From: Companilactobacillus heilongjiangensis
Lineage (GTDB): Bacteria; Bacillota; Bacilli; Lactobacillales; Lactobacillaceae
Direction: 5' to 3'
Assembly (NCBI RefSeq): GCF_000831645.3
Contig: NZ_CP012559.1
Location: forward strand, 2,046,001 to 2,110,000
DNA length: 64,000 nt
Positions 1 through 64,000 of this stretch are shown here, piece by piece. How positions within the stretch are numbered: position 1 is the stretch's first letter; every line of letters starts with the position of its first letter. A model generated the notes under the pieces. The model searched no databases and was not told where the DNA came from. It saw only the letters and a list, made by a program, of their open reading frames with translations. Both the position numbers and the translations under genes were made by a program.

Positions 1-565
1 ACAACTCATCGGCATGTTGACTTGGTCCCACTAATAAGACGTTGCCACCTAGGTCAATAATGCCTGTTTTAACGCCACGTTCCAACCATAATTGCTTAAT
101 TTGGTCAGCAATGTACCCTTTGGCAATTCCGCCGAGATCGATTTCCATACCTTTATCAAGTAAGAAAACCGTCTGCTTTTCATCGTCCAATTGAATCCGT
201 TCTGGATCGATGATTTTCAAACGTTCCTTGATATCAGCATCACTAGGTCGGTTGGCACCTTTGAAACCAATTTTCCAAAGTTTCACCAATGGTCCAATGG
301 CAACGTTAAAACCAAGGTGTTTACGACTGACTAATACAGCTCGTTTAATCAGGCCATAAGTATCCTCAGGTACTGCTACAGCCTTGATTCCAGCATTGTG
401 ATTGATTGACATGACTTCTGATTTATCACGGTTAACAGTCAACTTATCTTCAAAACGTTGAATCAATTCATAGCCAGCATCCAAATCTTTCTCATCAGCA
501 GGTGCAGCCACAGACAAATTTATCACCGTTCCTAAGGCATAGTAGTTCTTATTGATTAGGCTCAT
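1..565 (-). CDS. apbE: FAD:protein FMN transferase (ApbE family), 3' end cut by window edge
   Basis: The visible 188 N-terminal residues read as an ApbE flavin transferase, which attaches FMN through a phosphoester bond to Thr/Ser of FMN-bind domains. Seen: the opening YYALGT segment, an FEDKLTVNRDKSEV stretch followed by SINHNAG, the family signature DLGGIAKG near residues 139-147, and IIDLGGN near 170. The ATG at 565 is preceded by GAGGAAATCCTG, a good ribosome site. No signal peptide is visible, so it should act in the cytoplasm. It is divergent from a flavoprotein gene starting at 984 that carries an FMN-bind acceptor motif, which makes a donor/acceptor pair likely. The C-terminal part lies outside the window, so completeness cannot be judged. 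Confidence 0.9.
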   Translation of the reverse strand, partial: MSLINKNYYALGTVINLSVAAPADEKDLDAGYELIQRFEDKLTVNRDKSEVMSINHNAGIKAVAVPEDTYGLIKRAVLVSRKHLGFNVAIGPLVKLWKIGFKGANRPSDADIKERLKIIDPERIQLDDEKQTVFLLDKGMEIDLGGIAKGYIADQIKQLWLERGVKTGIIDLGGNVLLVGPSQHADEL

Positions 566-664
566 CAGGATTTCCTCAATTCATTTAAAAATATTTCATA
601 ATCGAAAATTACTTGAATATAAATACATTTGAGCACTATTACATTCAAGTATTACCAATTACCT

Positions 665-846
665 AGTCGGAAGAGCTGGGAAGTATTCACCAGCAGTGGA
701 AGTGGCATTATTGCTTTAGCAATTACACCACCGGGCTAGTTTGGAGACTCGCGGGTTGTGCGAGGCTTCAAACCGAGGGACGAGACCGAACTTTGGCTCG
801 GCCCGGTCCGCACAGCAGGCGAAATACTTCTCAGCTCTGGAGACGG
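665..846 (+). repeat. Family-1 cloverleaf element, copy A
   Basis: Outer arms GAGCTGGGAAGTATTCACC and GGCGAAATACTTCTCAGCTC pair across the element. Inner hairpin 1 is ATTGC-TTTA-GCAAT, differing from the common ATGGC/GCCAT by a compensated pair. Hairpin 2 is TTTGGAGACTCGC with GCGAGGCTTCAAA; hairpin 3 is the GAGACCG...CGGCTCG-type arm ending GGCCCGGTCC. It fills most of the gap between apbE and the flavoprotein gene. Confidence 0.85.
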
Positions 847-920
847 AAGCAAAAATTATTTTTTTATCGTGAACACTACTCATAATAGTCTTTTATGTCG
901 ATTTCGACAAAAGGAACTTG

Positions 921-949
921 TTCACAAGTTTTATAATTAGAGTTATATT
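921..949 (+). promoter_or_regulatory. Candidate promoter for the flavoprotein gene
   Basis: TTCACA and TATATT are separated by 17 bp, 35 bp upstream of the start at 984. A second TATAAT at 932 lies inside the spacer, so the exact -10 is uncertain. Confidence 0.4.
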
Positions 950-983
950 TATCCTATCATTAAGAGGAAATGGAGTGAATGAA

Positions 984-2810
984 ATGTTTGATAATTCTAA
1001 TTTAAAATGGGACGCAACATATGATGTCGTCGTTCTAGGTTTCGGTGGCGCTGGTGCTTCTGCTGCCAGATTTGCGGCTGATAATGGTGCCAAAGTTTTA
1101 ATCACAGATTCAGCTCCCGAGGGTCATGAAGGTGGTAATACTCGTTACGCCGGACAAGTTATTTCAACTGGTGCTGACCTTGACGATTTGCGTAAATATT
1201 ACCAAGACTTGGCTTTTCCTTTGTCATACGATAAGGATTTAATGGAAACTTACATCCAAGGTTTATATCGTATTCCTGATTATTTGGAAAATTATCTTGG
1301 CGTAAAGCCATTTATCATGAGAGATCATCCCGAATCACCTGTTTCAAAAGCCTTGCACTTTATGGCTCACGAATATCCAGAATTCCGTGGACAAGCTACT
1401 CACGATTTAGTTGCTATGCATGAAGGCGTTGCTGACTCTGCACTCTGGAAGAATTTGCGTCAACAAGTCTTAGACCGTGCTGATAAGATTGATGTTTTGT
1501 ACAGCACACCAGCTGAACACTTGATTCAAGACCCTAATACTAGAGCCGTTGTTGGTGTTCAAATTAAACGTGACGGCAAAGACTTAAATGTCAGAGCTAA
1601 AAACGGTGTCGTTATGGCAACTGGTGGTTTTGAAAACAATCCTAAGATGGTTGAAACTTACCTTGGAGAAACAAGCTTGAACCCAATCGGTTCACTTTAT
1701 AACAAAGGTATCGGTGTCAAAATGGCCAGTGAAGTCGGTGCAAAGCTTTACAACATGGATAACTACGAAGCCTATGGTATTTTCCATGGTTTGACTCCAA
1801 AGCCTGCTAAGGGTCAACGTTCACAATTCTTGCCATTCGACTGGCCTGCTTTCCACCAAGGTAGCTTAATCGTTGTCGGCGATGACGGTACACGTTACTT
1901 TGATGAAAACGAAATTCACAGACATGGTCACATCAAGGATCATGGCAACTGGAGAATTCCATTGGCTCCACGTCACCCATACGTTGTCTTTGACCAAAAG
2001 AAGTATGATGAATTGACTGGCGACAAGAATGCTCCATATCCAGAATTCATGGATTCAGTTGTTAAAGCTGATAATCTTGAAAGCCTTGCTGAAGTTATGA
2101 ACGTTGATGTTAAGAAATTAACTGACACAATCAAAGACTTCAACCACTTCGCTGATATCAAACGTGACTACGCATACAATCGTGACCCCGAAACTTTGAC
2201 AGCCTTTGGAGACGGTCCATATTATGCACTTGCCATGGTTCAAGGACTATTGAACACTCAAGGTGGACCCGTTCACAATTCTAAGGCCGAAGTAGTCGAC
2301 AATGACGATGTCGTTATCCCTCATCTTTATGCCATTGGTGAACTAGGAAGCTTGATGGGCCGTCAATATAACGGTGGTAGTAACTTAGCTGAAAACTTAA
2401 TTTTTGGTAAAATTGCTGGTGAAAACGCTGCTGAAACTAAGGATGAAATCAAAGTTGACGAACCAAAGGTTGACGCTGAATCATCTGCCAGTGTTCACGA
2501 ATCAGGCTTAGGTTCTGATGTTGTTGAAGAACACTACGAAACAAAAGATAATCAATATATCGGTAAATCAACTGCTGGTATGGGTAACGAAATCGTTGTC
2601 CGTGTCACAGCTGACAGTAAAGACGATATTAAAAACATCGAAGTTTTGAAGCAAAGTGAATCCGATGACTACGGTCTCAAGGCGGTTAAAGAATTGCCTA
2701 AGGAAATCGTTGAAAAGAATTCAGTCGATGTTGATACTGTTTCTGGTGCTTCAGCTTCAAGCAAAGCTATTAAAGAAGCCGTTGCTAACGCATTAGCTCA
2801 AGTTAAATAA
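984..2810 (+). CDS. FAD-dependent reductase with C-terminal FMN-bind domain (fumarate/urocanate reductase type)
   Basis: The 608-residue protein opens with a Rossmann FAD site (VVVLGFGGAGASAARFA, residues ~14-30) of the FAD_binding_2 family and ends with an FMN-bind domain (~residues 510-608). The acceptor motif DTVSGASAS near the C-terminus matches the D-x-x-(S/T)-G-A-(S/T) site flavinylated by ApbE enzymes. There is no signal peptide or heme motif, so a soluble cytoplasmic reductase is likely. The late FAD motif RQYNGGSNLAEN differs from classical fumarate reductases, so the electron acceptor is unknown. I chose ATG 984 because GGAGTG lies 6 bp upstream; an in-frame upstream extension lacks a ribosome site. 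The neighbouring apbE supplies the FMN transfer. Confidence 0.88.
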   Translation: MFDNSNLKWDATYDVVVLGFGGAGASAARFAADNGAKVLITDSAPEGHEGGNTRYAGQVISTGADLDDLRKYYQDLAFPLSYDKDLMETYIQGLYRIPDYLENYLGVKPFIMRDHPESPVSKALHFMAHEYPEFRGQATHDLVAMHEGVADSALWKNLRQQVLDRADKIDVLYSTPAEHLIQDPNTRAVVGVQIKRDGKDLNVRAKNGVVMATGGFENNPKMVETYLGETSLNPIGSLYNKGIGVKMASEVGAKLYNMDNYEAYGIFHGLTPKPAKGQRSQFLPFDWPAFHQGSLIVVGDDGTRYFDENEIHRHGHIKDHGNWRIPLAPRHPYVVFDQKKYDELTGDKNAPYPEFMDSVVKADNLESLAEVMNVDVKKLTDTIKDFNHFADIKRDYAYNRDPETLTAFGDGPYYALAMVQGLLNTQGGPVHNSKAEVVDNDDVVIPHLYAIGELGSLMGRQYNGGSNLAENLIFGKIAGENAAETKDEIKVDEPKVDAESSASVHESGLGSDVVEEHYETKDNQYIGKSTAGMGNEIVVRVTADSKDDIKNIEVLKQSESDDYGLKAVKELPKEIVEKNSVDVDTVSGASASSKAIKEAVANALAQVK

Positions 2811-2822
2811 ATATTTGTATAT

Positions 2823-2858
2823 TAAAAGCCCTGAATGAACTTATTCAGGGCTTTTTTT
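2823..2858 (+). terminator. Rho-independent terminator after the flavoprotein gene
   Basis: AAAAGCCCTGAATGA / TTATTCAGGGCTTTTTTT hairpin with a T-run, 13 bp after the stop codon. Confidence 0.9.
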
Positions 2859-2872
2859 GTGTTCCGTGTTCT

Positions 2873-3058
2873 GCCGTCAAAGGTTGAGAGGGATGGTAGC
2901 CTGCTGTGGGACTGGCTCGAGCCAAAGAGCGGTCTCGACCCTCGCTTTTGAGCTTCGCAAAGTACGCGAATCTCAAAAGACGTCCTGTGCTGTAAGGCCG
3001 GAAATTCACCGGCCTAACACCACTTTCACTGCTGGCTCCATCCCTCTCAACCTTTGAC
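2873..3058 (-). repeat. Family-1 cloverleaf element, copy B
   Basis: Arms AAAGGTTGAGAGGGATGG and CCATCCCTCTCAACCTTT are perfect complements. Hairpin 1 is TAAGGCCGG / CCGGCCTA, unlike all other copies but still paired. The core runs opposite to copy A. It starts just after the terminator, and the open frames across it are by-products of the palindrome. The rest of the 2811-3223 gap shows nothing else. Confidence 0.85.
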
Positions 3059-3223
3059 TCATATATCAATAAACTATTTATTTTATTGGATTAATATTTT
3101 AAAATTATAAATTTGAAAAATCCAGCAAATCCCATAATCTTACATTGTTAAAAACGAATCAATATCTCTCAAGAACAGCCATACACAAAATATATGTTAC
3201 CTATCTCATCAAGTACAAAAATA

Positions 3224-3403
3224 GCCGGATTTCGTCAGTAATGTAGGCTGCTATGGAGGTGGAGTTATGGCTTTAGCCATTACACCACGGGGCGAGTTTG
3301 AAGACTTTCCGATTTATGGAAAGGCTTCAAATCGAGGTTCGAGACCGCACTTCGGCTTGGACCGGTCCCCATAGCGCCTACATTACTGACGAAATCCGGC
3401 GGC
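3224..3403 (+). repeat. Family-1 cloverleaf element, copy C
   Basis: The outer stem has a 23-bp perfect match (arm start CCGGATTTCGTCAGTAATG, arm end CATTACTGACGAAATCCGG). Hairpin 2 is GACTTTCC / GGAAAGGC, hairpin 3 GAGACCGCACTTCGGCT. It ends 7 bp from the stop codon of the hydrolase gene, without entering it. Confidence 0.88.
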
Positions 3404-3409
3404 AAACTT

Positions 3410-4249
3410 TTAATAAAAATCGTTAGCGCTCTCCACAAATGAAACATTATTTTGAGCAATGCTTCCGTGTCCAGCATCTTTATAAATAATCAATTCACTA
3501 TTTGCTAATCTTTCGTGTAAATCATACGTATTGGGCTTTGTTGGAACCATAATATCGTCATCGCCATTAACTACTAAAACTGGTTGTTCAATCTTTGATA
3601 GATCAGCTGGTCTGTCTTCACCCCATAATTTAATTGCATGCAACTGTCTACGATATGAAGGCCAACTAATTGTCTTATCACGGTCATCTTTACGAATTTT
3701 TAGACGTTCGATAAATGCACTGGCACTGCTCTTACCGTTAGCTGTTCTGGTAAAGAACATGTAAGTTTTAACATCCTTGAACGTTACGATTGCCTTTAAT
3801 AGTTCCCTGTCAGATAGCTTGATGATACTAGAAATTCCTTTACCACCACGAGGACCTGTTCCGGCCAAAATTGCTTTTTCAACGAGTTCTGGCTTTAATT
3901 CCATTAGTTCTTGTCCAACCATGCCACCCATTGAGAAGCCTAGAATATCAACCTTTTTCAAACCTAGTGTTTCGATGAAATTGGCAGTATCCTTGGCCAT
4001 CCCTTGAATAGTGTCTGGAACGCTACCAGTTGATCCACCGACACCCTCATAATCAAAGGTAATAATCCAGTGATTCTTTGCCAAACCGTCGATTATAACT
4101 GGATCCCAGTTGTCCAAATTAGCGGATAAATGATTCAGCGCAACAATTGGCACACCGGTTCTTTCGCCCAATTCACGATAAGCATATTCCACACCGTTAG
4201 TGGCTAAAATTCGTTTATTTTCTGCTTTAATATAATGCATTTCTGCCAT
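3410..4249 (-). CDS. Alpha/beta hydrolase
   Basis: A 279-residue alpha/beta-hydrolase-fold protein. The nucleophile elbow GFSMGG places Ser at residue 106, the acid is Asp232 in NGDDDIMVP, and the base His261 in DAGHGS. An oxyanion-type NHLSANLDNWDP segment lies near residue 39. No signal peptide, so it is intracellular; substrate unknown (esterase, lactonase and haloperoxidase-like members share this plan). ATG 4249 has GAGGAG 8 bp upstream. It follows the oxidoreductase gene by 22 bp on the same strand, so the two form an operon divergent from a TetR gene. A detoxification role is inference from context only. Confidence 0.85.
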   Translation of the reverse strand: MAEMHYIKAENKRILATNGVEYAYRELGERTGVPIVALNHLSANLDNWDPVIIDGLAKNHWIITFDYEGVGGSTGSVPDTIQGMAKDTANFIETLGLKKVDILGFSMGGMVGQELMELKPELVEKAILAGTGPRGGKGISSIIKLSDRELLKAIVTFKDVKTYMFFTRTANGKSSASAFIERLKIRKDDRDKTISWPSYRRQLHAIKLWGEDRPADLSKIEQPVLVVNGDDDIMVPTKPNTYDLHERLANSELIIYKDAGHGSIAQNNVSFVESANDFY

Positions 4250-4271
4250 TTGTCGTTCTCCTCAATAATCT

Positions 4272-5276
4272 CTAAAATTTAATAACAACTTTGCCCTTGG
4301 GATGTCCGGTAGCAACATAGTTCAAGGCTTCATTAATATCTGATAATTTAAATTCAGTTGGATCAACCGCCGGTTTGATATTGTTAGTTTCAACAATTTT
4401 GGTAATCTTTTTTAATTGTTCGCCATCACTTCTAACAAAAATAAAGCGATAATCTGCATCTAACTTTCTAGCTTGTTTATCAATTGAACTACCAGCAATA
4501 GTGAATAAAGTTGTCTTCAAGAATGATAAATGGCGATCCTTGGCAAATTGGCGGTTAGGCCCCATTCTCAATGAAAGTACTCTTCCCTGTGGCTTCAAAA
4601 TTTGTAGTTCATGGGCAAATTCTTTTTTACTGCCAATCGTATCAATAACGTAATCGACATTCTTTAAATGTTCCCAATAATTATCTTTCCGATAATAGAA
4701 ATATCGGTCAACACCCATATCTAAAGCCGATTGTTCGGCACGTGCATTACCGCTGACCATAACTTTCAAACCAAGTTCTTTAGCAATTGGGATGGCCATT
4801 TGTCCAAATGAACCTGATCCACCAGGAATCATGACACTTTGACCCGCTTGTGCTTGTAATTCTTCAGTCAAACCTTGGTAAGCTGTTAATCCAGTCAAAG
4901 GAACAGCGGCACTGTGGACAAAGTCCAAATTCTTAGGTTTCAAAGCTATGGCTCGATAATCAATGGCGACATATTCTGCAAATGCCCCAATTTTTGTTAA
5001 TGGCAATCGGGAATATATTTCATCACCGATATTAAAGTTATCCACATTTTTACCAACAGACTCAATAACGCCCGATAATTCGTTACCCATCGTTAAAGGT
5101 TTGTCATAATCTTGAATCAATTTGACACTACCAGTACCAATCAACATTTCCAAAGGATTGACCGCTGCTACTTTAACCTTAACCAAGACTTCATTTTCAT
5201 TAGGTGTTGGCATAGAAATATCCTTAACGACTAACTTAAAATTCTTATCGTATTTCATCAATTGAGCTGCTTGCAT
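4272..5276 (-). CDS. Zinc-independent MDR-family NADP-dependent oxidoreductase
   Basis: This 334-residue protein has the GroES-like N-terminal half and a Rossmann half of medium-chain dehydrogenases/quinone oxidoreductases. The cofactor loop PGGSGSFGQMA is at residues 151-161. The cysteine/histidine ligands for catalytic and structural zinc are absent, which points to the quinone oxidoreductase/enone reductase branch. ATG 5276 is preceded by AGAGGAG. It is the first gene of a two-gene unit with the alpha/beta hydrolase. The promoter at 5335-5363 carries a palindrome over the -10, so control by the divergent TetR regulator is plausible. Confidence 0.85.
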   Translation of the reverse strand: MQAAQLMKYDKNFKLVVKDISMPTPNENEVLVKVKVAAVNPLEMLIGTGSVKLIQDYDKPLTMGNELSGVIESVGKNVDNFNIGDEIYSRLPLTKIGAFAEYVAIDYRAIALKPKNLDFVHSAAVPLTGLTAYQGLTEELQAQAGQSVMIPGGSGSFGQMAIPIAKELGLKVMVSGNARAEQSALDMGVDRYFYYRKDNYWEHLKNVDYVIDTIGSKKEFAHELQILKPQGRVLSLRMGPNRQFAKDRHLSFLKTTLFTIAGSSIDKQARKLDADYRFIFVRSDGEQLKKITKIVETNNIKPAVDPTEFKLSDINEALNYVATGHPKGKVVIKF

Positions 5277-5324
5277 TTAAAAGTCTCCTCTTAATCCCAT
5301 TAAGTAACTTTATTTGTATTTTGT

Positions 5325-5338
5325 AACTGGAGTCAGTT
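5325..5338. promoter_or_regulatory. Candidate TetR operator overlapping the -10
   Basis: AACTG-GAGT-CAGTT, 5-bp perfect arms, overlapping the -10 of the oxidoreductase promoter. It sits within a wider 12-bp inverted repeat, TAAGTAACTTTA at 5301 and TAAAGTTACTTA at 5365. Confidence 0.4.
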
Positions 5339-5363
5339 TAGCTTCTTTGGTTACAAAAGTCAA
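5335..5363 (-). promoter_or_regulatory. Promoter of the oxidoreductase/hydrolase operon
   Basis: On the minus strand TTGACT and TAAACT are spaced by exactly 17 bp, about 60 bp upstream of the start at 5276. Confidence 0.6.
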
Positions 5364-5454
5364 TTAAAGTTACTTACAATAATTTTGTGTTAAAATAAAT
5401 TCATAATAAAAGACCGAAATAAACTAACCGATTGCTTTTGTTAATATTAAATAA

Positions 5455-5475
5455 ATTAATCGGAAGAGCTACTCA
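5455..5475 (+). repeat. Solo end of a family-1 element
   Basis: ATTAATCGGAAGAGCT is the left terminus seen in copies E and O, here followed by unrelated sequence and no matching right arm. It lies 40-60 bp upstream of the TetR gene. Confidence 0.55.
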
Positions 5476-5514
5476 GCCTTATAATCATAATTTAAAAAGG
5501 AGTCTTTCTTGATC

Positions 5515-6057
5515 ATGGCTCAAAAAACTCGAGATAAAATTCTCACGACTGCCGAAAAGCTAATCATGCAAACAGGCAACACTGATGTAACTTTGGACCA
5601 AATTTCTGCTGAGTTGGGGCTTTCCCATGCAGCTTTATATAAACATTTCCGCAATAAACAGGCACTCTGGGAAGCTGTTGCTTCGGCTTGGTTTAACCGT
5701 GAAATTATCCAACAAATCAATATCTCCAATGCTGAATCTTCCAAAGAACAGCTCCACGACTGGCTCTGGGCTTTTGTTAACGCTAAAAAGAATACTTTCA
5801 ACCACAATCCGCGGATGTTTGCTCTGAACACTGAATATATCGACAACAATCCCGTAGCGCTGCATAATGTACTTATCAGTGCTTATCAACAAATGAATTC
5901 AATTATGGATTATCCAGCTAACGACTATGAAAAGTCAGAGATGATTCTGGCCGCATTTTCAATCTTCACATTACCTAATTTTAGGGAAACCTGGAACGAT
6001 CCAAATTACGATAAACGTTTTGAAATGTTATGGAACCTGATCAAAGCAGGTCTCTAA
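5515..6057 (+). CDS. TetR/AcrR-family transcriptional regulator
   Basis: About 180 residues. The N-terminal helix-turn-helix is clear: TRDKILTTAEKLI, then VTLDQISAELGLSHAALYKHF, the classical TetR recognition helix. The C-terminal ligand domain is not assignable. The start is uncertain: the AAGGAG at 5497-5502 lies 12 bp from ATG 5515 but only 6 bp from an in-frame TTG at 5509, so UUG initiation is possible. It is divergent from the oxidoreductase/hydrolase operon and is probably its repressor. The WYL gene follows after 18 bp in the same transcript. Confidence 0.85.
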   Translation: MAQKTRDKILTTAEKLIMQTGNTDVTLDQISAELGLSHAALYKHFRNKQALWEAVASAWFNREIIQQINISNAESSKEQLHDWLWAFVNAKKNTFNHNPRMFALNTEYIDNNPVALHNVLISAYQQMNSIMDYPANDYEKSEMILAAFSIFTLPNFRETWNDPNYDKRFEMLWNLIKAGL

Positions 6058-6075
6058 ACGAAAGGATGTATCAAA

Positions 6076-7068
6076 ATGGATAGCAACACCCGAATTGCGA
6101 ATACATTTGCCAGAATGCTCCGTGGCGAAAAAATTTACACGCAGAAGAATATGGTTCAATACAATTGTGGAAAACGTTCCGTTGAACGAGATATGGCAAT
6201 AATTCACCAAATTATTAAACCCTCTGATTACTTTGATTTTCATCACGATACAAAAGATAATATTTATTATCTAACCCAAAACGATTTTTTTAATTTCGAA
6301 GAAACACTCACAATTATGAAAGTTTTAATTGGTAGTCGAGCTTTTGGAAAAAAAGAATTAAATGAAATATCCAATAGTCTTTCTGCGCTTATTTCTGATA
6401 ACCACAAAAAAGAAATTAATGACATGATGACAGCATTAAAAACTGGTGGCTATCTACCTGTCAATCAAGATAACGATCTTGTGAAACGCGTTAAAAAATT
6501 TCATAACATTATTAGAAAAAAGAAAGCAATTTCTTTCACCTATCGCGACAGCAATCCTGCCGGTCATTCTAATAAAACCAGAGTTGGCTTACCGCTCAGT
6601 TTATATTTTTCCGGCAACTACTTTTACGTTATTATGTATCGGCTAAATTCGGACAAGATAAAAGATATCGACGATGGTATAACTTACGTATATCGGCTGG
6701 ATAGATTCTTAGATGTTACAGTTAAACGGAAAACATTCGAGGTACCTCGGGGTAAGTATGAGGATGAGGAATCAATCCGTAATAAATCCTATCGTTTAAA
6801 TAGTGGTAGCGCCATCTCTTACGAATTTAATTATCGTGGCTACTACCCTGCAGCTTTAGATCAGTTGCCTAATTCCAAAATCAAGCGTACCGAATCTGGC
6901 AAAATTTTTAAAAATCCTGACGGCAGTGTTGTTGTTTATGGAAATATGTTTTTCAACGGAGCCAAGATGTGGGTCTTAGGTCAAGGCAATCTGGTTACAG
7001 TTAAATCTCCACAGAGTTTGATTGCGGCAGTTAAAAAAGAACTTCAAGAAACTTTAGATGGTTATTAA
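6076..7068 (+). CDS. WYL-domain transcriptional regulator
   Basis: 330 residues with an N-terminal winged helix (RIANTFARMLRGEKIYTQK, then CGKRSVERDMAIIHQII, residues ~5-50) and a C-terminal WYL-type sensor region (~residues 135-325), containing KAISFTYRD, GLPLSLYFSGNYFYVIMY and YRLDRFLDVTV. Proteins of this plan bind DNA and sense small molecules or single-stranded nucleic acid. ATG 6076 has AAAGGATG upstream and lies 18 bp after the TetR gene, so both are co-transcribed. Its target genes are unknown. Confidence 0.85.
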   Translation: MDSNTRIANTFARMLRGEKIYTQKNMVQYNCGKRSVERDMAIIHQIIKPSDYFDFHHDTKDNIYYLTQNDFFNFEETLTIMKVLIGSRAFGKKELNEISNSLSALISDNHKKEINDMMTALKTGGYLPVNQDNDLVKRVKKFHNIIRKKKAISFTYRDSNPAGHSNKTRVGLPLSLYFSGNYFYVIMYRLNSDKIKDIDDGITYVYRLDRFLDVTVKRKTFEVPRGKYEDEESIRNKSYRLNSGSAISYEFNYRGYYPAALDQLPNSKIKRTESGKIFKNPDGSVVVYGNMFFNGAKMWVLGQGNLVTVKSPQSLIAAVKKELQETLDGY

Positions 7069-7080
7069 TTTTTTCAATAC

Positions 7081-7112
7081 AAAAGGACGGTCAAATTGAC
7101 CGCCCTTTTTGT
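7081..7112. terminator. Bidirectional terminator between the WYL gene and the LRR adhesin
   Basis: AAAAGGACGGTCAA / TTGACCGCCCTTTTT hairpin between convergent genes, with A- and T-runs on both sides. Confidence 0.85.
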
Positions 7113-7119
7113 GTACTAT

Positions 7120-10100
7120 TTATTCCTCTTTACGTTTAAACCCAAACCAGCCAATAATTCCTAACATTATTGTACCTAACCATGCTAGATTATTAGTCTT
7201 GTCACTTGTTTGAGGTAACTTCATACCCGTTGAAGTTGTTGATGCTTTAACTTTATTAATTGCATTGCTTTGATTCAGAAGTGTCCGTGATATTGGATTT
7301 TCTGTATTCAAAGTTTGGTTATAATTATATTTTTCATCAGGCCGCGCATGACTATTGTCTTGAGAAACAGTCTGTGTTGAATTCTGTTCAATGTTGATAA
7401 CTCCTGAAGTATCGGAACTGGAGTCACTGTTTGAGGATGAATTATCCTTAGAATTACCTGAGCTATCAGAATTATCTGAAGGCTCACCCGGTGTAGATGG
7501 TTCTGTTGGTATAGTTGGAACAACGGGCTCAGTTGGTTCTGTCGGATCAACAGGTTCAACTGGATTTGCGGGCTCAGTTGGCTCGGTTTGACTACCATCA
7601 TCTGAACCAGTACCCGGATTACTTGGTTCAACTGGAGTTGATGGATTGTCTGGTTCACTTGGTGTAGAAGGCTTATCCGGTTCACTTGGCTTTGTTGGTG
7701 TCGTTGGTTCACCAGAATCAGGATTACCAGAATCTCCACCCGTGCTTGGTTTCTTCTTAGTATAAATTACATAATCATTAGTGGTAATTGTGTCATCACT
7801 TACAGTCGCATCAACCTGAGTTGGTTCAAATGAATCGTATCCATCAACTGCAGGGACATCAACTTTTACATCCGTACCGACTTGACCAGTAACTCCCTTT
7901 ACAACGGGATTAGTAGTCAAATTACTTGGAATCGTTACATCAGCTGTGACCATTTTCTTGGTGAGGATAAGTTCTATTTTTCTGCTTCCATACCAACCAG
8001 TATCAGAGCCACTTGAAATCATCGAAATTTCGATTGTGACATCTTTTCCACGATAATCTTCCGGAAGAGTTAATTTATCACCAATTGGATCATAATTCAA
8101 TTCAGTGCCGTTAAATGAAAATTTCAGTCCAGCTAATTTATTAGATGTTAAAGTCAATTTTCCAGCAATATTCTTCCTGATATCCAAAGCCTGTGTATAA
8201 GTAGCATCAGCCTTTATCTGTAATCCACTTTGATTAGAAAACGCTCCATCACCAATGGTACCAATATCTCCCGTACCATTAACAATTTGTAAATTATTGC
8301 CTTTGAAAGCATCGTTACCGACAGTATCAAGATGACCATTAAAATCTACTTCGGTCAAACTATTACCTTCAAAAGAATTGGCTCCAATATGAGTAACACT
8401 TGCAGGAACATCTAATACACCAGCTAATTTGTTATTTTTAAATGAAGATGTACCAATAGTAATGGCTTTGGAATTGATGGTTAATCCAGTGAGACTATTA
8501 TTAATAAAAGAGTCATCGCCGATATACCTTATATTATCAGGCAAAACTAAATTTTCTTGTAAATTATTATCCTTGAACACACCCGTGCTAATACCTGTTA
8601 ACGAATTACTTAATTTAACGTTAGTGATTTTATTATTATTAAAGGCATAGTCACCAAGCTGGCTTAATGTATCAGGCAATGCTACATCACCAGTAATTTC
8701 GTTATTTTCAAAAGCTCCAGTACTTATACTTTCTAATTTTTTACCCAATTTTAAATTTGTTATTTTATTATCAGTAAAAGCATGATCACCAATCTGTGTC
8801 ACCTCATCAGGTATCGTCACATCACCAGTAATCTCATTATTTTCAAAAGCTCCAGTACTTATACTTTCTAATTTTTTACCTAACTTTAAATCTGTTATTT
8901 TATTATTATTAAAAGCATTGTCACCAATTTGTGTCACTCCATCAGGTATCGTCACATTACCAGTGATTTCATTATTTTCAAAAACACTAGTATTGAGCGA
9001 AGTTAATCCTTGGCTCAACTTTAAACTAGTAATTTTATTATTGTAAAAAGCGTGGTCACCCATCTGTGATATCTGATCAGGTAACGTGACATTGCCAGTA
9101 ATTTTGTTATTTTCAAAAACTCCAGTATTGAGTACGGTTATATTATTATTCAATTTCAGACCGGTAATTTTATTGTTGGCAAAGGCATGGTCACCCATTT
9201 GTGATATCTGGTTTGGTAAAACAAGATTACCGGTAATTTCGTTATTCTCGAAAACCCCAGTATTAAGTACTGTCAACTTATCATTAAAGTTAACTCCTGT
9301 GATTTTGTTATTAGTAAAGGCGTGATCACCTAATCCTGTTAAGCTCTCAGGTAATGTTATAACCCCACCAATTTGATTATTTTCAAAAGCTGAAGTATTA
9401 ATGGTTTGAAGATTTTTGCCCAAGGTTAATTCGGTTATCTTATTATTTTCAAAAGCGTATTCCGCAATATCATCAGTTTTATCAGGAATAACTAATTTAT
9501 CAATATCATTATCTTTAAAAGCAGAATCATTAATTTGCGCAACTTGATTCAAATCAACGTCAGTCAATTTGTTATCCTCAAACGCATTATTACCAATCGA
9601 CCAAATACCATTTGGAAAACTAACTGAGGTCAACTTGTTCCCTTTAAAAGCGCCCTGTGAAATCCACTGTAAATTATTACCCAGAGTAACCGAAGTCAAA
9701 CCGTCCACGATCGACAAGTTATCATTGCTACTATCATCATTGTTAAAAGCATTATCACCAATTGCGATAACTGGTTGCCCATTGTAAGTATCCGGAATCG
9801 TAATATCCGTTGAATACTTGGGAGCAACTCCACCATTAGCAGCCTTTTGAGCCGCACCGGTATATCCAGTTACAGTGTAATAGCCATTGGCATCCTTGCT
9901 AAAACTGAAATCAGATGTTTCGTCAGTATCCTCTTGAACTTTGTTATCTGCTATATCAATTGATTTATCAGTATCATCAGTCTTCGTGACATCCAAAGTT
10001 GAATCCTCTTCTTGAGAACCCTTACCCATTGTGGTATCAGAATCATCTCCAGATCCTTCATCCCCAATATCTGACTCTGTATCCTGAATATCTGAATTAC

Positions 10101-10404
10101 CACCAACAGTATTTCCAGCTTGAGTACCAGATGCACTTTCATCCTCAGTCTTTGACTCGACAGAATCACCAGTTTGTTTACCAACGCTAGAAGAATCATC
10201 GGAATCACCTGAAGTACTATCACTTTCAGAATCATCCTCGACGACTTCTTTATCTGGATCATCTGCAACAACGACGGCTTTATTACCTGAGCCAGATGTT
10301 GGATCCGCTTTAACATTGGTTTCCGCCATCATACCAGCACTCAAACCGACTAACGTGGCGCTGGCTACCAATAAATCGCGTTCAATTTTACGTGTATTTA
10401 CCAA
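7120..10404 (-). CDS. Large LRR_5 (BspA-like) surface protein with LPQTSD sorting signal
   Basis: 1094 residues. N-terminal signal region (KIERDLLVASATLVGLSAG, then cleavage near VKAD), an acidic Ser/Asp/Glu-rich stretch (~35-165), some 16 leucine-rich LRR_5 repeats of ~23 residues (~175-690) of the form GDHAFxNNKITxLKL, a domain with WYGSRKIEL, a Pro/Glu/Thr spacer built of SEPDKPSTP units (~880-1000), then LPQTSD, a hydrophobic helix and FKRKEE. The sorting motif resembles the LPQTxE form known in Lactobacillus plantarum. It should be a sortase-anchored adhesin. The TTG start follows directly after an in-frame TAA: the well-placed AAAGG drives GTG at 10434, whose frame ends after nine codons at 10405-10407. 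Translation may be impaired. Confidence 0.85.
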   Translation of the reverse strand: MVNTRKIERDLLVASATLVGLSAGMMAETNVKADPTSGSGNKAVVVADDPDKEVVEDDSESDSTSGDSDDSSSVGKQTGDSVESKTEDESASGTQAGNTVGGNSDIQDTESDIGDEGSGDDSDTTMGKGSQEEDSTLDVTKTDDTDKSIDIADNKVQEDTDETSDFSFSKDANGYYTVTGYTGAAQKAANGGVAPKYSTDITIPDTYNGQPVIAIGDNAFNNDDSSNDNLSIVDGLTSVTLGNNLQWISQGAFKGNKLTSVSFPNGIWSIGNNAFEDNKLTDVDLNQVAQINDSAFKDNDIDKLVIPDKTDDIAEYAFENNKITELTLGKNLQTINTSAFENNQIGGVITLPESLTGLGDHAFTNNKITGVNFNDKLTVLNTGVFENNEITGNLVLPNQISQMGDHAFANNKITGLKLNNNITVLNTGVFENNKITGNVTLPDQISQMGDHAFYNNKITSLKLSQGLTSLNTSVFENNEITGNVTIPDGVTQIGDNAFNNNKITDLKLGKKLESISTGAFENNEITGDVTIPDEVTQIGDHAFTDNKITNLKLGKKLESISTGAFENNEITGDVALPDTLSQLGDYAFNNNKITNVKLSNSLTGISTGVFKDNNLQENLVLPDNIRYIGDDSFINNSLTGLTINSKAITIGTSSFKNNKLAGVLDVPASVTHIGANSFEGNSLTEVDFNGHLDTVGNDAFKGNNLQIVNGTGDIGTIGDGAFSNQSGLQIKADATYTQALDIRKNIAGKLTLTSNKLAGLKFSFNGTELNYDPIGDKLTLPEDYRGKDVTIEISMISSGSDTGWYGSRKIELILTKKMVTADVTIPSNLTTNPVVKGVTGQVGTDVKVDVPAVDGYDSFEPTQVDATVSDDTITTNDYVIYTKKKPSTGGDSGNPDSGEPTTPTKPSEPDKPSTPSEPDNPSTPVEPSNPGTGSDDGSQTEPTEPANPVEPVDPTEPTEPVVPTIPTEPSTPGEPSDNSDSSGNSKDNSSSNSDSSSDTSGVINIEQNSTQTVSQDNSHARPDEKYNYNQTLNTENPISRTLLNQSNAINKVKASTTSTGMKLPQTSDKTNNLAWLGTIMLGIIGWFGFKRKEE

Positions 10405-10434
10405 TTAAAAAATACCAATCACCCGCATATTCAC
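10405..10434 (-). pseudogene. Interrupted 5' codons of the LRR adhesin
   Basis: AAAGG at 10441-10445 is 6 bp from GTG 10434. The frame reads MNMRVIGIF then TAA (10405-10407) and continues without further stop into the adhesin frame at TTG 10404. This suggests the original start lies here and the adhesin was hit by a nonsense change. No single-base indel in the adjacent T-run restores the frame. Confidence 0.5.
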
Positions 10435-11033
10435 AGATGTCCTTTCGTTAATATAAATTAATTTATACAAGACGATATTAATCTTAACATAATTACTTAA
10501 AATCACTTTATAAAAAGGTATCTTTATAAATATGACTAAATTGTGTCAATCTGTGTCAATCATTCATAAAGGAAACTATTTTTATTTAAACTTATGACAA
10601 ATTCTACTTTGATGATTCACGTCATACGAAAAATCATCAAATATATTTTACCTACTGGACTAAGTATAAAGCTACTTCAACTTCTAGTTAAACCCCTAGA
10701 GGACACAAAAAAAGAGAAACGCTACGCGTTTCTCCTGGGAGTTTGTATCATATTTCATTATCTAAAATGTATCTATAATCATTAGCAAGTACATTATAAC
10801 AGCATTGCCAAACTATTTCATGTATTCGAACTGTATTTCCTAAAAATCAACTAAATTTAGATAATCTATTATTTGATAAATGCAACAATAAATTATAAGT
10901 CACTCTGATGCCTATATTTTGATGATATTAAGTCTATTTTGAATCAAAGTTTTTCGAATAAAAAGTTGAAAACCTTTTATTTGAAAAAAGTTCCTTACGT
11001 ATTACAATATAAAACACGAAGGAGAAACATATA
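10435..11033. other. AT-rich intergenic region without supported gene
   Basis: About 600 bp. It holds the orphan minus-strand terminator at 10707-10734 and presumably the adhesin promoter. Short frames such as 10594-10785 have no ribosome site and atypical composition. I see no further structure. Confidence 0.6.
10707..10734 (-). terminator. Orphan minus-strand terminator
   Basis: Minus strand GAGAAACGCG/TAGCGTTTCTC followed by T7. No intact minus-strand gene lies upstream of it up to 11487, so it may mark a decayed gene. Confidence 0.7.
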
Positions 11034-11264
11034 ATGGCAAAGCTTACTATTAAAGTTTCTGAGTACGAAAATGAGTGGTTACAATATATGGCTAAATTTT
11101 ACGGAATAAGTACTTCTGATTTGTTAAAAAAATACTCAATGGCACAACTAGAGAATGACTATGATCAGCAAACCGCTGACTTAGCCCACAAGCGTTGGAT
11201 TAAAGACGACAAAAAGACTGTTTCCATGGAAGATATAATCGATGAATTTGATGGTCTTTCGTAA
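11034..11264 (+). CDS. RelB/DUF6290-type antitoxin
   Basis: A 76-residue acidic protein starting MAKLTIKVSEYENEWLQYMA, a ribbon-helix-helix N-terminus typical of DUF6290/RelB antitoxins, with a C-terminal toxin-wrapping tail (SMEDIIDEFDGL). ATG 11034 is preceded by AAGGAG. Directly behind it lies a degenerate RelE-like toxin reading frame, so this antitoxin looks like an orphan. It could still autorepress or neutralise a homologous toxin elsewhere, which is inference. Confidence 0.75.
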   Translation: MAKLTIKVSEYENEWLQYMAKFYGISTSDLLKKYSMAQLENDYDQQTADLAHKRWIKDDKKTVSMEDIIDEFDGLS

Positions 11265-11405
11265 GTTATAAACTTTGATTCAAACACGATTGATAAATAT
11301 CATGTCCAATCAATGATTCACTGGCTATTTCATAATATCAATAGTATTGATGAACTTAAACCAATTAGCTATCCACTTGTGGACGGCTTTTTGCTCGAAT
11401 TTTAG
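11262..11405 (+). pseudogene. RelE/ParE-type toxin remnant
   Basis: Immediately after the antitoxin the sequence reads SYKL, shifts frame by one base, then continues for 42 codons (DSNTIDKYHV, then IHWLFHNINSIDELKPISYP, LVDGF) before TAG at 11403. The order WL..NI...D..K......PLV.G matches the central helix and first strand of RelE-like mRNA interferases, but the catalytic C-terminal half is missing and the start codon position reads GTA. I infer a decayed toxin. Homology by eye is moderate. Confidence 0.5.
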
Positions 11406-11486
11406 AGCTAGTGATTATCCAATTATCATTTCAAAAAATAAAAAAACTAATCCTATAAATAATAGAATTAGGTAAATTTAAAATAA

Positions 11487-11669
11487 TTAAATTTTTGAGA
11501 GTCTTTTTACTACGGATGAAATCTTCGGATTGTTTAGAATTTCATTTGTATTTTTTTTAATCTCATCTTTATCATTAAATAATTTCTTTGCAAAATCTTC
11601 TTTTGATGTAGACTTAATCAAGTCATTTTTAGATAGTGGCTGTTTTAAATTATATGCAGGCATTTTCAT
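11487..11669 (-). CDS. Small protein downstream of the Fic/Doc-like gene
   Basis: 60 residues beginning MKMPAYNLKQPLSKNDLIKS, lysine-rich with a helical middle (EDFAKKLFNDKDEIKKN). The start at 11669 is set by AGAGG 9 bp upstream; a longer reading has no ribosome site. It begins 19 bp after the Fic/Doc-like gene, so the two are co-transcribed. It is not a family I recognise. Given the context it could be an antitoxin or accessory partner, in the reverse of the usual antitoxin-first order. Confidence 0.55.
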   Translation of the reverse strand: MKMPAYNLKQPLSKNDLIKSTSKEDFAKKLFNDKDEIKKNTNEILNNPKISSVVKRLSKI

Positions 11670-11688
11670 TATAAAGACCTCTTTCGTA

Positions 11689-12390
11689 TTAATGTAATAT
11701 GTTATCAGTATTTTTAAATACAAGTGATTGCGAATAATCAAAATGACCATTTTCTAAAGTATTCGCCATATGGTCATAGTTAAGTGTAATGTGCTTACTA
11801 ATAAACTTTTCAATATACTTTATATTTATTTCATTATTGGCGGCCCCTAAAGAAATATCATACATTAAATTAGCATCGGTCACGTCAAAATTATAAAAGC
11901 TTCCTACTATCAGGTACAATGCTGACAACATTGCAGTACGCTTGTTACCATTATTGAAAAACTGATTAGTTGCTATTTTATACCATAATGCCGCAGCCTT
12001 GTCAGTCACCGTCGGATAAGGTTCATAAGATCCAAAGCCACCATAAATTGAGTTATTAACCCTATCCAATCCTTTTTCATCCTTAATTCCATAAAAACTT
12101 TCTTCTCTAAACATTTTTTCAGATTGCTCATTTATTATTCGAAATGTATCAATAGAAAGTTTTAAAGGCATTATCTTAATATAGAATTGTCCAACAAGTT
12201 CTTTATTAACAAAAGCATCCAAAGAATAGGCCATATCATTTTGAGAAATTCTTCTCATTTGTAAATACTGTTGTTCCTTGGGAACTCCACTTAAATTGTC
12301 TTTAGCGAAAAGCCGTTTAAATTGATTTATTTGCTTTTTAGAATTACCAGGACAAATCAAAAAACCGTCAAACTTATCAGTATTAATCAA
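11689..12390 (-). CDS. Fic/Doc-family protein with altered catalytic motif
   Basis: 233 residues. The Fic fold is indicated by TVTDKAAALWYKIATNQF followed by FNNGNKRTAML (residues ~127-155), which corresponds to the Fic/Doc signature H-x-F-x-(D/E)-(G/A)-N-K/G-R. At the position of the catalytic His there is Gln143 and the acidic residue is Asn147, so the usual AMPylation or phosphorylation chemistry is doubtful. An N-terminal ~100-residue extension is not recognised. The start is TTG (GGAG 11 bp upstream; the ATG just before it runs into TGA). It precedes a 60-residue partner. It could be an inactivated toxin or a divergent Fic enzyme. Confidence 0.7.
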   Translation of the reverse strand: MINTDKFDGFLICPGNSKKQINQFKRLFAKDNLSGVPKEQQYLQMRRISQNDMAYSLDAFVNKELVGQFYIKIMPLKLSIDTFRIINEQSEKMFREESFYGIKDEKGLDRVNNSIYGGFGSYEPYPTVTDKAAALWYKIATNQFFNNGNKRTAMLSALYLIVGSFYNFDVTDANLMYDISLGAANNEINIKYIEKFISKHITLNYDHMANTLENGHFDYSQSLVFKNTDNILH

Positions 12391-12970
12391 CTCTCTATCA
12401 TCTCCAATGCTAGTTCATAGTATTTGCTTTATTTGGGTTAGTAATCCTAACAATTCTAAAACAATTCATTAGATACTCAGAATGATAACACAAAAAGTCT
12501 TTGCTCCATACAATAATGTAATGAATAATCGAGTCAAAGCATGATTTATTGTGTACAAAAAACTCCTCCCTCAACCGAGATCCATTGCTGGACAAAACAT
12601 CAAATGAGCAAGGAGAAATATAATTGACTAATGCTTGTTGAGTGTTATTGCAATAACACCCAGAGTGAAACTCTATCAATTAATAACAACTTTATTGGTA
12701 GAATCAAAGTAATCACACCACTGATCAAAACTATCGCAGTCTTGGTAAAAGTGATTCACGATTGCTTCTACTAATTATCAAAAGGAGAACCTATTGCAGT
12801 GGATTCTTTTTATTTTTAACCTCAAAATCAATCTTCAATCATATTTAGCCCTTTAAAATCAGATATCCAAATAACTTGTTAGCCAAGAATCACCACAATT
12901 ATTTTGCACGTTCTTTAACTCAGCAACAAGGAAATCAGTAGCGCGCAAAGTGTTTTCATTTCTAAGAAAC
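12391..12970. other. Gene-poor stretch with possible decayed coding fragments
   Basis: No frame here has both a ribosome site and coding character. On the minus strand a 31-codon piece ending at 12676 reads NHFYQDCDSFDQWCDYFDS and another near 12860-12965 reads TLRATDFLVAELKN, both looking like protein remnants without starts. The 89-codon frame at 12410-12679 is cysteine-rich and unsupported. Confidence 0.4.
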
Positions 12971-13014
12971 AAAAAAAGAGCTATGAAACCAATTTAATAG
13001 GCTTTCTAGCTCTT
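12971..13014 (-). terminator. Terminator of the tRNA unit
   Basis: Minus strand AAGAGCTAGAAAGCC / GGTTTCATAGCTCTTTTTTT, just downstream of tRNA-Thr. Confidence 0.8.
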
Positions 13015-13040
13015 CGTCTGTTTCTTTAAACTACTTAGTA

Positions 13041-13113
13041 TGCCGTGTGCAGGAGTCGAACCTGTGACCGCCGGTTTACGATACCGATGCTCTACCAACT
13101 GAGCTAACACGGC
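13041..13113 (-). tRNA. tRNA-Thr(CGT)
   Basis: Minus strand folds as a cloverleaf: acceptor GCCGTGT/ACACGGC, D arm GCTCAGTTGGTAGAGC, anticodon stem TCGGT/ACCGG with loop ATCGTAA (anticodon CGT), T loop TTCGACT, discriminator A. No encoded CCA. The first T-stem pair is mismatched (A-C). Confidence 0.93.
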
Positions 13114-13199
13114 TTAATAAAAAAATTACACCTAATTCCTATGAACTAGAAACTAGATGTAATTTATTTGACACCTAGGTAAATCCTAAGTATTTTCAA

Positions 13200-13272
13200 C
13201 TCCGGTTGTCAGACTCGAACTGACGACAACCTGATTAACAGTCAGGTGCTCTACCAACTGAGCTAAACCGGA
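13200..13272 (-). tRNA. tRNA-Asn(GTT)
   Basis: Minus strand acceptor TCCGGTT/AACCGGA, D arm GCTCAGTTGGTAGAGC, anticodon stem CCTGA/TCAGG with loop CTGTTAA (anticodon GTT), T loop TTCGAGT, discriminator G. It lies upstream of tRNA-Thr in the same unit. Confidence 0.95.
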
Positions 13273-13304
13273 ATAATTTAACAGCTCTTTAACAGAACTA
13301 TTAA

Positions 13305-13333
13305 ATTTTATCAATTTATAGACTTGAGGTCAA
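13305..13333 (-). promoter_or_regulatory. Promoter of the tRNA-Asn/tRNA-Thr unit
   Basis: Minus strand TTGACC-17 bp-TAAAAT, placed just behind the serS stop codon and about 30 bp upstream of tRNA-Asn. Confidence 0.65.
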
Positions 13334-13336
13334 TAA

Positions 13337-14626
13337 CTATTTGGCATTTTCTTTAGTAATTTTTGTTACGCCACCCATGTATGGAACCAATACATCAGGA
13401 ATAGTTACAGAACCGTCTTCGTTTTGATAATTTTCAAGGATTGCAGCAACTGTACGACCAGCAGCAAGACCTGAACCGTTCAATGTGTGAGCCAACTTAG
13501 TCTTACCATTTTCGTCACGATATCTAATGTGAGCACGACGAGCTTGGAAATCAAGACAGTTAGAACAACTTGAAACTTCACGATACTTGTCTTGGGCAGG
13601 CATCCAAACTTCAAGGTCATAAGTCTTAGCTGAACTGAAACTGGCATCCCCACTTGAAAGCACGATAACGTGATATGGAAGTCCCAATTGTTTCAAAATG
13701 TTTTCTGCATTAGCAGTTAATTTTTCTAGTTCATTGTATGATTCTTCAGGTTTTGAAACTTTAACCATTTCAACCTTATTAAATTGGTGCATTCTGATCA
13801 AACCACGAGTATCACGACCAGCTGAACCTGCTTCAGAACGGAAACATGGTGTCAAAGCTGTAACATACTTAGGCAAATCTTTTTCATCCAAAATCTTATC
13901 AGCAAAGTAGTTTGTCAAAGGAACTTCGGCTGTAGGAATCAATGTCAAAGGATTTTCGTCAACTGTAACGGTATAAACATCTTCAGTAAACTTAGGGAAT
14001 TGACTTGTACCAAACATGGCGTTGTTGTTAACCAAGTATGGAGGGATTACTTCGGTGTAACCTTCCTTTTGGTGTTGATCCAACATGAAGTTATAAACGG
14101 CACGTTCTAGGCGAGCACCCATTCCGATATAGTAAACGAAACGTGAACCGGCAACTTTAGTAGCTTGTTCAAAATCCAAGATACCTAGTTCTTCACCGAT
14201 ATCCCAGTGGTGACGAGGTTTGAAACCTTCTGTAGGAATAGCACCAACTTTTCTGATTTCAACGTTTGTGCTGTCGTCAGGACCAACAGGAACAGAATCA
14301 TCAGGAATGTTAGGTAGACGAACTAAGATATAGTTCATTTTGCCTTCTGCTTCTTCAAGTTCAGCATCGATTTTCTTGATATCAGCACCGACCTGTTTCA
14401 TAGCAGCGATTTCGTCACTAGCGTCTTCCTTGTTGCGTTTCTTCATAGCGATACCTTGAGAAACATCGTTACGCTTCTTTTTCAAAGTTTCAGTTTGAAC
14501 AAGTAAATCACGACGTTTTTCATCGTATGAAAGTAATTCATCGATTTCGTCAGCTGTTACGCCACGTGATGATAGTTTGTTCTTGATGAAATCAGGATCT
14601 TTTCTGATTAGTTTGATGTCTAACAT
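13337..14626 (-). CDS. serS: Seryl-tRNA synthetase
   Basis: 429 residues, the usual length. The N-terminal long antiparallel coiled-coil arm (residues ~30-105) is followed by the class II core: motif 2 around [20 protein letters not shown] and motif 3 around [18 protein letters not shown] near the C-terminus. It charges tRNA-Ser and, where present, tRNA-Sec. ATG 14626 has GGGAGAG upstream. Transcription is governed by a T-box at 15051-15285, but about 420 bp of hairpin repeats lie between the T-box terminator and the start codon, an unusually long post-terminator leader. Confidence 0.98.
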
Positions 14627-14663
14627 GTGTTTTTTCTCTCCCTTTGTTTTTTACAGTTAAATA

Positions 14664-14683
14664 TGCCGTCTCCAGAGCTGAGT
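14664..14683 (-). repeat. Solo end of a family-1 element in the serS leader
   Basis: TGCCGTCTCCAGAGCTGAG matches the right terminus of copies such as M and H, followed by unrelated sequence. It is the same fragment, with the same AAATA flank, as at 35307. Confidence 0.7.
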
Positions 14684-14790
14684 ACTAAATTAATAGACTA
14701 GCTATTAAAATACTTCGGTGGCGTTGTTTAACTTGGTTAATGCGTTACTTATGAATCTTTAACCTTGCCTGAGTTATATAGGCAGTGGCT

Positions 14791-14920
14791 CTGAAACGAG
14801 CTACACAAGGGCAACTCCCTCCGCTTTTCATAGATAAGTAAATCACACGCAAAATCGGCGTGCAATTCACTTATCTACGAAAATGCTCAGGAGCTAACCG
14901 CCCTTGTTCCGCTCTCTGCA
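14791..14920. repeat. Family-2 hairpin, copy 1 (serS leader)
   Basis: One long stem: AACGAGCTACACAAGGGC pairs toward CCCTTGTTCCGCTCTCT, and CATAGATAAGTAAATCAC toward GTGCAATTCACTTATCTACG. It stands head-to-tail with copy 2. The variable arm segment ATAAGT/ACTTAT is GTTCGT/ACGAAC in copy 2, a full compensatory change. Confidence 0.8.
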
Positions 14921-15050
14921 ATAAAACGAGTTCCACAGGCCAATTTCTTCCGCTTTTCATAGGTTCGTAAATCGCCCGCTAAGTTCGGCGTGCAATTCAC
15001 GAACCTACGAAAATGCTCGGAAATTCCCGGGCCTGCTCCACTCTCTGATA
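14921..15050. repeat. Family-2 hairpin, copy 2 (serS leader)
   Basis: Tandem with copy 1. Arms AACGAGTTCCACAGGCC / GGGCCTGCTCCACTCTCT and CATAGGTTCGTAAATCGC / GCAATTCACGAACCTACG. It starts (minus strand) directly behind the T-run of the T-box terminator. Confidence 0.8.
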
Positions 15051-15285
15051 CAAAAAAATGGCCGAATCATTCCCAATAAAGGGACGAATCGACCATTCGC
15101 GGTACCACCCAGTTTCAGCGTATATCAAATACACTGCACTTTCAGATTTTATCGGATCAAACCGAACGGCATTACCCGTCACCAGAATGCTGGAATAAAA
15201 ACCATAACGATTTACACCAACCATCGTCTCTCTGAAAGGTTTTGTGAGTAGGCACTCTCTTAGCTTTTATATTTATTATGCATGG
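15051..15285 (-). promoter_or_regulatory. T-box riboswitch controlling serS
   Basis: The minus strand carries the T-box core CTGGGTGGTACCGCG (15098-15109 on the complement), a terminator AATGGTCGATTCGTCCC / GGGAATGATTCGGCCATT followed by T7, and the stem I distal motif GATGGTTGGTGTAAATC. A TCC triplet at 15192-15194 is in the right region for a serine specifier. Uncharged tRNA-Ser would stabilise the antiterminator and allow serS transcription. The specifier assignment is by position only. Confidence 0.9.
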
Positions 15286-15291
15286 CGCTAG

Positions 15292-15321
15292 TTTACAATC
15301 CATTACAAACATTTCGTCCAA
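15292..15321 (-). promoter_or_regulatory. Candidate serS promoter
   Basis: Minus strand TTGGAC, then TTGTAA after 17 bp (or TGTAAA after 18), just upstream of T-box stem I. Confidence 0.45.
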
Positions 15322-15337
15322 TTATTACCGATTAACT

Positions 15338-15530
15338 AGTCGGAAGAGCTGAGAAATATTTGTGTGCCGTGGTAGTGGTATAAGTACGGGAGGAATCTCC
15401 CGTACTTATACCACCGGGCGTGTTTGGAGACTTGACGAACTGTGTCAAGGCTTCAAACCGAGGTTCGAGACCGCTCTTTGGCTCGGACCGGTCCGCACAG
15501 CTTGAGAATATTTCCCAGCTCTGTAGACGG
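15338..15530 (+). repeat. Family-1 cloverleaf element, copy E
   Basis: Outer arms AGAGCTGAGAAATATT and AATATTTCCCAGCTCT. Hairpin 1 is entirely different from other copies, GTGGTATAAGTACGGGA / TCCCGTACTTATACCAC (17-bp perfect arms, 15375-15414). Hairpin 2 is GACTTGAC / GTCAAGGC. It lies between lysP and the serS promoter. Confidence 0.88.
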
Positions 15531-15593
15531 AATACTTAACTAACACCACATATATTCTTTGTTTATCATAATTTAATTTCTAATAAATTTCAA

Positions 15594-17042
15594 CTAGTAG
15601 TGGCCACCATTTTTGGTTGCTTTGACATCGATATCCTCTAGCTTGATGAACTTGGTCTTATATCTGACCTTATAGTAAATCCAGCAGATGAAGAGAATAA
15701 TCAAACCACTGTAACTGATCAACAGACGGCCAATGTTGAAGTTAACCATTGAACGGACGTCTTGACCAAGGATAATAATAATACCTAAAACGATTGCCAA
15801 TAAAGGTCCGAATGGGAACCATTTTGCTTTATACTTCAAATCATCTAAATCATAGCCTTTATATATGTAGGCTTTTCTGAAACGATAATGTGAGAAAGCA
15901 ATTCCCAACCATGCGATAAAGCCGGTCAATCCCGAAGCTGCAACTAGTAATTCGTAGAATGAATCACCGTACAAACTTGTGAACAGGGCAATACCACCGA
16001 CCAAAGCCGTCAATAATAGTGAAAATACTGGCACACCACGTCCATTAGTTCTTTGGAAAGCCTTTGGTGCCATGCCATTTTTACTCATTGACCAAAGCAT
16101 ACGACTAGCAGCGTACAAACCTGAGTTAGCAGCCGAAATAACTGAAGTTAAGATAACCGCGTTCATGATACCAGCAGCTAGTGGAATACCAACTTTTTTG
16201 AAAACAATCGTAAATGGACTGATAGCAATATCGCCAGCGCCTGAACCTAGCAAGTTAGGACTTGTATAAGGAATCAAGGCACCGATAACGGCGATTGACA
16301 AAATATAGAATAATAAAATTCTCCAGAAGACTTGCTTGATAGCCTTTGGAATACTCTTTTCAGGAGTAGCTGATTCACCGGCTGTAATACCGATCAACTC
16401 AGTCCCTTGAAACGAGAACCCAGCAACAACGAAGACGCTTAGGATTGCCGGCACGCCCCCAACAAATGGAGCATGTTTATACGTATAGTTTGAAAGTCCA
16501 ACGGAACCATGTCCGCCTAAAATACCCATAATAGTTAAAACACCACAGATCAAAAAGATAATTACGGCAGTAACTTTAATTGATGACAACCAATATTCTG
16601 TTTCACCAAATGAACCAACCGAAATGAAATTGATAATCAGGAGCACAATCATGAACGTCAAACTGACTTTCCACGACGACAAACCTGGGAACCAATACTT
16701 AACAACTAAAGAAATAGTGGAGAGATCAACCGCCAAAGTAATCGCCCAGTTGAACCAGTAATTCCAACCTAGCGCAAAACCGAAGGCAGGATCAATAAAT
16801 TTTGTAGCATATGTTGCAAAAGACCCAGAAACTGGCATATAAGTTGCCATCTCTCCCAAACTAGTCATCAGGAAGTAAACCATAATACCGATAGCCACAT
16901 AAGCTATCAAGGCACCCCCCGGACCTGCTGTTGAAATTGAAGAACCACTCGCAACGAACAAGCCGGTACCGATTGAGCCACCTAGCGCAATCATCGACAA
17001 GTGACGAGTCTTCAACGACCTATTCACATCATTATTTTCCAT
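15594..17042 (-). CDS. lysP: Amino acid permease, probably lysine-specific
   Basis: 482 residues with about 12 membrane segments of the APC superfamily, AAT branch. The N-terminus RSLKTRHLSMIALGGSIGTG is the diagnostic first-helix motif; GFSFQGTELIGITAGES and SAANSGLYAASRMLW are further family blocks. Lysine specificity is supported by the lysine riboswitch upstream, which is stronger evidence than the protein sequence. ATG 17042 is preceded by GGGGAATGAAAG. The stop is followed by repeat element E and no obvious terminator. Confidence 0.9.
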   Translation of the reverse strand: MENNDVNRSLKTRHLSMIALGGSIGTGLFVASGSSISTAGPGGALIAYVAIGIMVYFLMTSLGEMATYMPVSGSFATYATKFIDPAFGFALGWNYWFNWAITLAVDLSTISLVVKYWFPGLSSWKVSLTFMIVLLIINFISVGSFGETEYWLSSIKVTAVIIFLICGVLTIMGILGGHGSVGLSNYTYKHAPFVGGVPAILSVFVVAGFSFQGTELIGITAGESATPEKSIPKAIKQVFWRILLFYILSIAVIGALIPYTSPNLLGSGAGDIAISPFTIVFKKVGIPLAAGIMNAVILTSVISAANSGLYAASRMLWSMSKNGMAPKAFQRTNGRGVPVFSLLLTALVGGIALFTSLYGDSFYELLVAASGLTGFIAWLGIAFSHYRFRKAYIYKGYDLDDLKYKAKWFPFGPLLAIVLGIIIILGQDVRSMVNFNIGRLLISYSGLIILFICWIYYKVRYKTKFIKLEDIDVKATKNGGHY

Positions 17043-17064
17043 CTTTCATTCCCCTTTTTGGACA

Positions 17065-17109
17065 TAAAAAAAATCCTTATTATCAGAGGAACTACCGACA
17101 ATAAGGATT
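17065..17109 (-). terminator. Terminator of the lysine-riboswitch expression platform
   Basis: Minus strand AATCCTTATTGTCGG... / ...GATAATAAGGATTTTTTTT, stem ATCCTTATT/AATAAGGAT followed by T7, 23 bp before the lysP start. It should form when lysine is bound. Confidence 0.85.
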
Positions 17110-17142
17110 ATAATTATCCCATTAATCAATAGCTCAACGCGT

Positions 17143-17270
17143 TGAGAGGGCGTAGAACAACGGGAACTTCCGTGGATTTACCTAGCTTAGCGAATTGCGC
17201 ACGATTTTGTGCGTGATTTGCTAAGCGTAGTAAACCACAGGAAGTTGTTGTTCGAAGCCCGTTTTGAAAC
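17143..17270 (-). repeat. Family-2 hairpin, copy 3 (inside the lysP leader)
   Basis: One long stem: TAGCTTAGCGAATTGCGCAC pairs with GTGCGTGATTTGCTAAGC. Ends AACGGGCTTCGAACAAC and TTGTTCTACGCCCTCTC match the ends of copies 1 and 2. It separates the aptamer from its terminator. Confidence 0.78.
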
Positions 17271-17271
17271 A

Positions 17272-17415
17272 CGACAGTCTACTGCCTATTAAGCAATAGC
17301 CCAATCAAATTACCAAGTAGGGATAATTGATTTCGGCAAACTTTCCTTTCATATTTTTTCAAAGTACCCTATCCGCACTCCAAAATACTAATAATAAAGA
17401 TTGCACCTCTATCTG
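17272..17415 (-). promoter_or_regulatory. Lysine riboswitch (L-box) aptamer upstream of lysP
   Basis: The minus strand contains the L-box core blocks in order: GATAGAGGTGC, TTAGTATTTTGGAG, TATGAAAGGAAAGTTTGCCG with GCCGAA, TTTGATTGGGC, and closing GACTGTC. P1 can form from GATAG and CTGTC. The order and spacing match the Bacillus subtilis lysC L-box. A family-2 hairpin starts at the base of P1. Confidence 0.92.
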
Positions 17416-17425
17416 ATTACAAAAC

Positions 17426-17454
17426 ATTATAAATAAATGTTAAGATAGTAGCAA
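17426..17454 (-). promoter_or_regulatory. lysP promoter
   Basis: Minus strand TTGCTA-17 bp-TATAAT, ending about 10 bp before the aptamer. Confidence 0.7.
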
Positions 17455-17505
17455 GTAGTGTTTCGTATATTATTAAATTAATTTAACGTTACCGGGGGAA
17501 GACAA

Positions 17506-18810
17506 ATGTTGGAGCAAATTTTCTTAGTTAAGCAAGATGTCGAGAAATACCGCATGCTTACTGTTATTAAATCATTACCTCCTCGTGAAGTAAATTTAAG
17601 TAACATTAGTAGTAGACTAGAATTCACATACCAGAAAACTTACAATATTTTCCAAGCACTGCTGGAAGACTTAGCTGATGTCACTCCCGATATTGACCCC
17701 GCCGATACTAAAATCGAGTCAATTGACTTCACTAAGATTTCAATCGATACTTACCGGCTATATCTGGTTAAAAATTCGATTGTTTTCCAAGCTTTCAACT
17801 ATGGTTTAACCAGTGCTAATCCTTCGTTTGAGAGTTTTAGTAATGAACATTTCACTAGTAAATCTACCCTTAACCGTCGGATGTCACAATTTCGTGCTTT
17901 CTTAAAAAACTTTGGTCTCAAGATCTCCAACTCGACACTCGAAATCAAAGGAAATGAAAAAAATATTCGTTGGATGGCATACTATGTCTATTGGTACACA
18001 TACCATGGTCAAGAATGGCCATTCAGCCTAATTCAAGAGAATTCCATCGACCAAATTATTGGACGTACTGGGATTACTTTTAACAATCCTATCGTGCATT
18101 TCCAACTTAAATATTATCTGGCAATCTCTCGGATTCGTTTAATTAAACGTAATTATATCGAAGATTTGCCATACTATAGCGATGTCTTTGGCGACCAAAA
18201 TCTTGGTGAAGATATTTTGACCCATGAAGATTACCCAATCGTACCTGTCAAAGCTTTGGATAATGAAAATAAATTGGTCAATCTATTCAGAAAGACTGCC
18301 TTTCAACCAAGTGATACCGCCTTTGAGCAACCAATCAATGCCAACGCCAGAATTAATCCTAAGTTCTATGCGCTCGTTTATCACTTTATAGATTTCTTAA
18401 AGGAACACTATCACGACGATATGACGGTCTACCATGATCAGCGGACTCTGAAGCATATCATGACTTATGTAACACGTGACGTTGTCTTCTATTACATCAT
18501 GGCACCATATTCTCTGATGCATTTGGATACCATGTACATGAGCGATTCCGAGCAGACGTATACTGACCTTTACAAAGATATTTATACATTCTTCTCCAAC
18601 ATCGATCAAAATGAATTCCCTGGAATTTATAATGCGGCCGAGCTGATTTCGAGAAATCTGTTCCAAGTCTTGCCAAGTTATATTTCCACCATTCGTGCGG
18701 AAGATATTATCAAAGTTAAAGTCTTAATCGATCCAGGCAATCAGGCTGCCGAAGTTGTCTTGAGAAATATCAGAACCCTCGCCTTCGTGGAAATTGTTCC
18801 TAATGAATAA
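17506..18810 (+). CDS. Mga-like transcriptional regulator, C-terminus cut off by an in-frame TAA
   Basis: 434 residues up to the stop. The N-terminal HTH region (KYRMLTVIKSLPPREVNLSN, residues ~14-33, then the helix ISSRLEFTYQKTYNIFQALL) and the second HTH (STLNRRMSQFRAFLKNFGLKI, ~118-138) match the two-HTH layout of Mga-type virulence regulators, followed by a PRD-like middle. ATG 17506 has GGGGGAAG upstream. The same frame continues past TAA 18808-18810 for 69 more codons to 19020, and the terminator comes only after that. So the gene seems to have lost its C-terminal EIIB-like tail by nonsense mutation. Target genes are unknown; the neighbouring surface-protein genes are candidates. Confidence 0.8.
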   Translation: MLEQIFLVKQDVEKYRMLTVIKSLPPREVNLSNISSRLEFTYQKTYNIFQALLEDLADVTPDIDPADTKIESIDFTKISIDTYRLYLVKNSIVFQAFNYGLTSANPSFESFSNEHFTSKSTLNRRMSQFRAFLKNFGLKISNSTLEIKGNEKNIRWMAYYVYWYTYHGQEWPFSLIQENSIDQIIGRTGITFNNPIVHFQLKYYLAISRIRLIKRNYIEDLPYYSDVFGDQNLGEDILTHEDYPIVPVKALDNENKLVNLFRKTAFQPSDTAFEQPINANARINPKFYALVYHFIDFLKEHYHDDMTVYHDQRTLKHIMTYVTRDVVFYYIMAPYSLMHLDTMYMSDSEQTYTDLYKDIYTFFSNIDQNEFPGIYNAAELISRNLFQVLPSYISTIRAEDIIKVKVLIDPGNQAAEVVLRNIRTLAFVEIVPNE

Positions 18811-19020
18811 TTCGAGGACGTTGATGTTTTGATTACATCGTTGGATGTCTTGCCATTGGATATTGAAAAGAAGAAGTATCCTGAAGATTTGAAAGTCATT
18901 TCATGGGATATTTCATCAGTTCGTCCAGATTATATTTGGTTATTGATTCAATTAAATCAGATTTATGTCCGCAAATTGAAGAACAAAATTGAAAGTAGTA
19001 AAAAGAAAAAAGTCTTATAA
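18811..19020 (+). pseudogene. Severed C-terminal part of the Mga-like regulator
   Basis: In frame with the upstream gene: FEDVDVLITSLDVLP, then KKKYPEDLKVISWDISS. An EIIB-like fold would have this kind of DVLITS strand. There is no ribosome site for independent translation from the TTG at 18829. Readthrough would give a 504-residue protein. Confidence 0.75.
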
Positions 19021-19033
19021 AAGCTTGATATAA

Positions 19034-19076
19034 AAGGCATTTGAAATCATTTTTGATTTTAAATGTCTTTTTTTGT
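19034..19076 (+). terminator. Terminator of the Mga-like gene
   Basis: AAGGCATTTGAAATCA / TGATTTTAAATGTCTTTTTTT, 14 bp after the distal stop at 19020. Its position supports the longer original gene. Confidence 0.8.
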
Positions 19077-19103
19077 TGCATTTTAAAACTAGAGAACTAT
19101 AAT
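19076..19103 (+). promoter_or_regulatory. Promoter of the small membrane protein
   Basis: TTGCAT-16 bp-TATAAT. It sits immediately upstream of the palindrome at 19118-19137. Confidence 0.55.
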
Positions 19104-19117
19104 CGTATTTGTAAATT

Positions 19118-19137
19118 GATAGTGAGTACTCACTATC
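19118..19137. promoter_or_regulatory. Perfect 20-bp palindrome, likely TetR operator
   Basis: GATAGTGAGTACTCACTATC, perfect over 10-bp arms, located just after the predicted transcription start and before the AAAGGAGG of the small membrane protein gene. Such a symmetrical TGAGTACTCA core is typical of TetR/AcrR operators; the TetR gene at 19778 is the obvious candidate. Confidence 0.65.
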
Positions 19138-19157
19138 ACACAAAGGAGGATTTTATT

Positions 19158-19427
19158 ATGTTTACAACAATATTTTGGATTTTAGCAATTTGGTTTATCG
19201 TCAATGTTATTTGGATGTGGTTTAAGACCGACGACCAAAACTTCCAGAAAGCTTTTGCTTGGATCAATGTAGTTGCAGTTATCGTGGGATTTTGGGTTTA
19301 CTTCGGCGTTGCCAAAGTTAGTGGCATCGACACATGGTTCAATGTTTTGAACTACGTCAACATCGTTCTTGCCATTATTCAATTCTACTTTGGCTACAGA
19401 AATAACAGTTCTATGAAACATGCATAA
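19158..19427 (+). CDS. Small membrane protein, three predicted helices
   Basis: 89 residues: MFTTIFWILAIWFIVNVIWM, a short acidic/basic loop (KTDDQNFQKA), AWINVVAVIVGFWVYFG, and NVLNYVNIVLAIIQFYFGY. ATG 19158 is set by AAAGGAGG 8 bp upstream; the longer upstream frame is not supported. I do not recognise the family. Its promoter carries a perfect palindrome, so it is tightly regulated, possibly by the TetR protein encoded 350 bp downstream. A role in transport or envelope stress would be guesswork. Confidence 0.8.
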   Translation: MFTTIFWILAIWFIVNVIWMWFKTDDQNFQKAFAWINVVAVIVGFWVYFGVAKVSGIDTWFNVLNYVNIVLAIIQFYFGYRNNSSMKHA

Positions 19428-19482
19428 AGAAATTTTTTAGTTTTACCTCTTGAGTTCCATTTAGGATAGAATGGAACTGGGT

Positions 19483-19665
19483 CCGTCTCCGGTTACGAGG
19501 AGATTTCAGCCTGCTATGAGACCGGCTCGAGCCAGAGTACGGTCTCGACCCTCGATTTTGAGTCTCGCATAAAACCGCGAGTCTCAAAAATCGTCCGGTG
19601 TTGTAAGAGCTAAAGCTCTTACAACACCTCCACAGCTAGCTGAATCTCCTCGCAACCTCCGACTA
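19483..19665 (-). repeat. Family-1 cloverleaf element, copy F
   Basis: Outer arms GGTTACGAGGAGATTTCAGC and GCTGAATCTCCTCGCAACC. Hairpin 1 is TGTTGTAAGAGC / GCTCTTACAACA. Hairpin 2 is TTTTGAGTCTCGC / GCGAGTCTCAAAA. Lies between the small membrane protein and the TetR gene. Confidence 0.86.
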
Positions 19666-19714
19666 ATGTATTATGGATATGCAGTGTTATTGTTATACTA
19701 GTAGTCCAAAGCAA

Positions 19715-19750
19715 ATCGGAAGAAATGAGAATATTCTCATTTCTAGAGAC
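19715..19750. repeat. Minimal family-1 derivative or TetR operator
   Basis: ATCGGA + AGAAATGAGAAT / ATTCTCATTTCT + AGAGAC: a perfect 24-bp palindrome flanked by the exact left and right termini of copy O. It looks like a family-1 element that lost its whole centre. It lies 28 bp upstream of the TetR start, so an operator role is also possible. Confidence 0.55.
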
Positions 19751-19777
19751 AAAATAATTAATATAAGAGGCAAACAT

Positions 19778-20425
19778 ATGGATAACCAATTTGATCTTTA
19801 TCTCGAAGCAGAAAAAACTGAAAAACTGACACCGAAGCAAAAATTGATTTTCCAATCGGCCATTGATCTCTTCTCGATTCGTGGCTATGCCAATACCTCG
19901 ACCAAAGAAATTTCTGAACATGCAGGCGTTTCTGAAGGCAGCATTTTTCGTAAATTTAAGAATAAAGAAGAATTATTGATGGCTATTTTGACACCATTGA
20001 CTCAAAAAATTCTACCCCAAGATTTGAATCAGTTTTCTCAAACAGCTTATCAAAATGGCAATCTCAATTTGAAATATTTCTTGAACTCGATGATTAATGA
20101 TCGCATCGGCCTCTTTAAGTACAACCATAAGATAATGAAGATTTTTTTAAATGAGTTTATCTACGATCAGGAAATCCATGACCGTTTGATTGAGAGCATT
20201 CCTAAAAAATCCTTTAAACAGTTCAATGAGGTGTTGGATGAACTGAAGAGCAAACATTTACTGATTGATTGGGACAATCTTGAAATCTTCAGATTCATCG
20301 CCTCAAATATTTTAGGATACTTGATTCAACATTATATTATCGTTGACCCTAATAAGTGGGACGAAACTTTAGAAATCAACCACGTTACTGATTTTATCGT
20401 TAGGGGTTTGACTCCTAATAAATAG
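19778..20425 (+). CDS. TetR/AcrR-family transcriptional regulator
   Basis: 215 residues. N-terminal helix-turn-helix: LTPKQKLIFQSAIDLFSIRG, then TSTKEISEHAGVSEGSIFRK and FKNKEELLMAIL (residues ~17-67). The C-terminal domain is all-helical with ILGYLIQHYIIVDP near the end, as in AcrR-type repressors. ATG 19778 has AAGAGG 7 bp upstream; an earlier in-frame start runs through the palindrome and is not supported. It probably represses the small membrane protein gene through the 20-bp palindrome at 19118, which is inference from the symmetrical site and proximity. Confidence 0.88.
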   Translation: MDNQFDLYLEAEKTEKLTPKQKLIFQSAIDLFSIRGYANTSTKEISEHAGVSEGSIFRKFKNKEELLMAILTPLTQKILPQDLNQFSQTAYQNGNLNLKYFLNSMINDRIGLFKYNHKIMKIFLNEFIYDQEIHDRLIESIPKKSFKQFNEVLDELKSKHLLIDWDNLEIFRFIASNILGYLIQHYIIVDPNKWDETLEINHVTDFIVRGLTPNK

Positions 20426-20472
20426 TTTATCTAAAATAGAATCACTTCCGTTAGAATTACCTCTGTACATAA

Positions 20473-20516
20473 TAAAAGCGTTGGAATCTTTTTATAAAGA
20501 CTCCAGCGCTTTTTTA
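20473..20516. terminator. Bidirectional terminator
   Basis: AAAAGCGTTGGAATC / GACTCCAGCGCTTTTTT between the convergent TetR and SLAP/BspA genes. Confidence 0.8.
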
Positions 20517-23084
20517 GTATTCTTGAACTTTATCAGCACTAACAAATTCATTGGTTGCGACACGATAATATTTAGAATTATTTATGTAAATATATCTATC
20601 TGTATACCAGCCGCTATTTGCTTGCAATGCACGATCAGTTACATTCTTGCCGTCCGCTGTCACCAAACCAGCAACTGAACCGGTATTTACAAGTACATTG
20701 GAATCATGATTGTAATAAATATAAACATCGTCAGCTTTTGCCCATTGGTTCGTAGCCACACGATAATATTTATCATTGTTCAAAGTCATTGTTTCATCAG
20801 TGAACCAATCACTACCTAGAACAAGTTTTCTATCTGTTAATTGACTGCCTTCATCATCGTATAGTTGAACTTCTGGTCTGTCATTGTATGTGCCTAAGGT
20901 TCCTTCGATACCTTCGACTGTACGATTTGCTTCTGAACTGTTGCTTGAATTTGAGGATGAACCACCACCATTATTGTTGATTACTGGTGCATCACTGGGT
21001 TCCGGTTTATATATCAGTGTAGTAACATACTTGTATCCTGACATAAAATCGATATATTCCGGCTGCTGAGGAAGCAATTCATTAGCTAACTCAGTAATAA
21101 ATGCCCGACCGTAGAATAGCAAGGAATTTGAATCCCCAACGGACATTCCATTTATCAATGAGTCACTAATATCTTCGGATATTGAATCTTCTCCAAAAGG
21201 TTTATATAATATATTGCTACAAGGGACTATTTTGTCATCAGAAGTAATTATTTTTCTATCATTCGATATTTTTTTTAATTCATCATCAAGATTTGTTTCC
21301 TTATACCTTGATCCTACTCCAACCAAAATATCATGTGGCTTTCCACCTACAATCACACCATCCGTATTCTTCTCAATAACCTCAAACGTTATTAGATTTT
21401 TTGGAACTTTAATTTTGATAATTCCATTTGCATCAGCTGGGGTTGGGATAATTTCCGGTTGATAACCCGTATAGTAACCATCAAATGAAACACCTTCTGG
21501 TAAAGTATAACTGCTTAAAGGCGGAATCATATCGTACTCTCTATATGGATCTTCCTGGTATGTAATTCCTGGAGAAAATAATTTTGTAGGATCATCCTCT
21601 GCAACATATTCTACTTGAAACTTTATGGGTGCAACTTCATAAACCCATTTCCAAGTAACCAAACTGTTCTTATCAAGATTTCCAGAATACATTTTTACTA
21701 ATTGCTTCGATGTTTTTATTGTACCGACCGGAACATTATCGTCATTAGAACTAATGGCTTGCCATGCTACCGGTTTTGTATTTCCAATAGCAGGTCCATC
21801 GACTCCTAAATCATTTACTACATGGGTTCCATCATTTCCCACAATATATAAAACATTTCTACCCGATAACGTAATTTCATTCATATTCCGGTTACCCCTT
21901 AAAAAGTTTGATATCCTCTGGGTACCGTACATATCGAGATTAGATATATCCAATGATGCAAATTTAGGACTATCAGAAAATGTATCGGAGAACATAGAAT
22001 TAAAATTCAGCTTTGATTTATCCTGAACATTTGTTGAATTAATATAATTAAGCGGCAAGCTCAATGTTTCCAACCGCTGATCTCCTGCAAACATCCCAAA
22101 GAAATCAACTCCGTCTGACCATTTCCAATTCGAAATATCTAAAGTATTTAAATTATCGTCTCCATTAAACATATTAGAGAAATCTTCCACGTTAGAAACA
22201 TCCAAATTGTTTAAATTCAAACTCGTTAAACTTGAACAATCAGAAAATAAGAAACTCATATCAATTGTATTTTTAGTATTTATTTTTTCTAGACCATCGA
22301 TTTCTGTCATAGCACTAAATCCATCAAACATCCCAGAAAAATGTTCTCCGGCAATAATATCTCCATTAATTGAAACTTTGGTGATTGCTTTTTTCTCTGA
22401 GTCAGACCAAGGTACACTTGAATTACCCATATTATCGTCAGTTATATTGTTTAATGTACCGCCTTCAATATTCAAAACATCACCGTTGATACTCCAAGGA
22501 ACCCCAAGACTATTGTCTGTATGCATATCACTACCATCAGACTCTTTTTCCCTTTCTTGGTCTAATGCCGCTGCATCATCTGAGCTATTGCTTTCCTGTG
22601 AGTCATCATTGCTGATACTAGGTACATCCTGATTATTTGGGATATCTCCATTACCTGTATCAACTGGTCCTGTTGGAATCATAGCTTTAGTTTTATCTTG
22701 ATCATCAGGTTGTGTACTAGATTGACCAACTATTGGAGATCCGTCTTCAGAACTAGATTGACCACTAGTGTCCTTTTCATCTGTTAAACTTGCTTGTCCA
22801 TCAGGTTCTGCTTTAATTTCTGAACCCGAAGAATCAACAGAGCTATCTCCCGATTCAGTATCAGCTTGGGATTGGATCATTGAATCGGGCTTTGAAATAG
22901 ATTGACTAACCGGTGACATATTATTAACACTGTCAGCTTTAACAACTGTTGACTGAGATACGCCAAATAAAGCTAGTCCACTCATCAGACCTAAAGTGGA
23001 TTTAACTACCCAACTAGTACCACTTTTATATAATTTCTTTTTTAATATTACGTTTGAACTTCTTTTTAATTGTTGAAATCTCAA
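20514..23084 (-). CDS. BspA-type repeat surface protein with two C-terminal SLAP modules (paralogue 1)
   Basis: 856 residues. N-terminal KxYKxGKxW-like signal (KKKLYKSGTSWVVKSTLGLM, cleavage near VVKAD), a Ser/Asp-rich linker (~50-190), DUF285/BspA repeats of the type LDVSNVEDFSNMF and LDISNWKWSDG (~260-420), a beta-rich middle with MucBP-like VEYVAEDDPTKLF, and two SLAP modules at the end (…YYRVATNQWAKADDVYIYY… and …YYRVATNEFVSADKVQEY). SLAP modules bind cell-wall polymers non-covalently. Start is TTG 23084, with AGAGGGTG 6 bp upstream, as in its paralogues. One of three tandem copies and last in the array. Confidence 0.88.
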   Translation of the reverse strand: MRFQQLKRSSNVILKKKLYKSGTSWVVKSTLGLMSGLALFGVSQSTVVKADSVNNMSPVSQSISKPDSMIQSQADTESGDSSVDSSGSEIKAEPDGQASLTDEKDTSGQSSSEDGSPIVGQSSTQPDDQDKTKAMIPTGPVDTGNGDIPNNQDVPSISNDDSQESNSSDDAAALDQEREKESDGSDMHTDNSLGVPWSINGDVLNIEGGTLNNITDDNMGNSSVPWSDSEKKAITKVSINGDIIAGEHFSGMFDGFSAMTEIDGLEKINTKNTIDMSFLFSDCSSLTSLNLNNLDVSNVEDFSNMFNGDDNLNTLDISNWKWSDGVDFFGMFAGDQRLETLSLPLNYINSTNVQDKSKLNFNSMFSDTFSDSPKFASLDISNLDMYGTQRISNFLRGNRNMNEITLSGRNVLYIVGNDGTHVVNDLGVDGPAIGNTKPVAWQAISSNDDNVPVGTIKTSKQLVKMYSGNLDKNSLVTWKWVYEVAPIKFQVEYVAEDDPTKLFSPGITYQEDPYREYDMIPPLSSYTLPEGVSFDGYYTGYQPEIIPTPADANGIIKIKVPKNLITFEVIEKNTDGVIVGGKPHDILVGVGSRYKETNLDDELKKISNDRKIITSDDKIVPCSNILYKPFGEDSISEDISDSLINGMSVGDSNSLLFYGRAFITELANELLPQQPEYIDFMSGYKYVTTLIYKPEPSDAPVINNNGGGSSSNSSNSSEANRTVEGIEGTLGTYNDRPEVQLYDDEGSQLTDRKLVLGSDWFTDETMTLNNDKYYRVATNQWAKADDVYIYYNHDSNVLVNTGSVAGLVTADGKNVTDRALQANSGWYTDRYIYINNSKYYRVATNEFVSADKVQEY

Positions 23085-23109
23085 TTATTTCACCCTCTTA
23101 TTCGAGTTC

Positions 23110-23129
23110 ATTGTACACCCTTTCACAAT
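23110..23129 (-). promoter_or_regulatory. Conserved upstream motif of paralogue 1
   Basis: Minus strand ATTGTGAAAGGGTGTACAAT, ending 26 bp before the TTG start. TACAAT can serve as the -10; the same 20-bp block precedes the other two paralogues. Confidence 0.6.
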
Positions 23130-23162
23130 TATTATTATCATTAACTTAAACATCAATTTATA

Positions 23163-23203
23163 AAAAAACTCGAGTAAATTTTCATCTACTCGAATTTTCT
23201 TTT
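23163..23203 (-). terminator. Terminator of paralogue 2
   Basis: CTCGAGTA / TACTCGA hairpin; minus strand runs into T7 after the stem. Directly follows the paralogue 2 stop. Confidence 0.65.
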
Positions 23204-25695
23204 TAGTATTCTTGAACTTTATCAGCACTAACAAATTCATTGGTTGCGACACGATAATATTTAGAATTATTTATGTAAATATATCTATCTGTATACCAGC
23301 CGCTATTTGCTTGCAATGCACGATCAGTTACCGGCTTACCACCTGCTGTAACCAAACTAGCAATCGAATCTGAATTTACCAATACATTAGCAGCATGACC
23401 ATGGTAAATATAAACATCATCAGCTTTAGCCCATTGATTTGTAGCTAAACGATAGTATTTATCACCATTTAAAGTCCTAGTTTCATCAGTGAACCAATCA
23501 CTGCTTGGAGCCAACTTTCTATCAGTTAATTCCGTACCAGAATCATCGTATAATTTGACTTCTGGAGAATCATTATAGGTGCCTAAAGTTCCATTGATAC
23601 TTTCTGGTTCATTGTTCTCAGGTTTAACTTCATTCGAACTGGAACTGGAGTGGGAACCAGAGCTGGTATTATTATTATTTTCTTCAGGTTCATATAATAT
23701 GTGAAAAATATACTTCATTCCAGAAAGACTTTCATCTACCGACCCAAGCGCCTCAACATAAGTTCTCACGAACATTCTAATATTGGATTTCACTTCACTT
23801 ATCGGAACATTGTCATTTAATTTGGACACTTCCTTAAGCATACCGTCATCAATCGGTATTGATCCACCTAATTCTGGACCATATTGTACTTGTTCAAGCG
23901 AACTATACTCACTAATAGAGGAGGTAGCACCTTCGGAATACATAATCATTTCTCTGTCTTCAGGAAAGTCCTTAAGTTCTTTCGAGTAATCTATCCCCGT
24001 ATTACCAGTTTTTCCAATCGGAATATAGAATGTATGGGACTTATTTTCCGTACCTGCCGTATTTGTTTCAATTACCTGTATAGTAACCTGCTTTTTAGGT
24101 ATTGGAATCAATGCCACACCTTCGTCATCCTTAGTCAGGAAAAACCTGCCATCGTATCCAGTGTAATAATCATCCAATGAAATATTACTTGGTACTTTTG
24201 ATGCATCAAAATGCGTTTTAAAATAAGTATATGGTGGCTGAGTTGTATATTCTTCATCCGTATAGAAAACTTTTGAATGATCATCTTCGGCAACATATCT
24301 TGCCTTAAATTTCATAGGTAATTCATAATCCCATTTCCATGTTATCTTACTATGAACGTCCAACGATCCATTATACATATTTCGTAACATGTCAGTAGCT
24401 TTTACATCCCCCACCTTAATTTTTGCATCATCAGATTTAGTTGCAATCCATGCAACAGCTATTGGTACAGAACTTGAGTTTAAATCATTATCTTGGGAAT
24501 CATAATATATAGAAGGATTATTCATAATAGAGCGTGCCAGATTGGTTTGAGGCGCTAAAGTTAGTTCTTGTAAATTCTTCTCATCATAAAGTAGCTCATT
24601 GATATTTTCTGGATTAACTCCTGCCATATCGATATTTGATATATCCAATGACGTCAATACGTAATTTCTACTGAACATCTTTCTAAACATGAGTTTAGAT
24701 TTATCAGAAACACTTGTAGAATTAATACTTTTGGGTAATATCAAACTCTCCAGATTCATTGCACCGTCAAACATTTCTTTAAAATTACTTCCCATAATCC
24801 AATTCCAATTAGAAATATCCAATCTCTTCAGGTTGCTGTTAATAAGAAACATTTCTGAAAAGTTTTCGACATTGGATACATCCCAATTATTTAAATCCTG
24901 TTCGCCAATATTTCCAGAATTTCTAAATAAGTAACTCATATCCACTGTGTTGGATGTATCCAGATTATCCAATCCTGTAAATTGGTTAACATTACTAAAG
25001 TCAGCAAACAAACCTGAAGCACTCTTCCCAGCGATAACTTTTTTTGTAATTCGAATCGTTGTAACTTGGCTCTTATCAATGCCACTCGTAATCCATGGAT
25101 TCTTAATATCACTAGGTTCTGAATTTTCCCCCTGAATATACGTAGTATCTTTCAATGTCCCACCATTGATTGTCAAAGTAGTTCCATCTTCACTGAGGTT
25201 ATAATCAATTCCCCAGTCAGTGGAATCAGCTGGGGCTTCATTACTGGAAACATCATCAGTTTCTGAGTGTTCTACAGGTTGGGCCATATTATTTTCTGGC
25301 TTATTTGATGAATTATCTGGTTCCCCTTCTTCTATAACTGGTTCCTTTGTCTCAATATCAGAGGTCACGTCACCCTTATCTGGAATCCCCTTTTCTTGTG
25401 GTACATCAGCATTCTGACCACTAGCATCTTCTTTAGTTTGTTCAGGTTGAGTAGCTGGATCAGCATTCACATCTTTGTCATCATTCTGCGGCTGTTCAAC
25501 TGATTCCGAAGTAGCTTGGCTAACTGGTGTCAAATCAGTTGTATCAGCTTGAACAGTAGTTAATTGAGACACGCCAAATAAAGCTAGTCCACTTGCCAAA
25601 CTCAAAGTCGACTTTACTATCCAATTCCTACCACTTTTATACATTTTTTTCTTTAATATAGCGTTTGAATATCTTTTTAATTGCTGAAATCTCAA
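23203..25695 (-). CDS. BspA-type repeat surface protein with two C-terminal SLAP modules (paralogue 2)
   Basis: 830 residues from the TTG at 25695, chosen because AGGAGG lies 7 bp upstream; a longer frame to 25728 has no ribosome site. Architecture as paralogue 1: KKKMYKSGRNWIVKSTLSLA signal, acidic linker with EDASGQNADVPQ and PENNMAQPVEHSE, DUF285 repeats (WDVSNVENFSEMF, LDISNWNW), a VRYVAEDD-like MucBP-type region (ARYVAEDDHSKVF), then two SLAP modules. The last ~128 bp are identical at DNA level to paralogue 1, indicating recent duplication or gene conversion. Likely wall-bound adhesin. Confidence 0.88.
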   Translation of the reverse strand: MRFQQLKRYSNAILKKKMYKSGRNWIVKSTLSLASGLALFGVSQLTTVQADTTDLTPVSQATSESVEQPQNDDKDVNADPATQPEQTKEDASGQNADVPQEKGIPDKGDVTSDIETKEPVIEEGEPDNSSNKPENNMAQPVEHSETDDVSSNEAPADSTDWGIDYNLSEDGTTLTINGGTLKDTTYIQGENSEPSDIKNPWITSGIDKSQVTTIRITKKVIAGKSASGLFADFSNVNQFTGLDNLDTSNTVDMSYLFRNSGNIGEQDLNNWDVSNVENFSEMFLINSNLKRLDISNWNWIMGSNFKEMFDGAMNLESLILPKSINSTSVSDKSKLMFRKMFSRNYVLTSLDISNIDMAGVNPENINELLYDEKNLQELTLAPQTNLARSIMNNPSIYYDSQDNDLNSSSVPIAVAWIATKSDDAKIKVGDVKATDMLRNMYNGSLDVHSKITWKWDYELPMKFKARYVAEDDHSKVFYTDEEYTTQPPYTYFKTHFDASKVPSNISLDDYYTGYDGRFFLTKDDEGVALIPIPKKQVTIQVIETNTAGTENKSHTFYIPIGKTGNTGIDYSKELKDFPEDREMIMYSEGATSSISEYSSLEQVQYGPELGGSIPIDDGMLKEVSKLNDNVPISEVKSNIRMFVRTYVEALGSVDESLSGMKYIFHILYEPEENNNNTSSGSHSSSSSNEVKPENNEPESINGTLGTYNDSPEVKLYDDSGTELTDRKLAPSSDWFTDETRTLNGDKYYRLATNQWAKADDVYIYHGHAANVLVNSDSIASLVTAGGKPVTDRALQANSGWYTDRYIYINNSKYYRVATNEFVSADKVQEY

Positions 25696-25719
25696 TTCCC
25701 ACACCTCCTGTTTATACAC

Positions 25720-25739
25720 ATTGTACACCCTTACATAAT
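25720..25739 (-). promoter_or_regulatory. Conserved upstream motif of paralogue 2
   Basis: Minus strand ATTATGTAAGGGTGTACAAT, 25 bp before the start; variant of the block before paralogues 1 and 3. Confidence 0.55.
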
Positions 25740-25782
25740 TATGTATATACAGAATTTGTGAAATAATTAATTTATTTTAAAT

Positions 25783-25824
25783 TAAAAACGTCAATAATCA
25801 TTTCTGATTATTGACGTTTTTTTA
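25783..25824 (-). terminator. Terminator of paralogue 3
   Basis: AAAAACGTCAATAATCA / TGATTATTGACGTTTTTTT hairpin directly at the end of paralogue 3. Confidence 0.85.
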
Positions 25825-27930
25825 ATATTCTTGAACTTTATCGACACTAACAAATTCGTTGGTAGCAACTCGATAATATTTTTCACCGTTGATATAAGTG
25901 TATCTATCAGTATACCAGCCACTGCCTCCTTGCAATGCACGATCAGTAACATCCTTACCTTGCGATGTAACTAGTCTAGCAATTGAGTCTTTATTCACAA
26001 GGACGTTAGCTGCTTTTGGATAGTAAATATAGACATCGTCAGCTTTAGCCCACAAGTCAGTTGCGACACGATAATACTTAACACCCTTTAGTGTCATCAA
26101 ATTATCAGTGTACCAATCGCTGCTAGGTGCTAATTTGCGGTCTTTGACAATATCGCCATTGTCATAGTAAAGTTGGACATCTGAGTTATTCTTGTGGGTT
26201 CCAATTCTTTCTTCAATACCTTTGATTTCCCGGTCTACAGTTGTTGTAGAAGAACTGCCACCGGAATTGGTATTTTTATCAGGTTCATAGAAGGCGTAAA
26301 AATCCACTTTCATTCCTTCATAGAAGGTAGGTATAGTTCCCTCTACCTCATCTACAAGACTATTAGCAAGTCCTTGAATTATATCACTATAGCTACTGTA
26401 ATCGGTTAATTTCAGATTTGTTAAAAGATCTTCAGTAATATTCATTGGATTACCCAAAAAAACAAAATAACTTTTACTTTTATCAAAAGTATCGGGTGGA
26501 GTATCAGGATCAACAAGAATCAACTTTTTATTCTTTAATACATCTAACTGACCTTTAAAATTAACTTTTCCATCAACAATATCATTATTTGACATAATGA
26601 TATCCCTTGGGACACGCTTACCATTTTCATATACAACAAATTTAATTACTGCTTTCGGAATTTTAACGTTAATAGATTTTCCATCTATATCCTTAGTTAA
26701 AATGATCGACTCTGGCTTAAATTGTATCGCATGACCACTATCTGTCGATCCAATTGTTCCTAAAGCTGCTGGTTTAAATTCTGAAAAAGGTAAAACTTTA
26801 TCACCACTAGTTATCTCTCTTGTTGTAATAAGAGAACCATCATCTTCATCAACATATCGAACGGTGAAATTCATATATGGCAATTCATTCCAGGTCCATG
26901 TTGCCACTTCACTATCCTTTTTATCATCTCCAACATACATATCCATCAAATCATCGTTACTAGCATTCACACTGGAATCACCATTCTTCTTCCATCCAGC
27001 GACCCCTTGATTTTCATCATCAATAACTGAATATTTAGGATCCAGTCCAGCTTTTGTCAAATTATTCATGGACGACAATATCAAAGTTGAAACGGATTCC
27101 GCCGAATTAAGTAAATTATCAACTTTATCTGTTTTAGACATATCTAATCCTGATAAATTAAGTGATTTCACCGCTTTATCATAGTGGAACATATTTGAAA
27201 AATCGCTATCAGACTTACCCGAACTTAATCCAGTTGGTAAATCTATAGTTTCTAGCTTCTCACAAAATTCAAACATACTCTTAAAATTTGTTCCGGCTGG
27301 CCATTTCCAGCTAGATAAATCGATTCCTGTCAACTCATGATTTTGTAAAAACATGTTGGAGAAATCAGTTACCTTGTCCGTTTGAAGCTTACTTACATCA
27401 ATAGTTTTCAAATTATTACAATCGGCAAATGCATAACTCATGTCTGTTACGTTCGATGTATCAAGCTTATCCAATCCATCAATCTCCTCAACGTTAACAA
27501 ACTCTTTAAATAATCCAGAAATATCCTCTCCAGCAGTTATATTGCCGGTAATTTCAATCTTTTTGACATCCAGTAAATTCAGATCACCCCACTGTGTTGT
27601 ATTACGAGGGTCGTCATAACCATAATAGTGAGTATTATCTAAATTTCCGCCTGAAATTTGGAGTGTGTCACCAGAGAATTTCCAATCGACACCCCAATTA
27701 CCTGAAATTTCACCAGTAGGTTCATTTTCCTTTGTTACTGTTTTTGGAGTTATTTCAGAACTACTCGGTTGTTCAGTAGTATCTGTAGTGGCTTGAGTGA
27801 CGGTTGATTGAGAAACACCAAATAAAGCTAATCCGCCCACTAACCCCAAAGCAGACTTAACTATCCAATTCTTAATACTTTCCTTTCTTAAAATATTATT
27901 CGTTGACCTTTTTACTTGTTGAAATCTCAA
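25822..27930 (-). CDS. BspA-type repeat surface protein with two C-terminal SLAP modules (paralogue 3)
   Basis: 702 residues from TTG 27930; AGGAGG lies 8 bp upstream, while the alternative GTG at 27939 overlaps the ribosome site. Signal region RKESIKNWIVKSALGLVGGL, shorter linker than the paralogues, DUF285 repeats (LDTSNVTDMSYAF, IDVSKLQTDKVTDFSNMF, LNLSGLDM), a VRYVDEDDGSLITTREI MucBP-like strand set, then two SLAP modules (KYYRVATDLWAKADDVYIYY, KYYRVATNEFVSVDKVQEY). The most diverged of the three at its C-terminus. First gene of the tandem array; each copy has its own promoter motif and terminator, so they are separately transcribed. Confidence 0.88.
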   Translation of the reverse strand: MRFQQVKRSTNNILRKESIKNWIVKSALGLVGGLALFGVSQSTVTQATTDTTEQPSSSEITPKTVTKENEPTGEISGNWGVDWKFSGDTLQISGGNLDNTHYYGYDDPRNTTQWGDLNLLDVKKIEITGNITAGEDISGLFKEFVNVEEIDGLDKLDTSNVTDMSYAFADCNNLKTIDVSKLQTDKVTDFSNMFLQNHELTGIDLSSWKWPAGTNFKSMFEFCEKLETIDLPTGLSSGKSDSDFSNMFHYDKAVKSLNLSGLDMSKTDKVDNLLNSAESVSTLILSSMNNLTKAGLDPKYSVIDDENQGVAGWKKNGDSSVNASNDDLMDMYVGDDKKDSEVATWTWNELPYMNFTVRYVDEDDGSLITTREITSGDKVLPFSEFKPAALGTIGSTDSGHAIQFKPESIILTKDIDGKSINVKIPKAVIKFVVYENGKRVPRDIIMSNNDIVDGKVNFKGQLDVLKNKKLILVDPDTPPDTFDKSKSYFVFLGNPMNITEDLLTNLKLTDYSSYSDIIQGLANSLVDEVEGTIPTFYEGMKVDFYAFYEPDKNTNSGGSSSTTTVDREIKGIEERIGTHKNNSDVQLYYDNGDIVKDRKLAPSSDWYTDNLMTLKGVKYYRVATDLWAKADDVYIYYPKAANVLVNKDSIARLVTSQGKDVTDRALQGGSGWYTDRYTYINGEKYYRVATNEFVSVDKVQEY

Positions 27931-27954
27931 AATCTTCACCTCCTAGGTAGGCTT

Positions 27955-27974
27955 ATTGTACACCCTTTCACAAT
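27955..27974 (-). promoter_or_regulatory. Conserved upstream motif of paralogue 3
   Basis: Minus strand ATTGTGAAAGGGTGTACAAT, identical over 20 bp to the block before paralogue 1 and at the same distance (25 bp) from the TTG start. Confidence 0.6.
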
Positions 27975-28035
27975 GATATTTATATAAAGATGTAATAAAA
28001 AAGAGCACCAAAACGTTCTTTCCTATAAACAAATC

Positions 28036-28080
28036 AAAAAAAAACGATAAATCCCTAATAATACAGGAATTTATCGCTTT
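28036..28080 (-). terminator. Terminator of the DUF916 operon
   Basis: Minus strand GCGATAAATTCC / GGGATTTATCG followed by T9. Confidence 0.88.
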
Positions 28081-28091
28081 TCAAATTAAAT

Positions 28092-29219
28092 TTATTTTTT
28101 ATGACGTGAAGATCTACTTTCACCATCATTGCCAGAACGGCTAGTTTTATTAGGATTATCGGGTTTCTTTGGCAATCTCAAATTCATCTTACCACGGCCA
28201 CCCTTAGGTCCATCGCCTTTATTACGTTGTGAATAATAGAGATACATCCACACGACGACCCCGAGCAACACAATGATTCCGATAATAATACCGATCCACT
28301 GCTTATTATGCGACTGTGGTTTAGGTCTGGCCGCATCATTAACGTTTTCGACTTGGCGTTGCTTGACCGTAATCGTATAGTTAAATTCTTTGGCAAAGCC
28401 ACTCTCATTCTTCAACGAAATATGTGCTTTATATGTTCCAGCATCTAATTTCTTAATCGGAATGAAGTAGTCGAATTGCGAATTAGGAGCGAACTGAAGG
28501 TTATCTGCGGAGTAGTTGGTAACTTTACTACCATTGGTTATTTCGGCCTTCAAGGACACCTTATTGACGTTTATCGGTGCTGTATTGTCTAACTTGTAAG
28601 CAATACCAGTTGAACCCGCAACTGCCTTAGGAGCAGCTGAAGTTAAATGCATGTCTGGCATAACTCCATCATCTTTAGAACGGAGTACGACGCCTTTAAC
28701 ATAACGAACCTGATTCTTAATATTGATATTCTTAGACTTAGTTGGGCTGACTGATGCAGTCGTTGTAACACCACCTAAGATAATACCGGCATATTCAGAA
28801 CTAGGTGATTTAACTTTAAACTCAACCGTCTTATTTTCACCATTTGCCAAAGTGACAACTTTTTTACGCTTACCTTCAACGAGAGATGTCAGAGATGGCA
28901 ATTTAGACTTGTACAGCTTCGTGTTGTACTTATCGTAACCAATTACACCAGAGTCGGCAGTATAGGCGTTGTTGACCTCGGCAGTGACCGTAATGGGCTT
29001 ACTACCAGTGTTAGCAATCAAAACCTTGAGCGTTTGCTCTTTATTAGGCGTAACTTTCAAGTCAAAATAAGATTCGTCTTTGTTAACTTGATTATCTGGC
29101 AAAATTGCTTGAATAGCATAGGATTTGTCAGGTGCAGCTTTTACCGTGGTTGCGAATGGCAAAAGTGTTGTGATCAATAGTAATAACGCTGAAAAAAATA
29201 CAATAAATTTTTTCTTCAT
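28092..29219 (-). CDS. WxL-interacting protein, DUF916 + DUF3324 (CscA type), copy 1
   Basis: 375 residues: signal peptide (KKKFIVFFSALLLLITTLLP, cleavage near VKAAPD), an N-terminal peptidoglycan-binding DUF916 domain (~30-160, with YFDLKVTPNKEQTLKVLI and EYAGIILGGVTTTAS), a C-terminal DUF3324 domain (~165-300), one membrane helix (WIGIIIGIIVLLGVVVWMYL) and a cytoplasmic Arg/Lys-rich tail. Such proteins tether WxL proteins to the cell surface in csc clusters. It ends the minus-strand operon and overlaps nothing; the gap to copy 2 is 5 bp, so they are co-translated. Confidence 0.9.
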   Translation of the reverse strand: MKKKFIVFFSALLLLITTLLPFATTVKAAPDKSYAIQAILPDNQVNKDESYFDLKVTPNKEQTLKVLIANTGSKPITVTAEVNNAYTADSGVIGYDKYNTKLYKSKLPSLTSLVEGKRKKVVTLANGENKTVEFKVKSPSSEYAGIILGGVTTTASVSPTKSKNINIKNQVRYVKGVVLRSKDDGVMPDMHLTSAAPKAVAGSTGIAYKLDNTAPINVNKVSLKAEITNGSKVTNYSADNLQFAPNSQFDYFIPIKKLDAGTYKAHISLKNESGFAKEFNYTITVKQRQVENVNDAARPKPQSHNKQWIGIIIGIIVLLGVVVWMYLYYSQRNKGDGPKGGRGKMNLRLPKKPDNPNKTSRSGNDGESRSSRHKK

Positions 29220-29224
29220 ACTTT

Positions 29225-30205
29225 TTAACTCCTACCTGAATACCAAATGGCCCAGAAAATAAGGAAAATAATCGATACTAGGACACAGACAATCAGAATG
29301 TACGTTGTGGTCTTGTTGTAAATCAGACCCTTACAACGCTTGTTGATGTTGTTAGCTTGGTCTTGCGTAATCGTGTAAGTCTTGTGGAAAGTCCAAGTTG
29401 CTTTACCACTGCGAGCCGCACCTTTTACTACATAGGTTCCGGCCTTGATTGGGGTGGTATTTTGATCAAAGTCTACTGGAATTTTAGAATTGGGAGCTAC
29501 TTTGGGATAAGTTAGGTCGGCAGTCATAGTTTTGTCACCTAAGTTAAACCTATCTAACCAGCTCTTACGTTTTACAGTCATGTGGACTATTACGTTTTTC
29601 ATCAAACCAGGTTCTTTATTTTGAAGATTAACAATTATATGTGGTTGTTTCTGAATAACATCCAGACCTAAATTATGAAGCGTTACGATCCCTCCAACAG
29701 CCTTATTGGAACCAGTAATCCATACCGGTATATCCGCGTTACCACCAACACTCTTACTAATATCGTAAATATTAAAACCACCCAAAATAAGATTATCAAC
29801 CTCACCTTCAGGCAATTTCACTTTAAAAGAGACATCTTTTGTTTTATTGGTTTTCACTAAAACAGTTTGAGATTTAGTCATATCAGCAAAAGCATATTTT
29901 AATCCATATTGTCCAGACTTAACATTATCGGTATATACAATCTTTCCATCCATTGATGTCGTTGCGTTGGTGGGAACAATCTTCAAACGAACATTTCTAA
30001 TACCAAAATTAGCGATAGAGATTCTCAATGTTCTGGTAGCATTCGGTTTCCCTATTATTTGAAATCGATCTGTTATATCTGAATCACCTATAAGTGGTGT
30101 AACTGTAACTCCATCAATGTCAGCCTTGGCAGTTTGAGGAATCATTATAAAACCAATAAATGCGAAGACCAACATTGATATTACATATACAATTTTCTTA
30201 TTCAT
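29225..30205 (-). CDS. WxL-interacting protein, DUF916 + DUF3324 (CscA type), copy 2
   Basis: 326 residues, shorter than copies 1 and 3: signal peptide (KIVYVISMLVFAFIGFIMIP), DUF916 domain (GVTVTPLIGDSDITDRFQII ... GEVDNLILGGFNIYD), DUF3324 domain, then a membrane helix (TYILIVCVLVSIIFLIFWAI) and a very short tail, YSGRS. AGAGGATAATT precedes ATG 30205. A terminator-like hairpin separates it from copy 3, so expression may be graded. Confidence 0.88.
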   Translation of the reverse strand: MNKKIVYVISMLVFAFIGFIMIPQTAKADIDGVTVTPLIGDSDITDRFQIIGKPNATRTLRISIANFGIRNVRLKIVPTNATTSMDGKIVYTDNVKSGQYGLKYAFADMTKSQTVLVKTNKTKDVSFKVKLPEGEVDNLILGGFNIYDISKSVGGNADIPVWITGSNKAVGGIVTLHNLGLDVIQKQPHIIVNLQNKEPGLMKNVIVHMTVKRKSWLDRFNLGDKTMTADLTYPKVAPNSKIPVDFDQNTTPIKAGTYVVKGAARSGKATWTFHKTYTITQDQANNINKRCKGLIYNKTTTYILIVCVLVSIIFLIFWAIWYSGRS

Positions 30206-30244
30206 AATTATCCTCTAAATATCACTTCTACCATCTATAATACT

Positions 30245-30275
30245 AAAAAAGCCGTCCCAAGTCTTGGAACAGCTC
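30245..30275 (-). terminator. Terminator between DUF916 copies 3 and 2
   Basis: Minus strand AGCTGTTCCAAG / CTTGGGACGGCTTTTTT, 15 bp after the copy 3 stop. Confidence 0.75.
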
Positions 30276-30289
30276 AATTTAATTATTTA

Positions 30290-31399
30290 TTAACGACGAC
30301 GTCTTCTAGTTGTATTACCACCGTTATTATTCATATTGTTTCCATTGTTACCATTATTCTTATTGTTGTTTCTCTTACCTAAGTAGACGCCCAATCCTAA
30401 GATAATAGCTAATGCAAGAATTGCTAATAAAATATATAGCCATAGATAATTTGGTTTGATACCGGCTAATTTATTGTACTTAGCAGCATCATTATTTGTA
30501 ATTGTAAAGTCTTTATTTAAAGTCCATGATTTTAGACCACCCGGAGCTTTATAAACCATCTTCAAGTGATAATCACCGGCCTGTAAACGTTTCTTACCCC
30601 AAGAAATTTGATAATTGTAGTTGCTTGTAGGAGCTATCTCTTGAGTAGACGATGTATTAGTAATTTTAAAACTCTTATCACCTTTCTTTGTCACAACAGC
30701 CTTTGAACTTAAAACACCTGTATATGAGTTTGAAGAATTATGAACATTGGCTTGTACACCAGGTTTTAAACCATCTGATGCTGAAACGGTTCCTGGTCTT
30801 ACAGCAGTGATAGAATACTTAGCCTCATCACTATCTGCATCCTTTTGATGTATTTGAATAGGGATTGAATAACTAAATTTATTTTTAATCAAAGTACCAT
30901 TTGAACTAACGGTTCCTTTTGCCTTTTCCTTATATGGATAGACGGTAACCCCACCCATTATTGTTCCTTTAAAGGCTTTCTTTGGAATAGTAATCTTGAA
31001 AGCAATTGTCGCATTGGTTTTACCCGGAACAGTAAATTCTTGTTTTCTAGGCGAAGCAGTATTGGCAGTTTGAATCTTCAATGACGGATCAGTAACTTTG
31101 GACTTATCATACTCTAACTGACCAGCATCATTTGTATAAGCAGTATTTACCATATACATAAACTTTCTGGTATTACTTGCCTTATTAAGAACCATAAGTT
31201 GCAAAGTTGCTTCTTGACCAGGAGTTCCGGTTACCATATAGCTTCCAGACCCTATGTTAACAGTATCTGATCCGCCCATTGGTTTCAAAAGATACTCACC
31301 TGAAACAGCTTTAACATCAATTGCCCCTGTCATTGCACCAGAGATTGTCGCAAATAAGAGCATAAAAAATAATATTAATTTATTTCGTTTCCACTTCAT
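30290..31399 (-). CDS. WxL-interacting protein, DUF916 + DUF3324 (CscA type), copy 3
   Basis: 369 residues: signal peptide (KLILFFMLLFATISGAMTGA), DUF916 domain (EYLLKPMGGSDTVNIGSG ... AFKGTIMGGVTVYPYKE), DUF3324 domain (~175-310), membrane helix (YLWLYILLAILALAIILGLG) and an Asn-rich, Arg-ending tail (NNNKNNGNNGNNMNN, TTRRRRR). GGAGGGTT precedes ATG 31399. It follows the WxL gene and belongs to the same csc-like unit. Confidence 0.9.
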   Translation of the reverse strand: MKWKRNKLILFFMLLFATISGAMTGAIDVKAVSGEYLLKPMGGSDTVNIGSGSYMVTGTPGQEATLQLMVLNKASNTRKFMYMVNTAYTNDAGQLEYDKSKVTDPSLKIQTANTASPRKQEFTVPGKTNATIAFKITIPKKAFKGTIMGGVTVYPYKEKAKGTVSSNGTLIKNKFSYSIPIQIHQKDADSDEAKYSITAVRPGTVSASDGLKPGVQANVHNSSNSYTGVLSSKAVVTKKGDKSFKITNTSSTQEIAPTSNYNYQISWGKKRLQAGDYHLKMVYKAPGGLKSWTLNKDFTITNNDAAKYNKLAGIKPNYLWLYILLAILALAIILGLGVYLGKRNNNKNNGNNGNNMNNNGGNTTRRRRR

Positions 31400-31449
31400 A
31401 AACTAAACCCTCCAAAAAACAATATGTTTTATACATACACATTATAAAA

Positions 31450-31480
31450 TAAAAACCACTACACGAGTAGTGGTTTTATA
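31450..31480 (-). terminator. Hairpin after the WxL gene
   Basis: AAAACCACTAC-ACGA-GTAGTGGTTTT, a strong stem with a short T-run; may let a minority of transcripts continue into the DUF916 genes. Confidence 0.7.
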
Positions 31481-31511
31481 GTTGCTATTAAATTAAATTT
31501 AAATCAATTAA

Positions 31512-32381
31512 TTATGCAACTGTTGGAGTTGTCTTCAATGTCCATGTAATAGGAGCATTCAATGATTTAACGGCAGCTGATGAATTGTCTAGTCCTGAAG
31601 GAATTAACAAATTAGCACCTGCTTTACCACTAGTTGCCTTATCAGCAGCATTAAACGTAGCAAGGTATTGACCATCTTTGTATGATGAACCATCTGCTGT
31701 AGAAACATTCATAACTGACTTAGCAGTACTATCCTTTGCAGCTGTAGCTGAAGTCAACTCAGCAGCTTGTGTACTCAATTTTTCACCAGCAGCATTTGAG
31801 ATAGTGTTTTGACCATCTGAGATTGGTTGTGCTAATAAGTTCAATGTAAATGCAGAGTCTCCTGCGATAGGTTGAGCTGATGCATCAACAAATTGTCCTA
31901 ATTTAGCTGTTAGGCTGAATCCAGTGGCACCTGTTGCGCCTTCTGATCCATTTGAAATTTGACGTGATTCAAGAACCGATAGACTACCATCAGCATTACC
32001 ATCAACACTCTTAGCGTCTTCTGGTCTTGTGTTATCAACTAAATCCTTTTTTTGTCCTGATACTGCTGTACCAAAATTGAAGTCTGGAACTTGGTCAAGT
32101 ACTAAGACACCTGTTACAACTTTAACAGCTGCATTTGATGTAGCACTTGCAGTACCATCATTGGCACCATCTTTACTATCCATAGCAATTGCTAATTGTC
32201 CATTATCTGGATTGTTTAAATTACCGATATTGTATTCTGCCTTAGGTGTAACGGCACCTGTTGATGCATTAATATCTGCTGTTGATGTAGCAGCTTGTGC
32301 TGTCATTGCTGGTGCAACTGCTCCTAAAACCATTCCTGATACTGCTAGTGATCCTACTAGAACATTTCTTGATAATTTCAT
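31512..32381 (-). CDS. WxL-domain cell-surface protein
   Basis: 289 residues from ATG 32381, set by GGGAGGATATATC; a longer frame to 32453 has no ribosome site. Signal peptide KLSRNVLVGSLAVSGMVLGA with AxA cleavage (MTAQAA), then a Ser/Thr/Ala-rich domain beginning TSTADINASTGAVTP and ending in the WxL motif ITWTLKTTPTVA. The more proximal signature lies around LVLDQVPDFNFG. WxL domains attach non-covalently to peptidoglycan, helped by DUF916/DUF3324 partners, three of which follow. Confidence 0.92.
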   Translation of the reverse strand: MKLSRNVLVGSLAVSGMVLGAVAPAMTAQAATSTADINASTGAVTPKAEYNIGNLNNPDNGQLAIAMDSKDGANDGTASATSNAAVKVVTGVLVLDQVPDFNFGTAVSGQKKDLVDNTRPEDAKSVDGNADGSLSVLESRQISNGSEGATGATGFSLTAKLGQFVDASAQPIAGDSAFTLNLLAQPISDGQNTISNAAGEKLSTQAAELTSATAAKDSTAKSVMNVSTADGSSYKDGQYLATFNAADKATSGKAGANLLIPSGLDNSSAAVKSLNAPITWTLKTTPTVA

Positions 32382-32506
32382 GATATATCCTCCCTGATAT
32401 AGAAAATTATTTTTTTGTTTTTGTCTTTCTTGATTACAATTAGATAATAACAAATTTTACAAGCTGTACATTTCATTATTTGTAAAAGTTATTTATCAGA
32501 ATTGAA

Positions 32507-32974
32507 TCATTTTGAAACTTGTAAGAACTTCAAGCTTTTCCGGAGCTTGTAACCATAAAAAGCGAATAGACCAATCAGAATCGTAAAACCAGTTATGATT
32601 AATCCGGTGTCATGTGCATCACCCGTTTGTGGATATGTCGACATGTTGTTAATTTCTACTGAAGGTTGAAAATTAGTATTTACCTTCTTAGCTTCAGTAC
32701 CAGTACTAGTACCGGTATTATCACTATTTAGTAAAACTGATCCATTGGAGCCACCGCCACCATCAAGGCCTGAATCATCTGTGGCCTTGGAGGCGACAAC
32801 CGCAACCGGTGCTGACCTATCAGCGCCACCTCCAGTCGAACTGTTGGATTCAGCGATTACATGTGTAAAGCTAAATCCTCCAATCACACCCAACAATATA
32901 ACGGCAATTGCGAAGAAACCGACTACTCGCTTTTTGACTGTGAGACTTTTTCTAGTTCTCATTTTTCTCTTCAT
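32507..32974 (-). CDS. Small sortase-anchored protein of the WxL locus (CscD type)
   Basis: 155 residues: basic N-terminus and signal helix (KKRVVGFFAIAVILLGVIGG), a Gly/Ser/Asp-rich low-complexity body, then the sorting signal STYPQTGD, a membrane helix (LIITGFTILIGLFAFYGY) and KLRKSLK. The first residue of the LPxTG box is Tyr instead of Leu, a variant seen in some class-specific sortase substrates. Short LPxTG proteins accompany WxL genes in csc clusters. It lies upstream of the WxL gene on the same strand. Confidence 0.85.
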   Translation of the reverse strand: MKRKMRTRKSLTVKKRVVGFFAIAVILLGVIGGFSFTHVIAESNSSTGGGADRSAPVAVVASKATDDSGLDGGGGSNGSVLLNSDNTGTSTGTEAKKVNTNFQPSVEINNMSTYPQTGDAHDTGLIITGFTILIGLFAFYGYKLRKSLKFLQVSK

Positions 32975-33088
32975 ATAAAAAACCTCTCATCAAAAGTCTT
33001 GTCTGTTTTCTCCTTACGCTTTGTATAATACCATCTGTCTACCCCCTAACTAATCCGAAATAGTTAAGAATTTTTTACGAGAAGTGAA

Positions 33089-33601
33089 TCACTTCTTGAG
33101 CAAGTAGTATTTGACCAAATTGTGTTGCCCCGTGTATGGAAGCGCTTGATCAGCTTCATACATATACTTGAAATCGAAGTTTTCTAGCAAATTCTGTGGT
33201 ACGGGATTTTCCTTCTCCGTGGAAGCCCAGATTTCAGTTAACTGTAAGTCCGTAAACCCGTAGTTAATCATCATCTCAACGGCCTCTTTGGCATATCCCT
33301 GATGACGAAACTTCCTATCTACTACAAAACCCATCTCACGTGTAAGCAACAGTTCCGTTGATTCACCGCGTTTATTCAACTCAATTATTCCTATCATCTT
33401 GTTGTTACCGGACAAAGCGATGGCGTAGGATCCATCCCTTCTGCAGTACATATCAAGGAGATCACGACCAAAGTCTACATCCTCGGTATATTCTAGTCCA
33501 GCTAATTTATGGTTATTTTTGTCCTGTACCAATTCCAAAAATTGTTCTAAGTCTGACATTTCAAAATTACGAATTACGATGTTTTTTCCAATTAACTTCA
33601 T
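33089..33601 (-). CDS. GNAT-family N-acetyltransferase (RimJ/RimL-like)
   Basis: 170 residues of the Acetyltransf_3 type: N-terminal NIVIRNFEMSDLEQFLELVQ, central MIGIIELNKRG, and the acetyl-CoA pyrophosphate loop RKFRHQGYAKEAVEMMINYG (motif R/Q-x-x-G-x-A, residues ~96-115), then ASTEKENPVPQNLLENFDFK. It probably acetylates an amine of a protein N-terminus or small molecule; the substrate is unknown. GAGGAAATG precedes ATG 33601. A single-gene unit divergent from tpx. The AGAAGTGATTCACTTCT palindrome at its 3' end may be a weak terminator. Confidence 0.85.
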   Translation of the reverse strand: MKLIGKNIVIRNFEMSDLEQFLELVQDKNNHKLAGLEYTEDVDFGRDLLDMYCRRDGSYAIALSGNNKMIGIIELNKRGESTELLLTREMGFVVDRKFRHQGYAKEAVEMMINYGFTDLQLTEIWASTEKENPVPQNLLENFDFKYMYEADQALPYTGQHNLVKYYLLKK

Positions 33602-33713
33602 GACATTTCCTCATAATAACTTATTTTCCAATCTAATTTCTGGGGTTTTATTTTGCGGTACTTTATAATATATGCATAATGCTTTTAGTTCAAATATGAA
33701 AGGGTGATTTTGT

Positions 33714-34211
33714 ATGGATTTAGATTTTAAAGGCGACACAATTACAACTTATGGCGACCCATTGACTGTTGGTGAAACATTCCCCGACTTTACTGTGCTT
33801 GATAAGGATAATAACGTGGTCAAATTGAGCAGTCTGCTTGATAAGCCAGTTTTGATCAGTGTTGTGCCAGATATCAACACACGTGTCTGCAGCATTCAAA
33901 CCAAGCACTTCAATGAAGAAGTTGCCGGTCATGCTGAAATCAATTTCGTAACTATCTCAACTAATACACCAGAAGAACAAGCTAACTGGTGTGCAGCTGA
34001 AGGTGTCGAAAATATGCAAATGCTATCTGACATGGATCATGACTTTGGTAAGAAGTCTAAGATTTGGATCAGAGACCGCAATATCTTGGCTCGTTCCGTT
34101 TGGGTAGTCGATAAGAATGGCGAAATCATCTATTCCGAAATCGTCCCAGTTCAATCAGATGAACCAAGCTATGACCGTGTACTTGGTCAATTGAACGAAT
34201 TAATAAAATAG
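33714..34211 (+). CDS. tpx: Thiol peroxidase (atypical 2-Cys peroxiredoxin)
   Basis: 165 residues. Peroxidatic Cys59 lies in VVPDINTRVCSIQT and resolving Cys93 in NWCAAEG, the layout of Tpx enzymes that reduce lipid and hydrogen peroxides using thioredoxin. The usual PS of the active-site loop is PD here. It acts in the cytoplasm. GAAAGGGTGATTTTGT precedes ATG 33714. The stop is followed after 3 bp by repeat element H, then a terminator. Confidence 0.95.
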   Translation: MDLDFKGDTITTYGDPLTVGETFPDFTVLDKDNNVVKLSSLLDKPVLISVVPDINTRVCSIQTKHFNEEVAGHAEINFVTISTNTPEEQANWCAAEGVENMQMLSDMDHDFGKKSKIWIRDRNILARSVWVVDKNGEIIYSEIVPVQSDEPSYDRVLGQLNELIK

Positions 34212-34214
34212 GCG

Positions 34215-34395
34215 GCCGTCTCCAGGGATAAGAACATTCACCTGCTATGCGGACCGGTCCGAGCCACAGTACGGTCTCGAACCTCGATTTTGAGCTTCGC
34301 AAAGTACGCGAATCTCAAAACTCGCCCGGTGGTGTAAGAGCTAAAGCTCTAACGCCACACCCACAGCGGGTAACTGTTCTCATCCCTTCCGACTA
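34215..34395 (-). repeat. Family-1 cloverleaf element, copy H
   Basis: Outer arms GGGATAAGAACATTCACC and GGTAACTGTTCTCATCCC (with G-T pairs). Hairpin 1 is GGTGTAAGAGC / GCTCTAACGCC. Hairpin 2 is TTTTGAGCTTCGC / GCGAATCTCAAAA. It starts 3 bp after the tpx stop and precedes the tpx terminator, so it is transcribed with tpx. Confidence 0.86.
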
Positions 34396-34420
34396 ATTTA
34401 ATACAAAATTATTGTAATTA

Positions 34421-34450
34421 AAAAGACAAGAGTTTTCTTGTCTTTTTTAT
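34421..34450. terminator. Terminator after tpx/element H
   Basis: AAAAAGACAAGAG-TTTT-CTTGTCTTTTTT between convergent genes. Confidence 0.85.
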
Positions 34451-34513
34451 TTTGCTCTAATTATCATATTACTATTGATTAATCGTAGCCACTTAGATAT
34501 TAAAATTCTCGAA

Positions 34514-35275
34514 TTACCTTCTACGATGCTTTACAAAGGTCATGAAATGCAGAATACATGCTAATAATACGAAGAAAATTATCGTAAAGCTGCCATAGTT
34601 CAGCCAAAAATTACCCGCAATCCAAGTTTTCAGAGGAATCTGAATCCCCATCGTAATCAATGCCATCACAGCAATCATCAAGAATAATTGAATATATCTT
34701 TTCACAGTTGAGTCATCCTTTATCTTTCGAACCGAGATCTTTTTAGCGCATTTTTGACACAGTTCCTTCTTATTATTAGGAATAGTTTTCATGCCAAAAG
34801 TATTAGGCAGCACAATTTCTCCAACTTTTATCACACCAGCAGCCGACATGACCCGATCAATCGTCTTCAAAGACTCGTCTGTGACACCGGTTAGAAAGTT
34901 TTCTATCGTCGAAACATAACAAGAAGTGATGCTGAGATAATGTTTATTTTTAAACTGCCCCGGAATCGTATCGCCATTTTCCTTAAAATAAACTAGCTTC
35001 GGACGTATACAATCAAAAAAGTTCTTCATAACTCCAGATAATTCCCGAAAATACGTCGGTGCAGCTAAAACCCAAACATCACTCTCGGCCATCTTTTCAG
35101 CCAATTCATCCAGAACCAAGTTTTTCTCATGATATTTGTGTGGCGTAATATCATAATTTTCCAAATAAATTGTTTCAGTCTCAACGCCAGCATCAACATT
35201 TTTCAAAACTTCATCCAGCATTTGAGCGTTGAGCCCATGTTCCTGGTGCGAGCCAAGTATCCCTAAAATTTTCAT
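34514..35275 (-). CDS. NAD(P)H-dependent FMN reductase-like flavoprotein with two C-terminal membrane helices
   Basis: 253 residues. N-terminal flavodoxin-fold FMN reductase: ILGILGSHQEHGLNAQML (phosphate loop, residues ~3-20), SDVWVLAAPTYFRELSGVMK (~84-104). A CQKCAKK motif at ~178 precedes two membrane helices (RYIQLFLMIAVMALITMGI and YGSFTIIFFVLLACILHF). The membrane fusion suggests it donates electrons to a membrane partner; the acceptor is unknown. GGGGTGG precedes ATG 35275. The CxxC could bind metal or act as a redox pair; neither is shown. Confidence 0.82.
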   Translation of the reverse strand: MKILGILGSHQEHGLNAQMLDEVLKNVDAGVETETIYLENYDITPHKYHEKNLVLDELAEKMAESDVWVLAAPTYFRELSGVMKNFFDCIRPKLVYFKENGDTIPGQFKNKHYLSITSCYVSTIENFLTGVTDESLKTIDRVMSAAGVIKVGEIVLPNTFGMKTIPNNKKELCQKCAKKISVRKIKDDSTVKRYIQLFLMIAVMALITMGIQIPLKTWIAGNFWLNYGSFTIIFFVLLACILHFMTFVKHRRR

Positions 35276-35306
35276 ATGTACAATCCACCCCTATCTAACT
35301 AAATAT

Positions 35307-35333
35307 GCCGTCTCCAGAGCTGAGAACATTCAT
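35307..35333 (-). repeat. Solo end of a family-1 element
   Basis: TGCCGTCTCCAGAGCTGAG plus AACATTC, then unrelated sequence. Same terminus and AAATA flank as at 14664, and no matching right arm. Confidence 0.65.
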
Positions 35334-35470
35334 ATTGATGTTAATTTAAATTCTATTATTTCATTAAAAATCTGTTTATACTTCTAGGATACATCTACAT
35401 TCCATATTAAACATTGATTTATACAATTAAAAATCAAGTACACAGATATATCCAGAATATCAGATACAAG

Positions 35471-35625
35471 AGCTGGAGGTTGCCAGTGATTGTGGCGTTA
35501 CGGCTTTAGCCGTTACACCACGGACGACTTTTGAGACGCGGTTTTCGGCTCAAAAGCGAGGCGCGAGACCTTGGCTCGCACCGGTCCTCACAGCGAACCC
35601 CAATCACTGGCAACCGGAAGCGGCA
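35471..35625 (+). repeat. Family-1 cloverleaf element, copy I (shortest full copy)
   Basis: Outer stem GGTTGCCAGTGATTG / CAATCACTGGCAACC, 15 bp perfect. Hairpin 1 is ACGGC-TTTA-GCCGT, a compensated variant of ATGGC/GCCAT. Hairpin 2 is CTTTTGAG / CTCAAAAG. The stretch between the outer stem and hairpin 1 is missing, making it about 155 bp. Fills the gap before the NAD(P)-binding gene. Confidence 0.86.
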
Positions 35626-35742
35626 TATTTCAAAACCAACATCTTTTATTCAAGTTTAATATAGAAGAATATAAGATACAAAACACTAGCTTTATTAAAA
35701 AATTGTTGCTACAGTATGGTTAACTAAGGAGGTTTTGTGTGT

Positions 35743-36384
35743 ATGAAAGTTCTTATTATTGGTGCCCATGGTAAAGTTGGTCACCTACTAATCGGAGAGT
35801 TACAATCAAGAAACATCGATTTTGTTGCTGGATTGCGCAGTCAAGAACAGATCAAGGCCTACAACGATAACAACATTGAAACTCAATTTATTGATTTAAC
35901 AGCATCCCTCGACAGTATCAAGGATTCAATTGAGGCTTCAGGAGCGGATGTAATTGTCTTTTCAGCTGGTGCTGGTGGCGCTGGTTCAGATTTGACTTTG
36001 CAAATTGATCTCGACGGTGCCATTAAAACAATGATGGTTGCCGAAGCTATTGGTATCAAACGTTACATTATGGTTAGTTCAGTCTTTAGCGATAACCGTA
36101 GCAAGTGGGATGCTTCAGGTATTAAGCCATACATGATTGCCAAGCATTACGCTGACGACCATTTGCGTGGCACTAACCTCGATTACACCATCATTCACCC
36201 AGGTGGTTTGACCGATGAAGATGGTACAGGCAAGATTAAATTGCTTGGAAATAACGAAATTGGCAATATCCCTCGAGTTGACGTTGCACGTGCCTTGGCA
36301 TTGATTATTCAAAATCCTACAACAATTGGAAAAGAATATACCTTTGCTAGTGGCGACACAGCGGAAGAAGATATTTTCAGATAA
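35743..36384 (+). CDS. NAD(P)-binding oxidoreductase (NmrA/SDR-like)
   Basis: 213 residues. The dinucleotide loop GAHGKVGH is at residues ~7-14, followed by a short-chain fold (VVFSAGAGGAGSD at ~67-80 and YIMVSSVFSDN at ~110). The catalytic YxxxK is only partly recognisable as YMIAKHYADDHL. This atypical SDR class includes flavin reductases and NmrA-like sensors, so function is open. Start is ATG 35743, with AAGGAGG 10 bp upstream; an in-frame GTG at 35737 is too close. A terminator follows the stop. Confidence 0.85.
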   Translation: MKVLIIGAHGKVGHLLIGELQSRNIDFVAGLRSQEQIKAYNDNNIETQFIDLTASLDSIKDSIEASGADVIVFSAGAGGAGSDLTLQIDLDGAIKTMMVAEAIGIKRYIMVSSVFSDNRSKWDASGIKPYMIAKHYADDHLRGTNLDYTIIHPGGLTDEDGTGKIKLLGNNEIGNIPRVDVARALALIIQNPTTIGKEYTFASGDTAEEDIFR

Positions 36385-36407
36385 AACAGAATTAATTGAA
36401 CCTTGAA

Positions 36408-36449
36408 AAGAGGCCCTTCACAGCATTAGACCGTGAAGGACCTCTTTTT
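36408..36449 (+). terminator. Terminator of the NAD(P)-binding gene
   Basis: AAGAGGCCCTTCACAG / CCGTGAAGGACCTCTTTTT. Confidence 0.88.
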
Positions 36450-36697
36450 CTTCGGAATTTTGGGTATTGAAGTGAGATTTTGACTTATTCTTTTTGAATG
36501 CCATGTTCAATTTCCGAATTATATTGTATACATTTTATATAATTATTCGTATTTTATTTGTAATTTGGCATAAAATCTGTAATACTAATGGAGTAATCGA
36601 TCAAAGGCTGAACGATTAACCGAGTTATATAAATAAATGTTCATAATTATATTCAAGCAATAGTTAAAAAAGTAACTCAGTTATCAAAATATACTAA
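36450..36697. other. AT-rich region before the purine permease
   Basis: No gene. I looked for a purine riboswitch, expected upstream of NCS2 permeases, and found no ATAA...GTTTCTACC...TAACTAT pattern. TAATCG / CGATTA near 36594-36626 could form a small hairpin. Confidence 0.5.
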
Positions 36698-36869
36698 CCG
36701 GAGGTTGACAGTGATTTTGCACGCTGTGGAGGTGGCGTTATGGCTTTAGCCATTACACCACAGGACGAGTTTTGAGACGCGGTTTTCGGCTCAAAATCGA
36801 GGGTCGATACCGCACTTCGGCTCGAGCCGGTCCCATAGCGAGCAAAAATCACTGTCAGCCTCCGGCGGC
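36698..36869 (+). repeat. Family-1 cloverleaf element, copy J
   Basis: Outer arms GGAGGTTGACAGTGATTTTG and CAAAAATCACTGTCAGCCTC. Hairpin 1 is GGCGTTATGGC / GCCATTACACC. Hairpin 2 is TTTTGAGACGCGG / TTCGGCTCAAAA. Ends 30 bp before the permease start, so it likely forms part of its 5' leader. Confidence 0.88.
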
Positions 36870-36899
36870 AGCCTTTAGATAAATTAGGGGGTTATTATC

Positions 36900-38237
36900 G
36901 TGCAATCTGATGCAAATCTCAGCTTTATTGAAAAAGTTTTCCATCTCAAAGAAGCTAATACAACAATTCGACGTGAAGTCTTAGCAGGCCTAACAACTTT
37001 CGTATCCATGGCTTACATCCTTTTCGTCAACCCGCAGGTATTAGGGGCTGCTGGTATGGACAAAGGTGCTGTTTTCACGGCAACTGCCCTGTCGGCAATT
37101 CTAGGATCCATATTAATGGCATTTCTAGCCAACTATCCAATTGCGATTGCGCCAGGACTTGGTGACAACGCGTTCTTCACCTACTCAGTTGTTTTAGCCA
37201 TGGGAATTCCTTGGCAAACTGCAATGGCTGGAGTTTTTGCTTCCAGTATTTTATTCCTGTTAATCTCCGTTTTAAAATTACGTGAAATAGTGATTGATTC
37301 AATTCCTCGCGACTTAAAACTTGCGATGGCAGCTGGTATCGGACTGTTCATTGCGTTCGTTGGTTTACAAGGTGGTGGCCTAGTTGTCGCCAGCAAATCA
37401 ACTTTAGTCGAAATGGGTTCATTGACTGTTCCCACAACTTGGCTAACAATTTTCGGATTAATCGTTACTGGCCTCTTGATGGCTAAAAAAGTCCCTGGCT
37501 CAATTTTTATCGGTATGGTATTAACAACCATCTTGGGACTATTTACCAAATTAATTCCTTTGCCAAAACAAATTATTTCCACGATTCCAAGCATGAAACC
37601 AACCTTTGGAGTCGGAATTGCCCACTTGCCTGATCTCGCTAATCCACAACTTTGGGCAGTCGTTCTAGTCTTTCTGTTAGTCGCATTCTTTGATACTGCT
37701 GGGACTTTGATTGGTTTGGCTGAACAAGCTGGATTTATGAAAGACAACAAAATGCCTCGTATCGGTCGTGCTTTGATGGCAGATTCAATTTCCATGGTCG
37801 GTGGTGCAGTCATGGGAACAACGCCTACATCAGCTTACGTGGAATCATCCGCAGGTATCGCAATCGGTGGCCGAACGGGTTTAACATCATTGGTCGTCAG
37901 TATCATGTTTGCTTTAGCAATGTTCTTCTCACCACTCTTGAGCGTCGTTACTTCCAACGTTACCGCACCAGTTTTGATAATCGTCGGAATTTTAATGGCT
38001 CAAGCGATGAAAGAAATCGACTGGAGTAAATTTGAAATTGCCATGCCAGCTTTTCTGACAATCGTTGGTATGCCGCTAACTTATAACATTTCTTATGGTT
38101 TCGCATTCGGGATTCTCTTCTACCCTCTAACAATGTGGGCCGCAGGTCGTAGAAAAGAAATTACGCCAATTATGTACATTCTCTTCTTTATCTTTATTAT
38201 CTTGCTATATACAATCAATATTTTGCCAGCTAAATAG
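36900..38237 (+). CDS. NCS2-family purine permease (PbuG/AzgA type)
   Basis: 445 residues with about 12-14 membrane segments. AzgA-branch signatures are present: TTIRREVLAGLTTFVSMAYI near the start, NYPIAIAPGLGDNAFFTYSV (~80-100), and FDTAGTLIGLAEQAG (~265). These carriers import hypoxanthine, guanine or adenine with protons. The start is GTG 36900, preceded by AGGGGG 8 bp upstream. The leader contains repeat element J rather than a recognisable purine riboswitch. Confidence 0.92.
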   Translation: MQSDANLSFIEKVFHLKEANTTIRREVLAGLTTFVSMAYILFVNPQVLGAAGMDKGAVFTATALSAILGSILMAFLANYPIAIAPGLGDNAFFTYSVVLAMGIPWQTAMAGVFASSILFLLISVLKLREIVIDSIPRDLKLAMAAGIGLFIAFVGLQGGGLVVASKSTLVEMGSLTVPTTWLTIFGLIVTGLLMAKKVPGSIFIGMVLTTILGLFTKLIPLPKQIISTIPSMKPTFGVGIAHLPDLANPQLWAVVLVFLLVAFFDTAGTLIGLAEQAGFMKDNKMPRIGRALMADSISMVGGAVMGTTPTSAYVESSAGIAIGGRTGLTSLVVSIMFALAMFFSPLLSVVTSNVTAPVLIIVGILMAQAMKEIDWSKFEIAMPAFLTIVGMPLTYNISYGFAFGILFYPLTMWAAGRRKEITPIMYILFFIFIILLYTINILPAK

Positions 38238-38255
38238 CGATGTCATCATAAACTT

Positions 38256-38370
38256 GGAACAAAACATAAATTTTTCCGCTTAAAACAAATAGGGACTACA
38301 ATCCGATTTTTGGATTGTAGTCCCTATTTGCCTTAATGCTCGAAAGTTGACCATGTTCTGTCCCACTCTC
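38256..38370 (-). repeat. Family-3 palindromic repeat, copy 1
   Basis: Conserved flanks (GGACAGAACATGGTCAAC, TTTCGAGCATTAAGGCAAAT on the minus strand; TTAAGCGGAAAAA, ATGTTTTGTTCC) surround a variable stem GGGACTACAATCC / GGATTGTAGTCCC. It sits exactly between the convergent purine permease and P-type ATPase stops. May serve as a shared terminator. Confidence 0.8.
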
Positions 38371-40289
38371 TAATCTTCAAAATTAATAAATTGTAATCTA
38401 ATGGCATTTAGCACAGCAATAATCGTCACACCAACGTCCGCGAACACTGCCTGCCACATATTGACCATTCCCAAGGCTCCTAAGAGTAAGAATAAAATCT
38501 TAATCGTCAAAGCAAAGGAAATATTTTGCGTAACAATTTGGCGAGTTCGTTTGGCAATCTTCATTGCACGTGCAACTTTGGAGGGCTCATCACCCATGAT
38601 AACAATATCGGCTGCTTCAACGGCGGCGTCTGATCCCAATCCACCCATTGCAAATCCGACATCAGCAGTAGCTAAAACGGGCGTATCGTTGATACCATCA
38701 CCCACGAAAGCTACACTCTTGTTATTTTTATGCGATGTTTTCAAAAGATTATTGACGATTTCAACTTTATTTTCGGGTAATAAATTCGTATATACGGCGC
38801 TCATCTTTAATTTATCTGCAATCGTCGTACCAACTTTTTCGTTGTCACCCGTCAACATAACTGTCTTTTTAATACCACGATTATTCAACAATCGAATAGC
38901 TTCGGCAGCGTCTTTTTTAGGTTCGTCTGCAATCACGATATCACCCCAGAACTTACCCGCTACAGCAACGTAAACAATCGTCCCAACCGACTGTGCTTCA
39001 ATAAATTCGACGCCATTAGCTCGCATAGCTTTGGCATTACCGACAACCACAGTCTGACCGGCAACTTCAGCACTCAAACCATGCCCAGCTTGTTCTTCTG
39101 ATGAATCAATTGGCAAAATTTTTCCTGTATAAGCATTCAAAATTGATGCAGCAATCGGATGCGTCGAATTCTTTTCGACACTGGCTGCCATCTGCAATAG
39201 TTCATCTTTAGTAACATCAGCTGTCGGTGTAACTTGAATAACCGAGAACTTACCTTTAGTCAAAGTCCCAGTTTTGTCAAAAGCCACCGTATCAACATTG
39301 TTCAAAGCTTCTAAATAATTACTACCTTTGACCAAGATACCTTGTTTCGAGGCTGCCCCAATTCCACCGAAGAAACTCAATGGCACCGAGATAACCAACG
39401 CACACGGACACGAAATCACTAGGAAAATCAGTGAACGATAAACCCAGACATCCCAAGCACCATGCATTACAAGTGGTGGTAAGATTGCCAACGCTGCAGC
39501 TAAACCAACAACAATTGGCGTGTAAATCTTGGCAAATTTCGTGATGAATTTTTCCGTATCAGTCTTTTTACTGCTGGCATTTTGAACCAGATCCAAAATT
39601 TTAGCAACTGTCGAATCACTGTAAACCTTGCTTACCTTGATTTGAAGCGTCCCATTTTGGTTGATTGAACCACTCAATGCTTGGTCGCCCACTTTGATAT
39701 TTTGTGGCATCGATTCACCGGTCAAAGCTGATGTATCAACGGATGATTGTCCTAAGACAACTGTCCCATCAAGCGGAATCTTTTCACCCGGTTTAACTAA
39801 AATAATCTGGCCAATTTGAACTTCACTGGGATTGACTACCCTAGTTTTATCATCCAACTTTAATGTGGCAAAAGCTGGTTTAACTTCCAATAATGCCGAA
39901 ATTGATTTTTTCGAACGGTTGACGGCAACATCTTCAAAGACGTTTCCCAACTCGTAAAACAACATTACGGCAATTGCTTCCGGATACTCTCCAAGAATAA
40001 TTGCCCCAATCGTAGCGATACTCATTAAAAAATTCTCGTCAAAAATTTCACCATGAAAAATATTTTTAACAGCTGTATAGACGATTCTAGCGCCAATCAC
40101 TAGATATGCCAGAATAAAAAATCCCGCATTAATTGGTGCTGGCAACAGCCTACTGGAGCCAACTAGTAGTAGAATGAAAGAAATTAACAAACGAATAATG
40201 GTTAACTTAGTTTCTTTGCTTAATTCATTTTTAATACGTTTGCGTATTTTTTTAACTTTATAATCAGTTTGGACATCGTATAATTTCAT
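38370..40289 (-). CDS. Zn/Cd/Co-exporting P1B-type ATPase
   Basis: 639 residues from ATG 40289 (AGGAGG 8 bp upstream; the longer frame to 40340 is unsupported). No N-terminal HMA domain. Motifs in order: SALTGES actuator loop, CPC in ISCPCALVIS (~residue 293), phosphorylation site DKTGT (~338), HP dipeptide in STHPIA (~376), and GDGINDTPVLA (~533). CPC and the HP locus place it in the Zn2+/Cd2+/Pb2+ export group. Divergent from an ArsR-type repressor with a TGA...TCA operator between them, the usual cad/czr arrangement. Confidence 0.93.
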   Translation of the reverse strand: MKLYDVQTDYKVKKIRKRIKNELSKETKLTIIRLLISFILLLVGSSRLLPAPINAGFFILAYLVIGARIVYTAVKNIFHGEIFDENFLMSIATIGAIILGEYPEAIAVMLFYELGNVFEDVAVNRSKKSISALLEVKPAFATLKLDDKTRVVNPSEVQIGQIILVKPGEKIPLDGTVVLGQSSVDTSALTGESMPQNIKVGDQALSGSINQNGTLQIKVSKVYSDSTVAKILDLVQNASSKKTDTEKFITKFAKIYTPIVVGLAAALAILPPLVMHGAWDVWVYRSLIFLVISCPCALVISVPLSFFGGIGAASKQGILVKGSNYLEALNNVDTVAFDKTGTLTKGKFSVIQVTPTADVTKDELLQMAASVEKNSTHPIAASILNAYTGKILPIDSSEEQAGHGLSAEVAGQTVVVGNAKAMRANGVEFIEAQSVGTIVYVAVAGKFWGDIVIADEPKKDAAEAIRLLNNRGIKKTVMLTGDNEKVGTTIADKLKMSAVYTNLLPENKVEIVNNLLKTSHKNNKSVAFVGDGINDTPVLATADVGFAMGGLGSDAAVEAADIVIMGDEPSKVARAMKIAKRTRQIVTQNISFALTIKILFLLLGALGMVNMWQAVFADVGVTIIAVLNAIRLQFINFED

Positions 40290-40317
40290 CGAGCTATCCT
40301 CCTTGAAAGGGTTTACA

Positions 40318-40352
40318 TGCTCATCTGAATATATGAGCAATCATTCATATAT
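40318..40352. promoter_or_regulatory. ArsR/CzrA-type operator region
   Basis: Two overlapping inverted repeats with 8-bp centres: TGCTCAT ... ATGAGCA (40318-40339) and ATATATGA-GCAATCAT-TCATATAT (40329-40352). The latter has the TGAx-n6-TTCA core of zinc-sensing ArsR repressors. It lies between the divergent ATPase and repressor genes. Confidence 0.75.
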
Positions 40353-40420
40353 AAATTATAATATAATAGGTCGTAATGAATTTCAACCTAATCTAACCTT
40401 ATTTGACAAGAGGACAATTT

Positions 40421-40780
40421 ATGCCAGAACAAAATTTTGAAGCAGAACATCAAGCAGCTTTGCATAATTTAAAAGAAAATCTTCCTAATGACGATGACCT
40501 CGATGCCATGGTCAATATTTTTAAAGCCTTCGGCGATATGACACGGGTAAAAATAATTCTTGCCTTAGCAAAAACACCATTAAGTGTTGGTGAGATTGCG
40601 GACACCCTTGATATGAGCCAATCTTCAATCTCCCATCAATTGAGTATTTTAAAACAACTCAATCTTGTTTCTAACGCGAGACGAGGACGTAACATTCACT
40701 ACCGTTTGAGTGATCAGCACATCATCACTATTTTTAAGCAGACGCAAGAACATATTATTGAAGATGAGAATGACTTTTAG
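40421..40780 (+). CDS. ArsR/SmtB-family metal-sensing repressor (CzrA-like)
   Basis: 119 residues. Winged helix: MVNIFKAFGDMTRVKIILAL, then LSVGEIADTLDMSQSSISHQ (recognition helix) and LKQLNLVSNARRGRNIHYRL. The alpha-5 metal site is D98-x-H100-x10-H111-x-x-E114, matching CzrA's Asp-His-His-His with Glu in the fourth position. It should release DNA on binding Zn2+ or Co2+. ATG 40421 is set by AGAGGAC; the longer TTG frame at 40403 lacks a site. It controls the divergent ATPase. Confidence 0.93.
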   Translation: MPEQNFEAEHQAALHNLKENLPNDDDLDAMVNIFKAFGDMTRVKIILALAKTPLSVGEIADTLDMSQSSISHQLSILKQLNLVSNARRGRNIHYRLSDQHIITIFKQTQEHIIEDENDF

Positions 40781-40809
40781 ACTGCCAAGAGATTGGTAGT
40801 TTTTTTTTG
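40781..40809 (+). terminator. Terminator of the ArsR gene
   Basis: ACTGCCAA-GAGA-TTGGTAGT followed by T9, right after the stop. Confidence 0.9.
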
Positions 40810-40812
40810 CGC

Positions 40813-40838
40813 AAAAAAAGGTAGGTTCCCCTACCCTA
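40813..40838 (-). terminator. Terminator of the polymerase/YolD operon
   Basis: Minus strand GGTAGG-GGAA-CCTACC followed by T7. Confidence 0.88.
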
Positions 40839-41213
40839 AGCAACAACTTCCACATTGCGAACATCCCCTAAATGAAATGTCTTACCATTATCCAAATAGA
40901 ACAAGTCATCATTATAACCGCTAACTTCTCCGGTTAAATCTGCTTCAACTTGATTATCCGTATCGCAAACATTGAGTTGCACTTTAACTATTTGATTGTA
41001 TGTGAATGATTGCATCAAAAACTTGGTTATTTCTGCATCCGATTGTTCTTGTCGTAATTTATTATGATGCTGTATTTGTTTCATTTGTCGATTCAAAGCC
41101 GCTGTGTGGTCTGATAGATAAAACCCTTGCCACTTCATTTTGCCGCGATCGTGATAATAATTATCAAAAAACGATTGGACAGTTTCAGAATCGTATTCGT
41201 ATTTACTATTCAT
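40836..41213 (-). CDS. YolD-like protein
   Basis: 125 residues. Residues ~20-45 read YHDRGKMKWQGFYLSDHTAA, the YolD-family signature, and the C-terminal half (QIVKVQLNVCDTDNQVEADL ... LDNGKTFHLGDVRNVEVV) fits the small beta-barrel of the family. YolD genes habitually accompany UvrX/Y-family polymerases and may act as accessory factors. It overlaps the preceding small gene by 8 bp and is last in an SOS-controlled operon. Confidence 0.88.
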   Translation of the reverse strand: MNSKYEYDSETVQSFFDNYYHDRGKMKWQGFYLSDHTAALNRQMKQIQHHNKLRQEQSDAEITKFLMQSFTYNQIVKVQLNVCDTDNQVEADLTGEVSGYNDDLFYLDNGKTFHLGDVRNVEVVA

Positions 41214-41526
41214 CTTTATGCCGTCTTTTCTGTATTAATTCTTGTTTCTCGGGCCATTTCTGCCCTACAAATCCATCATACGTGATTGAAAATTTATATT
41301 GTTCCATAATTTTATCAATTATTTTTTCCAAATATGACAACCGATAATCTTCAACTGTGTGTAGGGGAATCGAATGAAGTCTTTTGCCACGTGGTCGGAT
41401 GTTGATAAAGAAATTATACGTCTGGTCATAGTAGTCATTGACCACTTGCAAATAATACTCGGTATCTCTTTTTCGCGTAAAGTTTTGCTTGATACGTTCA
41501 AGAATAATTCTTAAGTCTTTATTCAT
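41206..41526 (-). CDS. Small conserved-looking protein between UmuC-type polymerase and YolD
   Basis: 106 residues from ATG 41526, which overlaps the polymerase stop by 8 bp, giving translational coupling. The protein is basic and aromatic-rich (KDLRIILERIKQNFTRKRD, NFFINIRPRGKRLHSIPLHT). No family is recognised. Its overlap on both sides makes it a bona fide operon member, and a role in the polymerase complex is possible but unproven. Confidence 0.7.
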   Translation of the reverse strand: MNKDLRIILERIKQNFTRKRDTEYYLQVVNDYYDQTYNFFINIRPRGKRLHSIPLHTVEDYRLSYLEKIIDKIMEQYKFSITYDGFVGQKWPEKQELIQKRRHKDE

Positions 41527-42820
41527 AGGCATTGCCGCCATTGTGACCGCCAACTAAAGTAGCCCGATGGATTGCAGTGCCCCCTTTCAATAAACTATTC
41601 GCATATACTATCGACTCAAATCCATACCTAGCTCGAATCTCATCGATGATAGATAGTTTGTCTTCTGCTTGGCATTGTTGCTTAACAGGCGTGAAGAAAT
41701 TCAGTTGTTGAGCTTCCTTATTGACCAGTTTGGACGTATACACTGCCAAATTACGAACCGGTTGTCCTTGCCAATAATTCTCAAATAAGGCAATCAAAAC
41801 TTCTGCTATATCACGGTCATTATCGGTATGATTTAGATTACTAGCAACGCTGAAGCCGCCACGTTCACCTTCAACACGCGCTGCATAGGCATATGTCACG
41901 CTTAAATATAGACAGCCGGTCTGCTTATGATGATGCCGCAAGCGTGAGGCAACTTGTTGGCCCATCTCTTTGATGACTGTTTCAATCTCGGACTTTTGGA
42001 AATAGTCCCTTGGTAAGACTTGTGAGTTGCCAATGCTGTGATTCTTTGGGGCAATATTGTCTGACAAACGTGTTCGATCAATTCCCCAGGCAATCGCAAA
42101 AATTTGTTCACCGATTAATCCTAGTTCTTGTTTCAAATAAAACGGATTGGTAAAGGCTAATTCCTTCATAGAGTGGATTCCCAAACGGTTGAGCCGTTTC
42201 TCGGTTCGTTTGGCAATACTCCAGACGTCAGTCATATTTTTAATAGTCCAAATCTTTTCGGGAACTGTTTCATAATGAATTTCTCCCATTAATTCAGGGT
42301 CATGCTTAGCATAAATGTCTAAGGCAATCTTTGCCTGCACTGGATTGTCACCGATACCCACTGTGGTATACAAACCTAAACGCTTACGAATAGTTTTTTG
42401 AATTAAACGTGCTACCTCTCTAGGACTGTTGCCGAACAGATGCCATGATTTAGTCATATCAAGAATCGATTCATCAATCGAGTATGGCCAAACATCACAC
42501 TCAGCCGCAAATTCTCGAAAGATATTATTTATTTGTAAATTCCGTTTGATATAGAGGTTCATCCGTGGTGGGACAACAATCAAACGTGGATCTTGTGGTA
42601 GGTTACGTTGACGAGAAACATTTGCTTGGAGATGAAAGATTTTCTTAGCCATCGGTGAAGTGGCAAGTACCAAGCCGCCATTGGTGTTGTCAGCCTCACT
42701 CATTACAACTAATAATTCTTTCAGAGGATTGAGACCACGCATAGTTGCCTCAACACTGGCATAAAACGATTTATTATCAATCAAAAAGAAAACACCATGT
42801 GGTTCTTTGCTGTAATCCAT
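41519..42820 (-). CDS. Y-family DNA polymerase (UmuC/UvrX type)
   Basis: 433 residues. The palm motifs are FFLIDNKSFYASVEATMRGL (residues ~11-30, metal-binding Asp15) and YSIDES (~113-118, Asp116-Glu117), then a helix-hairpin-helix segment (EKRLNRLGIHSMKELAFTNP) and a C-terminal little-finger domain. It performs translesion synthesis. A near-consensus LexA box lies 39 bp upstream, so it is damage-inducible. First gene of a three-gene operon with a small coupled protein and YolD. Confidence 0.93.
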   Translation of the reverse strand: MDYSKEPHGVFFLIDNKSFYASVEATMRGLNPLKELLVVMSEADNTNGGLVLATSPMAKKIFHLQANVSRQRNLPQDPRLIVVPPRMNLYIKRNLQINNIFREFAAECDVWPYSIDESILDMTKSWHLFGNSPREVARLIQKTIRKRLGLYTTVGIGDNPVQAKIALDIYAKHDPELMGEIHYETVPEKIWTIKNMTDVWSIAKRTEKRLNRLGIHSMKELAFTNPFYLKQELGLIGEQIFAIAWGIDRTRLSDNIAPKNHSIGNSQVLPRDYFQKSEIETVIKEMGQQVASRLRHHHKQTGCLYLSVTYAYAARVEGERGGFSVASNLNHTDNDRDIAEVLIALFENYWQGQPVRNLAVYTSKLVNKEAQQLNFFTPVKQQCQAEDKLSIIDEIRARYGFESIVYANSLLKGGTAIHRATLVGGHNGGNAYE

Positions 42821-42858
42821 CGCTTTACACCTCCTATTTTGTTTGCAAGTTCATTATA

Positions 42859-42872
42859 CGAACATACGTTCT
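42859..42872. promoter_or_regulatory. LexA (SOS) box
   Basis: CGAACATACGTTCT, matching the Gram-positive consensus CGAACRNRYGTTYC except for the last base, upstream of the Y-family polymerase. Confidence 0.88.
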
Positions 42873-42901
42873 GACTTGTCAATAACTAATTTTAGAATAA
42901 T

Positions 42902-42938
42902 AAAAACAGTAACCCGATTTGGATTACTGTTTTTATTT
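42902..42938 (-). terminator. Terminator of the synthase/GH8 operon
   Basis: AAAAACAGTAACC-CGAT-TTGGATTACTGTTTTT, overlapping the GH8 stop. Confidence 0.85.
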
Positions 42939-44099
42939 TCCAATACTGCTACTTGCTAAAAGAGTTGCCATTTGAATGGTTGCCGGATAGTAGTCTTTTG
43001 TCGACATCTTCCCCGTCAAAACCTTAGTATAACGAACTTTTAACTCTGGATTAGCAACGACTTGTGCTGCATAAGCTACCGGTGTTGTGAAAGCCGCATT
43101 CGTGTAGTCTCCAACTGGATCACCATTCAATTTATAGATGGCCGTAATTTGCTTCTGATCAGCGAAAAATCTGCACATCTTTCTGGCAATTTGCTTACTA
43201 CTTTGACTGTGGTATATCTGATAATCATATGCCACCCGCCAAGGAACTCGACACGCATTGAAACCATACTGATTGTCATGTTCTGAGGCCACTTCTTTAG
43301 CACCAATCTTGCCAGTCTTCAACTTCGAGCCTGTAACTGTTACAAAATCGGCCATTAAACCTGTCTCTTGCTGATCACTCAACCTCTTCAAAACTATCTG
43401 ACTGTTCTGAGCGACTTTAGTCCAACTGCCATCATTGGTATAGCTGGCAAATTTACGGAAATAAGCTGTCATTAAATCTGACGTCCGTACCACTGTTGCA
43501 GACTTTGGACCAGTTGCCCAGTCACCAACTTTTGGCAATTTAGTCGTAGGATTAATTTCTTTTTTCTTAATCGTCGTTAATAACTTTTTAGCCAAACGAT
43601 TGTACTTAATTTCACCCTTACTGCCCCAACGTTCGTCTGCCAAAATCAAAGCATAAGCAATATCTAAATCGCCGTCGGTTGCACTAGTTTTTTCTTCCTT
43701 GGTGCTGGTCATGGCAATCCCTTTATGATTTTGACGCCAAGCCATCAGTGGATTGTCAGAACTAATTTGATGTCTTACATAGTAACGGGTCAACTGGTTA
43801 AATGTTTTTTGACTGCCAAAATCTTGTTGAGCCGCCATAACTGTAATCAACATCCCATAACCCTGTGCTTCAGAAAGTGTCTGATCTTTAGAATTCTTAT
43901 TATTAGTTTTGACAAATTCTTGTTGCTTGTTGCCTCGTAAATAGGCTTTCTTCCAAATCTTATAGTGGTCTTTCACGACTGCAGTACTAACGCTGGACGT
44001 ACTACGAGGCGAATAAGTATTGTATATTGCTATACCAATTGCCAAGGCGACCAAAATAATTAGGCCACTGATCATCCATTGATACTTATGACGTTTCAT
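42933..44099 (-). CDS. Glycoside hydrolase family 8 (EPS-associated)
   Basis: 388 residues from ATG 44099 (GGAGG 8 bp upstream, inside the overlap with the preceding gene). One N-terminal anchor (QWMISGLIILVALAIGIAIY), so extracytoplasmic. GH8 motifs: general acid Glu77 in LSEAQGYGML, DGDLD in ATDGDLDIAYAL (~141-152), and NACRVPWRVAYDY (~275-287). GH8 enzymes partner glycan synthases (BcsZ with cellulose, PssZ in Listeria) and cut beta-1,4-linked chains. It follows the synthase gene in the operon, suggesting chain trimming or release. Confidence 0.9.
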   Translation of the reverse strand: MKRHKYQWMISGLIILVALAIGIAIYNTYSPRSTSSVSTAVVKDHYKIWKKAYLRGNKQQEFVKTNNKNSKDQTLSEAQGYGMLITVMAAQQDFGSQKTFNQLTRYYVRHQISSDNPLMAWRQNHKGIAMTSTKEEKTSATDGDLDIAYALILADERWGSKGEIKYNRLAKKLLTTIKKKEINPTTKLPKVGDWATGPKSATVVRTSDLMTAYFRKFASYTNDGSWTKVAQNSQIVLKRLSDQQETGLMADFVTVTGSKLKTGKIGAKEVASEHDNQYGFNACRVPWRVAYDYQIYHSQSSKQIARKMCRFFADQKQITAIYKLNGDPVGDYTNAAFTTPVAYAAQVVANPELKVRYTKVLTGKMSTKDYYPATIQMATLLASSSIGK

Positions 44100-44113
44100 T
44101 TTGCCAGCCTCCA

Positions 44114-45412
44114 TCAAAATCTCTGAGTCTTATACCACTTCGTCTGCTTTTTCCCAGTTAGCTTGTCCCGCAACATGTCGTAAATTGCCACGATTGAGAC
44201 GACCACAAAGAGTTGTGCATACGTAAAGTACGAAATTAGTGTGTAAAAAAAGTTTGTTACTGTCGCTTGACCATAATCGCTGGCCAAAGCAATGTTCATT
44301 TGCAACAAATACAAGAAGAACATCAACAGCCAGTTAATCATGAATAACACTGACAACGGTGCCCCTAGTGAAACTAATTGATGCATCTGTGGAAAAATCG
44401 TTCGAATGCCACCCAAGCCAATGTTAATCAGAAAAATCACATTCGAAATAATGATGGCCGCATTGAACCAGAAGAAAGTACACAGATAGTAACCAACTTC
44501 CAATTTAATCCGCCAAGGTGTTTTATCAAATAAGTGTTTCATATTATCTAAAATAACCTCGTAGTTACCACGAGCCCAACGTTTCCGTTGATTGTAGTAA
44601 GCAAATAATGTTTCCGGTTCCTGTTGAAAAGCCTCTGCCCTATGAGCCAAAGCAATCAACTTTCCTGCTCGCATCAAACTAAAGGAAATAGCTGTATCCT
44701 CAGTCAGAGCGCCATTATTCCAGCCGCCAATCGACTGAACGATTTTTTTATTAATAATAAAGTTAGTACCGGGAATTCGGCCAATCTTAAATAATTGCCA
44801 CAAGCCAGTATGTTGAATTCTTTGCGTATTAACGATTTCCAAATTAATACAACGTGACAAAAAATTCTGTTGATAGTTCCGGGTCTTATTACGACCAAAG
44901 GCAGCCGCATAACGCTCGGGATTTTCCAAAACTTTTTGAATCAAGAAATACAGCGCATTCTTTTCTGGTGCTGCATCAGCGTCATATACGCCCAAGTATT
45001 CACCGGTTGAAATTTTCAGCGCATCGTTTAGAACGCCAGCTTTTCCACCGCTACCAGTCCGTTCAATCACTCGGAAATTATTGTTGAAATACACCGACAT
45101 CGCCATTAATTCTCGAACTCGGTTCGCCGTTTTATCGTTACAATTATCGGCATAAACTAGCAATTCAACTCTATCCTTGGGATAATTTAAATTCAAAATA
45201 GCTTTAACGGTATCTTGAATAACAAGTTCCTCATTGTGAGCTGGTACGACAAGCGTTACTTTCGGATAGCGTTTCAAAGGTGGCAAATTATCAATATCGG
45301 TATGCTGCATGTGCTTAAAAATAAAGATAACGCCACCACTAATAGTCACGATAGTCATAACAATCGACAGCCAAATCGTGATAATTGCGATGACATATAA
45401 CCAATCAATCAT
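44114..45412 (-). CDS. Processive family-2 glycosyltransferase (EPS synthase)
   Basis: 432 residues. One or two N-terminal helices, then a GT2 catalytic domain: VVPAHNEE (~55-62), DAD at 144-146, TED at 237-239, QRKRW at 275-279 (QxxRW), followed by about four membrane helices (~310-420). This is the layout of BcsA, IcaA/PgaC and Listeria PssC synthases, but there is no PilZ domain. With GH8 downstream and a GGDEF-like membrane gene upstream it resembles the Pss-type EPS operon. The sugar is not predictable from these motifs alone. Confidence 0.9.
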   Translation of the reverse strand: MIDWLYVIAIITIWLSIVMTIVTISGGVIFIFKHMQHTDIDNLPPLKRYPKVTLVVPAHNEELVIQDTVKAILNLNYPKDRVELLVYADNCNDKTANRVRELMAMSVYFNNNFRVIERTGSGGKAGVLNDALKISTGEYLGVYDADAAPEKNALYFLIQKVLENPERYAAAFGRNKTRNYQQNFLSRCINLEIVNTQRIQHTGLWQLFKIGRIPGTNFIINKKIVQSIGGWNNGALTEDTAISFSLMRAGKLIALAHRAEAFQQEPETLFAYYNQRKRWARGNYEVILDNMKHLFDKTPWRIKLEVGYYLCTFFWFNAAIIISNVIFLINIGLGGIRTIFPQMHQLVSLGAPLSVLFMINWLLMFFLYLLQMNIALASDYGQATVTNFFYTLISYFTYAQLFVVVSIVAIYDMLRDKLTGKKQTKWYKTQRF

Positions 45413-45557
45413 GACGTTTGTCCTCCGTATTGAAGCAGCGGATAGTCTTTTTAAAAATTATCCACCAGCAAATTGACAACACCAATACGACGATGCCAAA
45501 CGAAATTGTCACGATCAAACTAACCGGAAAGAGCCATGCAAAACTTCCTAATCCCAT
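45405..45557 (-). CDS. 50-residue membrane protein of the EPS synthase operon
   Basis: ATG 45557 is preceded by AGGAAGTG. It reads MGLGSFAWLFPVSLIVTISF, then a second hydrophobic run (VVLVLSICWWIIF) and a charged end (KKTIRCFNTEDKRHD); its TGA overlaps the synthase ATG (ATGATTGA). It is too short for a standard ORF cut-off but is tightly coupled on both sides (11 bp after the GGDEF-like gene). Small accessory subunits of this kind accompany PgaC/BcsA synthases. No family assigned. Confidence 0.7.
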   Translation of the reverse strand: MGLGSFAWLFPVSLIVTISFGIVVLVLSICWWIIFKKTIRCFNTEDKRHD

Positions 45558-45568
45558 TTGATCACTTC

Positions 45569-46435
45569 CTATAAGTATTCTTTAACAATATCAGTCTCAG
45601 CGCTACGCTCTAATTGTGCCAGCGTATCTTCAACGTTACGGTTCTTAACCCTATCTTGTGACGAGTACGTAATTTGTCCCATCCGCAATACCAAGGCATT
45701 ACGGGCTAAACCAAACTTTTCAGCAATGTCATCGATATGGTCTTTAATCTTCTTTTTCATGATTGGGGCGTTATCTGTCCCCAACATTGGCGAGAGAATT
45801 ACGAACCGACCAGTCCCAATATAGTAAAGACTATCAGTCGTAAATAACATCCCCATCAAATGTTCCGCAGTTGTTCGTAACAACTCATTGAACCGTTGCT
45901 TGCCTAAGAAATTAATAATACTTTCCAAAAAGTCGATTTTAACCATCGTCAAAGTGAAACGATAATCTTCTTCATGGTAGAAAACCAATTTCAATTCTCG
46001 AGCCACCGCAATATTCAAGGCACGCTCATTCAGAGCCCCGGTTACGAATTCCAAATCAGGCTTATTTTGCTGCAACTGTTCCAACTCTTGTGACAAAGCT
46101 CTACGTTTCAAAAGCTGATGGTACAACAGATACATCCCATAAGTTGTTATCGGCGTAATCGTCAATAAAGCAATTGCTGGCCAAAAATACATCATCCGTG
46201 TGTATGGCAACACCAGCATAAAACCGCCGGCACACATGCTAACAAACGACAAGACACTGCCCAAAATAATATATGTACTATGTCCCAAAACCAGTCCCAG
46301 GATAAATACTCCCGATACGATTAGAAAGTTTATCCACGATCCATCAATAACACTCAAATAAAGTAACGTGTATTGGTAGACCAAGATTAAAACCATACCG
46401 ATAAAAATTAGATTATCAACAGATTTTTCTTTCAT
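45569..46435 (-). CDS. Membrane protein with degenerate GGDEF domain
   Basis: 288 residues from ATG 46435 (GAGGAAG 5-6 bp upstream; an earlier ATG at 46474 lacks a site). Residues ~8-110 hold about four to five membrane helices; residues ~125-285 resemble a GGDEF fold: DLEFVTGALNERAL matches D-x-LTGL-x-NR, but the signature GGDEF reads GTGRF at 207-211. So it cannot be an active diguanylate cyclase. It heads an EPS operon, where active family members would supply or sense c-di-GMP. A receptor or scaffolding role is likely. Confidence 0.78.
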   Translation of the reverse strand: MKEKSVDNLIFIGMVLILVYQYTLLYLSVIDGSWINFLIVSGVFILGLVLGHSTYIILGSVLSFVSMCAGGFMLVLPYTRMMYFWPAIALLTITPITTYGMYLLYHQLLKRRALSQELEQLQQNKPDLEFVTGALNERALNIAVARELKLVFYHEEDYRFTLTMVKIDFLESIINFLGKQRFNELLRTTAEHLMGMLFTTDSLYYIGTGRFVILSPMLGTDNAPIMKKKIKDHIDDIAEKFGLARNALVLRMGQITYSSQDRVKNRNVEDTLAQLERSAETDIVKEYL

Positions 46436-46717
46436 AAGTTCTTCCTCAATATATTCATGATATCTCCCCATCATTCTACTTATAATTCACATAGCTGTGT
46501 GCACTTTTTTGTAATTCTTTTCAAAAATATTTTTATAGTTTTTTTAGATAACTGACAGACAAATATCGTGGAAATAATTTCTATTTATGGTGATCAATCT
46601 AGCACCAATTGGCAGATTTACAACTATTTAGACACACAGATAAATTAAGCATGTCTTACCAATACCTAAATCATTCTCAAATTTGATTGTAATTATAAGT
46701 AACGTACAGATAACCTA
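46436..46717. other. AT-rich intergenic spacer
   Basis: Presumably holds the promoter of the EPS synthase operon. I could not fix one with confidence, and there are no other structures before repeat element L. Confidence 0.4.
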
Positions 46718-46897
46718 GCCAGTGGATGCCCGTGATTTTGCCTGCTGTGGTAGTGGAGTTGGGGCTTTAGCCCTTACTCCACAGGGCGAGTTTTGAGATT
46801 CGCGCACTTGGCGAAGCTCAAAATCGAGGTTCGAGACCGCCTTTTGGATCGGACCGGTCCTCATAGCAGGCAAAAATCACGGGCATCCGCTGGCGGC
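46718..46897 (+). repeat. Family-1 cloverleaf element, copy L
   Basis: Outer arms GTGGATGCCCGTGATTTTGC and GCAAAAATCACGGGCATCC. Hairpin 1 is GTGGAGTTGGGGC / GCCCTTACTCCAC, fully paired where other copies have a C-A mismatch. Hairpin 2 is TTTTGAGATTCGCG / GCGAAGCTCAAAA. It lies between the EPS cluster end and the EPS synthase operon. Confidence 0.88.
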
Positions 46898-46912
46898 ATT
46901 ATTTCAAAAAAA

Positions 46913-46947
46913 CAAAAGGGATGTGAAATTATCACATCTCTTTTTTA
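46913..46947 (-). terminator. Terminator of the Wzx/Wzy EPS cluster
   Basis: Minus strand AGAGATGTGATAATTTCACATCCC followed by TTTTGTTTTTTT, stem GATGTGA/TCACATC. It reaches the stop of the LCP gene. Confidence 0.85.
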
Positions 46948-47901
46948 ACGATATTCAATATTTCCGGTTGGTGCTGGATCAAGTCCTAAGTTGTCACGAA
47001 TTTGATCAGTTACTCGTTGCAATTCATATTGATCCACAACTTCCATATCCTGCTCATCAATTTCAGTACTCTCACCTTGTAAATGAGTTTGACTGATTTC
47101 CTTACGAGCTAGATGGTACTTCTGAGTAATATTCTTGAAGTCCTCAAACGTCATATCTGTCTGTGTCTGATCTGACAATGAATCCACAAAGTCCTGATTC
47201 AACAAAGTTGCCATTGATGTACTCTTCAAAACCAAAGCTGTTAGAACTGCACGTTGTCTCGATTGACGGCCGTAATCTAAATTAGGGTCCTCATGTCGCA
47301 TACGTGTATAAGCTAAAGCCTTTTTACCGTCCATCAACGTCTTATGGTCTTTCTTGAAACTGTAACCTTCGTATTCAAAATCCATTGTTGGCGTAACTTG
47401 TACCCCATTTACCTCATCAATAACTTTTTCCATACCACCCATATTGATCAAAATATAGAAATCAATTGGAATATTTAAAAGTTTCTGCACAGCTGTAATG
47501 GCCATTTTTGTCTGTCCCATTGAATAAGCTGCATTTATTTTTGATGGTCGACCGTAACCTGGAATATTCACTGCGGTATCACGAGGAATACTCGTAATTG
47601 TCGTCTTATGTTTATTCGGTTGTAGCGTTATAACCATCATGCTATCTGTCCGACCACGGTCATTTCGTCCCAAAGCCCCAGTATCAGTACCCATTAGGAG
47701 AATTGAAATTGGTCGTTTATTTTTTAACTGATCTGCACCATTGCGTTGCTTTACCACACCTGAGTCGTGATAAGTGCTGTCAATCGCCTTCTTTACACCA
47801 CGATATCGGGTCATACCATAGGCAGTTCCGCCAAAGATTAAAAACAAAATGAAAATAATCAAGGTATATCCCAAAACGTGTCTTTTAGTTTTCTTTTGCA
47901 T
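46945..47901 (-). CDS. LytR-CpsA-Psr (LCP) family glycopolymer transferase
   Basis: 318 residues. N-terminal membrane anchor (VLGYTLIIFILFLIFGG), then the LCP domain: SILLMGTDTGALGRNDRGR (~66-84), ITSIPRDTAVNIPGYG (~98-113), KINAAYSMGQ, and LAYTRMRHEDPNLDYGRQSR with the conserved arginines that bind polyprenyl pyrophosphate. LCP enzymes ligate EPS/capsule or teichoic acid to peptidoglycan outside the membrane. It overlaps the flippase gene by 17 bp and closes the EPS cluster, so it likely attaches the finished polymer to the wall. Confidence 0.93.
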   Translation of the reverse strand: MQKKTKRHVLGYTLIIFILFLIFGGTAYGMTRYRGVKKAIDSTYHDSGVVKQRNGADQLKNKRPISILLMGTDTGALGRNDRGRTDSMMVITLQPNKHKTTITSIPRDTAVNIPGYGRPSKINAAYSMGQTKMAITAVQKLLNIPIDFYILINMGGMEKVIDEVNGVQVTPTMDFEYEGYSFKKDHKTLMDGKKALAYTRMRHEDPNLDYGRQSRQRAVLTALVLKSTSMATLLNQDFVDSLSDQTQTDMTFEDFKNITQKYHLARKEISQTHLQGESTEIDEQDMEVVDQYELQRVTDQIRDNLGLDPAPTGNIEYR

Positions 47902-49312
47902 GTCTCAATTTTCCCCTCAACTTATTCACTAATTCGACTTTCAAAAATACTAACAATATTAGATAAAATACTATCCCTATTAAGATTTCGCCCGCTAAGG
48001 CCAACCAATTTTCTGCCCAAACGATGTCCAAGCAATAAACCAGTCCAAACATCCCCAAACCTGCCAATAGATACTTGTGAATATCGGTGAAAAGCTTGCG
48101 ATAACTAATTTGCTTACGAACACTCCACAACTGGTATCCGGTCACTGCCACTTCGGAAATAACTGTGGCAATGGCCGCTCCGACTGCACCATACGCCATA
48201 ATTAACGGAATATTGACAATCAGATTAACTATGGCGCCGACTACTACCGAGATGGTGAAGGCCTTATTCTGCTTCGTTGGCAATAAATACTGCAATCCTA
48301 AAGCATTGCTCCAAGCAATCAATAGGATAACGACCGCTTCAATCATCATAATCGGCACTACGCTGATGAATTGCTGGGTGAAGAATAATGGTACAAATTT
48401 GGAAGTAACTGCCGCTAAACCAAATGTCATTGGTACGGATAACGCCGTTACAAAGGCAAAACTTTGATACAGACATTCACGCGTTTTCTCATGTTCTCCT
48501 TTAGCAAAAGCATGGGCAACGTGTGGTAACATCACTGTTCCGGTCGCTGTAACAACAGCCAAAACTACTTTGATCATCTTGTCTGACTGGTCAAAATAAC
48601 CAGCTGCTTGGATTGAAGTCATCGCACCCAACATAGTTTTATTCAAAACAAGATAAATCTGAGTTGCAATTTGGGGAATAAACAAGACAGCCGCTGGCCA
48701 AAAGTGCTTGCCTAACTGCAATGTCTTGAATGATACTTTCCCTAAATATTTGGACAAACTGGGAAATAATAACAAGTTTCCTAGTAACAATGACAGCGAC
48801 AAAATCAAAATATAAATCGCCAAGTCATTGGTCGTTTTGACAAAAATGAAAATACTTATCAATGTCAAAATTCTGATAACTAGGTTTCTGAGAACTGTCA
48901 CCGCAAAGTTTTCCACGCCCATGAAGAACCAAGAAATATCAAACGCTGCTGCCAATAGTGATACGGCTTGTGCTAAGTAAAAGACTTTATACTCCGGAGT
49001 CAAGAGGATAAACAGTCCAAAAGCCAAACAAGCTAACAAAATCATCCCTAATCTCAAGAGAAAAATTTCGTAGAAAGTTTTGGTCAATTTAGCTTGATTA
49101 TCTCTGACAAAAGCAATTTGGCGATTACCATACAAGCTGACACCGATACTTCCAAACAAGATAAAGTATTGAACGATAGAATTGGTATATGCGTTGATCC
49201 CCACTCCTTTTGGACCCAAAACACGAGCTAAATATGGAGTCGTTATTAAAGGCACTATCAAAATAAACACTTGATAAGAAGCATTGTAGAGATAGTTTTT
49301 AACAACACGCAT
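47885..49312 (-). CDS. wzx: Oligosaccharide flippase (Wzx family)
   Basis: 475 residues with about 12-14 membrane segments of the MOP superfamily. N-terminal NYLYNASYQVFILIVPLITT, then PYLARVLGPKGVGINAYTNS (~28-48), the Polysacc_synt signature. It flips the undecaprenyl-PP repeat unit across the membrane. GGAG precedes ATG 49312; 5 bp separate it from glf. The cluster also holds a Wzy-like polymerase, consistent with Wzx/Wzy assembly. Confidence 0.92.
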   Translation of the reverse strand: MRVVKNYLYNASYQVFILIVPLITTPYLARVLGPKGVGINAYTNSIVQYFILFGSIGVSLYGNRQIAFVRDNQAKLTKTFYEIFLLRLGMILLACLAFGLFILLTPEYKVFYLAQAVSLLAAAFDISWFFMGVENFAVTVLRNLVIRILTLISIFIFVKTTNDLAIYILILSLSLLLGNLLLFPSLSKYLGKVSFKTLQLGKHFWPAAVLFIPQIATQIYLVLNKTMLGAMTSIQAAGYFDQSDKMIKVVLAVVTATGTVMLPHVAHAFAKGEHEKTRECLYQSFAFVTALSVPMTFGLAAVTSKFVPLFFTQQFISVVPIMMIEAVVILLIAWSNALGLQYLLPTKQNKAFTISVVVGAIVNLIVNIPLIMAYGAVGAAIATVISEVAVTGYQLWSVRKQISYRKLFTDIHKYLLAGLGMFGLVYCLDIVWAENWLALAGEILIGIVFYLILLVFLKVELVNKLRGKLRHAKEN

Positions 49313-49317
49313 ATAAT

Positions 49318-50433
49318 TTATTCTCCAAATTCATCTTTTACGACTTGTAAAGCAGCGGCAATTGTTTGATCCATATTGTAGTAACGATACTGCCCTAAAC
49401 GCCCGCCGAAGAATACTTGTGGATAATCAGCTTGTGCCAATTGTACGTATTCAGCGTATAGTTCCTGATTACGTTGATTGTTAACTGGATAATATGGATC
49501 ATCTCCACGTTGCCAAACTTCAGGATATTCACGTGTAATAACAGTCTTATTAGGGTCGCCTTTTCCAAATTCAAAATGCTTATGTTCAATGATTCTGGTA
49601 AAAGGAGTTTTGGCATCGGTATAGTTAACAACCGCATTGCCCTGATAATTATCTTGATTCAAAATTTCAGTTTCAAAACGAAGACTCCGATATTCCAATT
49701 CACCCAATCGATAATTGAAGAACTGATCGATCATCCCTGTATAAATAATTTTGGCGTCAGATTGTAAATATTCTTCACGATGACTGAAGAAATCAGAATT
49801 AAGTTCGACTTCAATCAAGTCATGATCTAAGAGTTTTTCAATAATCTTCGTATAACCACCGACAGGAATCCCTTGATATGGGTCGTTGAAATAGTTGTTA
49901 TCGTATGTGAAACGAACTGGCAAACGACGAATGATAAAGGCTGGTAAATCCTTAGCTGACTTACCCCACTGCTTTTCGGTGTAACCCTTAACTAATTTTT
50001 GATAAACGTCTGGTCCAATCAACGAAATAGCTTGTTCTTCCAAGTTCTTAGGCTCACCATCCAAGTTAAACAGCTGCTTTTGTTCAGCAATTTTGGCCTG
50101 AGCTTCAGCCGGAGTAATCACGCCCCAGAGCTTGTTGAAAGTATTCATATTAAAAGGTAGATTATAAATTTCACCATTATAATTGGCGATTGGACTATTA
50201 ATATAATTGTTAAAGTCAGCGAATTGGTTCACGTAATCCCAAATTTCTTTCATATTCGTATGGAAAATGTGGGCACCATATTGGTGAACCTGAATCCCAG
50301 CAACTTCTTTGGTATAAATATTGCCACCAATGTGGGATCTCTTTTCGATAACTTTAACTGAATGGCCTTTTTTGGCAGCTTCATGTGCAAAAACTGCTCC
50401 AAAAAGTCCTGAGCCAACTACTAAATAATTCAT
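49318..50433 (-). CDS. glf: UDP-galactopyranose mutase
   Basis: 371 residues, normal length. FAD-binding loop VGSGLFGAVFAHEAAKKG at residues ~6-23, followed by EKRSHIGGNIYT; further GLF motifs are HQYGAHIFHTN (~52-62), KGYTEKQWGKSAKDLP (~148-163), RFTYDNNYFND and GGRLGQYRYYNMD near the end (~345-357). It converts UDP-galactopyranose to UDP-galactofuranose, so the EPS repeat unit should contain galactofuranose. AAGGAAG precedes ATG 50433, which overlaps the polymerase stop. Confidence 0.97.
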   Translation of the reverse strand: MNYLVVGSGLFGAVFAHEAAKKGHSVKVIEKRSHIGGNIYTKEVAGIQVHQYGAHIFHTNMKEIWDYVNQFADFNNYINSPIANYNGEIYNLPFNMNTFNKLWGVITPAEAQAKIAEQKQLFNLDGEPKNLEEQAISLIGPDVYQKLVKGYTEKQWGKSAKDLPAFIIRRLPVRFTYDNNYFNDPYQGIPVGGYTKIIEKLLDHDLIEVELNSDFFSHREEYLQSDAKIIYTGMIDQFFNYRLGELEYRSLRFETEILNQDNYQGNAVVNYTDAKTPFTRIIEHKHFEFGKGDPNKTVITREYPEVWQRGDDPYYPVNNQRNQELYAEYVQLAQADYPQVFFGGRLGQYRYYNMDQTIAAALQVVKDEFGE

Positions 50434-51578
50434 TAGACACTTCCTTGGGTTAAATTTTTTCGTTTAAAACATTCGGTGAATAAGATTAGGAAAAACGGAT
50501 TATAAGCTAATTCAAGCATGTGATTTTCAATCGCCCCGGAAATAAAAATGACCAAGAGAATCACTAGCAAATATCGGTCGGTCGTTTTTTTGACCATCAT
50601 GGAAATAATCAGGATTGTGACAACCAAGCTGACCACGCCGTACATCAATAACAGCCGTAAATACGAAGAATCGATGAAAACGTACTTGCTGAAGAGTGCA
50701 TTAAAGTTCAAACCAGTCGGTCCACCTAAGCCATTTTGGAGAATGTTGCTACCAAAGGCGTGGATACCATATTCGTGGATAACCTCGTTCACAATTGAAA
50801 AACGTCCTGACAACAGATGATTCAAAAGATTTAGAAATTGGCTGCCAGGATTGTAAATATATGTTAAAAAAATCATCACCGTAGCACCGATAATTGGAGC
50901 TAACCACGTAATTTTTTGTAGATAATTCTTTCTATCCCATTTAGCGAGATACATGCCGATTGCCAACAACAAACTACAGATGAAATTCAAGCGAGCGTTG
51001 GTCTGGAGATAAACCCAGTAACTAATCCCCACCATGAACAAAAAATCTTTCCAATTGAACTTATCCTTACGTAGATACGCTAAACTGGCGAGAATATAAA
51101 ACACGTGCGCCGCAAAGTCGGTTGGATAAATGATGCCCAATGATACCCGTGACAGACCATCGCGGAAATAGACATAATTGGGAATCACGCCCTTAAGCGC
51201 TGAGAAAATAATCAGAACCATCAGGCCTACTGAGATAAATAAATAAATTTTATTGATCAGCTCGCCATTAACATTGCGACTGGAAATCATGAAGATAAAC
51301 ATTGAAACCAACGACGTACTTTGTGATTGTCGCCACGAAAGAACCAGAATCACTAATATTACTACGTAAAGTCCCAGTTCTTTGACACGGTATTCATTCA
51401 AAAAGACTTTCAAAATGAACAGTCCGAGGGCAAACGCCACCACTATTTTGTTCATAGCATCAGTTGGTAATAATTCATTAAACGCTGACGAGTTGACGAT
51501 TCCTGTTATCAAAACTAAGACGTAACCGAAAATAAAGAGCCAACCGTCAAATTTTTGTAATTGTTTTTTTGTTAACAT
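50433..51578 (-). CDS. wzy: EPS polymerase (Wzy-like)
   Basis: 381 residues with about 10-11 membrane helices and a large extracytoplasmic loop in the second half (~250-310, FLNLLNHLLSGRFSIVNEVI, then HEYGIHAFGSNILQNG). This hydrophobic profile with a LLSGR...G..PFG-like loop is typical of Wzy-type polymerases, which have little sequence conservation. It overlaps the preceding GT2 gene by 7 bp with no strong ribosome site, implying translational coupling. The assignment rests on topology and position in the cluster. Confidence 0.8.
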   Translation of the reverse strand: MLTKKQLQKFDGWLFIFGYVLVLITGIVNSSAFNELLPTDAMNKIVVAFALGLFILKVFLNEYRVKELGLYVVILVILVLSWRQSQSTSLVSMFIFMISSRNVNGELINKIYLFISVGLMVLIIFSALKGVIPNYVYFRDGLSRVSLGIIYPTDFAAHVFYILASLAYLRKDKFNWKDFLFMVGISYWVYLQTNARLNFICSLLLAIGMYLAKWDRKNYLQKITWLAPIIGATVMIFLTYIYNPGSQFLNLLNHLLSGRFSIVNEVIHEYGIHAFGSNILQNGLGGPTGLNFNALFSKYVFIDSSYLRLLLMYGVVSLVVTILIISMMVKKTTDRYLLVILLVIFISGAIENHMLELAYNPFFLILFTECFKRKNLTQGSV

Positions 51579-52438
51579 TGTTCAATTTTCGGATTAAACG
51601 TTAAGCCTGCTAGGGTTCCTTTGCATAAAACGCTTAGTTTCAAACGCTTAAATTCATTCTCTGAAAACATGATGCGAAAGCCCCAAACAATCCGTCCGCA
51701 CAGTGCTCGCATAACTGGTACAATCCCTTTTTGACGATTCAAATACAGACGATTGCGGTAGTTATAAAAGTAACGTTGAATCCGACCTTGATTGGAATTT
51801 TCGCCGAGGATATTGATGCCGACGTTTTCACCCATCTTGTGTAAAATCCGTGCATTCATAACTTGAATACCTAGAAAACCTTGGTGGATAACGCGATTGG
51901 TATACTCGACATCGTCACCCCAGATGAAAAAGTCTTTAATTGGATAACCAGTTTTTTTGATAGCCTGACGTGAGAACATCACAGCTACAAATGATGCTTC
52001 TTCAACGCAACGAATCTTTGAATCAGTCGGTTGATTTCTAGCCAAAACTGGTAAATTCATCTTTGCCAAAGTACCGTCAGTCCAATACACTTGCCCGATA
52101 GCAAAACCGATTTTACTGTTGTCAGCCAACGTATTGCCGAGTAACTCGAGCGCGCCCGGTTCAGGAATCGTGTCGTCATCCATGATCCAAACATAATCAC
52201 TCTCACTGTTCTCGATAAACTGCTTCATACCAACGTTAAAACCACCGGCACCGCCAACATTTTCTTCCAAATTAATTGCTTGAACACTTGGCAGCTTTTT
52301 AAGATAATCCTTAGTTCCATCGGTACTTGCATTGTTGATTACAAAGATATTGTTTAGATCAAAAGTGCTTAAGGCCTCCAGACATTCTTTCAACTTATCA
52401 AGTCGATTAAACGTGACCACTACAGCATCGATTTTCAA
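51572..52438 (-). CDS. Family-2 glycosyltransferase, probably galactofuranosyl- or rhamnosyl-transferase
   Basis: 288 residues. GT-A fold: AVVVTFNRLDKLKECLEAL (~5-23), NNASTDGTKDYL, LEENVGGAGGFNVGMKQF (~58-75), and DDD at 87-90 (WIMDDDTIP). The NxGGxGGF block is typical of GlfT-like and rhamnosyl GT2 enzymes, and glf two genes downstream suggests UDP-galactofuranose as donor (inference). Start is TTG 52438 with AGGAGG 8 bp upstream. Cytoplasmic, acting on a lipid-linked acceptor. Confidence 0.88.
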   Translation of the reverse strand: MKIDAVVVTFNRLDKLKECLEALSTFDLNNIFVINNASTDGTKDYLKKLPSVQAINLEENVGGAGGFNVGMKQFIENSESDYVWIMDDDTIPEPGALELLGNTLADNSKIGFAIGQVYWTDGTLAKMNLPVLARNQPTDSKIRCVEEASFVAVMFSRQAIKKTGYPIKDFFIWGDDVEYTNRVIHQGFLGIQVMNARILHKMGENVGINILGENSNQGRIQRYFYNYRNRLYLNRQKGIVPVMRALCGRIVWGFRIMFSENEFKRLKLSVLCKGTLAGLTFNPKIEQC

Positions 52439-52450
52439 AGGCAGTTCCTC

Positions 52451-53518
52451 CTAGTTCTCTATTGATTTCATAAAAGTGAGAAAATAATTTTCACTGTAAA
52501 ACTTTTTAATTGAATCCTTAATTTCAGCAAGTTGGTTAAAGTCATAATGACGGTCAATGAACTTTTGTAATTCAGTCACATAGGCAGTCAAATTATCGGT
52601 TGGTACCAATATTCCGTTTTGAGAATTCACAATATCAGCTGGTCCGGTTGGACAATCAAACGCTAAAACGGGGATCCCCACGGAAATAGCTTCGTTTAAA
52701 ACCATTGGCAATCCTTCATATTTGGAAGATAATAACAATCCATCAACCGCCGTTAAACCGCTCCAAACATCCTCTTTAAAACCAGTAAATTTAACATGTG
52801 ATTTGATACCTAGCTCTGTCAAAAGCGTTTTAATTTCTTGACTGTAGCCATTACCAATAACATCTAGTTGCCAGTCGCCATGAACCCTACTCAAAGCTTC
52901 AAACGTTGCCCGAAGGTTTTTTTGACCATCCAACATCACGCGACCAACATAGATAAAACGGCATTTATCACTAGTTTGTGTTCGCGGAATGCTAAGTGAT
53001 TTTTTCAGAATCGGATTAAAAATCGTTTTAACTTTATCCTCTGAAATACCCGTCGCAACGATTTGTTTCGCAATACCGGTACTAATAGCAAGATAGCCGT
53101 CAGCGCTCTTTAACAATGGCTGAGCCACCTTTTTAGAGCTAAGTGAATAGTGATACCAACTCATAACTCGATAATCCTGATGGGTTATTTTTTTTATCCA
53201 AAAGAGCAAGAACCACATGATGGGATTGGTAGAAATAACCACATCTACCTCTTTTTTTGACTTGATTTGACGATACAAAATGAGCGGTAAAAATAAAGCG
53301 TATTGAATTTTTCGAAGCCATTTATTTTTACTCAACCAGATAATCTGCTTATCTTTGACACCTTCCAACCAAGCACCATTTTCGAATCCACCGATATTGA
53401 CTAAACTCAACTCAGTATTCGATTGACTGCGGTTATACTCGGCAAACAAGTTGGTAATAACCGTCTCCGTGCCACCAAAGCCTGTCATATAGGGAATAAA
53501 TAGACAGATTTTTTTCAT
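52451..53518 (-). CDS. Family-4 glycosyltransferase
   Basis: 355 residues, GT-B fold. The N-terminal half has CLFIPYMTGFGGTETVITNL (~4-23), the glycine loop of GT4; the C-terminal half has FIYVGRVMLDGQKNLRATFE, NGYSQEIKTLL and the donor motif LLSSKYEGLPMVLNEAISVG (E-x7-E, ~262-281). A retaining transferase that extends the lipid-linked repeat unit. GAGGG precedes ATG 53518. The last residues look complete. Confidence 0.9.
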   Translation of the reverse strand: MKKICLFIPYMTGFGGTETVITNLFAEYNRSQSNTELSLVNIGGFENGAWLEGVKDKQIIWLSKNKWLRKIQYALFLPLILYRQIKSKKEVDVVISTNPIMWFLLFWIKKITHQDYRVMSWYHYSLSSKKVAQPLLKSADGYLAISTGIAKQIVATGISEDKVKTIFNPILKKSLSIPRTQTSDKCRFIYVGRVMLDGQKNLRATFEALSRVHGDWQLDVIGNGYSQEIKTLLTELGIKSHVKFTGFKEDVWSGLTAVDGLLLSSKYEGLPMVLNEAISVGIPVLAFDCPTGPADIVNSQNGILVPTDNLTAYVTELQKFIDRHYDFNQLAEIKDSIKKFYSENYFLTFMKSIEN

Positions 53519-53532
53519 ATGATTACCCTCAC

Positions 53533-54333
53533 TTAAAAATGTGTCCGGCTGGAATCAACGTTTGACTTAACAAACTTTCGATGTAAAAAGTTATAAGCTT
53601 TCTTGACAGTCTGCTTTTTTCCCGTCATCGACCATTTCATTTCGCCATAGTTAATTTGGTTCGTTTCAATCCAGACATCCATCATCAATTCTGCTACATA
53701 ACCGAAAACTCGTGCTTCTTGTATGGAATATTTGGAAATATCAATTCTGGTTTCCAACTGTTCTAAAACGTCGAACAACCAAGTCGCATAATTGTTAAAT
53801 TGAGCCTTTTTCATGATGAACATATTGAACATATGCGCCTGATTTCTATTCATCACCGTATCAAACGATTCGAGATATTCTGGATATGATTCAACCAAAA
53901 TATTTCGTACCTCCAACAGAGGTTCCTCATGGTGGGCATGAATGTAGTGAGAATAGTTGGTTTCAATGTAGTAGTTGCGCTTTTTAGGCAAGATGACATC
54001 ATGTTTCGCCAATAACTTTTCGGCATCATTTTGGTCAATTAAATGCTCAAGTTTGTTCTTACGCCCTGATTTGAAAAAGAAACGCCGATAGTGAACTAAT
54101 CCTACTGCATCAACATCGGACAAATTTTTCCAAGCCCAATATATGGCTGTTAATTCATTGTAATTAGCATTTTTATGAGAAATATTTTCTGCCACATCAT
54201 CCCTTTGATAATCGAGATCAATTCCCACCTGATAGTTACGCTTGGCATTAACTAAAATGGGAAGATACAAATCACGATTCGTGGGCATTGGTGCCTGTTT
54301 GTGGGTCGCTACCAGAATTTTTAACTTGCTCAA
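53533..54333 (-). CDS. DUF4422-domain glycosyltransferase
   Basis: 266 residues. N-terminal KLKILVATHKQAPMPTNRDL and PILVNAKR, NYNELTAIYWAWKNLSDVDA followed by VGLVHYRRFFF (~64-88) define DUF4422, a family of EPS/LPS glycosyltransferases; HMFNMFIMKKAQFNNYATWL is a further block. The donor is unknown. It starts with TTG 54333, overlapping the priming transferase stop as TTGA with GGGAG 4 bp upstream, so translation is coupled. Confidence 0.88.
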   Translation of the reverse strand: MSKLKILVATHKQAPMPTNRDLYLPILVNAKRNYQVGIDLDYQRDDVAENISHKNANYNELTAIYWAWKNLSDVDAVGLVHYRRFFFKSGRKNKLEHLIDQNDAEKLLAKHDVILPKKRNYYIETNYSHYIHAHHEEPLLEVRNILVESYPEYLESFDTVMNRNQAHMFNMFIMKKAQFNNYATWLFDVLEQLETRIDISKYSIQEARVFGYVAELMMDVWIETNQINYGEMKWSMTGKKQTVKKAYNFLHRKFVKSNVDSSRTHF

Positions 54334-54992
54334 TAGGCTCCCTTTCCTTTGAAGACACTGACAAAGTTTCCGATAATTATTTTCATATCGAATAACATAC
54401 AGGCCTGATCGATATAACGCATTTCAATTCGGGCACGCTCAGGATAACCAATATGACTGCGACCTGATGCTTGCCATAATCCCATGGCACCGGGCTTAAC
54501 TGACAAAAGTTTCTCATGGTCGTACTCTTTTAATTCCGCTTCAATTACTGGACGAGGACCGACTAAACTCATTTCACCTTTTAAAACATTGATAAATTGA
54601 GGAATCTCATCGATTGAAGATTTTCTCAAGAAGCGCCCAATTTTAGTCACTCGCGGATCATCTTCCGGCTTTAATTTGTAGTTATTAGCCACATATTTGG
54701 CATACAATTCCTTATCCTGTTGTAATCTTTCTTCGGCTTTCACAATCATGGAGCGGAACTTGTACATCCCAAACTTCTCACCCTTTAAACCAATACGGAC
54801 GTGGCGATAAAACAACGGTCCACGATTTGATTTACAGATAAGGTTCATGATTAGAACGAATAAGAAGATTGGACTCAAGAACATAAGCGCTAACAGAGAC
54901 ATAACAATATCAAAAATTCTTTTCATGATTGGATAAATAAAAGATGGTTTATGAATAGCTATCCTTTTTTCATCACCGTCAAAATATTCCAT
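54330..54992 (-). CDS. Undecaprenyl-phosphate sugar-1-phosphate transferase (priming enzyme)
   Basis: 220 residues. One membrane segment (IFDIVMSLLALMFLSPIFLF, ~24-45), then the bacterial sugar transferase domain: GPLFYRHVRIGLKGEKFGMY and KFRSMI (~58-83), KIGRFLRKSSIDEIPQFINV, LKGEMSLVGPRPVIEAELKE (~133-155) and VKPGAMGLWQASGRSHI. It transfers a hexose or GalNAc-type 1-phosphate to undecaprenyl phosphate, committing repeat-unit synthesis. AGGAG precedes ATG 54992. Confidence 0.94.
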   Translation of the reverse strand: MEYFDGDEKRIAIHKPSFIYPIMKRIFDIVMSLLALMFLSPIFLFVLIMNLICKSNRGPLFYRHVRIGLKGEKFGMYKFRSMIVKAEERLQQDKELYAKYVANNYKLKPEDDPRVTKIGRFLRKSSIDEIPQFINVLKGEMSLVGPRPVIEAELKEYDHEKLLSVKPGAMGLWQASGRSHIGYPERARIEMRYIDQACMLFDMKIIIGNFVSVFKGKGAY

Positions 54993-55007
54993 AGCTTTTC
55001 TCCTGTG

Positions 55008-55793
55008 TTAAAATAACCAAAATTTTTTCTTAGCTGGTGGTAATGCGGAAATATCTTTAATCTCAAGTTCGGCAATATCTTCGCCGTTGATAATATTTCT
55101 GGCATTCTGTTGGAAACGTGCCGCGACATCTGAACCTTCTTCGGCAGTTAAACGTTCAAAAGCTTCTTTCATCAAGAATCTTCGTCCCTCAAAATTGTGA
55201 GCATCGGAAGCAAAGACAAAGCCTTGATTCGACTTGATAATTTTTTCGGTCAGCGTCTGAACTTGCTTGCCAAAATTGCCTAGATAGCTGCTACAAGTCA
55301 GCTGTGTCAAGCACCCTAGTGTAATCAGCTCGTACAATTTCGATGGATCTCTTTGGATAGCATGATTGCGTTCCGGATGAGCGATGACTGGCCTAATATT
55401 TCGAGCAACCAACTCAAAAATAATTTGTTCGGTATACTTTGGTACATCGCCATGTGGTAGTTCCAGTAACAGATACCGATTAGTTTCATCCATGAATAAA
55501 ACGTCATCTGTAGCAATTTTCTCTAACAATTCACCATTCAAATGAACTTCCTGACTCGGAAATACCTGCAGCGATAATTCCATCTTGTTCAACTCATCTT
55601 GCAAATGAGCTGCTTTTTGAATAACTTCTAATTTATGGTTAATATACTTGCCATCTAAATGGTGCGGCGTTAATAAAAGATGGCTAATACCTTGCTCCAC
55701 CGCTACTTTTGCCAAACTCAGAGCATTAAAAACATCTTGTGCCCCATCATCAACGGCGGGTAAAAGATGGCAATGTAAATCTACTAACGTCAT
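55008..55793 (-). CDS. cpsB: PHP-family tyrosine-protein phosphatase (CpsB/Wzb)
   Basis: 261 residues. Metal-binding motifs of the CpsB/CapC PHP fold: DLHCHLLPAVDDGAQD (~5-20), LLTPHHLDG (~39-47), QEVHLNGELL, IRPVIAHPERN (~132-142) and FASDAHNF near 195. It dephosphorylates the tyrosine tail of the CpsD kinase. ATG 55793 overlaps the cpsD stop (ATGA). Complete regulatory triad with cpsC and cpsD upstream. Confidence 0.95.
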   Translation of the reverse strand: MTLVDLHCHLLPAVDDGAQDVFNALSLAKVAVEQGISHLLLTPHHLDGKYINHKLEVIQKAAHLQDELNKMELSLQVFPSQEVHLNGELLEKIATDDVLFMDETNRYLLLELPHGDVPKYTEQIIFELVARNIRPVIAHPERNHAIQRDPSKLYELITLGCLTQLTCSSYLGNFGKQVQTLTEKIIKSNQGFVFASDAHNFEGRRFLMKEAFERLTAEEGSDVAARFQQNARNIINGEDIAELEIKDISALPPAKKKFWLF

Positions 55794-56536
55794 TTTTGAA
55801 TAGCTCCGTAATATCCGCTATATTCGCCACCGTAGTAACCTTCCATGTTCTCTTTCGTCATGCGATTCATAATGAATCCGAGGATATGTGCATGGACAGT
55901 TTCCAGAGACTTTTTAGCTTGAGTAACGCCAACTTTATTAGCGATTCCACAAGGAACCACTAAAATAACGCCATCCACTCTGGTTGCTAAAACTTGCGCA
56001 TCTGTCACGGAATTAATTGGTGGAGCGTCAAAAATCAGGCAGTCAAATTGTTCAGTCAAAGTTGCCAACATTTCATTGATGCGATTGCCACCTAACAGTT
56101 CTGACGGATTCGGTGCGGTCGGTCCGCTGGTGATAACGAAAAGATTTTCGACCATAGTTGGCTGGATAACTGTCTCCAAATCAACTGTTCCTGAAAGATA
56201 ATTCGACAGTCCGAGGTGATTAGAAACTCCGAAAGTCCGATGAATTGTTGGTCGACGTAAATCGGCATCAATCAAAATCACTCGTTTATCTTGTTTAGCC
56301 CAGCTGACAGCCACATTATTGCTGACAGTTGATTTACCTTCAGATGGTGCAGAAGATGTGAACAAAATCGACTGCAAATTTCGATCAACTGACGAAAACT
56401 GAATATTGGTACGAATAGTGTTAAATTGTTCTGAAATCGTGCTGATGGGATTGTCATATGTAACCAAGCTGACACCGTGCGACAAGCTATAGTTGTCCAA
56501 TTTTTTCGCAGTTTTTTTAAATAATTTAAAAGCCAC
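55790..56536 (-). CDS. cpsD: BY-kinase, tyrosine autokinase (CpsD/Wze)
   Basis: 248 residues from GTG 56536, where AGGAGG lies 7 bp upstream and the cpsC stop ends 1 bp before; a longer frame into cpsC is not supported. Walker A SSAPSEGKST (~61-70), Walker A' VILIDADLRRPT (~86-97), Walker B LIFDAPP, and a C-terminal tyrosine cluster (EGYYGGEYSGYYGAIQK) for autophosphorylation. Works with the membrane activator CpsC to control polymerisation and chain length. Confidence 0.95.
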   Translation of the reverse strand: MAFKLFKKTAKKLDNYSLSHGVSLVTYDNPISTISEQFNTIRTNIQFSSVDRNLQSILFTSSAPSEGKSTVSNNVAVSWAKQDKRVILIDADLRRPTIHRTFGVSNHLGLSNYLSGTVDLETVIQPTMVENLFVITSGPTAPNPSELLGGNRINEMLATLTEQFDCLIFDAPPINSVTDAQVLATRVDGVILVVPCGIANKVGVTQAKKSLETVHAHILGFIMNRMTKENMEGYYGGEYSGYYGAIQK

Positions 56537-56537
56537 T

Positions 56538-57302
56538 TTAGACCCTCCTCTTCGCAGGATTTGGTTTATTTCCATAGAATCGTTTCCGTTGCAACGTCCG
56601 TTCGACATCCTTTTGATCAATCTCTGTGACAACACCCAGACTGGTTAATCCCAGCTCATCGACGAGAAATTTTTCTGAAGTAACGGTACGGTCGGTCAAT
56701 TCGATGATGAAAGCTAATGCCATGCCCAAAATCATCCCTAAAATAATTCCAGCGAGAATATTCAAAGTTTTCTTAGGACTGACAGGCTTCTTAGTTACCA
56801 ACGCATCTGACACGATAGAAACATTATTGATACTCATGATTTTGCCAATTTTCTTTTTAAAAACTTTGGCAGTAGCATCCGATATTTTCGCAGCAGTCTT
56901 GGCATTAGTTGCCTTAGCCGTTACGGAAAATACTTGTGAATTTTGCGAGCTACTAATAGTTAGCGATTTTTTCAATTTGGCCAGTGAGCCTGGATAACCG
57001 GCATAAGTTTTCACTTCACGATTAACGTCTTTTAGAACAGCCGGACTAGTGATGATGTCCTTGTAAGTGCTGATCATTTGAATATCGGCCTGAACTTGTT
57101 GAAACTGAGCACTCTGCAAATCGGCAGAAAGTTTGCGATTAACGAGAATCTCAGTTGTTGCGCTGTATTTGGGTGTCATGACAAAGAAAGTCATAAATGC
57201 TGCTACCAAAGTAACGACAATTGTTGTTCCCAAGATAGCTTTAATGTGTTTACGCAGTATGACTAGAATTTGAATCATACTAATGGTTTGTTCTGATTCC
57301 AC
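56538..57302 (-). CDS. cpsC: Chain-length determinant/kinase activator (CpsC/Wzd)
   Basis: 254 residues of the Wzz family: N-terminal helix (AILGTTIVVTLVAAFMTFFV, ~18-38), extracellular coiled/beta region, second helix (LAGIILGMILGMALAFII, ~187-205) and cytoplasmic tail (DRTVTSEKFLVDELG) that activates the kinase. GTG 57302 is preceded by GGAGG 5 bp upstream. First gene of the EPS cluster. The upstream region contains repeat element M 47 bp away, so the EPS leader probably starts beyond it and carries the repeat. Confidence 0.94.
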   Translation of the reverse strand: MESEQTISMIQILVILRKHIKAILGTTIVVTLVAAFMTFFVMTPKYSATTEILVNRKLSADLQSAQFQQVQADIQMISTYKDIITSPAVLKDVNREVKTYAGYPGSLAKLKKSLTISSSQNSQVFSVTAKATNAKTAAKISDATAKVFKKKIGKIMSINNVSIVSDALVTKKPVSPKKTLNILAGIILGMILGMALAFIIELTDRTVTSEKFLVDELGLTSLGVVTEIDQKDVERTLQRKRFYGNKPNPAKRRV

Positions 57303-57348
57303 TTAAACCTCCACTAATAATCAAATTTATTTGTATACGTGTGGTGCT

Positions 57349-57530
57349 GCCGTCTCCAGAGCTGAGAGTATTCATCTGCTGCGCGGTACGGTTCAAGCCA
57401 AAGAGCGGTCTCGGACCTCGGTTGAAGCCTTTCCACAAACCGGAAAGTCTCCAACACGACCGGTGGTGTAATGGCTAAAGCCATAACGCCACTTTCGCTG
57501 CTGATGAATACTCTCAGCTCTTCCAACTAG
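57349..57530 (-). repeat. Family-1 cloverleaf element, copy M (EPS leader)
   Basis: Outer arms AGAGCTGAGAGTATTCATC and GATGAATACTCTCAGCTCT, 19 bp perfect. Hairpin 1 is GGTGTAATGGC / GCCATAACGCC. Hairpin 2 is GTTGAAGCCTTTCC / GGAAAGTCTCCAAC. It begins 47 bp upstream of cpsC, leaving no room for a promoter between them except within the repeat. Confidence 0.88.
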
Positions 57531-57845
57531 TCTCTTTAATAATGGATATGTGTTTATATTCGGCTTACTAATAGATGCTTAAATTGAATTGAAGTTAATA
57601 TTTATAGAAAGTCATCAATTTACAAGACACGTATTTACATGTTTCCCTCATGCTGGAACAATTTTAAGGGCTGGCCGGATTGATGTCTATACAGCTTTGA
57701 TATAACCGGATATATCAAAATTTGAAATTTGATATTATTCTTTTACCGATAATTTGGGAAATTTTTTTCGACTGTTTGATAGTTTTGGTTGTGAAATATG
57801 AATTTTTGTTATTAATCTATTTATTGATAAAAACTCAAAAAGACA
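57531..57845. other. Region upstream of the EPS cluster
   Basis: AT-rich, no gene. Notable is the inverted repeat TTTGATAT-AACCGGAT-ATATCAAA at 57696-57719, a possible operator for the EPS operon. No clear -35/-10 pair found. Confidence 0.45.
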
Positions 57846-57916
57846 CAAAAAAAGCCCAATAAGACGGTACGCGTTAGACAAGACACTCTGTCCATTTGCG
57901 TACAATCTTATTGAGC
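57846..57916 (-). terminator. Long orphan terminator next to element N
   Basis: Minus strand AGCTCAATAAGATTGTACGC / GCGTACCGTCTTATTGGGCT followed by T7. No gene lies upstream on that strand before the padR terminator at 58193; only element N does. Confidence 0.8.
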
Positions 57917-57949
57917 TAATTTATGTTGTTTACAATTATATTGTTAGTG

Positions 57950-58109
57950 GTGTCTCCGGTTGCGAGAAAAAGTCTATCTGCTGTGCGACCGACTTGAGCC
58001 AAGGTCTCAAGTCTCGATTTTGGGCTTCGCAAAGTACGTCGGTTGTGTAAAGGCTAAAGCCTTAACACGACCTGCACTGCTGATAGATTTTTTCTCGCAA
58101 CCTCCGGCT
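57950..58109 (-). repeat. Family-1 cloverleaf element, copy N
   Basis: Outer arms GGTTGCGAGAAAAAGTCTAT and ATAGATTTTTTCTCGCAACC. Hairpin 1 is TGTGTAAAGGC / GCCTTAACACG. Hairpin 2 is shortened, about 20 bp are missing compared with other copies. Confidence 0.83.
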
Positions 58110-58192
58110 TTTTTTATTCGTTGGTTGTTTTTCTCTTTTAACATACTGTTGAATACTTAAAAACTTATGTGGATCTCTTTGATAACTCACTA

Positions 58193-58280
58193 TATAAAAA
58201 AAGGACCCCAGACCCTGACTGTCAATAATTAACCCAGCTATGAAGGCAAACTGAATTATTGACGATCAAAGGTGGAATCC
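58193..58280 (-). terminator. Long terminator of padR
   Basis: Minus strand GTCAATAATTCAG / AATTATTGAC nested inside GGA-TCCACC / GGTCTGGGGTCC, ending in T7, directly after the padR stop. Confidence 0.75.
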
Positions 58281-58793
58281 TTAATTAACTTTAGATTTCA
58301 ACCAATGGATATGATTTTCTTCACGTTCAATGGCACGGGTCAATATCAAATAATGACCATAATTATTTTGAATCGTAGCGTCATCTGTGAAAACTTCTTC
58401 GAGACGTCCTTTTAAATAATCATACTTTTCTTGACGCAATTCCAATTCCTGTTGAAGTAAATTGTTCAACAAGGGATCCGTCTGGTCTTTAATGAAGTAA
58501 AGTTTCAACGAAAAAATTTCTTCATTATCAGTCAACGGTTCTTGCATCCAATTACGTAATATCTTATGACCCTCGGCAGTGACACTGTAAAATGTAGACT
58601 TATCCACATCCTCGTCAATCAGCCAACCGTCATCTTTCATACGTGCTAATTCGGGATAAATTTGACTGTGTGAGGCATGCCAGAAATCGCCGACTTCATT
58701 CTTAAATTCCTGACTGATCTGATAACCAGATAATTTACCTTTATTATTGATTAATCCTAATAAGACATATGGTAAGATACGTTTTTTTGGCAT
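58281..58793 (-). CDS. padR: PadR-family repressor
   Basis: 170 residues from ATG 58793, fixed by GGAG 6 bp upstream; the longer frame to 58826 has no site. Winged helix LPYVLLGLINNKGKLSGYQI, HSQIYPELARMKDDGWL (~6-60), then a helical dimerisation domain (SLKLYFIKDQTDPLLNNLL ... TRAIEREENHIHWLKSKV). PadR represses phenolic acid decarboxylase and is released by p-coumarate or ferulate. It lies 330 bp downstream of padC on the same strand with repeat O between. Confidence 0.92.
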   Translation of the reverse strand: MPKKRILPYVLLGLINNKGKLSGYQISQEFKNEVGDFWHASHSQIYPELARMKDDGWLIDEDVDKSTFYSVTAEGHKILRNWMQEPLTDNEEIFSLKLYFIKDQTDPLLNNLLQQELELRQEKYDYLKGRLEEVFTDDATIQNNYGHYLILTRAIEREENHIHWLKSKVN

Positions 58794-58897
58794 AATTTTC
58801 TCCATATTAAATGTTGAAATATACAAATGTTTCTGTAAAGGTTCCGATTGGTGTTTAGTTAATATATATAGAATTCTATGTACTAGTTAGAAAATTA

Positions 58898-59073
58898 ATC
58901 GGAAGGACTGAGAATATTAACCCGCTGTGGGTGTGGCGTTATGGCTTTAGCCATTACACCACCGGGCGAGTTTTGAAATTCGCGTACTTTGCGAAGTTCA
59001 AAATCGAGGTTCGAGACCGCACTTCGGCTCGGACCGGTCCGCATAGCAGGTTAATATTCTCAGTCCTAGAGAC
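58898..59073 (+). repeat. Family-1 cloverleaf element, copy O
   Basis: Outer arms GGACTGAGAATATTAACC and GGTTAATATTCTCAGTCC, perfect. Hairpin 1 is GGCGTTATGGC / GCCATTACACC. Hairpin 2 is TTTTGAAATTCGCG / GCGAAGTTCAAAA. Sits between padR and padC. Confidence 0.88.
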
Positions 59074-59078
59074 CCATA

Positions 59079-59114
59079 CAAAAAAAATGATATACGACTT
59101 TCGTATACCATTCT
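59079..59114 (-). terminator. Terminator of padC
   Basis: Minus strand AATGGTATACGA-AAG-TCGTATATCATT followed by T7, 8 bp after the stop. Confidence 0.88.
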
Positions 59115-59121
59115 AACATGC

Positions 59122-59661
<540 letters not shown>

Positions 59662-59676
59662 TTAATTGTCTCCTTA

Positions 59677-59718
59677 TGTCGTTATCGACAATAGATAGTA
59701 TATGTCGATAACGACATA
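59677..59718. promoter_or_regulatory. Two PadR operators
   Basis: TGTCG-TTAT-CGACA at 59677-59690 and TATGTCG-ATAA-CGACATA at 59701-59718, near-identical palindromes 24 bp apart. One lies in the promoter spacer, one just behind the -10 of padC. Confidence 0.8.
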
Positions 59719-59725
59719 TAGTCAA
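59697..59725 (-). promoter_or_regulatory. padC promoter
   Basis: Minus strand TTGACT-17 bp-TATACT, 39 bp upstream of the ATG at 59658; both operators overlap it. Confidence 0.88.
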
Positions 59726-59791
59726 GAAAAAAAGACAAATAATTCCTTATTGGGAACCATCTGTCTTATACATCTTTTGAAATTATTTGTT
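59726..59791 (-). terminator. Terminator of the Band-7 operon
   Basis: Minus strand CAAATAATTTC ... GGAATTATTTG with following CTTTTTTT; long imperfect stem. Confidence 0.6.
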
Positions 59792-60601
59792 TACCATTTG
59801 ATTCATAACCTTAGCAGTTACAGGAATATCAGCGTATTTAGCGATTGAATCTTTGTCCATAACTACAGTGTTAGCGGCTGAATTAGCTAATGCAGCGAAT
59901 GCTTGGATTTGTTGGGCAGTGAAATACTTGTTGTCAACGGCTGCTAAAGTATCGTTCAACTTCTTGATTTCGTAAGCTTTGGCATCGGCTCTGGCAATTG
60001 TAGCTTCAGCTTCCGCCTTGGCTGTTGAAACCGTGGCCTCATTTCTAGCTTTAGTTTCAATTTCAATACTTCTGGCATCACCGTTAGCTTTGGCAATTGC
60101 GGCAGTTTTTTCACGATCAGCCCGAATTTGTTTCTCCATTGATTCAGTGATTGAAGCAGATGGTTTCAATTCGTCGATATTAACACGATCAACTTTGATA
60201 CCATATGTATCCGTCAAATCTCCGATAGCTGTTGCTAGGTCGGCATTAATTTGAGAAGTGGAGCCCAATGCCTCGTTCAAATCTAATTTACCGATAATAT
60301 CACGCAAGTGACCACGAACCAACTGAATCATTGATTCAACTGAGTTGCTATTTTCATATTGAAATTTACGCGCATCAGTTATGTGATAATTCAAGGTGAC
60401 ATTAGTTTGGACTTCCGCATTATCCTTGGTAATAACCGAATAACCTTGCAGTGACAAAGGAATCATCGCCAAGTCAACAATACGTACTTTCTGTATAAAA
60501 GGTATATAAACATTCAAACCAGCGCTAACTTCACGTCTGTATTTTCCTAAAGTTTCTACCAAACCAACATGATTCTGACGTACTATTTTAAAACCAAACA
60601 T
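59783..60601 (-). CDS. SPFH/Band-7 (stomatin-like) protein
   Basis: 272 residues. The Band-7 domain (~5-190) contains IVRQNHVGLVETLGKYRREV, IPFIQKVRIVDLAMIPLSLQ, YSVITKDNAEVQTNVTLNYH and RGHLRDIIGKLDLNEALGST; a coiled Ala/Glu segment (~165-225) follows. There is no clear membrane helix, only a hydrophobic N-terminal hairpin. Such scaffold proteins organise membrane microdomains or guard proteases. It follows an RHH protein by 10 bp in a two-gene operon; the link between a DNA-binding partner and a scaffold is unusual. GGCGGATAAAT precedes ATG 60601. Confidence 0.88.
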   Translation of the reverse strand: MFGFKIVRQNHVGLVETLGKYRREVSAGLNVYIPFIQKVRIVDLAMIPLSLQGYSVITKDNAEVQTNVTLNYHITDARKFQYENSNSVESMIQLVRGHLRDIIGKLDLNEALGSTSQINADLATAIGDLTDTYGIKVDRVNIDELKPSASITESMEKQIRADREKTAAIAKANGDARSIEIETKARNEATVSTAKAEAEATIARADAKAYEIKKLNDTLAAVDNKYFTAQQIQAFAALANSAANTVVMDKDSIAKYADIPVTAKVMNQMVNK

Positions 60602-60611
60602 ATTTATCCGC

Positions 60612-60944
60612 CTACTTTTCTGCTTTCAATTCTTGAATCGTCAAGATATTACCATTTGCTTTGATTATTTGATAATTTCTCTCTTTGTTAACCGAATCAT
60701 TTGCCAATAAGTCATAGCGGTAATAAATCCCCTTAACCTCAATCAAATCGTTTGCCATATTGATTTTGTTCCCTCCAACGACTGATCCTACTATTTGGCG
60801 TTGCTCAAGATTATTGGTGGGCACTGCCGCACTCAACTTAGTGACGATATAATTATTAACACTTCGATTTTCACGATCAGCATCCTCAGAAATCCGGTCG
60901 TATAAATCCTTATCTAGTCTTAATGCAATCATCTTATCTGTCAT
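60612..60944 (-). CDS. Ribbon-helix-helix protein with C-terminal extension
   Basis: 110 residues. Residues ~3-40 form a CopG/Arc-type RHH (KMIALRLDKDLYDRISEDAD, RENRSVNNYIVTKLS); residues ~55-110 are a beta-rich extension (GIYYRYDLLANDSVNKERNY). It likely binds the TGATAT boxes at its own promoter. The ribosome site is weak, and TATAAT lies only 6 bp before ATG 60944, so a leaderless transcript is possible. First gene of the operon with the Band-7 protein. Confidence 0.78.
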   Translation of the reverse strand: MTDKMIALRLDKDLYDRISEDADRENRSVNNYIVTKLSAAVPTNNLEQRQIVGSVVGGNKINMANDLIEVKGIYYRYDLLANDSVNKERNYQIIKANGNILTIQELKAEK

Positions 60945-60953
60945 ACCCGCATT

Positions 60954-60990
60954 ATATCACCCTTATATCAAAGTGATATCATTCTGATAT
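60954..60990. promoter_or_regulatory. Four TGATAT/ATATCA boxes, probable RHH operator
   Basis: ATATCA at 60954 and 60965, TGATAT at 60974 and 60985, spaced 9-11 bp, i.e. on one face of the helix, as expected for cooperative RHH dimers. Overlaps the promoter of the RHH/Band-7 operon. Confidence 0.65.
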
Positions 60991-61002
60991 TGACAAAATG
61001 CC

Positions 61003-61030
61003 AAAAAAAATAAGGCCACTAAAGTAGCCC
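61003..61030 (-). terminator. Terminator of the GT8 gene
   Basis: Minus strand GGCTAC-TTTA-GTGGCC then TTATTTTTTTT, overlapping the GT8 stop. Confidence 0.65.
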
Positions 61031-61828
61031 TGCTTTTCGTTGATAATGCTTATATAATCCTGAAAAACGTTCTTTGTATTCGGGGCGCCATGGTTTGTCA
61101 CGACCGCAGAAATGTAAAATAGCCGTGTGATCAATCACCCAATCGATGTCCCACTCGCCATTACTTTTTGCATAATAAAGTGGATTCATCCTTGCATCAT
61201 AATTGTATAATTCATCGGGGATTCTCATAATATTTTGACCGTACAGACCATTCAAAATATCCTGATCTGGCAACAATAATGTAGCTCCCATCTTATTGAT
61301 ATAGTTGAAAATATCTTCAGCTTTGACATTTTCTCGGATAGCCTGCAAATCCATCAACATGATCCCAGAATTAAAGTAACCCTCAGCCTCATAATTACCC
61401 AAACGCAATTTATTGATGTTATCAGTTACGTCCAAAGATGTGTGACTGGCAGCCGCATACCAGTAATTTTTCAAATCAATTGTATATAACGGCTTCAAAT
61501 CATTAATAACTAAAATATCAATATCCAAATAAAGAATCCGTTTAATATTTTTAGGCAAATACTTATATGCCAATAGTCGATAATAGATAGTCTTAGGATA
61601 ACGGTCAGTCGTTGGTGCATCGTCAAATTGGTCATCATCAATTATTACGGGGTGATAATGCATCCCTAACTTCTGACAAAAACTTTTAATTTCATCGTTC
61701 TTGCGTAATTTCTGATCTTGAATTACATAGACAGAATACTTTTCAAAGGTAGAATTCTGTTTAATCGAATATAAAGTAGTCATTAATTGTTGCGTTACAT
61801 TGTCATCAATCGCAAATAATAAATTCAT
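61019..61828 (-). CDS. Family-8 glycosyltransferase
   Basis: 269 residues from ATG 61828 (AGGAGGG 5-6 bp upstream; a longer frame to 61846 is unsupported). GT8 hallmarks: MNLLFAIDDNVTQQLMTTLY at the start, the metal-binding DxD in RILYLDIDILVIND (Asp102, Asp104), NSGIMLMDLQAIRE and PDQDILNGLYG, and ILHFCGRDKPW near the end. Retaining hexosyl transferase, donor UDP-Gal or UDP-Glc. Stand-alone gene; possible roles are wall teichoic acid or surface glycoprotein decoration. Confidence 0.92.
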   Translation of the reverse strand: MNLLFAIDDNVTQQLMTTLYSIKQNSTFEKYSVYVIQDQKLRKNDEIKSFCQKLGMHYHPVIIDDDQFDDAPTTDRYPKTIYYRLLAYKYLPKNIKRILYLDIDILVINDLKPLYTIDLKNYWYAAASHTSLDVTDNINKLRLGNYEAEGYFNSGIMLMDLQAIRENVKAEDIFNYINKMGATLLLPDQDILNGLYGQNIMRIPDELYNYDARMNPLYYAKSNGEWDIDWVIDHTAILHFCGRDKPWRPEYKERFSGLYKHYQRKAGLL

Positions 61829-61883
61829 ACATACCCTCCTAGTCAATCATCCTCAACTAAATTATACTATAACTTGGCGTGGA

Positions 61884-62059
61884 GCCGCCGAAGGACGGCA
61901 GAGATTGAGTCTGCTATGAGGACCGGCGTGAGCCAAGGTCTCACACCTCGCTTTGAAGCCTTGCAAGTTCGGCAAGTCTCCAAAGTCGCCCTGTGGTGTA
62001 ATGGCTAAAGCCATAACGCCACCTCCACAGCTGTCTCAATCTCTGCCGTCCTTTGGCTA
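61884..62059 (-). repeat. Family-1 cloverleaf element, copy P
   Basis: Outer arms AAGGACGGCAGAGATTGAG and CTCAATCTCTGCCGTCCTT, 19 bp perfect. Hairpin 1 is GGTGTAATGGC / GCCATAACGCC. Hairpin 2 is TTTGAAGCCTTGC / GCAAGTCTCCAAA. Between the GT8 and deformylase genes. Confidence 0.88.
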
Positions 62060-62139
62060 ATGTATTAAAAAATGAAAGCTCACAAATTTATCAATCTATA
62101 AAAATATAAAATCTTTCAAAAAAATAGGAGCAAAACAAT

Positions 62140-62550
62140 ATGATCAGACCTATTAATCGTGACACTGCACTACTTTCTCAAAAAGCTGAACTCGCTACTA
62201 AAGACGACCATAACGTCGTTACGGATCTGCTGGATACTTTGAAAGCTAACTCGGAAAATTGTGTTGGCATGGCTGCTAATATGATTGGTATTAATAAACG
62301 AATTATTGTTTTTTCTATGGGTATTATGAATGTTCCAATGATTAATCCCACTATTATTAGTAAGTCTGGCGAATATTCCACTTCCGAAGGTTGTCTTTCC
62401 TTGATTGGTGAACGTGCAACTAAGCGTTATAAAAAAATCACCGTGAAATATTTGGATAATAATCTTAATGAACAGACGCAAGAATTTTCTGATTTTATTG
62501 CTGAAATTATTCAACATGAAATTGACCACTGCGACGGTATTTTAATTTAG
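62140..62550 (+). CDS. def: Peptide deformylase
   Basis: 136 residues, a short PDF. Motif 1 reads VGMAANMIGI (~42-51, G-x-G-x-A-A-x-Q-I-G with Asn-Met for the usual x-Q), motif 2 EGCLSL (Cys85), motif 3 QHEIDHCDG (His126, Glu127, His130). It removes the formyl group of N-terminal methionine; the metal ligands Cys85, His126 and His130 are present. Replacement of the conserved Gln may lower activity. Being short and not linked to translation genes, it is probably an accessory copy. AGGAG precedes ATG 62140. Confidence 0.88.
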   Translation: MIRPINRDTALLSQKAELATKDDHNVVTDLLDTLKANSENCVGMAANMIGINKRIIVFSMGIMNVPMINPTIISKSGEYSTSEGCLSLIGERATKRYKKITVKYLDNNLNEQTQEFSDFIAEIIQHEIDHCDGILI

Positions 62551-62560
62551 TCAAAAAAAC

Positions 62561-62676
62561 GAGAGTGTGACAAAACATGGTCAACTTTCGAGCATTAAGG
62601 CAAATATGGACTGTAATCCGATTTTGGATTACAGTCCATATTTGTTTTAAGCGGAAAAAGTTATGTTTTGTTGCAC
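62561..62676 (+). repeat. Family-3 palindromic repeat, copy 2
   Basis: Same conserved flanks as copy 1 (AACATGGTCAACTTTCGAGC, ATTAAGGCAAAT, TTAAGCGGAAAAA, ATGTTTTGTT) around stem TGGACTGTAATCC / GGATTACAGTCCA, changed at two positions relative to copy 1 with compensation on the other side. Between convergent deformylase and SLAP genes. Confidence 0.82.
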
Positions 62677-62733
62677 GTTTATGCTGCATGTTAAAGACAA
62701 AAACAGTTATGTCTGAAGTCACAGCCCCTTTTT

Positions 62734-63744
62734 TTAGATAACATCGCTTGCTGCAACCCATTCGTTGGCAGAAATACGATACATTTTTTGTCCATTAATT
62801 GTTGCCACTTTATCGGCCATCCAAACGCTGCTATCGCTTAATCCACGGTCAGTTACCGTTTGACCATCAGCCGTGTAAAGTTGTGCTTGACGAATTGCTA
62901 CAATAACTAAAGGTAATTTCTCGTCATCTTGATCATGATTTTGCGCCTTTGTTGATGTGTGGTGACTATGTGAAATTGTCGTTGTTTCTGTAACTGGTGT
63001 TTTTACAACTGGAGTCCCATCATCATTTAAAGCTTTAATTTCATCAAGTTTCTTATTAAAAGCATCCTCATACGAATTTAATTCTGCTTCATTACTATAA
63101 CCATGATTTCTACGTTCCATAAAAAAGAATGCTTCTTGCTTTAAAGCCTCAATTAATTTTTCTTTTTTGGTTACTTGATTTCCTGAACTAATTCCATAAA
63201 TAACTTCAGTAAAAGCCCCACTTTTACTACGAATATCTGGATCATTTACATAAACATCATCAAAGTCTCTCTCTTTATAACCTGTTTCCTTACTATCATC
63301 CAGAGCAATTTTTCCATCTTCAATCTCAAAGATAGCCGCATTTCCATGATATGTATAAGGAACCATTAAGTCGCCTTTGTTAGCCGGATCTTCAGTATTA
63401 GATAAACCAGCAATTTTATCTTCTCTTGGCTTAATATAAATCAAGGGATTGCTACCATCAGATACATTAACCCTATTACCTGTTTTGGGAGCTAAAACAG
63501 GTACTGTGTCTACATCAATGTCAGAATTATTTTGAGATATTTCAGTTTTACTTGGGAGATCTGACTTTTCTTCAACTGGCACGTCAATATCTTCTTTAGG
63601 TTCAACTTTTTCACTAGCAGGTTCATTTGCTGGTTCTGCACTTACAACATCTTCTGCCTTAACTGTTAGAGCATTGTTTCCTTGGATTCCCAGCGCAAAA
63701 ACGGCTGCACCAAGAATAATTGAGCTATATAGTAATTTCTTCAT
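62734..63744 (-). CDS. Secreted protein with one C-terminal SLAP module
   Basis: 336 residues: signal peptide (LLYSSIILGAAVFALGIQGN, cleavage near VKAED), an acidic Pro/Glu-rich segment (~35-70), an unassigned middle (~90-230; GISSGNQVTKKEKLIEALKQ and FFMERRNHGYSNEAELNSYE), a His/Thr linker (SHSHHTSTKAQNHDQ) and one SLAP module (LYTADGQTVTDRGLSDSSVW ... KMYRISANEWVAASDVI). SLAP anchors it to the wall. The middle domain is not known to me. GAGGAAATTT precedes ATG 63744. Related in its SLAP end to the three paralogues at 20.5-28 kb. Confidence 0.85.
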   Translation of the reverse strand: MKKLLYSSIILGAAVFALGIQGNNALTVKAEDVVSAEPANEPASEKVEPKEDIDVPVEEKSDLPSKTEISQNNSDIDVDTVPVLAPKTGNRVNVSDGSNPLIYIKPREDKIAGLSNTEDPANKGDLMVPYTYHGNAAIFEIEDGKIALDDSKETGYKERDFDDVYVNDPDIRSKSGAFTEVIYGISSGNQVTKKEKLIEALKQEAFFFMERRNHGYSNEAELNSYEDAFNKKLDEIKALNDDGTPVVKTPVTETTTISHSHHTSTKAQNHDQDDEKLPLVIVAIRQAQLYTADGQTVTDRGLSDSSVWMADKVATINGQKMYRISANEWVAASDVI

Positions 63745-63873
63745 AAATTTCCTCTACAACATAAATTTTTTTAAATAACTCGAGAAATATATCATATGGA
63801 AACGTTAACTACCTAGGATTTTTTCTCATTTTGACAGGTTTTATTTATCGAATAATAATTGAAATTTTATGAC

Positions 63874-63906
63874 TAAAAAAAGCGACCCAAAAAGGTCGCT
63901 TTTTGA
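63874..63906 (-). terminator. Terminator of the right-edge gene
   Basis: AAAAAGCGACC-TTTTTGG-GGTCGCTTTTTTT-type hairpin directly after the stop at 63917 on the minus strand. Confidence 0.85.
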
Positions 63907-63916
63907 TTACAATTAG

Positions 63917-64000
63917 TTATCTTTGTTCAGCATCTCTTTCGACAGTAGCGGCTTTATCAAAGTCTGCTTCAGTCTTAGCTTCTGCTGACATTTTAGCCAA
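63917..64000 (-). CDS. C-terminal end of a gene running off the right edge
   Basis: Twenty-seven residues are visible: LAKMSAEAKTEADFDK, then AATVERDAEQR and TAA. A highly charged helical C-terminus. No family call is possible. The following terminator supports a real gene end. Confidence 0.55.
   Translation of the reverse strand: MAKMSAEAKTEADFDKAATVERDAEQR

What the first reader, a model, noticed from the sequence alone, without database searches (positions are those of the whole stretch)
665..62059. Thirteen-copy family of intergenic cloverleaf elements with covarying stems
Full copies at 665, 2873, 3224, 15338, 19483, 34215, 35471, 36698, 46718, 57349, 57950, 58898 and 61884, each 155-193 bp, all intergenic and in both orientations. 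Every copy has one outer stem of 15-29 bp and three inner hairpins. The outer-arm sequence differs between copies (for example GGTTGCCAGTGATTG, AAGGACGGCAGAGATTGAG, CCGGATTTCGTCAGTAATG), yet each arm matches its partner almost perfectly. That cannot come from simple descent by point mutation without a force that keeps the arms complementary: selection on an RNA or DNA structure, or template-switch correction in cruciforms. I know no named repeat family with this sequence.
Basis: partly seen in the sequence, partly recalled or inferred. Interest (0 to 1): 0.93.

Follow-up and report, generated by a model that had tools for sequence, protein, structure and literature searches.

The report
Mobile cloverleaf repeats in lactic bacteria
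Hundreds of short jumping DNA pieces in the chromosomes of lactic acid bacteria each carry a folded cloverleaf, and when one side of a stem mutates the other side often changes to match, so the shape survives long after the piece has landed.

Summary
All 13 copies are real (covariance model, 126-179 bits). They belong to a family of a Companilactobacillus chromosome: 150 full hits scored, 135 full copies in 550 kb sampled, by extrapolation about 500. It occurs in 104 of 397 sampled genomes of its bacterial family and matched no Rfam model. It is mobile: the nearest species, C. huachuanensis, lacks some copies, keeps scars of others and has its own. There a young subfamily is a complete MITE of ~320 bp with 14-bp inverted ends and 8-bp target duplications. 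An older subfamily has other ends, so the cloverleaf rides in at least two vehicles. Their transition:transversion ratio resembles unpaired sites, which fits one-step templated correction better than repair through G-U, though numbers are small. Selection on some copies remains likely: in six genomes of a probably streptococcal genus the matching copy lies between infB and rbfA. No transposase and no function was shown. Close copies face outward (55 of 61), unexplained.

The parts
663..849 (+). cloverleaf copy 1 (TAGTC-type, older subfamily)
   Evidence: CM hit 161.8 bits; sister site not covered (contig end)
2871..3061 (-). cloverleaf copy 2; with copy 3 an outward-facing -+ pair, 159 bp apart
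   Evidence: CM hit 153.8 bits; pair
3221..3405 (+). cloverleaf copy 3
   Evidence: CM hit 163 bits
15336..15533 (+). cloverleaf copy 4
   Evidence: CM hit 143.3 bits
15274..15549 (+). inserted unit around copy 4: absent from the syntenic site of the sister species, short TATATT-like repeats at both junctions, inverted-repeat-like ends
   Evidence: filled/empty comparison; end search
19480..19666 (-). cloverleaf copy 5; sister species keeps a truncated orthologue (119 nt)
   Evidence: CM hit 162.4 bits
34213..34396 (-). cloverleaf copy 6, directly after the stop codon of ORF 33714-34211; the sister copy in this gap is of its young subfamily
   Evidence: CM hit 168.9 bits
35469..35626 (+). cloverleaf copy 7, shortened stems; the sister copy in this gap is of its young subfamily
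   Evidence: CM hit 134.8 bits
36694..36871 (+). cloverleaf copy 8; sister species has a deletion scar with a remnant of the left arm
   Evidence: CM hit 178.8 bits
46715..46899 (+). cloverleaf copy 9; the sister copy in this gap is of its young subfamily and shortened
   Evidence: CM hit 172 bits
57347..57530 (-). cloverleaf copy 10; sister site without it (about 299 bp extra here)
   Evidence: CM hit 151.3 bits
57947..58111 (-). cloverleaf copy 11, hairpin 2 mostly missing; sister site without it, possibly a scar (short remnant like its 3' end)
   Evidence: CM hit 126 bits
58895..59078 (+). cloverleaf copy 12; sister site without it (274 bp extra here)
   Evidence: CM hit 166.3 bits
61882..62060 (-). 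cloverleaf copy 13; sister site without it
   Evidence: CM hit 161.8 bits

Best explanation
These are copies of a family of non-autonomous DNA transposons (MITE type) of Lactobacillaceae chromosomes whose conserved part is a ~185-nt cloverleaf: an outer stem, an inner multiloop and three hairpins. Shown: mobility (sites with and without the element, private insertions, inverted ends, target duplications), high copy number, at least two sets of ends carrying the same cloverleaf, and compensatory base-pair change at fixed sites after two species split. Inferred: a transposase acting in trans inserts new units into AT-rich intergenic DNA; it was not found. After insertion the flanks drift, while in the cloverleaf a mutation in one arm is often copied into the other, most simply by template switching or hairpin-templated repair when the single strand folds during replication; deletions remove copies now and then. 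The conserved unpaired bases, and the conserved infB-rbfA copy in another genus, suggest that the shape also has a recognised function, as RNA or as single-stranded DNA. Which one is not known.
For: Copies: 13 in the window; 150 of 150 scored candidates in the genome; 135 full copies in 550 kb here and 110 in 496 kb of the sister; 4.5% of the sampled DNA. Mobility: sites with and without the element against the syntenic sister region. Complete unit in the sister: alignment of 23 young copies. Of 53 candidate end pairs (some overlapping or spurious) 10 have exact 8-bp and 6 exact 7-bp direct repeats within 3 bp of the ends; no shuffled control was run for these. Other vehicle: different ends, with 10-11-bp direct repeats at 2 of 4 units that enclose a copy. 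Covariation. In-situ compensation: 17 orthologous pairs, 129 against null 11.5 (both directions), slid control 0.46% against 5.7% of cells; 13 reciprocal-best pairs, 44 and 46 against 3.4 and 3.2. Spectrum, transition:transversion: double changes 33:31, unpaired sites 76:71, 3' flank 42:63, single changes at paired sites 54:34. Conservation beyond pairing: element identity 0.889, 5' flank 0.709. One orthologue shows four adjacent pairs replaced together on both arms (by eye). Another genus: the matching copy lies between infB and rbfA in all 6 genomes that matched.
Against: The mobiliser is unknown: among 1070 ORFs of 120 aa or more near copies only three clusters of six or more members appeared, none a transposase by eye; smaller clusters were not examined. 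Inverted ends and duplications were shown in the sister genome and for one window copy; the abundant TAGCC-type window copies have no recognisable ends. The 3' flank is as conserved as the element (0.894), but it was also a selection criterion. Family-wide there is a strand bias (G-T 33, A-C 11 on pairs predicted from both strands), which strand-blind DNA correction alone would not give. New single changes lean the same way weakly (10:8 and 14:6; 36:26 in the wider set). In the strict set double changes are 24:20 and 26:20 against 53:53 and 55:60 at unpaired sites, a slight transition excess; no significance test was run on the spectra. Template switching was inferred, not observed: 36 of 42 blocks of double change in 12 orthologues are single pairs.
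Confidence: 0.66

Rival explanations
1. Each resident copy is kept by selection on an RNA structure (terminator, UTR stabiliser, processing or regulatory RNA), and compensation runs through ordinary G-U intermediates.
For: Excess of G-T over A-C on one strand family-wide: 33:11 on the 36 pairs predicted from both strands, 109:15 on the structure derived from that strand (biased towards it); consensus energy -62.9 against -49.3 on the other strand. Conserved unpaired positions. Conserved copy between infB and rbfA in another genus. Element more alike between orthologues than its 5' flank.
Against: No preference for gene orientation: the four flanking classes hold 23, 20, 19 and 19 of 81 copies. 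Copies come and go between sister species, and 7 of 24 orthologous sites fail the similarity cut, four of them visibly truncated in one species. Double changes are not clearly enriched for transitions over unpaired sites.
Confidence: 0.3
2. Compensated pairs are imported by gene conversion or re-insertion from other copies that already carry matched arms.
For: Hundreds of similar copies; in one pair the long and short forms of hairpin 2 differ between the two species (L144:10334 and L159:9576); 4 of 17 orthologue candidates are not reciprocal best matches.
Against: 13 of 17 are reciprocal best among the 138 and 115 copies compared, and these still give 44 and 46 double changes. The changes are mostly scattered single pairs, not tracts.
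Confidence: 0.15
3. The cloverleaf is itself the transposition or recombination substrate, a folded single-strand end of the IS200/IS605, REP or integron attC kind.
For: Structure kept while sequence varies; strand asymmetry; the 3' end lies within 33 bp of the junction in 22 of 28 full copies classed as facing an empty site (one or two of these are scars).
Against: Inverted ends with 8-bp duplications are not the IS200/IS605 outcome (recalled). Unit ends lie outside the cloverleaf. Both strands are used equally in the sampled 550 kb (69 +, 66 -). Two units of about 150 bp have the same ends and no model hit (a third overlaps a weak 43-bit hit).
Confidence: 0.08
4. Pairs of cloverleafs are long inverted ends of one composite transposon, and single copies are its halves.
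For: Neighbours under 300 bp apart face outward in 55 of 61 cases and never inward; under 400 bp in 31 of 35 cases in named loci, including Levilactobacillus and Secundilactobacillus.
Against: The 12 pairs compared are no more alike (mean 0.69) than random copies (0.64 in this genome, 0.73 in the sister) and often of different subfamilies. Complete units with one cloverleaf exist. At 300-600 bp 2 of 11 pairs face inward.
Confidence: 0.07

Closest known systems
Bacterial MITEs in general (RUP, NEMIS, ERIC, EFAR; named in PMC3733652, passage read)
   Same: Short, intergenic, no coding capacity, inverted ends, target duplications, many copies
   Different: A conserved ~185-nt cloverleaf shared by units with different ends, an estimated 500 copies per genome, and measured compensatory change at fixed sites. 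I did not compare sequences with these families except through Rfam.
bcr1-bcr18 repeats of the Bacillus cereus group (PMC6542083 and PMC3446304, passages read)
   Same: 100-400 bp intergenic repeats, mobile features, mostly chromosomal, some with conserved structure
   Different: bcr1 is reported at 11-130 copies per genome, specific to the B. cereus group and tied to a TTTAT motif; here other duplications, other hosts and more copies
Template-switch maintenance of RNA hairpins (PMC8794818, passages read)
   Same: Proposes that template switching can create and maintain perfect stems by one-step compensation
   Different: That study used known RNA genes and calls its strongest evidence on maintenance circumstantial; here it is a high-copy bacterial DNA repeat with syntenic orthologues

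Membership tests
MITE (non-autonomous DNA transposon) | short, no transposase ORF inside | tested here: met
   inserted units about 220-340 bp, too short for a transposase gene
MITE (non-autonomous DNA transposon) | terminal inverted repeats | tested here: met
   14-bp ends in the young subfamily of the sister genome, both ends identical to the motif in 5 units (consensus); another set in the older subfamily; not recognisable for TAGCC-type window copies
MITE (non-autonomous DNA transposon) | target-site duplications | tested here: met
   exact 8-bp in 10 and 7-bp in 6 of 53 candidate end pairs, sister genome; no shuffled control
MITE (non-autonomous DNA transposon) | sites with and without the element in relatives | tested here: met
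MITE (non-autonomous DNA transposon) | parental transposase with the same ends | tested here: inconclusive
   no transposase-like cluster of six or more among 1070 ORFs near copies; whole genomes not searched for it
bcr1 group | TTTAT target motif | tested here: not met
   the duplications are diverse 7-8-mers, none a TTTAT repeat
IS200/IS605- or REP-type element | no inverted ends and no target duplication | tested here: not met
   both present; definition recalled
Rfam family | match to one of 4227 covariance models | tested here: not met
   none on the element at gathering score in the window or in 12 loci of distant relatives; none on the element at E<=1 in 8 loci
integron attC site | integrase core sites and cassette genes | not tested
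   considered only from shape

The most novel reading that the evidence does not exclude
The cloverleaf is a self-maintaining DNA shape: replication itself keeps copying one arm onto the other, so hundreds of mobile copies keep covarying stems without selection on each copy. If so, strong covariation in a bacterial repeat is not by itself proof of a functional RNA, and this family is a natural clock for template-switch correction.
Probability: 0.35. Interest if true: 0.85.

Novelty: new variant of a known kind. Interest (0 to 1): 0.7.

Why it matters
It adds a large structured mobile family across Lactobacillaceae, including fermentation species such as Levilactobacillus brevis, that takes up about 4.5% of the sampled DNA of one genome and matched no Rfam model. 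More generally it offers many syntenic copies in sister species in which in-situ compensatory change can be counted without phylogenetic doubt. That makes a long-standing question testable in free-living bacteria: whether stem covariation comes from selection or from template-directed mutation.

Tried and rejected
Rfam at gathering and relaxed thresholds gave nothing on the element. By blastn, plasmids gave one 69-bp partial match, in a Limosilactobacillus reuteri plasmid, and none with a Levilactobacillus copy; phages gave none with the one copy tried. These tools may leave out records close to the window's genome. A search for a recurrent neighbouring transposase gave none in clusters of six or more. 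Long inverted ends of a composite transposon: rejected because pair members are not alike. Orientation by gene context: rejected; that the 3' end is nearer to a gene in 73 of 81 copies is probably due to the AT-rich 5' part of the unit (inference). My first orthologue calls included independent young insertions in the same gap; I then required a homologous adjacent 3' flank and finally reciprocal-best matches, dropping 4 of 17. Site 36694, first classed empty, is a deletion scar, and 57947 may be one. The first mapping query hit a repeated gene family and was of little use.
Full report
WHAT IS THERE. The 13 copies are real. A covariance model built from 41 copies of this genome finds all 13 in the window at 126-179 bits, full length (the 13 were among the 41). 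The copies share one plan, read here on the strand that carries the TCGAGACC..GGTCC core. The outer stem has a 3+3 internal box, GGA/GGA in 19 of 41 or GGA against TCC in 14 of 41, never TCC/TCC. An inner stem follows, and a multiloop with three hairpins. Two window copies are shortened (35469-35626 and 57947-58111). On the MAFFT alignment 97.9% of cells pair (shuffled 86.6%) and 32 of 52 pairs have double changes (shuffled 15.8, none of 500 shuffles reaching it; slid partners 8-15).

HOW MANY AND WHERE. The window lies at 2,046,001-2,110,000 of a 2.79-Mb single-contig genome. All 150 candidates that the tool scored there, of 1692 in its first look, are full hits. In 550 kb sampled I found 135 full copies; 306 kb of that was reached through loci that hold copies, so density there may be high. 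The window plus the 180-kb stretch gave 47 in 244 kb, which extrapolates to roughly 500 per genome. Within the genus 31 of 36 genomes match, within the family 104 of 397 genomes and 12 of 40 genera, within the order 26 of 395; the last two used stricter filters. Named hosts (71 stretches, one exact pattern) are Companilactobacillus nantensis, huachuanensis, hulinensis and jidongensis, six Levilactobacillus species including L. brevis, two Secundilactobacillus, Lactiplantibacillus xiangfangensis and two unclassified Lactobacillus records. By blastn, one short partial match was found in plasmids and none in phages.

IT IS MOBILE. A window gene is 97% identical in protein to its G011 counterpart and the regions are syntenic. 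Of the 13 window copies, 4 face sites without the element (15338, 57349, 58898, 61884), 1 a clear and 1 a possible deletion scar (36698, 57950), 1 a truncated orthologue (19483), 3 a gap in which G011 has a different, young copy (34215, 35471, 46718), and 3 lie beyond the G011 contig end. G011 also has private copies where the window has none. The inserted pieces are larger than the cloverleaf: in 22 of 28 full copies classed as facing an empty site its 3' end is within 33 bp of the junction (up to 149 in the rest), while the 5' side brings tens to hundreds of bp of AT-rich DNA. Aligning 23 young G011 copies shows a unit of about 320 bp with 14-bp inverted ends, the cloverleaf starting about 110 bp from one end and stopping 25 bp from the other. 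Among 53 candidate end pairs in 496 kb of G011 (overlapping and spurious pairs included), 10 have exact 8-bp and 6 exact 7-bp direct repeats within 3 bp of the ends; I ran no shuffled control for these. Two units of about 150 bp have the same ends and no cloverleaf; a third overlaps a weak 43-bit hit. An older subfamily, which includes window copy 15338, has other ends; two of four such units that enclose a copy, both in G011, show 10-11-bp direct repeats. So the cloverleaf travels in at least two vehicles. Near copies no ORF cluster of six or more members looks like a transposase (1070 ORFs).

THE STEMS ARE KEPT AFTER LANDING. The decisive test compares the same copy in two species. I required a homologous adjacent 3' flank and good element similarity; 24 sites have a copy in both, and 17 passed. 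Pairs were predicted from one species only and scored in the other. Summed over both directions, 129 pairs changed on both sides and still pair (null 11.5, range 5-22 in 300 simulations that keep the number and type of substitutions), while one-sided broken pairs are 83 (null 272). Sliding the partner gives 0.46% of cells instead of 5.7%. Thirteen of the 17 are reciprocal best matches among 138 and 115 copies. These alone give 44 and 46 double changes against 3.4 and 3.2 (null range 0-10 in 1000), 0 to 9 per copy. Gene conversion of whole elements is therefore not the main cause, although one pair differs in the form of hairpin 2 and 4 of 17 fail the reciprocal test. By eye, one orthologue (L147:13539) shows four adjacent pairs replaced on both arms together (GTTG/CAAC to TCCT/AGGA); it was not counted because the hit was cut at a locus border. 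Otherwise 36 of 42 blocks in 12 orthologues are single pairs.

WHICH FORCE. Two-step repair through G-U predicts mostly transition-type double changes. In the 17 orthologues the ratio is 33 transition to 31 transversion type, close to unpaired sites (76:71), while the 3' flank has 42:63 and single changes at paired sites 54:34; C-G to G-C is seen once in 64. In the strict set double changes are 24:20 and 26:20 against 53:53 and 55:60 at unpaired sites. I ran no significance test on these small numbers. They favour one mutation copied to the other arm, as template switching would do; PMC8794818 (passages read) proposed that for RNA genes and calls its strongest evidence on maintenance circumstantial. 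Against a purely mutational account: the family prefers G-T over A-C on one strand (33:11 on the 36 pairs predicted from both strands), unpaired positions are conserved, and the element is more alike between orthologues than its 5' flank (0.889 against 0.709), though no more than its 3' flank (0.894, itself a selection criterion). In new single changes the strand bias is weak (10:8 and 14:6). I therefore hold a mixed view: templated correction does much of the repair, and the shape also has a function at least in active copies.

A RELATIVE THAT LOOKS DOMESTICATED. Outside the family the model finds one match in each of six genomes of one genus (E 6e-9 to 2e-10; only six candidates per genome were scored, three matches are partial, and the number of genomes sampled in that genus is not shown). 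All six sit between infB and rbfA: NCBIfam names IF-2 and RbfA in one, and the same ORF sequences flank the others. The cloverleaf core has few variable columns; the whole intergenic stretch is 94-99.6% identical and infB 93-97%. Genome G695 of another family has at least four copies in the stretches fetched, one beside hflX.

UNEXPLAINED ORDER. Neighbouring copies under 300 bp apart face outward in 55 of 61 cases, six run the same way and none inward; at 300-600 bp it is 7 outward, 2 inward and 2 the same way. Named loci give 31 of 35 under 400 bp, with 4 the same way (best 150 of 183 matches); these partly repeat the G011 genome but include Levilactobacillus (5 of 5) and Secundilactobacillus (2 of 2). 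Pair members are not more alike than random copies. Larger target size on the AT-rich 5' side plus loss of direct and close inverted repeats could explain it, but this was not tested.

LITERATURE. Ten searches of the held library listed no paper that describes this family, as far as titles and abstract starts show. Term searches in six papers: PMC2267715 lists only a gene-borne family for its one Lactobacillus; the MITE review PMC10969869 has no occurrence of lactobacill; PMC3733652 none of lactobacillus; bcr1 in PMC6542083 and PMC3446304 is the nearest analogue in kind; PMC8794818 gives the template-switch idea. Most subscription papers are not held, so an older description cannot be excluded.

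Noticed in passing
window 17248-17419 (-): Lysine riboswitch (93.6 bits) upstream of an amino-acid permease ORF at 15594-17042 (-).
   Followed up: no
window 20514-27939 (-): Three adjacent large ORFs (856, 841, 705 aa) share stretches of about 300 bp that are 75% identical; similar stretches recur in relatives.
   Followed up: no
L192 2003-2158, L193 2000-2155, L194 2034-2189, L195 2033-2141, L196 2039-2147, L197 2087-2195: Relative of the cloverleaf between infB and rbfA in six genomes of one genus outside Lactobacillaceae, with few variable columns.
   Followed up: partly
L016 2896-3064 (G000:C1 about 1800332-1800500): A different repeat with many matches in G011, including a tandem array of about 55-bp units in contig C23; the covariance model does not list it as a cloverleaf.
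   Followed up: no
L201 1903-2073, L202 2018-2174, L204 1187-1350 and 6915-7064: Variant cloverleafs of other genomes of the family, about 150-170 nt, that seem to lack hairpin 3.
   Followed up: no
window 2871-3405 and many loci: Copies under 300 bp apart are arranged with 3' ends outward in 55 of 61 cases.
   Followed up: partly
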